A stretch of DNA of 64,000 bases from Sipunculus nudus (Eukaryota > Annelida > Sipuncula > Golfingiida > Sipunculidae). Positions 1 through 64,000 of the stretch are shown here, in pieces. The translations under genes and the position numbers were made by a program. The stretch lies in contig CM049306.1 in NCBI GenBank assembly GCA_026874595.1, positions 4,230,019 through 4,294,018 of the forward strand. The letters are read 5' to 3'. How positions within the stretch are numbered: the first letter of the stretch is position 1; each line of letters begins with the position of its first letter. The notes beneath the pieces were generated by a model, which did not search any database, had not been told where the DNA came from, and was given only the letters and a program-made list of their open reading frames with translations.

Positions 1-1340
1 ATCCTTCTGTACCCCGCCCACGGTTTAGAGCTGACTACCATTGTATGTCGTACCACCTTCTGTACCCCGCCCACGGCTCCAGAGCTGACTACCCTTGCAT
101 GTCGTACCACCTTTGTACCCCGCCAACGGCTCTTAAGCTTAATTCAATTGTATGTCGTACCACTTGCTGTACCCCGCCCACGGCTCTAGAGCTGACTACC
201 ATAGTATGTTTTACCACCTTCTGTATCCCCGCCCACGGCTCTATAGCTGACTACCATAGTATGTTTTACCACCTTCTGTATCCCCGACCACGGCTCTAGA
301 GCTGACTACCATAGTATGTTTTACCACCTTCTGTACCCCGCCAACGGCTCTCGAGCTGACTACCATTGTATGTCGTACCACCTTCTGTACCCCGCCCACG
401 GCTCTAGAGCTGACTACCATTGTATTTCGTACCACCTTTCTGTACCCCTATAGAGCTGACTACCATTGTATGTGATATACCACCTTTTGTACCCCGCCCT
501 CGGTTCTAGAGCTGACTACCATTGTATGTCGTACCATCCTTCTGTACCCCGCCCACGGTTTAGAGCTGACTACCATTGTATGTCGTACCACCTTTCTGTA
601 CCCCGCCCACGGTTCTAGAGCGGACTACCATTGTATGTCGTACCACCTTCTGTACCCCGCCCACGGCTCTAGAGCTGACTACCATTGTATGTCGTACCAC
701 CTTCTGTACCCCGCCCACGGCTCTAGAGCTGACTACCATTGTATGTCGTACCACCTTTCTGTACCCCGCCCACGGTTCTAGAGCGGACTACCATTGTATG
801 TCGTACCACCTTCTGTACCCCGCCCACGGCTCTAGAGCTGACTACCATTGTATGTCGTACCACCTTCTGTACCCCGCCCACGGCTCTAGAGTGGACTACC
901 ATTGTATGTCGTACCACCTTCTGTACCCCGCCCACGGTTCTAGAGCTGACTACCATTGTATGTCGTACCACCTTCTGCACCCCTCCGACGGCTCTAGAGC
1001 TGAATACCCTTGCATGTCGTACCACCTTTGTACCCCGCCAACGGCTCTTAAGCTTAATTCAATTGTATGTCGTACCACATGCTGTACCCCGCCCAAGGCT
1101 CTAGAGCTGACTACCATAGTATGTTTTACCACCTTCTGTATCCCCGCCCACGGCTCTAGAGCTGACTACCATTGTATTTCGTACCACCTTTCTGTACCCC
1201 GCCCAGAGCTATAGAGCTGACCACCATTGTATGTGGTATATCACCTTTAGTACCCCGCCCAAGGCTCTAGAGCTGACTACCATTTATTTCGTTTACCACA
1301 TGCTGTATCCTGCCCACGGCTATAGAGTTGACTGCCATTG
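1..1340. repeat. Minisatellite A, 54-bp unit (cut by window start)
   Basis: About 24 copies of a 54-55-bp unit containing CCCCGCCCACGG, TCTAGAGCTGACTACCA and TGTATGTCGTACCACC. Units differ by a few percent, and one-base T insertions (CTTTCTG) change the frame. ORFs up to 212 codons on plus and 100 on minus are by-products of the 54-bp period. It may be an upstream intron or 5' flank. Confidence 0.95.
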
Positions 1341-2504
1341 TTTTAGATAACAATTTAGATACCACCCTTCAATTCCCCTCCAGGGCTCTGGAGGTGTCCG
1401 TCGTCGTTTGTTGTGTAGAATCTGCATTTGTGTTCATGCTTTTCCTTTTATAGATCATGGCTAGAATCTGCCAGAATCATTGATGAAAATGAATAATTAC
1501 TGACTCGTACAAGATGCCGTCTTAACCTGCTTTTTAAAGTATGTGCGTGTTTCAACTTTTGTTGAACATATAATTGACCGTTTGCTATTGTTCAAGCTGT
1601 TCCAGCTGGATCAGAAAAACAAACATCAGGCAGTTCTGCAATCGAGCCAAAAGCTTTACTGTACATTTTAGTGTACACGCCGCGTGGCGACATCTGTTGT
1701 TAGCATGGGAAATTATAAAGAAATAAACTGAAACGTTCCTAACATTTAAAATTCTTAATTTGAATTGAAAAACTCAATATGTTTAATTATTACGTTTTCT
1801 GTCACATCGATTAACCTGTTTCTTATCAGTAACATGAATATTTAAAACATAAAAAGTAACAAATTATATAAAACAAAATAAACATGCACATAGCACAATT
1901 TAAAAACAAATCATATCAGTTATCTATAGTTCTTGTCGAGGAGAAATTTCCCAAGCATTTTGCTTGTTCCTTCAGTGACAATAGTGTATAAATGATGTTT
2001 TTTATTTTATTGTCTTGAATCGATTTTCTTCAAATATTGCCTGATGACACTTATATATGTTACAATAAAGTTAATATGAAATTGATACGTTGGATTGATA
2101 AGCTTAAACGATAACTTAGATAAGAACTTTTCCAGTCAAAAAACAATACAATATAAAATTTTCAAGAGGAATTTGCATAGTTAAAGACTTAAATGTAAAA
2201 AGCTCTTTGTCATCCTGGACCTACTCATATTAATGAACATCCTAGACCGATAATGTATCATTGGCATAAATTTTAGTTATCCGATTTATGAACTTTAACG
2301 TGTGTGAGAATGAGAGAACGTCACAACGTGCTAATAGGGTTGTGCAAAATTGAATAATTTATTGCGCGGATAATGCTGAAGCATTCTTCACAATCTCGTA
2401 TGCACGTAAAATTGAGCGTTATTCTGAACGCCAAGACCCCCGGCGGGGGAGGGTACACATGCTTTAATTAAACGTTTAATGATGGATGTTTTATGATTCT
2501 ACAG
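1341..2504. other. AT-rich non-coding stretch before the first visible exon
   Basis: No ORF, RNA gene or repeat recognised. Probably intron sequence, because the EGF exon needs an upstream exon to complete its first codon. Confidence 0.6.
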
Positions 2505-2590
2505 GGTGTCTTGTGTAAATGGTGTTTGCTCACCGGGAGGAGGATGCGAGTGCCGAGGATGCTACGAAGGAGAGACCTGCAACATATATG
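2505..2590 (+). CDS. Exon a: EGF-like module
   Basis: Follows acceptor ...ttctacag and ends before gtaagc. The first base completes a codon from an exon outside the window. It encodes VSCVNGVCSPGGGCECRGC followed by YEGETCNIY: six Cys in EGF-like spacing (C-x4-C-x5-C-x-C-x2-C-x5-C), though short. Ends in phase 1, joining as V-D to the cadherin exon. The next intron (2591-5831) contains the 47-bp array. Confidence 0.82.
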
Positions 2591-5500
2591 GTAAGCACGT
2601 TCAAAATCATGGTTAAGTAAAAAAACACTCTCCATGCTTAAGTAATACTGATAAATGGTACTTTCACTTTCCAGTGCAATGTGTTAGACTCGACACTAAG
2701 TGACCACAGAACAGATTAAATTTATAGTTAAACATCCGTTGGTCTTTTTTTGTGGAAATAACACATCATAGAAGTGGTTGGATGTATTGCCCTGATAGTT
2801 GCATGGATATCTTTATTTTGAAAATAAGACTTCTTGCGCCCACTTCTATCCTCTTTGCGTGGCGTCAATCCGTGTCTCTATGTTGGGTGAAAATCAGACA
2901 TATTTTAGGAGTGGTTGGAGTATGGCTGAAGATTTGTATTTTTTTTTGTGCACAAGACTGGTGGCGCCAATAAGGGTCGTCTCGGGTGAACATGACACAT
3001 ATCTCAGGTGTAGCTGGATTTATCGGCCTGAAACTCTGCATGTCCTTAGACCTGGGATACCTGTTAGCGTCACCTACAAACTCTGCATGTCCTTAGACCT
3101 AGGATACCTGTTAGCGTCACCTACAAACTCTGCATGTCCTTAGACCTGGGATACCTGTTAGCGTCACCTACAAACTCTGCATGTCCTTAGACCTGGGATA
3201 CCTGTTAGCGTCACCTACAAACTCTGCATGTCCTTAGACCTGGGATACCTGTTAGCGTCACCTACAAACTCTGCATGTCCTTAGACCTGGGATAACTGTT
3301 AGCGTCACCTACAAACTCTGCATGTCCTTAGACCTGGGATACCTGTTAGCGTCACCTACAAACTCTGCATGTCCTTAGACCTGGGATACCTGTTAGCGTC
3401 ACCTACAAACTCTGCATGTCCTTAGACCTGGGATACCTGTTAGCGTCACCTACAAACTCTGCATGTCCTTAGACCTGGGATACCTGTTAGCGTCACCTAC
3501 AAACTCTGCATGTCCTTAGACCTGGGATACCTGTTAGCGTCACCTACAAACTCTGCATGTCCTTAGACCTGGGATACCTGTTAGCGTCACCTACAAACTC
3601 TGCATGTCCTTAGACCTGGGATACCTGTTAGCGTCACCTACAAACTCTGCATGTCCTTAGACCTGGGATACCTGTTAGCGTCACCTACAAACTCTGCATG
3701 TCCTTAGACCTGGGATACCTGTTAGCGTCACCTACAAACTCTGCATGTCCTTAGACCTGGGATACCTGTTAGCGTCACCTACAAACTCTGCATGTCCTTA
3801 GACCTGGGATACCTGTTAGCGTCACCTACAAACTCTGCATGTCCTTAGACCTGGGATACCTGTTAGCGTCACCTACAAACTCTGCATGTCCTTAGACCTG
3901 GGATACCTGTTAGCGTCACCTACAAACTCTGCATGTCCTTAGACCTGGGATACCTGTTAGCGTCACCTACAAACTCTGCATGTCTTTAGACCTGGGATAC
4001 CTGATAGCGTCAACTACAAACTCTGCATGTCCTTAGACCTGGGATACCTGTTAGCGTCACCTACAAACTCTGCATGTCCTTAGACCTGGGATACCTGTTA
4101 GCGTCACCTACAAACTCTGCATGTCCTTAGACCTGGGGTATCTGTTAGCGTCACCTACAAACTCTGCATGTCCTTAGACCTGGGATACCTGATAGCGTCA
4201 CCTACAAACTCTGCATGTCCTTAGACCTGGGATACCTGTTAGCGTCACCTACAAACTCTGCGGGTCCTTAGACCTGGGATACCTGTTAGCGTCACCTACA
4301 AACTCTGCATGTCCTTAGACCTGGGATACCTGTTAGCGTCACCTACAAACTCTGCATGTCCTTAGACCTGGGATACCTGTTAGCGTCACCTACAAACTTT
4401 GCATGTCCTTAGACCTGGGATACCTGTTAGCGTCACCTACAAACTCTGCATGTCCTTAGACCTGGGATACCTGTTAGCGTCACCTACAAACTCTGCATAT
4501 CCTTAGACCTGGGATACCTGTTGGCGTCACCTACGAATGTTGTTTTGTGTCATCCATCCGTGCTTTTATTTTTTTTTTTAAATCGGACATATCTCAGGAG
4601 TGGTTGGATGTATTATCCTGAATTTTTTGCATATCTGGAACTTGGATAGCGTTTTGTCGTTGACCGATGGCGCCACCTACAAACGTTTAATTTCGGTTCA
4701 GGACGTCTATTCTGAGAATTACTTCATTTAGGGTACAAATCAATTTTGCATGCTCACGTATCTTGGTCATCTAAGTAAAGTAAGGGAGACTAATAGCTCC
4801 ACCCACCAAGGTTTACATTTCCTGACACAAGGTTTTTACAAGATTATATTGTTACGGGGTGACATAAAAGCGGACCGAACTGTCTCGCTAGGGAAGCTTG
4901 CTAACAGTATTTCCCCTGAACAATTTGTCTTCGTAACAATATGCTGTTTAACTTCAAATATACTTGACGGATTTTTTTTTTCAAATAATCCATCATCTTA
5001 CATGTGTGTCTGAATTCAGTGCCTGTGTTGTATGTTATCAAGAATGTGGCAGTGACATTAATACTAGTACGTTTGTTACTTCTGAACTTGCGCTGCTCGA
5101 GTTATTCCAATAAATTTCCCTACCTTTTTTCATTGCATATGTTTGTGGTTTCACCTACAAAGACTTTTTCGTCGCCGAAGGCGAGGAAGTCCGTCCTTCC
5201 GTCTATCTGTCCGTCCGATAGTCACACATTTTTTAACGCAATAACTCAAAGAGAATTTTAAGTGCAGTCACCAAACTTGCAGCATTGATGCATCTTATCA
5301 AGGGCTACGTCAAGTGTGAATTTTGATGAACTTTACGCATTTTTCAAGGTCATAGTAGCGATAATGATAAAATGATATTAAAGCAATTACTCAAAAAGAA
5401 TTCGAGGCACAGTCACCAAACTTTCAGCATTGATGCACCTGGTAAAAAGCTCGGTCAAGTTCGAACAAGGATGACCTTGACGCATTTTTTAAGGTCACAG

Positions 5501-8500
5501 AGGCGATAATGCTGAAATGATATTAACGCAATACCTCGAAAAGAATTAGAGCACAGTCAGTAAAATTGCAGCATTGATGCACCTAGGGCTAGGTAAATTG
5601 TGAATATGGATGACCTTCATGCAGTTTTCAAGGTCACAGAGGTAATCTTGATAAGTGACATTGACCCATCCTGAGTTTCATACATGCATTCATAACTTTT
5701 TTTCCCCTATTTCCACAACAGGCTTGGGACTTTCTAGATCTGTTCCACAGATCAACTTTTCCCTTGTTTCTGACTATGCTCAATCCTGCATTATACACAA
5801 TACATATAACTGCGTCTTACTTTCTTTACAGTGGACTACTACCCGCCAGCCTTTTTAGAACATCGCGTTGATGTGCCTGTCACAACTGAGACGGAGCGGG
5901 AAGGACCAGTGTATCATGCTAAGGTCACTGATGACGACAGACAGGTCACGTGTCAGGGAGAGGTACCATGCGACTGCGCAGACGTGATATATTCGCTGAA
6001 CACGACATATGGCGATATTTTCCGGATTGACCCGAACACAGGTGACGTGTACTTCAATGCACAGTCGGCCGTCAAACAAGCCCAGCGGTATCCTCTGGCA
6101 GTTAAAGCAAAGAATATCAACCAGCAATCAACAACAGCTATCGCCAAGATGGAACTTGTGGTACAGATTGTCACCCCGGAAGACGACCTAGTAGCGGGAA
6201 TCGAGGGCGAGGCGAAACACGAGCAGGACAAGTGGTCCAATCCTTCCCAAGAACAAGAAGACGATCTCATCCATTCACGGCAGAGGAGGGTAATGTGCTC
6301 CAAATACGCCATTTTGTAACCGTAGCTTAGTGTATTTAGGAAATCATAATTATGAATAGAAATATAATTATTAGGGAGGGAGTCTACTTTGAGGAATTTA
6401 ATTGCAGAAGTACAAGTTATGGAAGTACAAGGGTTGAAGGGGGGAGGCAGAAGCCTTAGAAAAAAAATGTTATTCCCTGATAGTCTTTATAAAAATCAGA
6501 AATCAAATGTTCCATACGACACTATATATTTTAGGAAATATTATGAAGCGCTTATGCTTAATCTTACATAAGTGCTTATTTATGAATCAACAGTATTTTT
6601 TTAATATGTTTTCGTTCTTAAACAGTTCATATATGTTTTCAATTATTTTTACTACTAAAATCATATTATTAAATTATAAACTAACAAATAAAAAAAAACA
6701 TAAGAATAAGTTTTCACAATGACTGTCACAGCAACTTGCTTTTCCACAGTCCTTCCAAGTGTCGGAAGCGATTCCGGACAACGTCACATTTTACCTTGAA
6801 AAAATTGAGAACACTACGACAATGTATATCGGCAGCAAAGTTCACTTTAAGCTGGGCATCCACTTCCCCAGAGATACAACGGACATGCTTGTAGAGCTGT
6901 TCACGCCAGACAACGAGACTACGGTGATGATCCTGTGTGGAGTGCAGATCACGTCTATAGGAAGCAACCTGAGTCCTGACATGAGGGACAACATCCAGGA
7001 GGAGTCCAAGGATAACAGTAGTGCAAATGTACGTGTTGTACGTTGTGTGTTTCCAATGTGTATTTACCACATTCAGATATAATCTTATGGTAAAATCACA
7101 GTCCCTACTGACCTACACTTTTACCCTGGCGTACTGATATATTTCACAACCAGTATTTGCCAGTTAATTCAAGGATATTGCAATTTGATAGTTTGGCGTG
7201 TTGAGGAATATTATAAAATATGCAAGTATATAAATATATATATATATATATTATATGGTATTTTTAGGATTGTTTATAGGTCGCTGATTCATTATTCATG
7301 AATTCAATTGTGCCTTGGGTTGTATGGTTTATTTCAACTGGCTTTCACTTTTGAAACTGCTGATATTCCATATGGTTTATGCTAACCTTTGTTAACGTGC
7401 AGATTGACCGGGCCATCATTAAGTTCGGCAATGTAACGAATAATGAATCAAATACGACCGATTCAGACGCATCCATGATTGTTATTGAGTGGGACGCCGT
7501 CATGATTGACAACAACGAGACTCAGAACGGGTCTACATACTGGGTAAGCGCCGGAGCAGAGTACAACAACGAGGACGAAGTGTGGGTCGGCCAGGCCTCT
7601 TTCACCACCATCCTGGAGGACACGGTGAGTGTACGCCCACAGCAGAACATGCTATACCTGGCTCAGGTCTTAAATAATTAGGAGGTATCAGGCCACTCTG
7701 GTCTCTTGTACCGGGACGGTGACGTCATCAGAGAACAGAAGATGACTCTCGGTGCGGCGGGTACGGGCAGTGTCCGCAGAAAGAAAACCTGGTTAAAAAC
7801 TCCTGAAACATTAATCGCTTTGCCTCTCGTAACAATGTCCTGTCAAAGGGTAAAAAGGACGTATAAGACAGTCCAACGTGTAGTATGTTATCTGTTTTTT
7901 TGGTCAAATTAATACTTTAACGTGAATATTTGGAGTGAAAATAATTGTAAAGCTTGTGAAATGTGTTTCTATGTTTTTGTTTACTTTTAACGTCTGAAAA
8001 TTAACATGCATGTCATATTTTGAATGATAGCTGTTGTTGAGCACTTTAAAACAGGATCTAGAAATGTTTCTGTATGCTCATGGGTACACCCTTTCTCAGA
8101 GATAAAGATAAAACGTTCATCTATTCCCTTCAAATTATCCAATTTTTTTATCTCTTTCACAACAGTCTAATAATGGCCTGCCCGACTTCAATTTCACCGG
8201 CCCATCGGAGATCGAGATCGGCGCGTCGGCGAAGTTCAGGGTGGACATGTACATTCCATATCCGTCAGTAACTCTAGCCTTCGATGCCTTTGCACCTTTA
8301 AACGCCGTTGATGTGATGTCAGTGTGTAGTGTGGTAATCGCCGACACGGGCGAAAACTATAAGTGCTTACGGAAAGATAAATTCCGCAATGTATTACACT
8401 TAAGTGATTCCAAGCTCACCAACGCACGAGGCAGGATCGACCTCGGCACGGTTATCAATACAGGTAATCATATATTAAACTCAGCTACTTACCTCCTCTT

Positions 8501-8888
8501 CCATAGGTTATAAGGGATTCCTGTTTTACTCTGTGTACCAATCCATGAACACGAGATCATTCCTGTAATGGAAAGTTCTTACAACGCCTCTGTGGAAGAA
8601 GTGTGTTAGTAAACATGGCAATGTTGACAAAAGATATAACCCAAGTTGTTTGGTTGCATACATATTCGCAGATGTTGAAAGGTCATATTGACGTGCCGTG
8701 AAATGACCTTGTTAAATGTGTTTGGATTTTTGTAATACTGACACAAGGAAACAAAAAAAACTCTATTTTTGAATAAGGTTCAAGGAATTATCTTTTGTTT
8801 ATATCGTCAGTTATATAATTGAGCCCATTTAAACACTTTTACTAGTGGTGTAAGTTTATGATAACTTTGTTTTGCTTACCATACATTC

Positions 8889-8937
<49 letters not shown>

Positions 8938-11900
8938 CCGATCCCGGTCAGGACCAGAGACTTAATTGACCAGTCCAGCTTCCGACCAAGCTTAAGGCCA
9001 GTCTGAATCTGGTTTAGCCGTTATTTAAATGAGGGGTTAGGACCGTATCCAAGTCAAGATTATGACCGATCAGCCAAAACGGCATAAATTGAAAAGGCAG
9101 GTTTGCGGTAGGGAGAATAAAATATCGAAACGAGGGAATATTTATAAACACCAGAAGAACACTCATATAGAACTTTATTTATCTGATGTATAAACGTTTA
9201 ATGTATATTATTTGTATATACGGTCGATTAGACAGTCCATTTAAAAAGCTATAATCAAGGGGGAAATTGTCGGAGATTGTTTTCAGCATATTTCCTACAT
9301 CACCTTTTATTAACTGTGGACACGTGTTTTGTTGATGTTTTATCACGATACCCGCGAAAAATGCTCTTAATTCGCGCAGTGCATCTGAACAGCCGCCATA
9401 TTTCCACTTGAAAATTCTGGAGGCTTTACGAATAGGTAGGCCTACCTAAATGTACGTTGAGCAAAGCAAGTCTCTGCATATGGCATTTGTCGACCAAGAC
9501 ATTCGAACAAAATAGCTGCCATGCATATTTATTCGCGAGTGCTAACTTCTAGATCTGAAGAGTTAATGATTTTTGTGGAGGTAAGCAAGGTGTGTTCTAG
9601 CCTTTACATTATTCGGTGTTTTCTTCTATTCTTTCTTACACCAAACTTTCCCGGAGCTTTCCCGATTGCACAACAGAGGCTCTTGCAAGTTGCTTAGCCC
9701 GGCAAGGCTAAGTGCTTTAAAAGAAAAGATGGTGCTGCCTTTGTATCTCACTCAGTGGGAGACCTACCAGCATTATTAAGAAAGAAACCAATCGCCTTCA
9801 CGGTCACCAGCCTTAAAAATAAAGGACGACTCTCTGTCACTGATCAACAAGTTGGCATATCTAGGCTCTCTACAAACAACACCAACAGTATATGGAGGGC
9901 GCTCTGGACGTGCGCATCGGCAAGGCCTCCATTTTTTTGTCAGATTGAGCATAAGCGTTTGGAACAACAAGCACCTTTCTCTGCAGATGATAGTCAGGGT
10001 TTACCACGCTTGTGGCCTAAGTACTCTCTTGTATGCCGGTGAGACGTGATCAGAAACAGGTTAAACTCCATAACACCTTCTTGGGTGTACCCACGTAAAT
10101 TAAGTAAATCTGACTTAAACAAATAACGACGTTCACCGGACAGAAGATATCCACCTACCAAAACAAATCTTACGGTGAACTGGCTACGGCTCTCATGCCT
10201 GTCTACGATACATGGCTGCGTTCAATGTGTATGTCAAAAACTGGGTGGATATCGCCACAGATCATTCTGGCGCTTGGTCGTTGCCAGAAGATCCAAGGTA
10301 TTCTAGGCTTCATGCCTGGAAACATTGGAGGAGAAACGTCAGGTTGTTCATCGCTTGCGACATAAAAAAGCGAGATAGAGAGAGCCCTACCGATAAACTT
10401 CGATCAAAGCCAAATACCGCAGTGGAATTTCGCGAGTGCCAATAAGTTCCCGTTCTCAATTTCTAATGTATTCTTTCAGCTTTGGTGAACCCTGGTATTT
10501 AAAAATTTATTAACACTTTGTTAGCAGAGTGAACCCCGCAAAGAGGCGTCAGTTATAGCTCTGCCTGAAGAAGATATGAAATTGTACCCGTACCATTACT
10601 GGAACGACAGTGTCCAAAAGGAAACACAAACCAGGAGAGAAGATTCAAAATCTTGCGAATATAATTCGACAGAAATTTTCTTCCCGAGATTTCGATCGAG
10701 TCGATCAGGGACCCGCCAGATGAAGTAACGATGAAAATACTGAATGCGCTGTGTTCCATGTTTTGTTGTACAGTCGTTCTGATGAAGAGCCTGGACATTA
10801 CGTTCCTCTTACAAACAGCACACAAGCCGTGTTGGAGGAAAGTATTCATAATACAATGGTTAATCCATCTGTAAGGTGTCCTGCGTAATATCCTTGCATC
10901 CTTGGTAGCGGCACATGACTGATTTGACTGTCCGATGAAGTCGACGCAAAACCGATATTTTGCCGACCACGGACCATGCCCTTCGTCATCCTTGAGAACC
11001 CCGACCGGTTAGTGGATATTTCAAGCAGTCTGTGATTGAGGTAGCCCAATACCTAAATGATATATTTTTTCAAAAGTAATCTTGTCGAGGAACGCGAGGG
11101 AACACAGTTGCTGCAACACCTACGAGAAAAAGACCTAGATTCAAGATGGAGAAATGCGTCTCTGTTATACGCATAACTGGAACATATATCATCTCCCGAA
11201 TGGCATCGCAAGGAAATGGAGTTCACATTCTAGAAACTTTAATCCACTGACATATTACTTAACTGTCATTCATAATAGTCTCTCGAGTATACGGCAAACG
11301 TACTTCAAACCTCCGTCTCATTCGGAAGTAATGTAAATTGGTTTACACCTTTTTTAAAAGACTGGCTATGTGTAGGTTCTTGTATACAAGATTTTACACC
11401 TGAGGAAGGGGTCCGAGCAACCGAAAGCTCGTGTACAAGAACCTGCAGAAAACTAGTCCTTTAAAAAGGTGTCAACCATTTACATTACTTTTTTGTAAGT
11501 AACAGACTAGCACGGCATTTCAAAACTCTAATTCAGAAGGATAGCCATGCGGAAGTACGTAGAAAAACATATTGCAGAGTCTGAAGCTAATTCTGTGTAG
11601 TAGTCATGACACGCTTCATATCCGTACCCGGGTATTGCTGTAGCCATAGGATGCGTCAGATGCAGTTATTAGAGTTCACTTTGACACTGGTTTACCATTA
11701 CTCGGGTGAAAGCGAGCGCCCAGTCGCCAGCGTTTCTGAAACATCAAAGGACTGTGAAAGCTGTAACAGACGGGGATCCAGCAGCAGGCTATATGCTGTT
11801 GTGGACATGCAGGGGCAGAATTCCATAAGAGTCCCCGTATTTGAGCAGAATAAAGGGACAGCAAAGAATCAAAATATTTTTATAAAATTTAAATTTTGAG

Positions 11901-14900
11901 TTATCTGAAGCCAACGGTCCATATTCAAGGAAACCTCTGCATACATAGTGATTAAGCAATCAATATACAAGAATAAGTTTTGTTTGCACTACGTTTTGTG
12001 CTTATACATAGTGATTATGCGATCAATATATATAATAAAAGCTTAGTTTGCACTACGTTTTGTTTGCTGCACTTAAAATGACATATAGTTATTTGTTCAT
12101 TCTGTTAACGTAAAAACGAATGATTTTCAGGCTTTCATATTATGACTAATAGTTTCCTGGACAAAGAAATCAAAAGTGTCTGGTTGAATTTTATATAAAT
12201 TCCTCTTTCTTGAAATTAAAATCTTGTGTAACACCTGACAGGTACCCGTGACCCAGCAACAAACACCAATGAAAGGAACAGGATAAGCGTCGAATTTGTG
12301 CTGCGGATGAGCTCAGACCAGAAATACGCCGATACCACGTACTGGGTCGGGGCAGCAGTAGAGATCGGTACCAACCAGATCTGGGCTGGACAACTGAACA
12401 TCACGGCTGTCAATAGGACGCAGTCTAACATGGTAGGCACCAGAACCACTGGAGTGCAGCATTATCGAGGAAATTTTATTTCAGCCCGCGTTCCTTTACA
12501 GTGTACCTGCCTTCGCCTCCTGCTTTTTTCTCTTGATGTGTTGGAAAGTTTCGAACGTGTGGCTCATTAATTACTTAGCTCTAATTAGATGATGACATAA
12601 AAGAAACCCCGATGGTTGTGTGGTTAGTTCGTTTGGTCACTGGGCCGCAGGGCAGAGAGGGATGGTTTCCGCAACCGCGCGTCATTATCTTATTTACTCT
12701 TTCACTTGTTAGCATTATTAATGGGATCCAGATGTTTCAGGCTGTCTCCACGGGTTCTGTTCCCAGTTCCCTGTTCTATTTCAAATATTAAATATATATA
12801 TTACGTAAATATTACTTTTAATGATACCTTTCCAAAGGCTGTTTTTTTTAATAAAACGGCTAGTTTATTCACATGTTATCTTTAATACCTGTACCATGTT
12901 CCGTGCCAGGACAGAAGATAAGAGTCTAGCACTGTCAAAGAAAATCGATTTTGTCGTCGATTTTGTCGGAAGTGGAATGAAAAGTGATACTAAGAGCAAT
13001 ATCAACCACCAAAGATATAACAGGCCGATCAAAATTGAAAATGTGGCGATGTGTCCTACATAGATTTTATTTTCATGTTTGATATCACATCTTTATGTAA
13101 ATTACGTTGCATGTCATAGTTATATATTTTCATGTTTAATAACACATCTTGCTGCATAATTTCATCTTAAGCTACTTTTATTACAGGTTACATGTTTTTT
13201 TTTTTACATTGTATAAACTGTATATCCCAACAGGGCCCTGTTGCAGATCAGACAATCTTGTCTGAACGGGCTACCTCGTATCAATATGTTTAAATAAAAT
13301 AATAAATATTCCACTCATTCCTTTAGGCCATTAGACTTCATGATACCGTCCGAAGGCTCATTTATAAAATGCTGTTTTAGATTGTGATATCTTCTGCCCT
13401 TATTTATGAAACATCTGGCACCTGAAAAAAAAACGATTCAACATCCCAGTGCAAAGAAAATGTTATCACAGTATTTTCTTCTCTATAACAATAGTTAATT
13501 AATATTGCTGTCTTTAGATGTTTTATATAATTCTTTTTACAGACCGAAACGCCAGTCTTCAGTTTGTCAGGCCCGTCGTCCGGCGATGACGTGTATGTTG
13601 GTCAAGTCGCCATGTTTGAACTGAGTATGGAATTACCCAAGAACTCTGAATCGGCCTACAGCCTGGAAGTCCTGTCTCCCTTCAACGAGTCCGAGCCAGT
13701 GTTCCGCCTGTGTACTTTGGAGATCATTAGTACTGGGGATAACGTTCCGTGCAAGCCAGACACGAAGCCGGTGCTGTCGTCACGGAATAACGGTACATAT
13801 AATGACCGCATGCTATGGGACCTCGGCAAACTGATGAACACAGGTCATAAGTCAAACAGCGAAGAAGACAAAATCAAGTTCCGCATCGTGGCTGAGGTGT
13901 TGAATCACACCCTGGTCGGCGCTGGAGGAGGCCCGTTCTGGCTCACCGTCGGTGTGCAGTTTGATCTTAACCGACTGTGGGTGGGACAAAAAGGTGTCAA
14001 CATCAGCCCTGAGAACGCCACAAGTTCGGTGAGAGCCCCTTAAATCACATACTCAGTAAACGCAAACCTTAGCCAAGGTTAATCAATCCCCCAGCCGCCC
14101 CCTTCTCCCGGATTGGCTTCAGTTCAATGGGGACTTTTATAAACCATGGTCACTCTACAACAAATTTGATTGTCTTAGTGTTTAGGGGTAATCCTGTCCA
14201 CAAAACTAACAAACGGTGTGAAAACATAACTTTCTAAGCAGAGTTAATATAATTTTAAACAAAAACCTTTTCAAGACATACCCGTGTATATGAATGGTTT
14301 TAAAGGACTTTAAAGTGAGGTAAGGTGTTCTTCGAACTAAAGTGATCAGGTACATCGGGTTTTGTTAACTGATCTATTATAGCTTAGCTAATTAATATTA
14401 ATTTATCATCCAGTCTTATAATTTGATGTTTAAATAAGGCTCGTTAAACTTCTGTTTGAAAATTATAGGGGCGTCAATATAGGGGAGGATGGGGGTATAA
14501 ATTGTGTCATACCGACGATGTGTGTGTATGTGCAAGTCAACCCCCCCCCCCCCCCCCCCGGAAGATAAATTGACGCCACTTGACAATTACTTTATTGCAC
14601 TACATGTAGAGGTAATATTTACAAAATAAGAGAGTCGCCAGATAAGGAAGCCTGTCAGTATTTATTGATATGATATATATTCCAATTAACAGCCACCATC
14701 TAATCATCATTGGTCTTATTTCTTATGGGTTATAGACAACTGTTGTAAAAACCAACAATATCATACCATACTTTACCCTGCAGCATATCTATTTTTGTTT
14801 TTGCAGAACGACACAACGCCTACATTTAGCCTGTCGTATGCCTTTGGGTCTGACCACGTGCCAGTGGGAGGGGTGGCTGACATCAGAATGGAGATCACAA

Positions 14901-17900
14901 CACAGCCTTACGCCGCCTACACACCCATGGACATGGAGATTATTCTGCCGTTTGAAAACGACACGGCCCAGCTCAGCGTGTGTCGGGCTGAAGTTTTATT
15001 CGCCGGACGAAACATGCCTTGTTTTCAGAGGGAGACAGTAAACGCCTCAATTGGCTACTCCAGCAAGTAAGTCAAACGGGCACATGAATGTTACCTGGTA
15101 AGATACATTTTTAATTTGCATTTGTTTGAAAAAAATGAGTTAGCTTAGCATTACTTACCAGTTAACCACTGATTTCTCCAGTTTTGTTTATATCCTCTTC
15201 CATCTAACATACTCCATAAACACTTGTTTAATTTTATTGGTGTGGTTGTCTACCGTTCTGGCTTACCCATGCCACATGCAACAGTCAGTAAACCATATTG
15301 GTATTGCAAATTCTGACTGACAGGTTACAATGGCACCAATCCAGGGGGGAGGGGTTATACCTCAGACACACTGGTAGCCATCAATATAATATTACATTCC
15401 TAAATTACAGGAGTAAAAAGAAATCCCTGGTCCTCTAAGACAGACACACTGGTAGCCATCAATATAATATCACATTCCTATATTACAGGAGTAAAAAGAA
15501 TTCCCTGGTCCTCTAAGACAGACTTTACTCTCAAGGTCATGTCACTATAGACTGGGCCACCTTTTTCGTTTATAAATTCGGTGGAAAGTAGCGAAATTTG
15601 ACTCCCTCTAAATGAAAAACTTTTGGGTAACCTTGACGTGTAGTTTTAGAATTTAAAGGCATGTTTATCCATTTGGATCAAAAGCTATCTTGGGCATATC
15701 TTAGCATGCACATCAAATGTCTTTATGTTTTTGTATTGCACTATAGCTAGTTGCCACCAGTTCTGAAATTAGGTCACTGTGACCAAGTACAGGTTTCAAA
15801 CCTGTTTATTAAACAGCCAATATGAACCGTTCTAGTTATCATGATTTCTGTTGCTTATAATTATATCAAAGTGCCAAGTGTTCACCATTAGGTATGAAAA
15901 TTACCACTTTTAATAACACCTTAAGTAGTAATAAACATGACACAAAAACGAAATATTTTACAGGTGGTGTTCACCGACTACCTCTATTTCCTATATTTTC
16001 CTGTATACAATTGTCTATAATTTCTTAAATTTTCCGGCTTTTAGGCGCTCATCTCCTTTATTGTCACTGCAAAATCGTGTTTCTGATATGTGTCACTATT
16101 GAAAACGTCCAGTTCTTTTTGCATGTAAGTGTGCCTGTATAGGATGGTATGTAAGATGGTTGAATTAGGTTAATATTGTGTGTGTGGCCTTGATTATTCT
16201 ATATGATGGTAGGATGCATCTCTAGCGGAGAGGCAATTTTTTTCTGGGGAAAGGCAAACCTGTATTAATACTTTTCCGATGGAAAGGTGAACATTTAAGA
16301 GGATTACGATCCCTGTAGGGTATCTCTAAATGTTATCTTACTTGATTAATGGTGCGCCTAAAAATTCCAAAGTGTTATAAGTTTGTGAAAAATTTATATC
16401 CTAGGGATGAAACAGTCCATTTGTTGAGAGATCATGATTTCATAATAGAAGGTCGAGTGTCCCAATTTGACAGTTGTTTATTGTTCAGTTTAAAGTATGT
16501 GTGCCATATGCTTTCACTGTCTCATTCTACAGAGGGAACAATACGTCCGTGTATGACAAAGCCACTATCAAATTGGGCCGCGTGTGTAACACTGGGTACT
16601 ACAACGGCGCCGATGATAATAAGATTGTCATCAGAATCATTGTCAAGGTCGAGGACCACGTGGCCTTCCAGAACGGGTCCGATGTTTGGGTCAGCGCAGG
16701 CATTATGTACAGCGAAACACGGATGTGGGTGGGGCAGATCGCACTCTACGTCTTGAAAGATACCCCACAGGTAAAGCTTATTCATAGACAAATGTAAAAC
16801 TGAAATACCTAATGCACTGGCGTGGCTTGTTTGTGTCAAATTGAAAAAAAAACTAAAATACTCAATTCACTGGTATGACTGTTCAATGTCAAATAAAAAA
16901 AAGTACCCCGGTCGTATGGCTCATTAAGTTCAAATGGGAAAACAAATGCTATTGACCCATTGGTATGCCTTATTATTGTTTGGGGAAAATTTTAAAACAT
17001 ACCCTACTTTAATGGCTATAGTTCCTGTCAGATTAAACTGATCTCAGATATTGTTTTAATTCTGTTAACCCCTTACCTGATAATATCGGGCTTTATTTAG
17101 ATGGGTTTGGCACGAATTGGTATTCTTCTTTTTCCTGTTTCACCAACGGATAAAAACTACTATTAAAGATTTCTAACCGAATGACTTTGCATTATATATG
17201 ACCTCATATGAAAATATTAGAAATCATGACTTCATGACCCAGATCTAACTTAATAGGTTTTAGTGTATACCCATAATATTGCAAATATTAAACATTGAGT
17301 GAATATTTGATGCTAATATTAATGAGGTAGCTCATGATACTTCCCAACACTAATACCATTATATACTGCTGTAGATTACTGCTGAACCTTATATTAACAC
17401 AACAAGATTTGATGCCCACGGGGACGGCCTGGTCGGAATGGGCATGAACGCCATCTACCGGACGACCATCAAAAGTGCCCGTCAAAGTATCGGTCACTAC
17501 CGCATTGTGGTGACATCACAGCACAACGGACTGAGTATATGTAACGTCCGCATTGCTGAAGCGGGATTTAACATTCCATGTGTGGATACAACGACCAAAG
17601 CGAACTACACAGAGAAGCATCCAGATCAAATCAGAGATAAAAAGGCCGTACTTGACCTTGGTTATCTGACGAATGTTGGTAAGTTATTTTTTTCTACATG
17701 AGTTTTAGAGAGAGAGAGAGAGAGAGAGGGGTTTTCAAGTAACAAGAGTTCCGCAAAATATAGGGTTAATAGGAAATTTAGAGACATCATTCTAAAAACA
17801 TTATACGAGAGGATACCACGTTTAACACACATCCAGAAACAACTGAGGTAGTGTTTAAACAAAAAGCCAGGGACGTAAAATATGTGCGGAAAGGAAACCA

Positions 17901-20900
17901 AGGCCGCCTTTGTAGAGACCCAAAGCATTTCACGTTTTTTTTTGCCTGTAATACGTGTTGCCCTTTTTATGAGATTACTGTCACCTTACCTGATCTGGCA
18001 TCATGAACGCACATCCCTTATCTTTATCTATGTAGAGGCAAGGAAGTTTTTTTTCTTTTATTGTAAGACCTTTATATTATTATTTGAGCTAACAAGCAAA
18101 GTATTCCTACAAAGATTTTGTATACAGGCCTATTAATAATAATCAAATGGTTTCCTTATATTACACTTTTTCCATTGTTCCAAAAAATCATTCCCTGAAG
18201 AGAAAGGTTTCGTGAATACATGGCAATGTGGATACTTGTGATTTTTTGGACATTGTGTTAAAGTCAGACTGCCTAAAAATTTTCTAATTTTATCTATTTA
18301 TTATCCCAATTTTCGTGATACATTATCATTTTTCAAAATTTCTTTTTTATTACTTAGCAAATAGATTTTATCTAAAATATCAAAAGTTTATTACTTCCAA
18401 ATTCATTTCTTGAGGATATTTATGAAAAGCTGCAGAGTAGCGACAGAGCGCCAGGCTTGGGTTATAGGGCTCGACTATGAACAATCTCTCGGCTCCTCTG
18501 CTGAAACCGCTACTCGAAATCACGATTTGTGCTCTGCTGAGTCCTGTGTGCTGTCGAGACCACGGACCCCGGTAAAATGCAAGGTTTAACTTAAGACTTC
18601 AACATATCAGTTATTTTACCCCGTGCATTACATTTTACAGATAAAATTTTGCAAGTAGATGCATGCTAAAATTTTACATCCCAAGTTTTAAGAAATATAA
18701 ATATTATATATTGAACCCCTCTACAGTTTGACCTCATTATGCAAGACATAAGAGAACTGTTTCTGAGGAACAAAAAATCCTCATATTTTTGGTGAAAATT
18801 GCTTCAAAATGTCCACTTTACAGAACTCAGAAGCCCCGTACCGTATTGGTGATGATCAGTCAGTATTCTCAAGCACACTATATCTAATCAGATTTTCTTG
18901 AGATACGTTCTTGATCTATGATGGTCATGATATGTAAGGAAAAAACAGAACCTTGCCAGTAAATGCGAAGCAAGGATTATCTCTTGACCTAAAATATAAG
19001 GCCAGACTTTTCTGTTATTATTCTGTTTGTGTAAGAACATTTCATGTAAAAGTTGACAGTAGGAAGACCGGGAAAACAATCAAGCATGTCTGTTTTATGT
19101 TTAATTGTCATGCATTTAAGTGACAAATACGAGCAACCCCCAGTGGAAACTCCGAAATAAGAAGCCCATTAGCCCTGAAACTCAGCTTAAATCTCAAGGC
19201 AGCAATATTTAAAACTACAAAATATATTGCTCCAGGTCTATGGACTTGTACCCTGCTTATATGTGCTACGTTTAGGTAAAATGTTCTTGTATATAATCAT
19301 GAGAGTGAAGATAAATTTTGAAATTAAACTATTTTTATTTTAGGAAATCAGGTAGGAGGGGGAAGGGAGGTCATCAGTGTAAGCTGTAAACCTCGTTTTC
19401 GTCTGCATCTCTTTTGAACGAATATTTTTAGTTTAACCTTCCACCTTCGACATATATACTGTAACACCTGTAATTGTACAGTGTCACGTATACACCTCAG
19501 CACTATTGATTTGTTGCGGGTTTTGACTGGTGGTTTGACATTTAATATTCATTTGTTACATGAAAAAAAAAATCAGATCCTCTAGAGTCATACAAAGGAG
19601 GACATACAAACCACGTATCTATTTCTGCTGACAATGTCCTTTCGTAAGTCTTAAAGTTCACCAGCAAGTAGGGTGGTTGCACCTTACAGATATCTTACAT
19701 GGACCTTGGCACTCGCTGTGCAGATCTATAAATCGACGCGGGAAATGCCGTTGCCTCGGCAACAAATGTTGTACAAGTGATCACGTGTTCAGATAAACTT
19801 GATAAACAAAATCAAACTGACGTTCCCTACAAGAAAATTTCAACAGAACTGATCGAGTATTTTTTTCAAATAATAAAGTGATTAAGTCCTACACAGACGA
19901 GTAGAATCGACGGGGGGGGGGGGGGGGGGGGGCAGCACGGCCTTAATTATTTGAGTCAAACCAGCCCAAAATTAAAACAATCGGCCCACAGGCATAAAAA
20001 AATCTCTTTATATTCTTGGCCCACCGGCATCAATATTTTATTTTTACTCATGGTCCTACATGATCAATATTTTAGTTATACTCTCGGCCCTCCGGCTTTA
20101 ATATTTTGTTTATACCATTGGCCCAGAGGCATCAGCATTTTGTGTATACGATCGGTCGTCCGGCATCAATATTTTATTCATATATTTTATTTATACGATC
20201 AGCATTAGGCATCAGGCTCATTATTTTTTTATATGATTGTCCCTCCCCCATCGTTATACCCTCGGCCATCCGGTATCAATATTTTGTTTATACGATCGGG
20301 CATTCGGCATCAATATTTTATGTAAACGATTGGACATCAGGCATCAGTATTTTGTTTATACGATTGGCCCAAAGGTATCAATATTTTCTTTATACAATTG
20401 GCACACAGGCATCATTATTTTTTTATACGATCGGGCATTCGGCATCAATATTTTGAGAATGTGATCGGCCCAGAGGCATTTTTATACCCTCCGCCATCCG
20501 GCTTCAATATTTTGTTTATAAGATCGGGCATTCGGAATCAATCTTTTGTGCATGAATACGATGGGACAACAGGCATCAATATTTTTTTTATAGATCGGGC
20601 TTTTGCCAACAATATTTTGTGAAAACGATCTTGCATTCGGCATCAATATTTTTTTTAAACGATTGCCCCAGAGGCATCATTATACTCTCGGCCTTCCGGC
20701 ATTAAATTTTTGTTAATACGATAGGACAACAGGCATCAATATTTTGTTTATAAGATCGGCCATCCGGCATTAAAATTTTGTTAATACGATGGGACAACAG
20801 GCATCAATATTTTGTTTATAAGATCGGCCATCCGGCATTATAATTTGGTTAATACGATGGGACAACAGGCATCAATATTTCGTTGAGACGATCGGGCATT

Positions 20901-23900
20901 CAGCATCAATATTTCGTGAATTCGATCGGCCCACAGGCATCAATTTGGTGTATACTCTCGGCCCTTTGGCATCAATTTGGTGTATACTCTCCGCCCTCTG
21001 GCATCAATTTGGTGTATCCTCTCGGCCCTCTGGCATCAATATTTATTGGGATGGGGATGATAACATTGACCATCCCCCCCTGGTAAAACGTGATGGTATA
21101 TATATACCCCCAGCCCCCTATATCGATGCCCCTCTCTGTCTCTACCCTTTTTCTGTAGCTTTGACATAACTACAGTTGAAAGTACTCAAGCGTTGTATGT
21201 CCTCCAGGTAATCTCTGAAATCTGTTAACCATATCTTTTTCTATGACATATTAATCCTCAAATAAACCGCCATTAAATTAGCATGGCGACAGTGAAAATG
21301 TTTTCAAGGAAATGTTGTTAGCTGGAACGAGATTGTTCAACGAATATATTTTAGGTCTTCACAATTATGAATGAAAATACATAAAGGGAAGTATGATGAA
21401 GGATCTGATCATGAAATGAACATTTGACAATTATGCACACATAACAAATTATATTGGAGAAATAATAAAAAACTAGATAATCACTCAGAGAGCGCAGACC
21501 TCCACCAAGGCAGCTCTTTACCCCCATATGGCATTGTCATAAATGCAGCAACTTTCACTAAAAATACCTGGATCCCGATGCTGATCCGGATCACCCCCAT
21601 AGTATAATCAATTGTTCCATGTAACATTGCTGAGCTTAACTGTTAATTTTGTCAAAAATTTTTGTCCGTCGAAAACTTTTTGAGTAATGTTGATTGCAGC
21701 CAAACAAATAAACAGCCGGCAAAAACATAACCCCTGCCCCTAAGCGGAGGTAATTACACAAGGTAAATGTGCTCTGCTTTTTGTGTCTGTATGCAACGTG
21801 AGCCTCAGGAATGTAATACATAGTCACAGCAGGCTATAATTAAATATAAATCAGGTTGGTGAGGTCAAGGGAGTGGGAAATTATGCGTTGATATATTTTC
21901 TGCATCTACTCCAGCAGTCCTGACTTTTTTATATATCAGGGGACAGTGGTTACTATCAAAATGACACGATCTTCGACAACGATACGGTGTCAGTGGAGAT
22001 AGTCGTACAAGTATCGGGCGATACAAGCCTTGTGACAGCAGGCAACTTCTTGAGCTTCAGTGTTGATGTGGAACTGAATGGGCAAAGCGTGCAGGGCGCT
22101 GATGTCAAACAAGTGGAAGCGGGAATTATCACCACCAATACCAGTGTAAGTTTTGTGTAGTTTGTCCCTATGATGATTTAATCCTCACATAATGTATGTT
22201 TGTCACGATCAGAAAGTGTCTTGATAAGAATACGTAAAAATAATTAAATAATGAGATACTAGAAAAATGTTCACACAATAACAATAATATCAATTAACTT
22301 GAGAGACATTGGGCGTAGAATGAATGGACTGAAGTATTAGCCGTTTGGCTTACTTTTGGTCTTTTTCGTCTGTCCACAGAATGCTACCATCCCTACCTTC
22401 CAGTTCAACATAGCTCCAAACTTCAATGGAGACTCAACAAACCAGATAGCAAAAGGAGAGACGGTCAAATTCTATCTGGACGTGATACCCCAGCCAAACA
22501 CAGCAAACAAGCTCATGGTGAAGTTCCTTACCCCAGTAAACGAGAGCGGCGTAATGGAAGTTTGTAGTGCTGACGTCATTTTTGTGGGGGCAAACCTGCC
22601 ATGTTTCAAGAAAGATCTCTTTAGAGCCACTTTTGAAAAAAGGTGTGTTTATGCGTGAAAATGAACTAACAGGTGACATTGTCAGTAGCGTATGATATAT
22701 GTGATCATAAAAATGAATGTAAAATCCTTCAGCACGAAATGGCATGATCTGGTTATGACCAACTTCAGCGATAATGAACATTTTAATAATCCTGTTCATA
22801 TGATTTGCCACACGTTTGTACCGGATCAATTCATTAAGCACTCCAGATAGGATTTAAGGATTATGATAGTAAGAAATTATAACAAAGGAAGAACATTGCA
22901 TTTTTCCATCCATCTTTTCTTTTAATGGTCGTTAAATAAAGAAGACCACTGCCGAAGGGTATATATTAGTAAAGTAGTTATTTACAGAATACTATTTTAG
23001 GTTATAAACATTCAAGGACACCCACTACATGCCACATTTACATTTATACCTGTACGATTTTCCATTTAAAGTAATATCATGTTTTTTTTAATTTCAGGCA
23101 AGGCTCAGATTACAACGATATTGGAAACCTTGACCTGGGCATTGTGTGTCACAGTCAAATTGAAAGCGGCCCTGAGGCGGATAAAGTCAGTACTTGCCTT
23201 AACCATCATGAATGCTTAGTGCTGGAAATCTTTATTTGTGTTATATATATAGAGAGAAAGATGAAAATGTACCGATATGTAAACATATCCCTATATGTCA
23301 TATAATACTCACTAATTTAATCCAATAGATACATCTTAGTATTGAATAAAAGAATATATATATTCGCAAAGAATATACTTGTGTGCATACTTGATATCGA
23401 CCTTGATTAGTATTTTCAGTTTATTTGAATTCTTTTTACATTGACAGTTCCAAGTTAATATCAGCTTTTCATTTCATAATGCAATAAATATCATGTTACG
23501 GCAGTTGTTTAGTAAATAGTTAATGTGGTAAATACATAAAATTGACAGCAGCGCAATGGGTGCCCCGATAAAACCTCATAGATGACGTTGTCGTAACTAT
23601 GGGTTCGTACATCTGAATTGTTCATAGGACCATGCATAGAATACAGAAATCCATGAGACCGGATAATTACTTAAAACTTTCATCTCGTTACCTGCATTAT
23701 TGTGTGTGACATCGTCACATAAAGGAACTAAGGATAGATAGTAATTACACCTCCGCCGGGTGGCGAGAGGTTTTATTCTCTACCCCAGGTTTGTCCGTCA
23801 GCGAATTTACGTAGAAAGCTCTGAATATATTTAAATTCAATCTCGTGGAGGGTTAGGAAAACACCCAAGAAACAATGCCATAAGTATTACGTATCTAGAT

Positions 23901-26900
23901 CACCATAAACGAAATCCTGATTGAAAAGATTGTGTCCCATTATAATGGCGGCATCATTATGATAGCTGATGATCGGTTTGAACATGGTTGGGGTTGTTGA
24001 ACGTTGAAGGTGTGAAAACCGATAGACAACGGACAGGATCCTCCTGGCAGGGGTCTAATGTCTTCGCCACATCTTGTTATTATTATTTTTATTACAGATC
24101 CGTATTGAAGCAATCGCCCGGTTGACGCGGGTCAGCAGCCTGTCAGAGGGGGACAGAGCCTGGTTCAGTTCCACAGTCCGTATTAACGACGACCAGATAT
24201 TTGTCAGTCAACTCGCCATCAACGTCACCAGCTTCTTCAACGAATCTTACTCAGACTCGGTATGTAACCGTCTACTACTCACGTAAATGTTATTTACAGG
24301 GAGGAAGACCGGGCATGAATGCTCTGCAGGGGCCATTATTTTAAAACACATTTCATGGCAAAAAAAAAATATTTTAAAAAATGTTATAGATGCAGATAAG
24401 ACCAGTAGAATCCACATTATCCGAGTCGGAGTGGAAGTTCAAGTCTTTGCGAAACCCAAGTCCAAGTCCATGTCCAATAACAAATATATTCATAAAAAAT
24501 GAAAAAAGGAAATCTTAAATAATAGTGTACTTTTTTTAATCCATGTTATATTTAATTATATGATGTTAAATTATAGTTAGCTTGAGATCTGTCCTATTTA
24601 ATATTCAGATGGAAATTCAATATGGACCAATCTAATTATGTTTAAAATATTCTGTCAATACTTTATAAACGTCTAAGTTTCTGTGGTGTGTTGTCCAATA
24701 TGATTGGACTGACCAGTTTTTTCCAAGTCTCACGATCGGACACGTTCGATGACAAGAGAAAGAAAACATTCTCAGTCATGATTTGCGTTGGCAAGATAGA
24801 AGTGACCATGCTAACAAATGGTGTATAATGATTTAAGAAAGGCAAGAGGCTATTTTTACGTATTGACAACTTCAGCTTCTAAAGAAACCAGGTAGTTTAC
24901 TTCAAAATTTGAAGAGAGTATGCGTACTTTGTAGGATCCTGGGTGGGCGTTTCACACTAAAATCATTCTAGAGACAATCGAGTTCATGTCCCTTAAAATT
25001 CACATTTGTATTTTATATTCTTTATGCAACTTCTGCCCATAGACCAACAGCTCTTTGGCACTGAACGTGACCAACGGGCCGTTGGAATGGCGACCTGGTG
25101 AGATCTACACAGTGCAAGTGAAGGTGGAAGTTCCGGCGAACTGTTCCGTGTATGGGATGGTAGACATAGACTTGCCAGTGAACGAATCAGCCGTAATGAC
25201 AGTGAGAGATATACGATTCCTGAGTAGTGGCGATAACCTGGCATGTCTAGGCTCGCATCCAGAATTAGACTTCATCAGGACTTTCAACTCCACGAAAAGC
25301 ACATCTCAAAATGACAACGGCTTTCTAGACCTAGGCATCATTACCAACACAGGTATTTTATTAATTTATTTGTATATTTAATTTTTTACACATTTTAATG
25401 TGTATATAAATCAAATATATTCAGTTTCTAAATCTCTAATAACATGAGGAAAGAGAAAAGGATTAACTCGGCTTTATTTAACATGGCGAGACTGACATTA
25501 GTGTTTGTGAAACATTACATGAATTCTGTAAAGCGAAACCTTGAATTATTGATGTACGGAGCGAAACCTTGAATACTTGATATACGGAGCGAAACCTGGA
25601 ATTATTGATTAACAGAGCAGCAACTTTAATTATTGATATACAGAGCGAAACCTTGAATTATTAATATACGGAGCGAAACCTTGAATTATTAATTTACAGT
25701 GTATAACCTTTAATTATTGATGTATGGAGCAAAACCTTGAATTATTGATGTACAGTGTATAACCCTTAATTATTGATGTACGGAGCAAAACCTTGAATTA
25801 TTGATGTACTGAGCGAAACCTTGAATTATTGATGTACGGAGCGAAACCTTGATTTATTGATATACAGAACTGAGGACTCCTAAACTACGACTCTATATAT
25901 CATTGTTTTGCCTAAATCATTCTGCAGAGCGAAACCTTGAAATATTGATGTTCATAGCATTGATGTTCGGAGCGTAACCTTTAATTATTGATATACAGAG
26001 CGAAATCTTGAATTATTGATATATTTAGCGAAACCATGAATTATTGATGTGCGGCGCGAAACCTTGAATCATTGATATACGTAGCGAAATCGTGATTTGT
26101 TGATATATAGAACTGAGGATTCCTCACCTGCGACTCTTTATATCATATTGCCCAAGTTTTCGCAAGGTTTAAATTTCGTCTATTTTACATTTTTTTCATA
26201 ATATAGTCATTTTTATACCCTTTCTATGAAGTGATTGCCACTGAGCGCCAGCACTTCATCTTGGATGTGTGCTATTACAGGGAGGACTTACAGAATCGAC
26301 AAATTCAAGGAGGAGGACAACTCATTCTGGCTGGAGATAGAAGTCCAGATGGCAGATGCTGCTATCAGCGATAACGGGACGGACCACAAGCTCAGTATTG
26401 GGGCCCGCATCGGATCCTCTGTCATTATTTTGGACAAGCAGGTGGTCGTGGTGCGCGACGGGACAGAAACGCCAAACATTACGCTTACCGCTGATGTCAA
26501 CAACACTCTCCCATACCAAACTCCGTATGTTTTTATTTATATTCAGGACTTTGTTCAATATGTATCGAACATTTAATAAATAGGCCTATCAGACAGATAA
26601 CTCAGATTTCTACAAACCTACGGTAGATTTAATGTGGGGAATCCTCGACAAGACGCATCCTAGTGGTACGAGCATTGTGTTACAGACTGAAAGGTTTGCG
26701 ACAGCTCAAAGGTAAAATAGTGGTATCAGAACCTCGGAGAATCGATGTAGTGTCTTACCAACAGGCAGTGACATTTGGATTATTGCTTGTCCAATGCATA
26801 TGAGATCAGAAAGATTTAACAATTAATATAATTATTATCGTTTTCTGACATTAATTACGCTCATCCAATTGACGGTGCCATGGACAGGTTGTAGACCTAT

Positions 26901-29900
26901 TCTTCAAAATGTGAAATGTTACAGTTCTGTCCACTGGGCTAGGGATAGGCGTTCAAAACCAACAACGACGATCAGCCAGATGTTCACACTAGGCTCTCAC
27001 AGATCTTGATTCAGCGAGCCGCTCTGGCGTCTATTTCATGAATAATAAAAAAAAGTAATCGAATCCAACAAACAAAACGTAAAAGGTACACTATACACAT
27101 GCCATTTAAGCAAGAACCAAGGCACCAGAAACAGGGCAGGTTTACATAGCTGTATTTGACTGATCAATTAAAATTTGTTTAAATGCTTTGATCCTTATTC
27201 ATGGAAATAATCGCATGAAAGGCTTGCTGAATCAAGGTCTGTAAAAGCCCAGCTGCTACACACGATTATATTAAGATTATCATCCTTTATAGGCTAAAAG
27301 TTACCTCAGATAAATTAACAATGAATCGTTCTGTAATGCTTCACAGAGAGACAGACAGTTACCTCAGTGTAACAATGAATCGTTCTGTAATGCTTCACAG
27401 AGAGACAGACAGTTAACTCAGTGTAACAATGAATCGTTCTGTAATGCTTTGCAGAGAGACAGACAGTTGCCTCAGTGTAACAATGAATCGTAATGTAATG
27501 CTTCGCAGAGAGACCGACAGTTACCTCAGTGTGACAATGAATCGTTATGTAATTTTTTTCAGAGAGACAGACACTTCCCTCAGTGTAACAATGAATCGTA
27601 ATGCAACGCTTCGCAGAGAGACGGACAGTGACCTCAGTGTAGCAATGAATCGTATTGTAATTCTTTGCAGAGAGACGGATAGTTACCTCAGTGTAACAAT
27701 GAATCGTTCTGTAATGCTTAGCAGAGAGACGGACAGTGACCTCAGTGTAGCAATGAATCGTATTGTAATTCTTTGCAGAGAGACGGACAGTTACCTCAGT
27801 GTAACAATGAATCGTTCTGTAATGCTTAGCAGAGAGACGGACAGTTACCTCAGTGTAACAATGAATCGTTCTGTAATGCTTAGCAGAGAGACGGACAGTT
27901 ACCTCAGTGTAACAATGAATCGTTATGTAATGCTTAGCAGAGAGACGGACAGTTACCTCAGTGTAAAAATGAATCGTTCTGTAATGCTTCGCAGGGAGAC
28001 AGACAGTTGCCTCAGTGTAACAATGAATCGTTATGCAATGCTTTGCAGAGAGACGGACAGTTAGCTCAGTGTAGCAATAAATCGTCATGTAATGCTTTGC
28101 AGATATACGGACAGTTGCACGATGAATCGTTCTATAATGCTTTGCAGAGAGAGGGACAGTTTCTTCATTGTAAAAATGAATCGTTCTGTAATGTTTTCTG
28201 GTAAGATAGACAGTTACCTCAGTGTAACAATGAATCGTTCTGTAATGCTTTGCAGAGAGACGGACAGTTGCCTCAGTGTGAATCGTTCTGTAATACACAG
28301 AGAAAGACAGTTGCCTCAGTGTAACAATGAATAGTTCTGTAATGCTTTGCAGAGAGACGGACAGTTGCCTCAGTGTGAATCGTTCTGTAATACACAGAGA
28401 AAGACAGTTGCCTCAGTGTAACAATGAATAGTTCTGTAATGCTTTGCAGAGAGACGGACAGTTGCCTCAGTGTGAATCGTTCTGTAATACACAGAGAAAG
28501 ACAGTTGCCTCGGTGTAACAATGAATAGTTCTGTAATGCTTCACAGAGAGACAGACAGTTACCTCAGTGTAACAATGAATCATTCTGTAATGCTTCACAG
28601 AGAGACGGACAGTTACCTCAGTGTAACAATGAATCGTTCTGTAATGCTTCACAGAGAGACAGACAGTTACCTCATTGTTACAATGAATCATTCTGTAATG
28701 CTTCACAGAGAGTCAGACAGTTACCTCAGTGTAACAATGAATCGTTCTGTAATGCTTCACAGAGAGACAGACAGTTACCTCATTGTTACAATGAATCATT
28801 CTGTAATGCTTCACAGAGAGTCAGACAGTTACCTCAGTGTAACAATGAATCGTTCTGTAATGCTTAGCAGAGAGACTGACAGTTACCTCAGTGTAACAAT
28901 AAATCGTTCTGTAATGCTTCACAGAGAGACAGACAGTTACCTCAGTGTAACAATGAATCATTCTGTAATGCTTCACAGAGAGACGGACAGTTACCTCAGT
29001 GTAACAATGAATCGTTCTGTAATGCTTCACAGAGAGACGGACAGTTACATCAGTGTAACAATGAATCGTTCTGTAATGCTTTGCAGAGAGACAGACAGTT
29101 ACCTCAGTGTAACAATGAATCGTTCTGTAATACACAGAGAAAGACAGTTGCCTCAGTGTAACAACGAATCGTTATGTAATGCTTTCAGAGAGACCGACAG
29201 GTACCTCAGTGTAACAATGAATCGTTATTTAATTTTTTTAGAGAGACAGACAGTTTTCTCAGTGTAACAATGAATCGTTATGTAATTTTTTTTCAGAGAG
29301 ACAGACAGTTTCCTCAGTGTAACAATGAATCGTTATGTAATGCTTTGCAGAGAGGCAGACAGTTACCTCAGTGTAACAATGAATCATTCTGTAATGCTTT
29401 GAAGAGAGACAGACAGTAACCTCAGTTTCACAATGAATCGTTATGCAATACTTTGCAGAGAGACAAACAGTTACCTTAGTGTAACAATGAATCGTCCTGT
29501 AATGCTTTTCAGAGATAAAAACTGTTGCCTCAGTGTAACAATGAATCGTCAAGTAATGCACAGAGACATACAGTTGCCTTAGTGTAACAATGAATCGTTC
29601 TGTAATGCTTTGTAGAGAGACAGACAGTTTCCTCAATAGAACATTGAATCCGTATGTAATGCTTTGCAGAGAGACGGATAGTTACCTCAGTGTAACAATG
29701 AATCGTAATGTAATGCTTTGTAGAGAGACAGACAGTTTCCTCAATAGAACATTGAATCCGTATGTAATGCTTCGCAGAGAAACCGACAGTTACCTCAGTG
29801 TAACAATGAATCGTTATGTGTTTTTTTCAGAGAGACAGACAGTTAGCCTCAGTGTAACAATGAATCTTCCTATAATGCTTTTCAGAGATAAAGACTGTTG

Positions 29901-32900
29901 CCTCAGTGAAACAATGAATTTTCAAGTAATGCACAGAGACAGACAGTTGCCTTATTGTAACAATGAATCGTTCTGTAATGCTTTGCAGAGAGACAGACAG
30001 TTTCCTCAGTGTAACAAAGAATCCGTATGTAATGCTTCGCAGAGAGACGGATAGTTACCTCCGTGTAACAATGAATCGTTCTGTAATGCATCTCAGAGTG
30101 ACAGACAGTTACCTCAATGTTACAATGAATCGTTCTGTAATACTTCGCAGAGAGACAGACAGTTACCTCATTGTTACAATGAATCTTTCTGTAATGCTTC
30201 GCATAGAGACTGACAGTTACCTCAGTGTAACAATGAATCGTTCTGTAATGCTTCACAGAGAGACAGACAGTTACCTCAGTGTAAAAATGAATCGTTCTGT
30301 AATGCTTAGCAGAGAGACGGACAGTTACCTCAGTGTAACAATGAATCGTTCTGTAATGCATCTCAGAGTGACAGACAGTTACCTCAGTGTAACAATGAAT
30401 CGTTATGTAATGCTTCACAGAGAGACAGACAGTTACCTCAGTGTAACAATGAATTGTTATGTAATGCTTCGCAGAGAGACGGACAGTTACATCAGTGTAA
30501 CAATGAATCGTTATGTAATGCTTCGCAGAGAGACGGACAGTTACATCAGTGTAACAATGAATCGTTCTGTAATGCTTAGCAGAGAGACGGACAGTTACCT
30601 CAGTGTAACAATGAATCGTTCTGTAATGCATCTCAGAGTGACAGACAGTTACCTCAATGTTACAATGAATCGTTCTGTAATGCTTAGCAGAGAGACGGAC
30701 AGTTACCTTAGTGTAACAATGAATCGTTCTGTAATGCATCTCAGAGTGACAGACAGTTACCTCAGTGTTACAATGAATCGTTCTGTAATGCTTAGCAGAG
30801 AGACGGACAGTTACCTCAGTGTAACAATGAATCGTTCTGTAATGCATCTCAGAGTGACAGACAGTTACCTCAATGTTACAATGAATCGTTCTGTAATGCT
30901 TCGCAGAGAGACAGACAGTTACCTCATTGTTACAATGAATCGTTATGTAATGCTTAGCAGAGAGATGGACAGTTACCTCAGTGTTACAATGAATCGTTCT
31001 GTAATGCTTCACAGAGAGACTGACAGTTACCTCAGTGTAACAATGAATCGTTCTGTAATGCTTCACAGAGAGACAGACAGTTACCTCAGTGTAACAATGA
31101 ATCGTTATGTAATGCTTAGCAGAGAAACGGACAGTTACCTCAGTGTAACAATGAATCGTTCTGTAATGCTTTGCAGAGAGACAGACAGTTACCTCAATGT
31201 TACAATGAATCGTTCTGTAATGCTTCGCAGAGAGACAGACAGTTACCTCATTGTTACAATGAATCTTTCTGTAATGCTTCGCATAGAGACTGACAGTTAC
31301 CTCAGTGTAACAATGAATCGTTCTGTAATGCTTCACAGAGAGACAGACAGTTACCTCAGTGTAACAATGAATCGTTATGTAATGCTTCACAGAGAGACAG
31401 ACAGTTACCTCAGTGTAACAATGAATCGTTATGTAATGCTTCGCAGAGAGACGGACAGTTACATCAGTGTAAAAATGAATCGTTCTGTAATGCTTAGCAG
31501 AGAGACGGACAGTTACCTCAGTGTAACAATGAATCGTTCTGTAATGCATCTCAGAGTGACAGACAGTTACCTCAGTGTAACAATGAATCGTTATGTAATG
31601 CTTCACAGAGAGACAGACAGTTACCTCAGTGTAACAATGAATCGTTATGTAATGCTTCGCAGAGAGACGGACAGTTACATCAGTGTAACAATGAATCGTT
31701 ATGTAATGCTTCGCAGAGAGACGGACAGTTACATCAGTGTAACAATGAATCGTTCTGTAATGCTTAGCAGAGAGACGGACAGTTACCTCAGTGTAACAAT
31801 GAATCGTTCTGTAATGCATCTCAGAGTGACAGACAGTTACCTCAATGTTACAATGAATCGTTCTGTAATGCTTAGCAGAGAGACGGACAGTTACCTTAGT
31901 GTAACAATGAATCGTTCTGTAATGCATCTCAGAGTGACAGACAGTTACCTCAGTGTTACAATGAATCGTTCTGTAATGCTTAGCAGAGAGACGGACAGTT
32001 ACCTCAGTGTAACAATGAATCGTTCTGTAATGCATCTCAGAGTGACAGACAGTTACCTCAATGTTACAATGAATCGTTCTGTAATGCTTCGCAGAGAGAC
32101 AGACAGTTACCTCATTGTTACAATGAATCGTTATGTAATGCTTAGCAGAGAGACGGACAGTTACCTCAGTGTTAGAATGAATCGTTCTGTAATGCTTCAC
32201 AGAGAGACTGACAGTTACCTCAGTGTAACAATGAATCGTTCTGTAATGCTTCACAGAGAGACAGACAGTTACCTCAGTGTAACAATGAATCGTTATATAA
32301 TGCTTAGCAGAGAAACGGACAGTTACCTCAGTGTAACAATGAATCGTTCTGTAATGCTTTGCAGAGAGACAGACAGTTACCTCAATGTTACAATGAATCG
32401 TTCTGTAATGCTTAGCAGAGAGACTGACAGTTACCTCAGTGTAACAATGAATCGTTCTGTAATGCTTCACAGAGACACGGACAGTTACCTCAGTGTAACA
32501 ATGAATCATTCTGTAATGCTTCACAGAGAGACGGACAGTTACCTCAATGTAACAATGAATCGTTATGTAATGCTTTACAGAGAGACAGACAGTTACCTCA
32601 GTGTAACAATGAATCGTTCTGTAATGCATCTCAGAGTGACAGACAGTTACCTCAATGTTACAATGAATCGTTCTGTAATGCTTCGCAGAGAGACAGACAG
32701 TTACCTCATTGTTACAATTAATCGTTCTGTAATGCTTCACAGAGAGACTGACAGTTACCTCAGTGTAACAATGAATCATTCTGTAATGCTTCACAGAGAG
32801 ACGGACAGTTACCTCATTGTTACAATGAATCATTCTGTAATGCTTCACAGAGAGACAGACAGTTACCTCAGTGTAACAATGAATCATTCTGTAATGCTTC

Positions 32901-35900
32901 ACAGAGAGACGGACAGTTACCTCAGTGTAACAATGAATCGTTATGTAATGCTTTACAGAGAGACAGACAGTTACCTCAGTGTAACAATGAATCGTTCTGT
33001 AATGCATCTCAGAGTGACAGACAGTTACCTCAATGTTACAATGAATCGTTCTGTAATGCTTCGCAGAGAGACAGACAGTTACCTCATTGTTACAATGAAT
33101 CATTCAGTAATGCTTCGCATAGAGACTGACAGTTACCTCAGTGTAACAATGAATCATTCTGTAATGCTTCGCATAGAGACTGACAGTTACCTCAGTGTAA
33201 CAATGAATCATTCTGTAATGCTTCGCAGAGAGACGGACAGTTACATCAGTGTAACAATGAATCGTTCTGTAATGCTTCACAGAGAGACTGACAGTTACCT
33301 CAGTGTAACAATGAATCGTTCTGTAATGCTTAGCAGAGAGACGGACAGTTACCTCAGTGTAACAATGAATCGTTATGTAATGCTTTACAGAGAGACAGAC
33401 AGTTATCTCAGTGTAACAATGAATCGTTCTGTAATGCATCTCAGAGTGACAGACAGTTACCTCAATGTTACAATGAATCGTTCTGTAATGCTTCGCAGAG
33501 AGACAGACAGTTACCTCATTGTTACAATGAATCATTCTGTAATGCTTCGCAGAGAGACGGACAGTTACCTCAGTGTAACAATGAATCGTTCTGTAATGCA
33601 TCTCAGAGTGACAGACAGTTACCTCAATGTTACAATGAATCGTTCTGTAATGCTTCGCAGAGAGACAGACAGTTACCTCATTGTTACAATGAATCATTCT
33701 GTAATGCTTCGCATAGAGACTGACAGTTACCTCAGTGTAACAATGAATCATTCTGTAATGCTTCGCATAGAGACTGACAGTTACCTCGGTGTAAAAATGA
33801 AACGTTCTGTAATGCTTCGCAGGGAGACGGACAGTTACATCAGTGTAACAATGAATCGTTCTGTAATGCTTCACATAGAGACTGACAGTTACCTCAGTGT
33901 AACAATGAATCGTTCTGTAATGCTTAGCAGAGAGACTGACAGTTACCTCAGTGTAACAATGAATCGTTCTGTAATGCTTAGCAGAGAGACTGACAGTTAC
34001 CTCAGTGTAACAATGAATCGTTCTGTAATGCTTCACAGAGAGACGGACAGTTACCTCAGTGTAACAATGAATCGTTATGTATTGCTTCACAGAGAGACAG
34101 ACAGTTACCTCAGTGTAACAATGAATCGTTATGTAATGCTTCACAGAGAGACGGACAGTTACCTCAGTGTAACAATGAATCGTTATGTAATGCTTTACAG
34201 AGAGACGGACAGTTACCTCAGTGTAACAATGAATCGTTCTGTAATGCATCTCAGAGTGACAGACAGTTACCTCAATGTTACAATGAATCGTTATGTAATG
34301 CTTCACAGAGAGACGGACAGTTACCTCAGTGTAACAATGAATCGTTCTGTAATGCTTAGCAGAGAGACGGACAGTTACCTCAGTGTAACAATGAATCGTT
34401 ATGTAATGCTTCATAGAGAGACGGACAGTTACCTCAGTGTAACAATGAATCGTTATGTAATGCTTCGCAGAGAGACGGACAGTTACCTCAGTGTAACAAT
34501 GAATCGTTATGTAATGCTTCACAGAGAGACGGACAGTTACCTCAGTGTAACAATGAATCGTTCTGTAATGCTTCACAGAGAGACGGACAGTTACCTCAGT
34601 GTAACAATGAATCGTTCTGTAATGCTTCACAGAGAGACGGACAGTTACCTCAGTGTAACAATGAATCGTTCTGTAATGCTTCACAGAGAGACGGACAGTT
34701 ACCTCAGTGTAACAATGAATCGTTATGTAATGCTTCACAGAGAGACGGACAGTTACCTCAGTGTAACAATGAATCGTTCTGTAATGCTTCACAGAGAGAC
34801 GGACAGTTATCTCAGTGTAACAATGAATCGTTCTGTAATGCTTCACAGAGAGACGGACAGTTACCTCAGTGTAACAATGAATCGTTCTGTAATGCTTCAC
34901 AGAGAGACGGACAGTTACCTCAGTGTAACAATGAATCGTTATGTAATGCTAAGCAGAGAGACGGACAGTTACCTCAGTGTAACAATGAATCGTTATGTAA
35001 TGCTTCGCAGAGAGACGGACAGTTACCTCAGTGTAACAATGAATCGTTCTGTAATGCTTCGCAGAGAGACGGACAGTTACCTCAGTGTAACAATGAATCG
35101 TTCTGTAATGCTTCACAGAGAGACGGACAGTTACCTCAGTGTAACAATGAATCGTTATGTAATGCTTAGCAGAGAGACGGACAGTTACCTCAGTGTAACA
35201 ATGAATCGTTATGTAATGCTTCATAGAGAGACGGACAGTTACCTCAGTGTAACAATGAATCGTTATGTAATGCTTTACAGAGAGACGGACAGTTACCTCA
35301 GTGTAACAATGAATCGTTATGTAATGCTTCGCAGAGAGACGGACAGTTACCTCAGTGTAACAATGAATGGTTCTGTAATGCTTAGCAGAGAGACTGACAG
35401 TTACCTCAGTGTAACAATGAATCGTTCTGTAATGCTTAGCAGAGAGACGGACAGTTACCTCAGTGTAACAATGAATCGTTCTGTAATGCTTCACAGAGAG
35501 ACGGACAGTTACCTCAGTGTAACAATGAATCGTTATGTAATGCTTCACAGAGAGACGGACAGTTACCTCAGTGTAACAATGAATCGTTCTGTAATGCTTT
35601 ACAGAGAGACGGACAGTTACCTCAGTGTAACAATGAATCGTTATGTAATGCTTTACAGAGAGACTGACAGTTACCTCAGTGTAACAATGAATCGTTCTGT
35701 AATGCTTCACAGAGAGACGGACAGTTACCTCAGTGTAACAATGAATCGTTATGTAATGCTTTACAGAGAGACGGACAGTTACCTCAGTGTAACAATGAAT
35801 CGTTCTGTAATGCTTAGCAGAGAGACTGACAGTTACCTCAGTGTAACAATGAATCGTTCTGTAATGCTTCACAGAGAGACGGACAGTTACCTCAGTGTAA

Positions 35901-38900
35901 CAATGAATCGTTATGTAATGCTTCACAGAGAGACGGACAGTTACCTCAGTGTAACAATGAATCGTTATGTAATGCTTCACAGAGAGACAGACAGTTACCT
36001 CAGTGTAACAATGAATCGTTCTGTAATGCTTCACAGAGAGACGGACAGTTACCTCAGTGTAACAATGAATCGTTATGTAATGCTTCACAGAGAGACGGAC
36101 AGTTACCTCAGTGTAACAATGAATCGTTCTGTAATGCTTCACAGAGAGACGGACAGTTACCTCAGTGTAACAATGAATCGTTATGTAATGCTTCACAGAG
36201 AGACGGACAGTTACCTCAGTGTAACAATGAATCGTTATGTAATGCTTCACAGAGAGACAGACAGTTACCTCAGTGTAACAATGAATCGTTCTGTAATGCT
36301 TCACAGAGAGACAGACAATTACCTCAGTGTAACAATGAATCGTTCTGTAATGCTTCGCAGAGAGACGGACAGTTACCTCAGTGTAACAATGAATCGTTCT
36401 GTAATGCTTCACAGAGAGACGGACAGTTACCTCAGTGTAACAATGAATCGTTATGTAATACTTAGCAGAGAGACGGACAGTTACCTCAGTGTTACAATGA
36501 ATCGTTCTGTAATGCTTCACAGAGAGACGGACAGTTACCTCAGTGTAACAATGAATCGTTATGTAATGCTTCACAGAGAGACAGACAGTTACCTCAGTGT
36601 TACAATGAATCGTTCTGTAATGCTTCACAGAGAGACGGACAGTTACCTCAGTGTAACAATGAATCGTTATGTAATGCTTCACAGAGAGACAGACAGTTAC
36701 CTCAGTGTAACAATGAATCGTTCTGTAATGCTTCGCAGAGAGACGGACAGTTACCTCAGTGTAACAATGAATCGTTCTGTAATGCTTCACAGAGAGACGG
36801 ACAGTTACCTCAGTGTAACAATGAATCGTTATGTAATGCTTAGCAGAGAGACGGACAGTTACCTCAGTGTAACAATGAATCGTTATATAATGCTTCGCAG
36901 AGAGACGGACAGTTACCTCAGTGTAACAATGAATCGTTATGTAATGCTTCACAGAGAGACGGACAGTTACCTCAGTGTAACAATGAATCGTTCTGTAATG
37001 CTTCACAGAGAGACAGACAGTTACCTCATTGTAACAATGAATCGTTCTGTAATGCTTCACAGAGAGACGGACAGTTACCTCAGTGTAACAATGAATCGTT
37101 CTGTAATGCTTAGCAGAGAGACTGACAGTTACATCAGTGTAACAATGAATCGTTCTGTAATGCTTCACAGAGAGACGGACAGTTACCTCAGTGTAACAAT
37201 TAATCGTTATGTAATGCTTAGCAGAGAGACTGACAGTTACCTCAGTGTAACAATGAATCGTTCTGTAATGCTTCACAGAGAGACGGACAGTTACCTCAGT
37301 GTAACAATGAATCGTTATGTAATGCTTAGCAGAGAGACGGACAGTTACCTCAGTGTAACAATGAATCGTTATGTAATGCTTAGCAGAGAGACGGACAGTT
37401 ACCTCAGTGTAACAATGAATCGTTCTGTAATGCTTAGCAGAGAGACTGACAGTTACCTCAGTGTAACAATGAATCGTAATGTAATGCTTAGCAGAGAGAC
37501 TGACAGTTACATCAGTGTTACAATGAATCGTTCTGTAATGCTTAGCAGAGAGACGGACAGTTACCTCAGTGTAACAATGAATCGTTATGTAATGCTTAGC
37601 AGAGAGACTGACAGTTACCTCAGTGTAACAATGAATCGTTATGTAATGCTTAGCAGAGAGACTGACAGTTACCTCAGTGTAACAATGAATCGTTCTGTAA
37701 TGCTTAGCAGAGAGACGGACAGTTACCTCAGTGTAACAATGAATCGTTCTGTAATGCTTAGCAGAGAGACTGACAGTTACATCAGTGTAACAATGAATCG
37801 TTCTGTAATGCTTAGCAGAGAGACGGACAGTTACCTCAGTGTAACAATGAATCGTTCTGTAATGCTTAGCAGAGAGACTGACAGTTACCTCAGTGTAACA
37901 ATGAATCGTTCTGTAATGCTTCACAGAGAGACGGACAGTTACCTCAGTGTAACAATGAATCGTTATGTAATGCTTAGCAGAGAGACTGACAGTTACCTCA
38001 GTGTAACAATGAATCGTTCTGTAATGCTTAGGAGAGAGACTGACAGTTACCTCAGTGTAACAATGAATCGTTATGTAATGCTTAGCAGAGAGACTGACAG
38101 TTACCTCAGTGTAACAATGAATCGTTCTGTAATGCTTAGCAGAGAGACGGACAGTTACCTCAGTGTAACAATGAATCGTTCTGTAATGCTTAGCAGAGAG
38201 ACTGACAGTTACATCAGTGTTACAATGAATCGTTCTGTAATGCTTAGCAGAGAGACGGACAGTTACCTCAGTGTAACAATGAATCGTTCTGTAATGCTTA
38301 GCAGAGAGACTGACAGTTACCTCAGTGTAACAATGAATCGTTCTGTAATGCTTCACAGAGAGACGGACAGTTACCTCAGTGTAACAATGAATCGTTCTGT
38401 AATGCTTAGCAGAGAGACTGACAGTTACATCAGTGTTACAATGAATCGTTCTGTAATGCTTAGCAGAGAGACGGACAGTTACCTCAGTGTAACAATGAAT
38501 CGTTCTGTAATGCTTAGCAGAGAGACTGACAGTTACCTCAGTGTAACAATGAATCGTTCTGTAATGCTTCACAGAGAGACGGACAGTTACCTCAGTGTAA
38601 CAATGAATCGTTATGTAATGCTTCACAGAGAGACGGACAGTTACCTCAGTGTAACAATGAATCGTTATGTAATGCTTTACAGAGAGACGGACAGTTACCT
38701 CAGTGTAACAATGAATCGTTATGTAATGCTTCACAGAGAGACGGACAGTTACCTCAGTGTAACAATGAATGGTTCTGTAATGCTTAGCAGAGAGACTGAC
38801 AGTTACCTCAGTGTAACAATGAATCGTTCTGTAATGCTTCACAGAGAGACGGACAGTTACCTCAGTGTAACAATGAATCGTTATGTAATGCTTAGCAGAG

Positions 38901-39434
38901 AGACGGACAGTTACCTGAGTGTAACAATGAATCGTTATGTAATGCTTCACAGAGAGACGGACAGTTACCTCAGTGTAACAATGAATCGTTATGTAATGCT
39001 TAGCAGAGAGACGGACAGTTACCTCAGTGTAACAATGAATCGTTATGTAATGCTTTACAGAGAGACAGAGGGCGAGGTTTCAAACATGCGAACATGAGAA
39101 ACCTTCACACGTTTATGCATACAATTATATGATGTCTTCGTAAATTAATAGCGGTTAATTTTTCTTTTCAGTGGCACAATTGAGATCGACTGTGTAATGC
39201 AACACGACAACCTGTCAAGGGCGGAAGGTTACAACGTCACCGCGACCTTGTACTTCCCGCCATTTATTTCCTTCAAAGCGATAACCACCGATAATATGAC
39301 ACTCGTGCCGACCGTCAAAAACACCACAGGCTTCGAGGGGATCCAGATGGTCGTGAGTACCAAACAAGACAAAACACACAAATACTACTTTGTAGATCTT
39401 AAGCTGATACCAAGAGTTCTAACTTTTCTTCATT

Positions 39435-39516
<82 letters not shown>

Positions 39517-42500
39517 AAACCAACACGAAAAAACAACCTACATTGTAGAGCTTCAATTAATAGCACACTGATTGTAAGTAAAAACACAAACAAGACGAGA
39601 AGGTCATAAAGAGTTATAATAACACAATTCACACAATTACAGTGATTAAAACTCGGTGATTTTTTTATGAATCTTTCCAGTTCGAGCGTCTTTACTTCAC
39701 TGACAAGTTTACTTTCACCGTGTCCCTGGACGTTTCTGCAGTCAGCACTGACTTTCCGAAAGGTGTGGTTCAGCCAGATGCCACCACGCCGTATGAAACC
39801 GGCTGCAACATCATCTGGCGCGCCAACCACGTCAACGACACCGGGACCTTCTTCGTGACTCAGCTGGACAGTCTGGCCTACAGGGTAGAGGGGCCTTCTG
39901 GATCACAAGGTACGACAGTCCGCAAAAAAAAACAAGAATGTTTAAACCATTAAAAATTACAGTATCTACTCATCAACCAGAACCTACAATTCAGGTTTAC
40001 ATTTGGATGTAAAGATATCCTTATCAAGATTTCAATCTGAAAATAAATCTTTATTTCCTTTCAATATGCTTAATATCAAATGCAAATGAATGCAAAAGAT
40101 TGTGGAATAATAGTATTAGAATGGATTAACGGTGAAAATTCGGGTCAGGCATTTTAATTGGATGTATAAGGCCAGCGTAACCGCTCTAGGCTCTAGCATC
40201 ATTATTTCAGATAGGCAAAAGTGCCGATAGAATTGAAAGGGAGAGGATTAATTAAATAAGAGGGAATGGATTTGATTTCATGCGCCTGTCGCTCATGTAT
40301 GATTCCCCGCCTACTCATGGCGAATGCATAAATCTAGTTTCTCATTATGTTTTTACATTAAAGCAAGGAAACGATCGTTTTTACGAGATTTTGCCCCGCT
40401 TGTTGATCTTGATTGACCTTTTACTTTATTTTTCTCTTTCTTGCTCCTATTTATATGTCCATTATGTATCAATGTGCTCAGCATGCCCCTTTTGCCATTT
40501 TTATTTAAATTACAACAGCAGTGTTAAAAATAATCAAAATTCATTTTAATATATTTTTATTATATATTCGTCACAGACCATATTAAATGATATGTTCATG
40601 AATCTCACTCTGAATATTTATCATCAGAATTTCTCACGGGCGTGTTATACGAGTGTGTTATGCACATTTACGATGCTCTTGCTGTAACATTGGTCCATTT
40701 ATAACACATTTTTCTTTTTATTTAAAAAAAAACTTTTCATATGATAGTTAACTGTTCTTTTGAGCAGGAGGAATTTAAAACAAGATATTTTATTGAATAA
40801 CATGTTCAAAACATTTCCAGATTAATCCTAAATATGTATAACCTTGATTTATAACTATTTGCTACCATGCTAGGATGCATATTGTAAAATATAACTCGTA
40901 TTTGACCTCCCCACATATTCGACCATTCAGGCTGTCAGCCGGAGCAGTCATTGGGAATGGAAGTCGGCGGCAGTATCAAAGACTGTCAGATCACTTCCTC
41001 ACACTCTCCAGACTCAAGCCGCCCAGCTAAGGACGCCCGCTCTGGAAGCGGCTCGGGTAAGTCACTGTCGCACGCTTACCGTCTTTTGTCTTTTTCATGG
41101 AAACTATTTGGATAACTCGTCTACATAAACAAGGGTAAGTTACTCCTCTCCCACGATCACCGTCTCTTGTCTTGTTCATGGTAACTAACTGGATAAGTCA
41201 TCTATATAAACAAGGGTTAGTGACTCCTCTCCCACGATCACCATCTCTTGTCTTGTTCATGGTAACTAACTGGATAAGTCATCTACATAACCAAGGGTTA
41301 GTGACTCCTCTCCCACGATCACCGTCTCTTGTCCATTTCAATGTATCTAACTGGATAAGTCATCTACATAACCAAGGGTTAGTGACTTCTCTCCCACGAT
41401 CACCATCTCTTGTCCATTTCAATGTAACTACCTGGATAACTCATCCACATAAACAAGGATAAGTTACTCCTCTCCCACGATCACCGTCTCTTGTCTTGTT
41501 CATGGTAACTAATTGGATAACTCATCTACATAAACAAGGATAAGTTACTCCTCTCCCACGATCACCGTCTCTTGTCTTGTTCATGGTAACTAATTGTATA
41601 ACTGATCCACATTAACAAGGATAAGTTACTCCTCTCCCACGATCACCGTCTCTTGTCTTGTTCATGGTAACTAATTGGATAACTCATCTACATAAACAAG
41701 GATAAGTTACTCCTCTCCCACGATCACCATCTCTTGTCTTGTTCATGGTAACTAATTGGATAACTCATCCACATAAACAAGGATAAGTTACTCATCTCCC
41801 ACGATCACCGTCTCTTGTCTTGTTCATGGTAACTAATTGGATAACTCATCTACATAAACAAGGATAAGTTACTCCTCTCCCACGATCACCGTCTCTTGTC
41901 TTGTTCATGGTAACTAATTGGATAACTCATCCACATTAACAAGGATAAGTTACTCCTCTCCCACGATCACCGTCTCTTGTCTTGTTCATGGTAACTAATT
42001 GGATAACTCATCTACATAAACAAGGATAAGTTACTCCTCTCCCACGATCACCATCTCTTGTCTTGTTCATGGTAACTAATTGGATAACTCATCCACATAA
42101 ACAAGGATAAGTTACTCATCTCCCACGATCACCGTCTCTTGTCTTGTTCATGGTAACTAATTGGATAACTCATCCACATTAACAAGGATAAGTTACTCCT
42201 CTCCCACGATCACCGTCTCTTGTCTTGTTCATGGTAACTAATTGGATAACTCATCCACATTAACAAGGATAAGTTACTCCTCTCCCACGATCACCGTCTC
42301 TTGTCTTGTTCATGGTAACTAATTGGATAACTCATCTACATAAACAAGGATAAGTTACTCCTCTCCCACGATCACCATCTCTTGTCTTGTTCATGGTAAC
42401 TAATTGGATAACTCATCCACATAAACAAGGATAAGTTACTCATCTCCCACGATCACCGTCTCTTGTCTTGTTCATGGTAACTAATTGGATAACTCATCTA

Positions 42501-45500
42501 CATAAACAAGGATAAGTTACTCCTCTCCCACGATCACCGTCTCTTGTCTTGTTCATGGTAACTAATTGGATAACTCATCCACATTAACAAGGATAAGTTA
42601 CTCCTCTCCCACGATCACCGTCTCTTGTCTTGTTCATGGTAACTAATTGGATAACTCATCTACATAAACAAGGATAAGTTACTCCTCTCCCACGATCACC
42701 GTCTCTTGTCTTGTTCATGGTAACTAATTGGATAACTCATCCACATAAACAAGGATAAGTTACTCCTCTCCCACGATCACCGTCTCTTGTCTTGTTCATG
42801 GTAACTAATTGGATAACTCATCCACATAAACAAGGATAAGTTACTCCTCTCCCACGATCACCGTCTCTTGTCTTGTTCATGGTAACTAATTGGATAACTC
42901 ATCCACATAAACAAGGATAAGTTACTCCTCTCACACGATCACCGTCTCTTGTCTTGTTCATGGTAACTAATTGGATAACTCATCCACATAAACAAGGATA
43001 AGTTACTCATCTCCCACGATCACCATCTCTTGTCTTGTTCATGGTAACTAATTGGATAACTCATCCACATAAACAAGGATAAGTTACTCCAATCCCACGA
43101 TCACCGTCTCTTGTCTTGTTCATGGTAACTAATTGGATAACTCATCCACATTAACAAGGATAAGTTACTCCTCTCCCACGATCACCGTCTCTTGTCTTGT
43201 TCATGGTAACTAATTGGATAACTCATCCACATAAACAAGGATAAGTTACTCCTCTCACACGATCACCGTCTCTTGTCTTGTTCATGGTAACTAATTGGAT
43301 AACTCATCCACATTAACAAGGATAAGTTACTCCAATCCCACGATCACCGTCTCTTGTCTTGTTCATGATAACTAATTGGATAACTCATCCACATAAACAA
43401 GGATAAGTTACTCCTCTCACACGATCACCGTCTCTTGTCTTGTTCATGGTAACTAATTGGATAACTCATCCACATTAACAAGGATAAGTTACTCCTCTCC
43501 CACGATCACCGTCTCTTGTCTTGTTCATGGTAACTAATTGGATAACTCATCCACATAAACAAGGATAAGTTACTCCTCTCACACGATCACCGTCTCTTGT
43601 CTTGTTCTTGGTAACTAATTGGATAACTCATCCACATTAACAAGGATAAGTTACTCCTCTCCCACGATCACCGTCTCTTGTCTTGTTCATGGTAACTAAT
43701 TGGATAACTCATCCACATTAACAAGGATAAGTTACTCCTCTCCCACGATCACCGTCTCTTGTCTTGTTCATGGTAACTAATTGGATAACTCATCCACATA
43801 AACAAGGATAAGTTACTCCTCTCCCACGATCATAGTCTCTTGTCTTGTTCATGGTTACTAATTGGATAACTCATATACATAAACAAGGATAAGTTACTCC
43901 TCTCCTACGATCACCATCTCTTGTCTTGTTCATGATAACTACCTGGATAACTCATCCACATAAACAAGGATAAGTTACTCCTCTCCCACGATCACCGTCT
44001 TTTGTCTTGTTCATGGTAACTAACTGGATAACTCATCCACATAAACAAGGATAAGTTACTCCTCTCCCACGATCACCGTCTCTTGGGTAGATCGGGTAGA
44101 TTTCGCTTTATGCCTGTTTATGATAACCGCAGTTTGGTCACGGCAGATCCTGCTGATTCATCATGACTTGCCTTTTCGGGAAGGATCGATCATCAGTTCT
44201 CAAGTATACGGACAGGGCTTTACGAGGATCTATCTTTGTTGACACTGGGTGAAATTTTATTTTACATTCATTTTAAGTACACATCAACAACTGCTGTAGG
44301 CATATTAATTAACGCCTTGAATAATTAACACATATTTCCAAATCCACAATGTGATAAAAATGCACCAAAAATATATATATTAAAAATATATAAGTATATC
44401 TGGAATCCTTCAGGATGGACGTCTGCGGCTCGATCAGGCAACTTCGAGAAATATCTGCAGGTCAGTTTTGGAAATGTGACAAGGGTGACAAAAGTTACCC
44501 TGGAGTACCCAACCTACGCCAGCAGTGAACGCGTGAAGACCTACCAAATAAAGTACAGTGATGACGGGTACAACTGGGAGCTGGGAGAAACGGTAGGTAC
44601 AAGATGGGGTCAGGTGGTGCCACACTTCATATAAAGGTTATATCATGTGATTTTATGTGATTTTATTATATCATGTGCCTTGTTTTACATATATATTTAA
44701 TGTTTCACAAAGAGCTCTTGTCACATGCACTCTTGTCATATGCAAAGTGACATCAAATTCTATATACCAAATTCTTCCATAATTGAATTCTCTCTGAATT
44801 TCGAAACCCGCTTCCTTGGCTCATGAACAGCCTTAAGATCGACTTAGCGCAGATACCTGGACATAGATATGCGACCTGATCATAATCTAATACTAGGAAT
44901 TCGGTCCACCTTTGTTCGCAATGTTCTCTGAAACCACGGTGCGAATGACACTGTGCCATATCTCATTTTAAAGGTTATTGTTCCGCAATGACTTCACCGA
45001 TATGAGAATAAATAAATTTTGATGTACACGTGATTTTGAGTGATTTTTGCGTGTTTTCTGACTTGAGTAGAGACTACCACCGAAAACAGCCGAACCGCCT
45101 TCGCCAAAGACCCGTTATTCTCCTCCAGAGCAGGATAAAGGACAATTGTGCATTCGAATAACCCTCCTTACATGTATTGAGGGATTTAGGCTTCTTTGAC
45201 CTAACATCTGACCTAGGCTCTGACCCAAATGCGTGGTCAGTAAATGTGAAAAACATATGACTCTCGCTTTATGAAAACGACGAGTTCAACCAAGGGGGAT
45301 TAATGACAAAACCTAATACAAGGTCCACATTTTCGGAAAAGGGGTTGGGGTTGGTGAAGGCGGAGTTTCCAGGCCTCAAAATTGGTCTGATACGATTAAA
45401 AATGGTTACGACTTCACATGGGACCGCTTCTACTACTAACGAGGTATGCATGTTTCTGTATCTTTGTTTCTTTGTCTTAAAACTTACATTTAATTCATCT

Positions 45501-48500
45501 TTCATGTCTCACTCACATCAAACCATTCTTTATACGTCCAACAATTGTAACCAGTAAAAGATCATCGAAAACCTGAATGCCCCCGCGCCCCATTCCAGTT
45601 CGCAGATGTAAACTTTACTCACCAGGTCTTCAAGGTAAATATACCGGTATATGAATTTCTTGCCACCGGTATATGAATTTCTTGCCACGAGCGCAGCGCC
45701 GCAAAATGAATATAAAAAAATGCATATCTAATTGAGACAGTATACTACCGAAATTATATATTTTCTTTTAACTCTTAGAATAAAAAAAAAATGAGCCATT
45801 TCCTCCTCATAATTATTTCATCTCCCCGACCCCGGTAAAAAGGCCGGTATACCGGGTTTATCAGCTAGTGATGAATAAATGGAAACTAATGGAGACAGGT
45901 ACAAACATTCTTATTCTAATTGACTCTTCGTTTAATATAATTTTAACACCTTTTATGATTTTTCATGTGTTCAAATGTCTGTAAATAAAATACTCGTGTT
46001 ATTCATCATTCAGTTTTCCTAATGTGTGCACCATTGATTTTCCATTGAATCCTGAATGAACTTGGTCACATGATCGCTTGACTCTAGATCTGTCCAATGA
46101 AGTTGAGATCTTTCCAGTTTCAAAATAAAAATAAAATGGCATCCTATGACGATGTCTAAAGCAAAGATGGGGTATTTGGTTAGTATTGTTATTGAGTGTT
46201 CCACTCAAGGAACATATTTCAATGTACCTTTTCTCACATCATAATTATACAAAGCATCCAGGTCCATTACTAAAATAGCAGATGCTAATATTACCCAAAA
46301 AATAACCACACAGATAGACCACCTCCGACATTCAATTATCTATTCCATTTAAAGTTAAGGTATATTTCAGGCAGACAAGCTAATAAACATACAGAAAAAT
46401 GTACAGAAATGGGTGAACATTAAACCTGCTTCCTATATATTTTGCAGGGAAATTACCCATAAACGTATCATAATGGGTCAATACAGAGGTGATTGAGGCA
46501 TGCATGTGGTCATCTTATGTTTCATAGTCTATCCCTTACTTAGCCAGACCTTTATGTGGTCTTAACAGCTAACTGTTGCCGATTGATCACTCTCTTACAG
46601 GTGACCGTGACACCTTCTCTGTATACAACATCAGCCCTGCACACTGTGAGTGCGCCAACAGACGCCCGTTATATACGTCTCGTGTTCACGGAACCCGAAG
46701 GTGGAGAGGAAAAGGCAGTGGCCGTGAGAGCCAAGTTCGACGGCTGCACAATGTCTGATGACATGACGCCGGAGCGTAAGTGAAATATCGCTGAATTTTT
46801 AACTTTAAAGATGAAAATCCCCAGTTCACACTTGTGTTTTGTTAGATTGTTAATATGTCAGTTTGGTGATTTGTTCATGAACATGTAGCTGCATTGCGTT
46901 TATAATATCCTATTTATATATTCACATGTTTTATCAATGACGTGCAGACAGTTGGAGAAGTTTCCCAGAACAAACTGTTACCAGGAATTTGTTCTAAAAA
47001 TGACATGAGCATGAAGAGGCTATTTAAATGAAAAGTGTCCCTGAAAACTTTAGATTTAACCCATACAAATAATCTTATCAAATATGATAAGGATCTGGCA
47101 GTTCTATCAATTGTTTTATATTTTTTAAAATTTTATATAATTTAAGTGAATTCCAAATGACTAATGCCTTTAAATACATCCTGCTTTTTTGTGGGAGAGT
47201 TCATAATCAAATGAATTTTTTTTCTGAAAAAAAGGAATGGAGAATTAATAAGGTCACCAAGGTCCTGCTCCGTCATTAATTTGATTAAAACATACACATT
47301 TAATTCAAGTTATGAATTGGCCGCTAGGGACAGTGTCAGAGGCGATTATGGATCATTATATGAATGTGTGTATGGTAGACTTATGATGCTTTTGATTCAT
47401 ATTTGTTTGTTAGCCGTACTTACACACAATTAAGTTGACTTTTATGCATATACTAGCATATTAGATAAAAATGACTGTAATTCAGTGCCATACCTTAGTG
47501 TAAAATTGAGGAAAACAATAACAGGCAATTAAGGAAAACAATGAAACAATTTGAGGAATTAATCAACAGCACTTATAGTCATATGGGTCACAACAATCAT
47601 AGATTTCCACAGATTTCCAATGAAGACCATCATGTAAACAATAAGATTTGGGGTATCCTGATCGGATGCTGATCCAGTGAAAAAAAATAAATAGGAAATG
47701 GACTGATTATAGCAGCACAAGCAAAAAGTGTGCAGGAATAGCTAAAGTATATAAAAATTAATTTTCATAGACAAGGGTCTCCATGCAGATTACCGGACTT
47801 TGAACATATCACAGCTATAGTAAACTGATACACACCCCTTCAAAGAATGCCTCAGCCATTAATCATCCAGTCACTGTCTCATCAGTGGCAATTAAAATTT
47901 ACCTTGATTAATTAAAAACCAGCTATTGCTGATAAGGTATTTATAGATACATATATACATATATAAATTTGGTATACTGGTATATAAATATATAAATATT
48001 TATGAATGAAATATTGTTGATGAATCGTTATTTTCAATATGTATATATTATGTAATGTAACCAGAGCATAATGAACCATGCATTATGATAAAAAAAAACC
48101 TTGATAAATTGTTACAGAGGTGTGCCAAGTTTACAGGATCTGGGACAAGTCTGGAAGTGCACGTCCAGGTAAGAACGTTTGTAATCCTCTTCCTGTCCCC
48201 TGTGTGTCAAATTTATACAACATACAGTATTATATACCATCAGGGGCATCAATATAGGGGGGATGGGGGTATATATACCCCTCACTTTTTGGCAAGGGGG
48301 GATGGCCAATGTAATCATCCCCCCCCCCCACTTTTCAGAGAATAATATTATAATATTGCAAATGAATTATATTAATTAGAAGAATAAAAGACTTTGGATC
48401 CATTTACTAAAAAATGTTATATCTAAACCTTGCTTTCAATTACAAAATAACTTATTTTCTATTAAAATATAATTATTTGAAATATTATTAAGTGTATACA

Positions 48501-48538
48501 TAATCATATATATATATACATTTATATATACATAAATT

Positions 48539-48589
<51 letters not shown>

Positions 48590-51500
48590 GAATATGTCAC
48601 TCAGAGATGCTGAAAAAGTTATATGTGTGTGTATATATAAATATACAAAGTCATCCCCCCCACCCTGGAAGAAAAATTGACGCCACTGTATACCATTACC
48701 AGTCATAACTCGCTCTCAAAATAGAGTATAATGTATCAATACCTCTAATAACTCGCTCTCACTATACAGAAAAATGTATCATTACTGGTAATAACTCACT
48801 CTCACTATACATTATCATGTATCATTACTGGTAAATACTCACTCTCACTATACATTATCATATATCATTACTAGTAATAACTCCCTCTCAAAATAGAGTA
48901 TAAAGTATCATTACCAGTAATAACTCACTGTAACTATACAGAAAAATGTATCATTACTGGTAATAACTCACTCTCACTATACATTATCATATTTCATTAC
49001 CAGTAATAACACACTCTCACTACACAGTATCTTGTATCATTACAGGTAATAACTCGTCTCACTATACAGTATCATATATCATTACTAGTAATAACACACT
49101 CTCACTATACAGTATCATATATCATTACCGGTAATAACTCACTCTCACTATACATTATCATGTATTATTACAGGTAATAACTCACTCTCACTATACATTA
49201 TCATATATCATTACTAGTAATAACTCCCTCTCAAAATAGAGTATAAAGTATCATTACCAGTAATAACTCACTGTAACTATACAGTATCATATATCATTAC
49301 TGGTAATAACACACTCTCACTATACAGTATCATATATCATTACCGGTAATAACTCACTCTCACTATACATTATCATGTATTATTACAGGTAATAACTCAC
49401 TCTCACTATACATTATCATATATCATTACAAGTAATAACACACTCTCACTATACAGTATCATATATCATTACCGGTAATAACACACTCTCACTATACAGT
49501 ATCTTATATCATTACCGGTAATAACTCACTCTCACTATACATTATCATGTATTATTACAGGTAATAACTCACTCTCACTATACATTATCATATATCATTA
49601 CTAGTAATAACACACTCTCACTATACAGTATCATATATCATTTCCGGTAAAAACACACTCTCACTATACAGTATCATATATCATTACCGCTAAAAACACA
49701 CTCTCACTATACAGTATCATATATAATTACCGGTAATAACTCACTCTCACTATACATTATCATGTATCATTACAGGTAATAACTCACTCTCACTTTACAT
49801 TATCATTACTAGTAATAACTCGCTCTCAAAATAGAGTATAAAGTATCATTACCTGTAATAACTAACTGTAACTATACAGAAAAATGTATCATTACTGGTA
49901 ATAACTCACTCTCACTATACATTATCATACTTCATTACCAGTAATAACACACTCTCACTACACAGTATCTTGTATCATTACAGGTAATAACTCGCTCTCA
50001 CTATACAGTATCATATATCATTACTAGTAATAACACACTCTCACTATACAGTATCATATATCAGTACCAGTAATAACACACTCTCACTATACAGTATCAT
50101 ATATCATTACCGGTAATAACTCACTCTCACTATACATTATCATGTATCATTACAGGTAATAACTCACTCTCACTATACAGTATCATATATCATTACCAGT
50201 AATAAGTCGCTCTCAAAATAGAGTCTAATGTATCATTACCACTAATAACTCACTGTAACTATACAGTCAAATGTATCATTTCTGGTAATAATACACTCTC
50301 ACTACACAGTATCTTGTATCATTACAGGTAATAACTCGCTCTCACTATACAGTATCATATATCATTACTAGTAATAACACTCTCTCACTATACAGTATCA
50401 TATTTCATTACCAGTAATAACACACACTCACTACACAGTTTCATGTATCAATACAGGTAATAAATCACTCTTAATATACAGTATCATATATCATTTCAAG
50501 AAATAATTTGCTCTCACTTTACAGTATCATATATCTTTACTGGTAACAACTCACTCACTATTCAGAATCATGTATCATTACTGGTAATAACTTGCTCTCA
50601 CTTTTCGGTATCATGTATCATTACTGGCGATGACACCCTCTCACTATACAGTATTATGTTTTATTACTGGTAATAACTCGCTCTCCTGCAGATATTTAAA
50701 AAATATCTGTCTATAAAAATATATCTATTATAATTGTATATTGGAACTTAAATGGCCATGCTTTTTTTCGGCAATAGGCTTTTTTGTTAATGAAATTCTA
50801 CTTGATTTAAATTGTGATACATATATTAAGTGATGCAATATAGTTACAGAATAAAGAATGGATAACTATTGAGATTTTTCCAAAAAATACAAAACAGTAG
50901 TTATATGATAGGAGAACAATAAACACTCTGGTAGGAGAACAATAAACACTCTGATAGGAGAACAATAAACACTCTGACAGGAGAACAATAAACACTCTGA
51001 CAGGAGAACAATAAACACTCTGACAGGAGAACAATAAACACTCTGACAGGAGAACAATAAACACTCTGATAGGAGAACAATAAACACTCTGATAGGAGAA
51101 CAATAAACACTCTGATAGGAGAACAATAAACACTCTGATAGGAGAACAATAAACACTCTGATATGAAACCACATCAAAACAAATGTACCACTGAGCCTTT
51201 TCCCTTTTACAGAATTCAGCAGCAGAAGTTTCCTGGCTGTAAATGGAGATGTTTACTTCTGTGATGAAATTCCTGACAGGTAGGGGTTGTTCTGTTTGTT
51301 AATACAGCATTCATCATATTACAATAGCAATAACACTGATAACAAAGAGGTACTTATAACAAGATACCAATAACTAGGTACTGATAACAAGATACTGATG
51401 ACAAAAAAGTGCTGATAACAAGGTACTTTTACCAAGATAATGATAACAAGGTACTGATAACAAGGTACATTTAACAAGATAATGATAACAAGATACTGAT

Positions 51501-54500
51501 AACAAGGTACTGATATTTACAAGGTACTGTTAACAAAATAATGATAAAAAGGTACAGTTAACAAGATAATGACAACATGCTACTGATAACAAGCTATTGA
51601 TAACAAGATACTGATGACATGCTCATTGTAACAAGACCAGGGTAACGGTAACAAGACCAAGGTAATGATAACAAGACCTTGGTAATGGTAACAAGACCAA
51701 GGTAATGATAACAAGACCAAGGCAATGGAAACAAGACCAAGGTAATGGTAACAAGACTAAGGTAATAAAACAAGAACTAGTGATGGTAACAAGACAAGGT
51801 AACAAGACCCAGGTAATGGTAACAAGACCAAGGAAATGCTAAAAAGACGTCGGTTATGGTAACAAGACCAAGGTAATGGTAACAAGACCATGGTTATGGT
51901 AACAATACCAAGGTAATAGAAACAAAACTAAAATGAAGTATATTTGTCATTTTAGTCACCATCCCATGTAGGCACGTGAATGGGATTTTAAACGGAGTGT
52001 GATCTGCAACTGTAAAAGGGAGACAACCCATCAGTTTATCTATTATCTCAATTTTTAAAGACACAATTCTGTAATGATAAGCTTATTTCATGAACCCGAG
52101 CTTAAATATGTCTATGAACCTTATAAAACGGGATTTCTTTTGTTTGGATGTTTATTTAAAGTGAGTCTGCTTGTTTTCAGTGTTGACAACAGTTTACAGT
52201 GCTACGCCAGCGACGGAACTACATTTAGAGGCAAGTGGTCGAAATGTTTCTGTTTCCATGGAAATTGAGAATAATTTCATCTTCATTTCCCTTGTACGAA
52301 ACTGACTAAATAATAAAATTGTGTGTTCCATTTTCTCCTCATATAAGAATCATACAAACCAGGATGGAATGTCATATCTACAAAAGAGTAATCCAATTCT
52401 GGGAACTGATATTGGAAAAATAAATTTTGGGAATATTTTCTTTAACTTCATAGAAAGGATCTGGTTTATATTGAAAAACATTGAGTTAGAAGGTTCAAAG
52501 CTTTACGGGTTTCTTGCCCTACCGGTGTTGTATACTTTGACTGCAGTTCTCAGTGATGTTATGCCTCCTGACATTGGAACTTCTCATCGGACTGCAGTTT
52601 TTTTAATAAATGTCACTTCAAATTATAATTTATACAGTATTCTGACACCATGTTAATTTTTTTTATTGGAGCTAATAAGGTTGGCAATACTTTAAAAGTC
52701 GACTTGAGTCAAAACCATTTACAATATGAAGGACATCTGTCATTTTTTGCGATTTCATATATTTGGAAATCTTCCTCGGGCCAATAGGGTACCTCAGCAT
52801 GCCTTTATTATTAATTACTGTAATCTTGTGTTCATTTAGTGGAACGCATAACATTTACGTAAGGCATAAAAACTGGATAATTCCTTTGTATATTCTTATA
52901 CATTTGACTGGATTGCCAACGTAAATATATAAGGTTTCACTTCGTTGAGCTGAAATATGATAAAAGCTAATCGAAAGTTTAATCGAAAAAATGGATAACT
53001 TCTAAATCGTTCAACATTTGAATGCTAGATGGCGCTGAGAAGCAAAAGCGGTAGGTACCCCATTCCTATTAAACTGTATATTAAACTGTATAGAAATAAA
53101 CGGCTACACTTTATTTTAGCGCTGGACAAGAACGTGGTAAACGTGATTGGGTATGACCAGGAAGAGGGCGGGGTACTGTACGGCATCGCGCAGGACAAAC
53201 AGTCCTACGTGGCCAGTGAAGACCAGGGAACGACATGGTTCTCCGTATCCCCTGAACGCTTCAACCAAGCGGACAGTAAAGGAACGTTCATGCGAGCTAA
53301 AGAGGTCCCATGGGTCAACGATGCAGACATGAGTTCGCCTTCACCCGCTGCCACATATACGGTGGGAAGCTGGGGAGGTAAGTGCCTACATAAAACGAAT
53401 CGCTGACTTACAGGTCTCACTAAGACGACCATGTTTTGGACCGTAGAAAATGGATAGGTGGAGATATCTGTTTTTGTTTTGTTTTGTTTTTTGTTTTTTG
53501 TTTTTTTTTTTTTGCTTCTTTTTTTGCATCTTCTTCTCATTCGCCTTCTTGTTATTATTATCCTGTAATTTTTTTCATGCGATTTAATTAATACTCACCT
53601 ATAATATACCTTGATATGGCCCAGTGATTTTACCCAGTTTCAGTGACCTCACCTGTTATTCAAGGTTATTCAACACTTTTTTGGGATTTTCAATGTCGAT
53701 TTTATCCTTATCTTTAAGAGTCCGAATGGATAAAAAAACATAATATCTGGTTCCCATTATTACTGGGGGTCCGCCTTGACTTCACTTATGGAACCATATG
53801 AGATCGGTGACTCATTACTTTTCATTTAGGCTACGTTTCCGGATAAACCATATAACATAGAAAGATGAAACTTTTACAGTTATATGCCATTTACAACATA
53901 GGGGCAAGTTTAGTAGTGATACCTTTAAAAGTTTGTGTATAATATGCAAATTATGAAAATAATCTGTACGTTTTTCAGCTAATCTGTGAAAACTCAAGAA
54001 AGAATTACTACAGTTCCTCTTAGACTAATACGGGTGGATGAAACATTTGAGATTCGGGTGTTGGGATGGACGGGGGGCCATAGGTGGAGATCCATAACTG
54101 TCCTATGACAGTTACAACAAAGTCTATTTATAGTTAATGCTTTGTGGGATCTTGCTGATCTCTCCGTTAGGAAATGTAATCTGTCATAAATCCTTTGGTA
54201 TGTTTGATTCGATGATGATGAGATGTGACCGAAACAGCTCTGTATTATCCTTTAATTCATCAAACTCGTATTCCTGTCACATAAGATAACGTCATGTGCA
54301 CAATCTATCCTCGCCAATATAAGATAACGTAATGTGTACAATCTATCCTCGCCAATATTAGATAACGTCATGTGTACAATCTCTCCTCGCCAATATTAGA
54401 TAACCACATGTGTAAAATCCATCCTCGCCAATATTAGATAACGTCATGTGTACAATCTCTCCTCGCCAACATTAGATAACGTCATGTGTACAATCTCTCC

Positions 54501-57227
54501 CCGCCAATATTAGATAACGTCATGTGTACAATCTCTCCCCGCCAATATTAGATAACGTCATGTGTACAATCTCTCCCCGCCAATATTAGATAACGTCATG
54601 TGTACAATCTCTCCCCGCCAATATTAGATAACGTCATGTGTACAATCTCTCCCCGCCAATATTAGATAACGTCATGTGTACAATCTATCCTCGCCAATAT
54701 AAGGTAACGTCATGTGTACAATCTATCCTCGCCAATATTAGATAACGTCATGTGTACAATCTCTCCTCGCCAATATTAGATAACAACATGTGTAAAATCC
54801 ATCCTCGCCAATATTAGATAACGTCATGTGTACAATCTCTCCTCGCCAATATTAGATAACGTCATGTGTACAATCTCTCCCCGCCAATATTAGATAACGT
54901 CATGTGTACAATCTCTCCCCGCCAATATTAGATAACGTCATGTGTACAATCTCTCCCCGCCAATATTAGATAACGTCATGTGTACAATCTCTCCCCGCCA
55001 ATATTAGATAACGTCATGTGTACAATCCATCCTCGCCAATATTAGATAACGTCATGTGTACAATCTATCCTCGCCAATATTAGATTACAACATGTGTACA
55101 ATCTATCCTCGCCAATATAAGATAACGTCATGTGTACAGTCCATCCTCGCCAATATTAGATAACGTCATGTGTACAGTCCATCCTCGCCAATATTAGATT
55201 ACGTCATGTGTACAGTCCATCCTCGCCAATATTAGATAACGTCATGTGTACAATCTATCCTCGCCAATATTAGATAATGTCATGTGTACAATCCATCCTC
55301 GTCAATATTAGATTACGTCATGTGTACAATCCATCCTCGCCAATATTAGATTACGTCATGTGTACAGTCCATCCTCGCCAATATTAGATAACGTCATGTG
55401 TACAGTCCATCCTCGCCAATATTAGATAACGTCATGTGTACAATCTATCCTCGCCAATATTAGATAATGTCATGTGTACAATCCATCCTCGCCAATATTA
55501 GATTACGTCATGTGTACAATCCATCCTCGCCAATATTAGATTACGTCTCATGTGTACAATCCATCCTCGCCAATATGAGATAACGTCATGTGTACAATCC
55601 ATCCTCGCCAATATGAGATAACGTCATGTGTACAATCCATCCTCGCCAATATGAGATAACGTCATGTGTACAATCCATCCTCGCCAATATTAGATAACGT
55701 CATGTGTACAATCTCTCCTCGCCAATATTAGATAACGTCATGTGTACAATCTCTCCCCGCCAATATTAGATAACGTCATGTGTACAATCTCTCCACGCCA
55801 ATATGAGATAACGTCATGTGTACAATCCATCCTCGCCAATATGAGATAACGTCATGTGTACAATCTATCCTCGCCAATATGAGATAACGTCATGTGTACA
55901 ATCTATCCTCGCCAATATTAGATTACGTCATGTGTACAATCCATCCTCGCCAATATGAGATAACGTCATGTGTACAATCCATCCTCGCAAATATTAGATA
56001 ACGTCATGTGTACAATCCATCCTCGCCAAGATGAGATAACGTCATGTGTACAATCCATCCTCGCCAAGATGAGATAACGTCATGTGTACAATCTATCCTA
56101 GCCAATATGAGATAACGTCATGTGTACAATCCATCCTCGCCAAGATGAGATAATGTCATGTGTACAATCTATCCTCGCCAAGATGAGATAACGTCATGTG
56201 TACAATCTATCCTCGCCAATATGAGATAACGTCATGTGTAAAATCTATCCTCGCCAATATGAGATAACGTCATGTGTACAATCCATCCTCGCCAATATGA
56301 GATAACGTCATGTGTACAATCTATCCTCGCCAATATTAGATAACGTCATGTGTACAATCTATCCTCGCCAATATTAGATAACGTCATGTGTACAATCTAT
56401 CCTCGCCAATATGAGATAACGTCATGTGTAAAATCTATCCTCGCCAATATGAGATAACGTCATGTGTACAATCTATCCTCGCTAATATGAGATAACGTCA
56501 TGTGTACAATCTATCCTCGCCAATATTAGATAACGTCATGTGTACAATCTATCCTCGCCAATATTAGATAACGTCATGTGTACAATCTATCCTCGCCAAT
56601 ATTAGATAACGTCATGTGTACAATCCATCCTCGCCAATATTAGATAACGTCATGTGTACAATCCATCCTCGCCAATATTAGATAACGTCATGTGTACAAT
56701 CTCTCCTCGCCAATATTAGATAACGTCATGTGTACAATCTCTCCTCGCCAATATTAGATAACGACATGTGTACAATCCATCCTCGCCAATATTAGATAAC
56801 GTCATGTGTACAATCCATCCTCGCCAATATTAGATAACGACATGTGTAAAATCCATCCTCGCCAATATTAGATAACGACATGTGTACAATCTCTCCTCGC
56901 CAATATTAGATAACGACATGTGTACAATCCATCCTCGCCAATATTAGATAACGTCATGTGTACAATCTCTCCTCGCCAATATTAGATTACGACATGTGTA
57001 CAATCTATCCTCGCCAATATTAGATAACGACGTGTAAAATCCATCCTCGCCAACATTAGATAACGACATGTGTAAAATCCATCCTCGCCAATATTAAAAA
57101 AAAATGCCGTGTGCCTGCTGTCTGTGACGAAATAATAATTCATATTCATTTTGTTTCAGCAAACTACAACGGGATGTACCATAGCGGGATCCTGAAAAGT
57201 GATTGGACCAAATGCTGCTCAACATAG
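2505..57227 (+). CDS. Multi-exon gene for a large extracellular EGF / cadherin / repeat / discoidin protein (5' end outside window)
   Basis: Twenty-six exons joined by matching splice phases give one open frame of 1825 codons plus TAG; no exon needs a frameshift. Visible order: EGF-like (residues 1-28), cadherin-like domain (about 30-150), linker with furin-type site RQRR (178-181), eight related repeats of about 160 residues (R1 182-348, R2 349-511, R3 512-673, R4 674-839, R5 840-1009, R6 1010-1180, R7 about 1181-1342, R8 about 1343-1501), F5/8C domain (1503-1652) and a C-terminal region with an Asp-box (1750-1757). Many NxS/T sequons and conserved Cys indicate an extracellular protein; no membrane segment is seen before the stop. 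The repeats recall, at motif level, bacterial DUF11/isopeptide-type surface repeats (a 'LG.(V/I).NTG' turn followed by a beta strand), but that relation is inference. I do not recognise a named orthologue. All introns are GT-AG except one GC-AG (after 52230). Confidence 0.88.
2745..3030 (-). repeat. Degenerate copies of the 140-bp GGTGGCGCC family (left flank of array B)
   Basis: Blocks with 'catatctcagg.gtggttgg', 'tgtattgccctga' and GGTGGCGCC (2960). Read on the minus strand they match the 'ccactgcagagatatgag' blocks at 59995-60830. A further copy lies at 4560-4690. Confidence 0.65.
3031..4536. repeat. Minisatellite B, 47-bp unit, about 32 copies
   Basis: Very uniform unit built from CTCTGCATGTCCTTAGACCT and GGGATACCTGTTAGCGTCAC plus CTACAAA. 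Most units are identical, with single-base variants mainly in the last third. Lies in the intron between the EGF and cadherin exons. Confidence 0.97.
4560..4690 (-). repeat. 140-bp GGTGGCGCC family copy (right flank of array B)
   Basis: Contains 'cggacatatctcaggagtgg', 'tgtattatcctgaa' and 'gatggcgccacctacaaac'. The last block resembles the end of the 47-bp unit (cacctacaaac), so array B probably expanded from part of such a copy. Confidence 0.6.
5168..5660. repeat. Three imperfect 145-bp tandem copies with AAGGTCA motifs
   Basis: Unit starts at 5238, 5384 and 5529 ('gcaat.actca') share 'gcattgatgca' and 'aaggtca.ag'. A leading segment 'ttcgtcgccgaaggcgagga' (5168) looks like the edge of a dispersed element. 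TCAAGGTCA occurs in both orientations. Confidence 0.75.
5832..6289 (+). CDS. Exon b: cadherin-like domain and furin-type cleavage site
   Basis: Acceptor tttctttacag, donor gtaatg. The product begins DYYPPAFLEHRVDVPV and shows cadherin-repeat hallmarks in order: P-x-F start, V-x-V strand, A-K-V-T-D-D-D, 'VIYSLN', 'FRIDPNTGDVYF', 'YPLAVKAKN' and a final 'MELVVQIV' strand. The classical LDRE and DxNDN calcium motifs are not intact, so calcium binding is uncertain. An acidic linker follows, and the exon ends exactly on HSRQRR, a furin consensus (R-x-R/K-R). The next exon starts in phase 0 with SFQVSEAIPD, so cleavage would release the repeat/discoidin part from the EGF-cadherin part. Confidence 0.88.
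6750..7028 (+). CDS. Exon c: repeat R1, N-terminal half
   Basis: Acceptor cttttccacag, donor gtacgt; phase 0 at both ends. Encodes SFQVSEAIPDNVTFYLEKI to the end KDNSSAN. It contains the repeat hallmarks 'IGSKVHFKLGIHFP' and 'VELFTPDNET' and the first conserved Cys (MILCGVQITSIG), but the second Cys of the C-x12-C pair is absent (SNLSPD instead). Confidence 0.88.
7233..7256. repeat. (TA)n microsatellite
   Basis: Short TA run in the intron between the two halves of R1. Confidence 0.9.
7403..7624 (+). CDS. Exon d: repeat R1, C-terminal half
   Basis: Acceptor taacgtgcag, donor gtgagt, phase 0-0. Starts IDRAIIKFGNVTNNESN and includes 'MIVIEWDAVMIDN', 'YWVSAGAEYNN' and the family signature VWVGQ before the end LEDT. 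The inner intron of R1 lies before the FGNVTN turn in phase 0, unlike any other repeat in the gene. Confidence 0.88.
8166..8463 (+). CDS. Exon e: repeat R2, N-terminal half
   Basis: Acceptor tctttcacaacag, donor gtaatc. Starts SNNGLPDFNFTGPSEIEIG; contains the Cys pair CSVVIADTGENYKC and ends in the turn 'IDLGTVINT' with phase 1 inside the NT|G codon. Confidence 0.88.
8891..8934. repeat. (TA)n microsatellite
   Basis: Perfect TA run of about 44 bp in the intron splitting R2. Confidence 0.95.
9840..10445 (+). pseudogene. Decayed non-LTR retrotransposon reverse-transcriptase C-terminal fragment
   Basis: Shifted between frames, the translation gives 'GALDVRIGKAS', 'SVWNNKHLSLQMIVRVYHACGLSTLLYAGET', 'SYGELAT', and 'FNVYVKNWVDIATDHSGAW' followed by 'RNVRLFIACDIKKRDRE'. 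This order (RIGKA, WNNKHLTLQ.K..VY.ACVLSTLLYGSETW, YGELA, W.D.A.DRSAWR) is the familiar C-terminal end of RT proteins of non-LTR elements common in invertebrates. Several frameshifts and stops separate the blocks, so it is dead. It lies in the intron that splits R2. Confidence 0.8.
10446..11330. other. Intron sequence, possibly further mobile-element debris
   Basis: More GC-rich than the surrounding intron, with short ORFs on both strands (98 and 67 codons on minus) that I do not recognise. Its position between the RT relic and a large inverted repeat suggests transposon debris, but this is not shown. Confidence 0.4.
11335..11490. repeat. Nested inverted repeat (hairpin-forming)
   Basis: Outer arms 'ggtttacaccttttttaaaa' and 'ctttaaaaaggtgtcaacc' and inner arms 'gtaggttcttgtatacaag' and 'cgtgtacaagaacctgc' are inverted copies around 'cctgaggaaggggtccgagc'. 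Such a structure is common at ends of mobile elements. Confidence 0.7.
11944..12062. repeat. Imperfect tandem duplication, 63-bp period
   Basis: 'catagtgatta.gc.atcaat' and 'ttgcactacgttttgt' occur twice, 63 bp apart, just upstream of exon f. Confidence 0.8.
12242..12432 (+). CDS. Exon f: repeat R2, C-terminal half
   Basis: Acceptor acacctgacag, donor gtaggc. Completes the Gly of NTG and reads TRDPATNTNERNRISVEFV, then 'YWVGAAVEIGTNQIWAGQLNITAVNRTQSNM'-type sequence; the WAGQ signature is present. Ends in phase 0. The preceding 3.8-kb intron carries a retrotransposon relic. Confidence 0.87.
12433..13542. other. Intron between R2 and R3
   Basis: No gene seen. A stretch at 12605-12670 ('tgtggttagttcgtttggtc') is faintly tRNA/SINE-like but lacks a good B box. 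Confidence 0.5.
13543..14028 (+). CDS. Exon g: complete repeat R3 in one exon
   Basis: Acceptor ttctttttacag, donor gtgaga, phase 0-0, 162 codons. This is the reference repeat: 'TPVFSLSGPSS', 'VYVGQVAMFELSMELP', 'YSLEVLSPFNES', Cys pair CTLEIISTGDNVPC, 'WDLGKLMNTGHKSNSEEDKI', 'KFRIVAEVLNHT', 'FWLTVGVQFD', 'RLWVGQKGVNI'. It is the only repeat with no inner intron; at the place where R2, R5 and R7 have their phase-1 intron (NT|G) the sequence AACACAGGTCATAAG is continuous coding sequence. Confidence 0.92.
14468..14578 (+). mobile_element. Short inverted-terminal element (MITE-like), copy 1
   Basis: Begins GGGGCGTCAATATAGGGG, continues 'ggatgggggtata', has a 19-base C run near its end (14541-14559) and closes with AAATTGACGCC, the inverted partner of GGCGTCAAT. 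Matches two other copies in this gene's introns. No coding capacity, about 110 bp. Confidence 0.75.
14807..15066 (+). CDS. Exon h: repeat R4, N-terminal half
   Basis: Acceptor tttttgcag, donor gtaagt. Starts NDTTPTFSLSYAFGSDHVPV; contains 'ADIRMEITTQP', 'MEIILPFENDT' and the Cys pair CRAEVLFAGRNMPC. Ends in phase 2 before the LG-turn. Confidence 0.9.
15067..16532. other. Intron within R4
   Basis: Non-coding apart from the 78-bp duplication at 15363-15520. Confidence 0.6.
15363..15520. repeat. Two-copy tandem duplication, 78 bp
   Basis: 'cagacacactggtagccatc' starts at 15363 and 15441, with nearly identical sequence through 'tccctggtcctctaagacag'. Recent duplication; each copy carries 'ttacag' that could mimic an acceptor. 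Confidence 0.9.
16533..16770 (+). CDS. Exon i: repeat R4, C-terminal half
   Basis: Acceptor ctcattctacag, donor gtaaag. Starts (K)GNNTSVYDKATIKLGRVCNTG, with an extra Cys in the turn that R6 shares, then 'IVIRIIVKVEDHV', 'VWVSAGIMYSETRMWVGQIAL'. Ends in phase 0 after DTPQ. Confidence 0.9.
17375..17678 (+). CDS. Exon j: repeat R5, N-terminal half
   Basis: Acceptor tatactgctgtag, donor gtaagt. Starts ITAEPYINTTRFDAHGDGLV; contains 'NAIYRTTIKSARQSIGHYRIVV', the Cys pair CNVRIAEAGFNIPC and the turn 'LDLGYLTNV' ending in phase 1. The first strands diverge more from the consensus than those of R2-R4. Confidence 0.88.
17679..19911. other. Intron within R5, left part
   Basis: AT-rich with a (GA)n tract at about 17709-17727. 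No gene or known element recognised. Confidence 0.6.
19912..19932. repeat. Poly-G tract, 21 G
   Basis: Uninterrupted G run directly before the 34-bp array. It could form G-quadruplex DNA. Confidence 0.95.
19960..21035. repeat. Degenerate minisatellite E, about 34-bp unit
   Basis: About 30 diverged copies of a unit with 'ggcatcaatattttgtttat' and 'acgatcgggcattc'. Divergence is far higher than in arrays B or G, so it is older. The unit begins with the same GGCATCAATA that ends the adjacent inverted-terminal element. Confidence 0.85.
21030..21133 (-). mobile_element. Short inverted-terminal element, copy 2
   Basis: On the minus strand it begins GAGGGGCATCGATATAGGGG, runs through 'tgggggtatatatat' and 'gggggggatggtcaatg', and ends 'aatattgatgcc'. 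It aligns over most of its length with copy 3 at 48242. Confidence 0.75.
21134..21939. other. Intron remainder before exon k
   Basis: No gene or repeat recognised. Confidence 0.5.
21940..22145 (+). CDS. Exon k: repeat R5, C-terminal half
   Basis: Acceptor tttttatatatcag, donor gtaagt. Reads GDSGYYQNDTIFDNDTVSVE, then 'IVVQVSGDTSLVTAGNFLSFSVDVELNGQSVQGADVKQV'-type sequence. The WVGQ signature is not conserved. Phase 1 to phase 0. The preceding 4.3-kb intron holds a G tract, the 34-bp array and an inverted-terminal element. Confidence 0.86.
22380..22642 (+). CDS. Exon l: repeat R6, N-terminal half
   Basis: Acceptor tctgtccacag, donor gtgtgt. Starts NATIPTFQFNIAPNFNGDST; contains 'KGETVKFYLDVIPQP', 'VKFLTPVNESG' and the Cys pair CSADVIFVGANLPC. 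Ends in phase 2, as in R4. Confidence 0.9.
22643..24097. other. Introns flanking the R6 microexon
   Basis: Apart from exon m (23098-23185) nothing coding is seen; AT-rich. Confidence 0.6.
23098..23185 (+). CDS. Exon m: repeat R6, LG-turn microexon
   Basis: Acceptor tttttaatttcag, donor gtcagt. This 88-bp exon encodes (R)QGSDYNDIGNLDLGIVCHSQ then IESGPEADK. It carries the turn motif with the extra Cys shared with R4 (VCNTG / VCHSQ). Phase 2 to phase 0. R6 is the only repeat split into three exons. Confidence 0.84.
24098..24259 (+). CDS. Exon n: repeat R6, C-terminal part
   Basis: Acceptor tttttattacag, donor gtatgt, phase 0-0, 54 codons. Starts IRIEAIARLTRVSSLSEGDR and carries 'WFSSTVRINDDQIFVSQLAINVTS', where the WVGQ signature is changed to FVSQ. 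Confidence 0.88.
24260..25042. other. Intron between R6 and R7
   Basis: AT-rich; no recognised element. Confidence 0.6.
25043..25352 (+). CDS. Exon o: repeat R7, N-terminal half
   Basis: Acceptor cttctgcccatag, donor gtattt. Starts TNSSLALNVTNGPLEWRPGE; contains 'YTVQVKVEVPANCSVYG', 'VDIDLPVNESAVMTV' and 'RFLSSGDNLAC'. Here the first Cys of the C-x12-C pair is replaced and only the second remains. Ends 'LDLGIITNT' in phase 1. Confidence 0.9.
25525..26115. repeat. Degenerate minisatellite F, 28-bp unit
   Basis: About 18 copies of 'gagcgaaaccttgaattatt' plus 'gatgtacg'. Two larger blocks ('cagaactgaggactcct..actacgactct', about 25865 and 26105) repeat about 240 bp apart, showing a higher-order duplication. 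Confidence 0.88.
26281..26524 (+). CDS. Exon p: repeat R7 C-terminal half and start of R8
   Basis: Acceptor gtgctattacag, donor gtatgt. Reads (G)RTYRIDKFKEEDNSFWLEIE, then 'HKLSIGARIGSSVIILDKQVVVV', then DGTETPNITLTADVNNTLPY QTP. The last part looks like the opening strand of the next repeat, so no intron separates R7 from R8. Ends in phase 2 and is followed by the largest intron (12.6 kb). Confidence 0.87.
26525..27313. other. Start of the 12.6-kb intron, non-repetitive
   Basis: No coding or repeat structure recognised. Confidence 0.55.
27314..39066. repeat. Giant minisatellite G, 54-bp unit, about 217 copies
   Basis: The unit contains ACAGTTACCTCAGTGTAACA, ATGAATCGTTCTGTAATGCT and TCACAGAGAGACGG. 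It lies wholly inside the intron between exons p and q. Because 54 = 18 codons and the unit lacks stops in one frame of each strand, it is open for 3044 codons on plus (29963-39097; consensus MNRSVMLHRETDSYLSVT) and for 1333, 1066 and 598 codons on minus (consensus KHYRTIHCYTEVTVRLSV). The left 2.7 kb has more indels and short units; the right 5 kb is very uniform. It is not a gene on present evidence. Confidence 0.96.
39172..39352 (+). CDS. Exon q: repeat R8, middle part
   Basis: Acceptor tttttcttttcag, donor gtgagt. With the split codon it reads PGTIEIDCVMQHDNLSRAEG, then 'YNVTATLYFPPFISFKAI' (the strand and LP-like motif of the family) and 'TTGFEGIQMV'. Phase 2 to phase 0. It lies only about 100 bp beyond the end of the 54-bp array. 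Confidence 0.88.
39437..39513. repeat. (TA)n microsatellite
   Basis: About 76 bp of perfect TA repeats in the short intron within R8. Confidence 0.97.
39681..39909 (+). CDS. Exon r: repeat R8, C-terminal part (diverged)
   Basis: Acceptor gaatctttccag, donor gtacga. Starts FERLYFTDKFTFTVSLDVSA; later 'YETGCNIIWRANHVNDTGTFFVTQLDSLAYRV'. The strand order fits the repeat family, but the turn and WVGQ signature are lost. Phase 0 to phase 1. Confidence 0.86.
39910..40930. other. Intron before the discoidin domain
   Basis: AT-rich, no recognised element; one 89-codon ORF without family resemblance. Confidence 0.6.
40931..41056 (+). CDS. Exon s: F5/8C (discoidin) domain, first part
   Basis: Acceptor cgaccattcag, donor gtaagt, phase 1-1. 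Starts GCQPEQSLGMEVGGSIKDCQ then ITSSHSPDSSRP: the typical discoidin opening C-x-x-P-L-G-M-x-x-G-x-I-x-D-x-Q-I-T-x-S. The first Cys of the domain is at residue 1503. The donor is also the origin point of the 81-bp array. Confidence 0.93.
41057..44085. repeat. Minisatellite H, 81-bp unit, about 37 copies, starting at a splice donor
   Basis: The unit holds 'ctcccacgatcaccgtctct', 'tgtcttgttcatggtaacta', 'attggataactcatccacat' and 'aaacaaggataagttact'. The first, divergent 78-bp unit begins with the true donor of exon s (gtaagtcact at 41057); the next begins 'gggtaagttact' (41135), later ones 'gggttagtgact', then 'ggataagttact'. Copies in the middle are almost identical. Confidence 0.96.
44414..44592 (+). 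CDS. Exon t: F5/8C domain, middle part
   Basis: Acceptor tggaatccttcag, donor gtaggt. Reads (G)WTSAARSGNFEKYLQVSFGN, 'VTRVTKVTLEYPT', 'KTYQIKYSDDGYNWELGET', which matches the conserved discoidin core (W-x-x-x, Y-L-Q-V-x-F-G, Y-x-I-x-Y-S-D-D-G-x-x-W). Phase 1 to phase 0. Confidence 0.93.
44593..46600. other. Intron within the discoidin domain
   Basis: Mostly unique sequence. A two-copy 23-bp duplication ('ccggtatatgaatttcttgc') lies at about 45643-45688. No credible additional exon. Confidence 0.6.
46601..46775 (+). CDS. Exon u: F5/8C domain, last part
   Basis: Acceptor actctcttacag, donor gtaagt. Reads VTVTPSLYTTSALHTVSAPT, 'DARYIRLVFTEPEGG', 'VAVRAKFDGC'. ARYIRL and the closing Cys (residue 1652) complete a discoidin domain of 150 residues, the usual length. 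A short tail TMSDDMTPE follows. Phase 0 to phase 1. Confidence 0.92.
46776..48117. other. Intron after the discoidin domain
   Basis: AT-rich, no recognised gene or repeat. Confidence 0.6.
48118..48168 (+). CDS. Exon v: 51-bp linker exon
   Basis: Acceptor aaattgttacag, donor gtaaga. Reads (Q)VCQVYRIWDKSGSARP, phase 1-1. I do not recognise a domain. The placement is supported by the unbroken frame with both neighbours and good splice sites. Confidence 0.75.
48242..48687 (+). mobile_element. Short inverted-terminal element, copy 3, enlarged by internal sequence
   Basis: Begins AGGGGCATCAATATAGGGG, then 'ggatgggggtatatatac', 'ggcaaggggggatggccaat', a C run, about 300 bp of AT-rich sequence with (TA)n at 48542-48586, and ends 'cccccaccctggaagaaaaattgacgcc' (written in part). 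Ends match copy 1; the left half matches copy 2. Confidence 0.72.
48700..50690. repeat. Minisatellite I, 43-bp unit, about 46 copies
   Basis: Unit built from 'tcattaccggtaataactca' and 'ctctcactatacagtatcat'. Moderately diverged, with recurring two-unit combinations. Most units contain GGTAATAACTC, a 5'-splice-site-like sequence. Confidence 0.93.
50910..51163. repeat. Minisatellite K, 23-bp unit, 11 copies, each with AATAAA
   Basis: Unit 'aataaacactctgataggag' plus 'aac'. AATAAA lies at 50918, 50941, 50964, 50987, 51010, 51033, 51056, 51079, 51102, 51125 and 51148 in the sense orientation of the host gene, 50 bp before exon w. Confidence 0.96.
51213..51279 (+). CDS. Exon w: start of C-terminal Asp-box region
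   Basis: Acceptor ttcccttttacag, donor gtaggg. Reads (E)FSSRSFLAVNGDVYFCDEIPD with phase 1 to phase 2. One Cys, probably paired with the Cys in the next exon (inference). It looks like a blade of a beta-propeller-like fold, but this is weak. Confidence 0.78.
51340..51930. repeat. Minisatellite L, 14-20-bp units
   Basis: Left half has 'taacaagatactga' type units; right half has 'caaggtaatggtaacaagac' units of about 20 bp. The two halves share AACAAGA and probably have a common origin. Confidence 0.85.
52181..52230 (+). CDS. Exon x: 50-bp exon with GC donor
   Basis: Acceptor cttgttttcag; the donor is gcaagt, a GC-AG intron with an otherwise ideal context (AGAG|GCAAGT). Reads (S)VDNSLQCYASDGTTFR. 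Only this donor joins in frame to the next exon, forming TTFRALDKNV. Confidence 0.8.
52231..53119. other. GC-AG intron
   Basis: Non-coding by splice context; a 111-codon ORF (52321-52656) within it has no recognised family and is not supported by splice sites. Confidence 0.6.
53120..53377 (+). CDS. Exon y: Asp-box exon
   Basis: Acceptor actttattttag, donor gtaagt, phase 1-1. Reads ALDKNVVNVIGYDQEEGGVL, 'YGIAQDKQSYVASEDQGTTWFSVSPERF'. SEDQGTTW fits the Asp-box consensus S-x-D-x-G-x-T-W found in sialidases and sortilin-type propellers. A single copy does not prove a whole propeller. Confidence 0.86.
54270..57097. repeat. Minisatellite J, 38-bp unit, about 74 copies
   Basis: Unit 'taacgtcatgtgtacaatct' plus 'atcctcgccaatattaga'. 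Variants (ctctccccgcc, ccatcctcgcc, aatatgaga, cgacatg) occur in blocks, showing local duplication of several units at a time. Lies in the last coding intron, ending about 60 bp before the terminal exon. Confidence 0.97.
57160..57227 (+). CDS. Exon z: terminal coding exon with stop
   Basis: Acceptor attttgtttcag. Reads (A)NYNGMYHSGILKSDWTKCCS T and stops at TAG (57225-57227). Phase 1 entry fits exon y. No membrane anchor or GPI-like tail follows, so the protein appears secreted. The preceding intron is filled by the 38-bp array. Confidence 0.84.
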
Positions 57228-57776
57228 ACTTACTGCTGACCTATCAGTTCTCTCAGCGCGAGATCACAAACGTTCCCCCACCAGGGGGCGTCACGTTACA
57301 AAGACGCTGGTATGAAAGGGACGATTTAATTTAATTGATTGAAAATTTAATTTATCCTTGAATTTTGTATATATATAAATATATATATCCTCAACATCAT
57401 CATACCCCGTTGTGACGAGACATAAAATAATTTACATGTTCAAGTGAAAGTCGTTCACCGATACAGGAAAACGGAAGCCAATGAACTGTTTCAAACGGCA
57501 TACTCATGTGTATATGACCTTGGTTTATTTGAGTTATTTACCATATTCAGCGACTGTGATATTAAAACCGTCCACGATGACGCCATTTATTTTTGTGTCA
57601 TATCATACCACCGCCAGCATTTTAATCCTTGTTGGTCGTCTATTACAACAATTTATACAAGTTACACGTTGATACGCGATATAACACTCAAACATTCATT
57701 TTGCCCGTGGTCATGTGACGTTGTGGATTGCTTCTCTAAAATAGCTGTGATATATAACATGATTGTATATATATAT

Positions 57777-57849
<73 letters not shown>

Positions 57850-58117
57850 ATATGGGTACAAACTGCTGGTTCCTTACCTTTTATCAGATATTTCTATGAT
57901 AACGTATTCAACTATATTTGATATAACCGTTTGTAGCCGAATGTGCCAGGAGCTTCCTTACAGACAATCCATCAGGACAATAGAGACCGCATATCGCGTG
58001 GAAGGTGTCCATTATTAATACCGTTGTGTTATGTTTAAGTTACCTGTTAAGTTTTAAAGTATATAAAAAGCACTGTGATCATTTGGGGAAAATCTACACA
58101 ATTAATTACAAAAGTCC

Positions 58118-58180
<63 letters not shown>

Positions 58181-58520
58181 GTCTTGTTATATTTGATAAC
58201 GATGAACATCCGTGGTTCTGATAAAGAAAAAAATAACTGTTCATTAAGTAATTCTTCTCTACTGCTTTTATTCCTAATATAAACTTATTTAACAAATGTT
58301 TGAAAGTTATGAAAATATGTACTTGGGGCAAAACAAGGATTACGTTATCTCACAAAGTGCCTCCAGATGAGCTCGATGGTTTGTTTGTTTTTATCATTCC
58401 CGTCCAGATGCTGTATCACTCCTGCTTATATTGCTGTAGAAATGAAACATACATAGATTATATATTTACATTATTACATGCTACTCTGTAGTCACGTGGT
58501 ACAGTGTATAATAAAATATA
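57228..58520 (+). other. Probable 3' UTR / flank with (TA)n tracts and a candidate poly(A) signal
   Basis: No further coding sequence after the stop. TA runs lie at about 57765-57848 and 58124-58178. The first clear AATAAA I see downstream is at 58510-58515 (gtataATAAAAta context). Whether the transcript extends that far is not known. Confidence 0.45.
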
Positions 58521-59990
58521 ATGCTTTTACGATGTGTTCCTTCCTACTTTCCTCCCCTGTCACGTGCAGGTTTCAGTCCTGTTTTCATGCAGCCTGATCT
58601 TTTCAAGTGGGTGAAATAATGAATAATTGAATGATTCTGTTTCAATTTTCTTCTTGGTGCCTAGAGACTTTTTTTTTGTTTTTAAGATTTTTTGGTGGAG
58701 GTAGACACCTCTGTGAATACTATGCGCATCTGGAGGCGCATCTGACAGGCGCTTACACACGATAGCGATTGTGACCAGGCTCGTTGTCAACCTCGGTACA
58801 GGGTCAAGCTCTATTGAAATAATAATCCTTCACCTTCATAGACGAGACCTGGCGTGTTAAGAATGGCACGGTGTACCACTCCTGCGGGTCCTGGGTGTGT
58901 GTCATCTCCATTGTTGGGTCATAGTCTCGAGAAACCCCTAGCAGGCGCACTCGTTAGTGAGTGACACACGATTGTTCGCCACAGTGTCCCATTTTAAGTG
59001 GGGTTTTCACGGGGCACACTACGCTCCATATGCAGCGCTCAACCATTCGCTACACTACCCGCTGCATTAAACCGCGCTAGCAGTCAGGTTTGGACACCAG
59101 GCGATGCTGTATGTGTGGAAATCCCCCTGCGTATTATTTAACCAAACACATTGCAGGTATCACCATACGCAATCGGATGTTCTTCGAGATACCAGTCACT
59201 TTACACTTTGCTGTGGAAAGCGCTCGGTAGCACAGACTTTTTCCACTCCCATTGGATAACATACGATGCAATCGTCAACTTTCAACACAGTCTCTATACT
59301 GACTTGCCTGAGGTCAGTTATCCTCCCAGTCTGCATGTTTCCTGTATTGCCGTGCAACACAAGCTTGCCACCGGCATAGCTTTGTTTGTTTAAACGCTCA
59401 GCCAATCAGATTTTACTTTATCCAGCGCAAACTGACTTGCCAAACCTGAAAATTCCTGCCATTTCTCACAGCGTGTGAGTGTCGGTCAGATCGCCGGTCG
59501 CAAGATAATCGCGCACCATATGAACGAATATCGCATGAATGTCGCAGGATCGACGTTCGTTATTCGCGAAATATGCGCAAAAAAATGTTCATATTTTAGT
59601 CGCGTGTTCTTCGAGTATGTGGACTGGAAACGCCACACAGGACATACGTTGTGAGAATTACGCTCACCCAGGGTGTGGGCCGACTGTGAAAACTCTCACG
59701 GCTTTGACAGCTGAGATTGGAACTCACGATTTCCCGGCTTTGGGCCCTGTGCTCTACGCCTGGACCACAGAAGCTACAGATGGCGTCTGCTCGGCGTTGG
59801 TAATATTGATAAGACTAGGCGTTGATGCCTCCTCCGATTAAGACTTGTTCCATTCTGTTTCTACAGACGGCCACAGAGACATCCAGACAAATGGCCCAAA
59901 TCAGAGTAGGACGGGTGAAGTGAGGCATGGATTGTGTGGCAAGGGGAAATAGAGTTACATGTGTTACATATTAGAATGGATGTCTGCTAC
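58521..59990. other. Intergenic stretch, no gene recognised
   Basis: More GC-rich than the introns; small ORFs (up to 100 codons at 59539-59841) show no recognised motif and no splice support. Confidence 0.5.
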
Positions 59991-59994
59991 GTAA

Positions 59995-60830
59995 ACATGA
60001 TTGTAGGTGGCGCCACCTGTTATTTAAACGAGAAACTATCCAAGATGTATACACATGCAAAATTTCAGGTGGAAAAGCCAAACCACTGCAGAGATATGAG
60101 TGATTTTATCCCACAGCAGACAAACAGATGGACGCTGTGCAAAAATGGCTGCAGGTGGCGCCACCATTTTTGTATATGTTATAAAGCTATCCAAGGGCTA
60201 CATTTTTGTAAAAAAAATTCCTGATTGGTCGAACGAGTCCGGAGATATAAGCATTGATGTCTACAGCGTGACCGTGAATGAAGGTGGCGCCACCTGTCAT
60301 AAAATCAAGTAAGCTATGCGGGATGTATTCGCATGCCGAATTTCAGGTAATTTGGTCAAACCACTGCAGAGATATGAGTGATTTTAACCCAAGGCAGATG
60401 AACAGATGGACACTGTGCAAAAATGGCTGCAGGTAGCGCCACCATTTTTGTATACGTTATAAAGCTATCCAAGGGCTACATTTGTTTAATTTTTTTTTAT
60501 CCTGGTTGGTCAAACGGTTCCCGAGATATGAGCTTGGATGTCCGCAGCGTGAACGTGAATGTAGGTGGCGCCACCTGTCATAAAATCAAGAAAGCTATCT
60601 AGGATGTATACGCATGCCGAATTTCAGATGAATTAGTCAAACCACTGCAGAGATATGAGTGATTTTAACCCAAGGCAGATGAACAGATGGACACTGTGCA
60701 AACATGGTTGCAGGTGGCGCCATCATTTTTTGTGTATGATATAAAGCTATCCAAGGGCTACATTTGTACAATTTTTTTTTTTCCTGATCGGTCAAACGAC
60801 TCCCGAGATATGTGGGTTTATGTGTGGAAA
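59995..60830 (+). repeat. Three dimeric copies of a 140-bp family with the palindrome GGTGGCGCCACC
   Basis: The palindrome or a one-base variant lies at 60006, 60154, 60283, 60432, 60563 and 60713, spacing 148/129/149/131/150, so two alternating monomer types form a dimer of about 280 bp. Shared blocks: 'aagctatccaagggctacat', 'accactgcagagatatgagt', 'cagatgaacagatggac.ctg'. Confidence 0.85.
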
Positions 60831-60977
60831 CAGACGCACAAAAGGACGCTGGGCAGAGAGTAAAGGTCAGAGGTCAAGGCCAAATGGTTAGGCACCAGTT
60901 CACATGTGACCCGATAATTGGTGTAAGTTTCGGAATAATCCGTCCAGTAGTCTCAGGGGAGTTCTCCGGAAACGAAC

Positions 60978-61000
60978 GCGGCGGCGGCGGCGGCGGCGGT
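60978..61000. repeat. Short (CGG)n tract
   Basis: 'gcggcggcggcggcggcgg' downstream of the dimeric repeat. Confidence 0.9.
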
Positions 61001-61144
61001 GCGGAACCCGGTCAAAAACATAGTATCCGCAAAACTGCTTTTTTTTGCGGAAACAATGATCATTCTTCTTTTAATTAAATGTTTCTGAAATTTATTATCA
61101 CTCTGTCTCAATTTGTCTATCTTTCCTGTTGTCTTTACTTCTCT

Positions 61145-63490
61145 CCTCTCTACTAACTGTCCACTGACTCTCTCCTGCTTATTACTGATTTTACTTACTA
61201 TTGGCTCTCCAGGTGACTACTGCCCCTACTCACTGTCCACAAACTCTCTCCTGGTGACTACTTTACTCTCTGTCTACTGACTCTCTCCTGGTGACTATTG
61301 ACACTACTCATCCTCCACTGACTCTCTTCTGGTGAATACTGACTATACTCACTGTGCGCTGACTCCCTCCTGGTGACCACTGACTCTACTCATCGTCAAA
61401 AGACCCTCTCCTGGTGAATACTGACTCCACTCTCTGTCTACTGACCCTCTCCTGGTGACTACTGACTCTACTCACCGTCGACTGACCCTCTCCGGGTGAC
61501 TACTTACTATGCTCACCGTCGACTGACTCTCTCCGGGTGACTACTGACTTTACTCACCGTCGACTGACCCTCTCATGGTGACTACTGACTCTACTCACCG
61601 TCAAAAGACCCTCTTCTGGTGACTACATACTCTACTCACTGTGCGCTGACTCTCTCCGAGTGACTACTGACTCTACTCACTGTGCGCTGACTCTCTCCTG
61701 GTGACCACTGACTCTACTCATTGTGCGCTGACTCTCTCCTAGTGACTACTGACCCTACGCATTGTGCGCTGACTCTCTCCTGGTGACTACTGACTCTACT
61801 CACCGTCGACTGACCCTCTCCTGGTGTCTACTGACTTTACTCACCGTCGACTGACCCTCTCCTGGTGACTACTGACTCTACTCACCGTCGACTGACCCTC
61901 TCCTGGTGACTACTGACTCTCCTCACCGCCAAAAGACCCTGTCCTGGTGACTACAGACTCTACTCACTGTGCGCTGACTCTCTCCTGATGACTATTGACT
62001 CTACTTACCGTCAAATGACCCTCTCATGGTGACTACTGACTCTGCTCACCGTCGACTGACCCTCTCCTGGTGACAACTGACTCTACTCACCGTCGACTGA
62101 CCCTCTCCTGGTGACTACTGACTCTACTCACCGTTGACTGAACCTCTCCTGGTGACTACTGACTCTACTCACCGTCGACTGACCCTCTCCTGGTGACTAC
62201 TGACTTTACTCACGGTCGACTGACCCTCTCCGGGTGACTACTGACTCTGCTCACCGTCGACTGACTCTCTCCGGGTGACTACTGACTCTACTCACCGTCG
62301 ACTGACCCTCTCCGGGTGACTACTGACTCTGCTCACCGTCGACTGACTCTCTCCGGGTGACTACTGACTCTACTCACCGTCGACTGACCCTCTCCTGGTG
62401 ACTACTGACTCTACTCACCGTCGACTGACCCTCTCCTGGTTACTACTGACTTTACTCACCGTCGACTGACCCTCTCCTGGTGACTACTGACTCTACTTAC
62501 CGTCGACTGACCCTCTCCTGGTGACTACTGACTCTACTCACCGTCAAAAGACCCTCTCCTGGTGACTACAGACTCTACTCACTGTGCGCTGACTCTCTCC
62601 TGGTGACCACTGACTCTACTCATTGTGCGCTGACTCTCTCCTAGTGACTACTGAGCCTACTCATTGTGCGCTGACTCTCTCCTGGTGACTACTGACTCTA
62701 CTCACCGTCGACTGACCCTTTCCGGGTGACTACTGACTCTACTCACCGTCGACTGACCCTCTCCTGGTGACTACTGACTTTACTCACCGTCGACTGACCC
62801 TCCCCGGGTGACTACTGACTCTGCTCACCATCGACTGACTCTCTCCGGGTGACTACTGACTCTACTCACCGTCGACTGACCCTCTCCGGGTGACTACTGA
62901 CTCTGCTCACCGTCCACTGACCCTCTCCTGGTGACTACTGACTTTACTCACCGTCGACTGACCCTCTCCTGGTGACTCCTAACTCTACTCACCGTCGACT
63001 GACCCTCTCCGGGTGACTACTGACTCTGCTCACCGTCGACTGACCCTCTCCTGGTGACTACTGACTTTACTCACCGTCGATTGCCCCTTTCCGGGTGACT
63101 ACTGACTCTACTCATTGTGCACTGACTCTCTCCTGTTGACTACTCACTCTACTCACTGTGCGCTGACTCTCTTCTGGTGACTACTGACTCTACTAACCGT
63201 CGACTGACCCTCTCCTGGTGACTACTGACTCTACTAACCGTCGACTGACCCTCTCCGGGTGACTACTGACTCTACTCACTGTGCGCTGACTCTCTTCTGG
63301 TGACTACTGACTCTACTCACCGTCCACTGACCCTCTCTTGGTGATTACTGACTCTACTAACCGTCGACTGACCCTCTCCAGGTGACTACTGACTCTACTC
63401 ACTGTGCGCTGACTCTCTCCTGGTGACTACTGACTCTACTCACCGTCGCTGACCCTCTCTGACTCTACTCACTGTGCACTGACTTTCTCC
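61145..63490. repeat. Minisatellite M, 41-bp unit, about 56 copies
   Basis: Unit 'tgactctactcaccgtcgac' plus 'tgaccctctcctggtgactac' (written as two parts). Two unit types, with CACCGTCGACTG or CACTGTGCGCTG, alternate in runs. No strand-specific ORF of note. Confidence 0.95.
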
Positions 63491-64000
63491 TTGGGATTGA
63501 TTCTACTCAATCATCTGTCTGTATTCACTCTTAACAATTTTTAACATATAACTATGTATTGTACACAGGGCTGACTGTTATAGATAAAATTAATATATAT
63601 CAAACAAATAATCATATAAGTCACAGTCATATTAACCGACTATACTACCTAGGGGGCTTGATTCACTAAGATTGTTTCCTTGGTTACAGGCAGGAGGCCA
63701 GTGAGCTAATTAATAGAAGTTATTTAGATATTCAATCACCTATGAGCTACGGCCTGTTCTCCAATATATATTTATGCCATGACACCTTATACTTTGTTAT
63801 AAATATCCGTCATCCACGCATGCATCGTCCTCGGTGTTTATTTAAAGCATTTTCATATCACAAGTGTAAACAATAACATGAATCTGTATCACATAAATAT
63901 TGTAAAATTACATTTTACGATTCTGCTTTAAACAAACTAAAGATCCAAATATAAAGATCGTTGAAGCCGTTACTCAAATCACTTGATGACTGAGCATGTA
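63491..64000. other. Unique AT-rich sequence to window end
   Basis: No gene or repeat recognised. Confidence 0.55.

Follow-up and report, generated by a model that had tools for sequence, protein, structure and literature searches.

Does the locus analysed here, a window of 64,000 nucleotides from the sipunculan Sipunculus nudus (C1:4230019-4294018), hold one functional animal gene, and from where do the repeats that it encodes derive? A first-pass annotation, made from the letters of the sequence, had joined 26 exons into a single 1825-codon frame combining EGF, cadherin, furin-site, discoidin and Asp-box parts with eight repeats, which were proposed to represent an animal branch of a bacterial fold. 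Here we rebuilt the gene, searched the genome (1.43 Gb, 153 contigs) for related loci, and compared the repeats with candidate relatives by profile and by predicted structure.

Structure of the gene in the window

The window was found to contain one plus-strand gene, modelled as 25 exons between 2505 and 57227 (Table 1), with 5457 coding nucleotides giving 1818 codons and a stop. The frame is open throughout and its single stop lies at the end of the model; the single spliced gene of the first-pass annotation is confirmed, as against its count of 26 exons and 1825 codons. The independent rebuild combined an exon-chain search with a phase check, weak intervening exons being set aside by hand, and its first stage joined 21 exons, from 2505 to 46779, into 1662 stop-free codons. 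It recovered the order originally proposed, i.e. EGF, cadherin, convertase site, eight modules, F5/8C and Asp-box part, and placed the third repeat, R3, at exactly the same residues (512-673).

Table 1. Features of the modelled gene, in window coordinates.
Feature	Coordinates	Strand	Basis
Exon 1: C-terminal part of EGF-like module, six Cys	2505..2590	+	paralogous exon 44% identical
Exon 2: single cadherin-like domain, RQRR convertase site at end	5832..6289	+	Pfam Cadherin and paralogue
Repeat R1: exons 6750-7028, 7403-7624	6750..7624	+	gene model, repeat comparison
Repeat R2: exons 8166-8463, 12242-12432	8166..12432	+	gene model, repeat comparison
Repeat R3: one exon	13543..14028	+	gene model, repeat comparison, AlphaFold2 model
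Repeat R4: exons 14807-15066, 16533-16770	14807..16770	+	gene model, repeat comparison
Repeat R5: exons 17375-17678, 21940-22145	17375..22145	+	gene model, repeat comparison
Repeat R6: exons 22380-22642, 23098-23185, 24098-24259	22380..24259	+	gene model, repeat comparison
Repeat R7: exons 25043-25352, 26281-26524; end of second exon runs into R8	25043..26524	+	gene model, repeat comparison, last donor weak
Module R8: exons 39172-39352, 39681-39909	39172..39909	+	gene model, counterpart in paralogue
F5/8 type C (discoidin): exons 40931-41056, 44414-44592, 46601-46775	40931..46775	+	PF00754
Asp-box part: exons 51213-51279, 52181-52234, 53094-53377	51213..53377	+	phase and paralogue counterparts
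Probable terminal exon, phase 2, stop 57225-57227	57160..57227	+	short stop-bearing exon at matching place in paralogue

Splice phases were assessed from 20 open-reading-frame cores picked by eye, each given its best-scoring AG and GT with phase ignored. Of the 19 junctions, 18 had compatible phases (binomial 3.4e-8), and the lone mismatch, from 22642 to 24098, was resolved by the small exon 23098-23185; the phase-neutral exon 40931-41056 was absent from the list of cores. The chain-finder scored the plus strand at 798, with 20 strong exons, against 166 and one strong exon for the minus strand. Five Markov shuffles of the sequence beyond the arrays (35 kb) scored 56-93 and contained no strong exon, a control that is partly circular given that the codon table was derived from these same exons. 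Among the donors, that of the last R7 exon (26281-26524) is weak, with a score of 1.3.

Confidence in the model is lowest at the tail, where both small exons and the acceptor at 53094 are the weakest calls. Exons 51213-51279 and 52181-52234, together with the 53094 acceptor, were picked by phase and by likeness to a paralogue described below; the 52181-52234 donor scores 1.2, and the 53094 acceptor 1.5 compared with 2.7 for an acceptor at 53120. In the phase-blind test 46775 was joined directly to 53120, in compatible phase, providing an alternative tail, and an alternative end would have exon 53094 read on to a stop at 53406. No membrane anchor was seen under any alternative tail of the window gene, nor does either copy of the gene possess a C-terminal hydrophobic anchor, in agreement with the anchorless Asp-box end first described; the most hydrophobic 19-residue stretches of the two copies (Kyte-Doolittle 1.76 and 1.70) fall inside repeats.

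At the opposite end, the EGF exon begins at a splice acceptor, and the first EGF Cys and the start of the gene would be located upstream. Scanning for signal-peptide-like first exons turned up no convincing one for either copy. The 40 kb that precede the window yielded a single weak candidate and the region upstream of the paralogue yielded three, each of the four having a negative coding score. Since the first exon starts at an acceptor and no start exon was found, secretion is something that we infer, and the protein is longer than its model. One candidate first exon at the paralogue (locus L023, 33808-33983; C1:73633808-73633983) is ATG-led and reads as signal-peptide-like and then Cys-rich, with a good donor, a phase that fits joining to the paralogue EGF exon, and a negative coding score.

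Satellite arrays occupy several introns and both flanks. An 11.7-kb array of a 54-bp unit (27316-39066) fills the intron before R8 and contains very long open frames of 3055 aa (plus strand) and 1376 aa (minus strand), because 54 is divisible by 3. As a coding exon this frame was rejected, variation among units being highest at codon position 2; the lack of stops among single-change codons and a non-synonymous/synonymous ratio of 0.67 per possible site speak against that rejection, and these codon counts are not independent, as the units share descent. The array looks like a non-coding satellite. Other minisatellite arrays, with units of 54, 47, 81, 43, 38 and 41 bp, were located at 3-1341, 3031-4534, 41071-44085, 48689-50685, 54284-57096 and 61205-63459, and the array at 3-1341 extends about 6.5 kb further upstream of the window.

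A second gene on the same chromosome

Searching the genome with R3 identified its own gene twice, through R3 itself and the C-terminal half of R4, and yielded a weak match at C1:73.677 Mb (E 0.005). Upon closer inspection this match was found to belong to a complete second gene at C1:73.637-73.744 Mb, approximately 69 Mb from the window gene. Its parts follow the order seen in the window: the EGF exon, the cadherin exon with RSKR at its end, repeats R1-R8, an F5/8C domain of three exons, an Asp-box part of three exons, and a short terminal exon before a stop. Our model of this paralogue has 25 exons and 1777 codons with no internal stop, two GC donors being assumed.

Identities to the window protein are 44% for the EGF exon, 21% for the cadherin domain, 37, 27, 27, 21, 26, 25, 26 and 21% for R1 to R8, 30% for F5/8C and 22% for the Asp-box part. 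Given that an identity of 21% alone means little, each segment was also scored against shuffles, and all 12 (identities 21-44%) scored above every one of 500 shuffles of their counterpart. Margins were weakest for the cadherin domain (15.1 bits against a shuffle maximum of 7.4) and for the Asp-box part (15.9 against 5.8), for which the window exons had been partly selected by likeness to the paralogue; the EGF exon reached 19.9 bits (shuffle maximum 10.8) and R8 26.8 bits (shuffle maximum 7.1).

An R1 probe (6750-7028) produced two genomic matches at E<=0.1, corresponding to the window gene and the paralogue, and a probe taken from the paralogue finds the same two genes; single-sequence probes of this kind would miss a more diverged third copy. 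Losses of Cys are common to both copies, with R1 and R1' lacking the second and R7 and R7' the first. Most simply, the eight-module gene predates the duplication and both copies are old. A single exon encodes the third repeat in the window gene but the fourth in the paralogue (R3'/R4', loci L026-L027), a difference suggesting that the two copies, once duplicated, lost or moved introns independently.

Also identified within a paralogue intron (L026; C1:73669602-73669778) was a reverse-transcriptase-like fragment, which we take to be a retroelement. Directly downstream of the paralogue (L034-L035; C1:73749688-73751684) are exons resembling a seven-pass receptor of the adhesion/Methuselah type; they were taken as a separate gene because the stop of the paralogue terminal exon precedes them.

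Conservation of the same architecture in the paralogue is what argues for one gene and for an old architecture. That two or more neighbouring genes, for example an EGF-cadherin gene, a gene for the repeat protein and a gene for a discoidin protein, were strung together in our model is a very improbable alternative: it could draw on very long introns with satellite arrays, such as that from 26524 to 39172 with its 54-bp array, and on exons that read on to a nearby in-frame stop as unspliced exons do (for example at 6319 for the cadherin exon and at 46783 for the F5/8C exon), but the paralogue repeats the same order of parts with a frame that is open through its splice phases. A decayed copy of the same-chromosome gene, as the presence of two diverged copies might bring to mind, is hardly credible for a locus with 1818 codons free of internal stops, usable splice sites, and a coding signal far above that of the minus strand and of shuffles. 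These analyses confirm a real, long animal gene with an old architecture, probably functional, for which the paralogue provides the strongest support.

The repeat family and its possible ancestry

Of the eight repeats counted initially, R1 to R7 form one homologous family, whereas R8 is not detectably related to them by sequence (best E 0.26; hhalign probability 0.8%) and was dropped as an ordinary family member for want of sequence support. Across the 14 repeats of the two copies (R1-R7 in each), Cys occurs at two positions, in 12 repeats at each, and this conserved pair is the hallmark of the repeat, a disulfide being likely. No column has Lys in more than 3 of the 14 repeats, compared with 12 of 14 for each Cys, and therefore an isopeptide bond is not indicated.

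An AlphaFold2 run on R3 gave a confident beta-sandwich (pLDDT 84), in line with the fold suggested at the outset; the prediction applies to R3 alone. In the underlying alignment, the rows for 21942-22145 and 26283-26522 were removed as misaligned, and the small exon of R6 and R8 were never included. The model is about equally similar to integrin-alpha legs, to cohesins and to the pilin domains of Gram-positive bacteria. Cohesins occupy the first rows of the Foldseek results (E 4.6e-6, TM 0.50), where complement C3 and arrestin-like domains are also listed; in the VIA-align list, the absence of a family is no evidence against that family. Cohesin modules thus resemble the repeat in fold but not in sequence, where no match was found, and the protein here is an animal one. 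Cohesin-like domains are contained in TMEM132 proteins.

Sequence searches placed the repeats in no established family. No convincing match was obtained for the repeats among PDB sequences or in Pfam, for the R8 pair in PDB, for the window protein and R3 alone in NCBIfam, or for the repeats among viral contigs, and the best E among plasmids, searched by tblastn with R2 alone, was about 1. A designed knot protein in PDB (E 0.0036 over about 44 residues) was regarded as a chance match.

One possible, if rather unlikely, origin is that the repeats are a diverged offshoot of the leg (calf) domains of integrin alpha chains, in which case the rod would have been born in animals and not acquired from bacteria. 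The R3 model resembles, among other folds, the leg domains of these chains (thigh, calf-1, calf-2), and calf-1 of human integrin alpha-V shows a faint collinear signal at its start against the repeat profile. Against this, the same calf-1 domain lay near noise, ranking 25th in an hmmsearch of 3002 sequences, of which 3000 were shuffles, with an hhalign probability of 1.7%; none of the 14 repeats is listed for the Pfam Integrin_A_Ig families, where filters drop most matches above E 0.1; and the five integrin calf matches of the genome are on contigs other than that of this gene. Cohesins and pilins fit the fold equally, and complement C3 and arrestin-like folds also appear in the Foldseek list. 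Furthermore, the protein differs from integrin alpha in having no Pfam propeller match, no transmembrane segment and no sequence-level match, in comprising eight modules as opposed to three, and in the addition of EGF, cadherin and F5/8C domains.

We consider it improbable that the repeats constitute an animal branch of bacterial DUF11 or isopeptide-type repeats, whether by descent or by ancient gene transfer. The R3 model resembles, among other folds, Gram-positive pilin domains; the repeats differ from pilin isopeptide domains and DUF11 in possessing a conserved Cys pair, in having no conserved Lys, in belonging to an intron-bearing animal gene, and in showing no confident profile relation to DUF11. 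Pfam DUF11 (PF01345) matched none of the 14 repeats, and no match to it was found in the genome at E<=0.001; the same search was positive in four out of 14 control genomes and, among 200 genomes from the phylum of a Thalassospira record, in 39. From those bacterial loci a DUF11 profile of 79 domains was built; its seed omitted loci that had been read on the wrong strand, and both strands of every locus were searched afterwards. Aligned with it by hhalign, the repeats matched over 25 columns with a probability of 15.6%. In the reverse direction, the repeat profile matched nine genomes at E<=0.1 among 299 genomes of the phylum of a Roseibium record, and the best per-genome E, 0.001, falls short of significance for that many genomes. 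The DUF11-like reading of the first-pass annotation thus lacks support at the sequence level.

The idea that its turn motif marks bacterial kin was also dropped. The exact motif DLGTVTNTG occurs at five places in the prokaryote collection, where a rough uniform-base expectation is about four, and none of the five contexts appeared DUF11-like by eye; the repeat profile scored them at 11.6 bits or less, around the motif itself.

Recognised domains, proposed working and wider meaning

The F5/8C assignment is certain at the level of sequence, with a Pfam PF00754 match of E 1.2e-16 (61.4 bits against a cut-off of 28.2; 65.3 bits in the paralogue) and PDB matches to neuropilin (E 3.1e-10) and CASPR2 (E 2.1e-9). 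The cadherin exon alone matched Pfam Cadherin (PF00028) at E 6e-5 and 23.8 bits, below the cut-off of 28.8, and scored 19.3 bits within the long protein, whereas the paralogue domain exceeded the cut-off at 31.1 bits. Cadherins bind calcium through the motifs PE, LDRE, DxNDN and DxD, of which a DDD/DAD-like one alone was visible by eye in both copies. Given so few calcium-binding motifs, homophilic adhesion of the cadherin type is doubtful, and the domain, cadherin-like in sequence, is probably not a classical calcium-dependent adhesive cadherin.

By eye, the EGF exon carries five of the six EGF Cys and one extra. In the window it produced no meaningful profile match (EGF_alliinase alone, E 1.4), and in the paralogue it matched Pfam EGF_Teneurin at E 1.4e-4 and 22.3 bits, just under the cut-off of 24.3. 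The Asp-box part is a motif call (S-x-D-x-G-x-x-W), with one exact box in the window (SEDQGTTW) preceded by a loose stretch, two boxes in the paralogue, of which one is exact and the other looser, and no meaningful Pfam match in either copy. The furin-type site first reported after the cadherin domain recurs at the same place in the paralogue, as RSKR in place of RQRR. Each copy also possesses 49 N-glycosylation sequons.

These features probably describe a functional gene, one of an old pair of paralogues, whose product is a large modular protein of adhesion or matrix, secreted and heavily glycosylated. A signal peptide encoded by a putative upstream exon would direct the protein into the secretory path, and a proprotein convertase may then cut after the cadherin-like domain and before R1, at R-x-[KR]-R. 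In the C-terminal piece the eight modules would form a stiff rod, one Cys pair pinning most of the modules, and Asp-box hairpins would close the piece. Its discoidin domain, the likely ligand-binding end, could bind a membrane, glycan or matrix ligand. The EGF-cadherin piece may be released or stay attached, such that cleavage might serve as maturation or as unmasking.

The building blocks of this protein are of known kinds; the repeat is absent from the copy of Pfam used, and we know of no protein with this domain arrangement. An F5/8C domain is held in common with neuropilin, CASPR, lactadherin, and coagulation factors V and VIII, none of which, to our knowledge, has the arrangement of a cadherin and eight repeats. 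Word searches of the literature, at the level of titles and the starts of abstracts, returned no description of such a protein, a result that at this level proves little. We offer only tentatively, as a doubtful extension, the idea that this protein is the founding member of an unnamed animal family: a secreted rod clipped by a convertase and built from a beta-sandwich repeat absent from Pfam, with a conserved Cys pair where isopeptide-bonded pilin domains of similar fold have their lysine as the mark, encoded by an ancient two-gene pair, and with repeats of integrin-leg ancestry.

If relatives prove to be annotated already, the protein would be an ordinary mosaic protein of its lineage. If relatives exist across animals, they would represent an uncharacterised family of adhesion or matrix proteins with a repeat of its own, and would supply a model for a domain unnamed in the Pfam copy used. 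With a predicted fold common to pilins, cohesins and integrin legs, the repeat could then show how animals built long extracellular rods.
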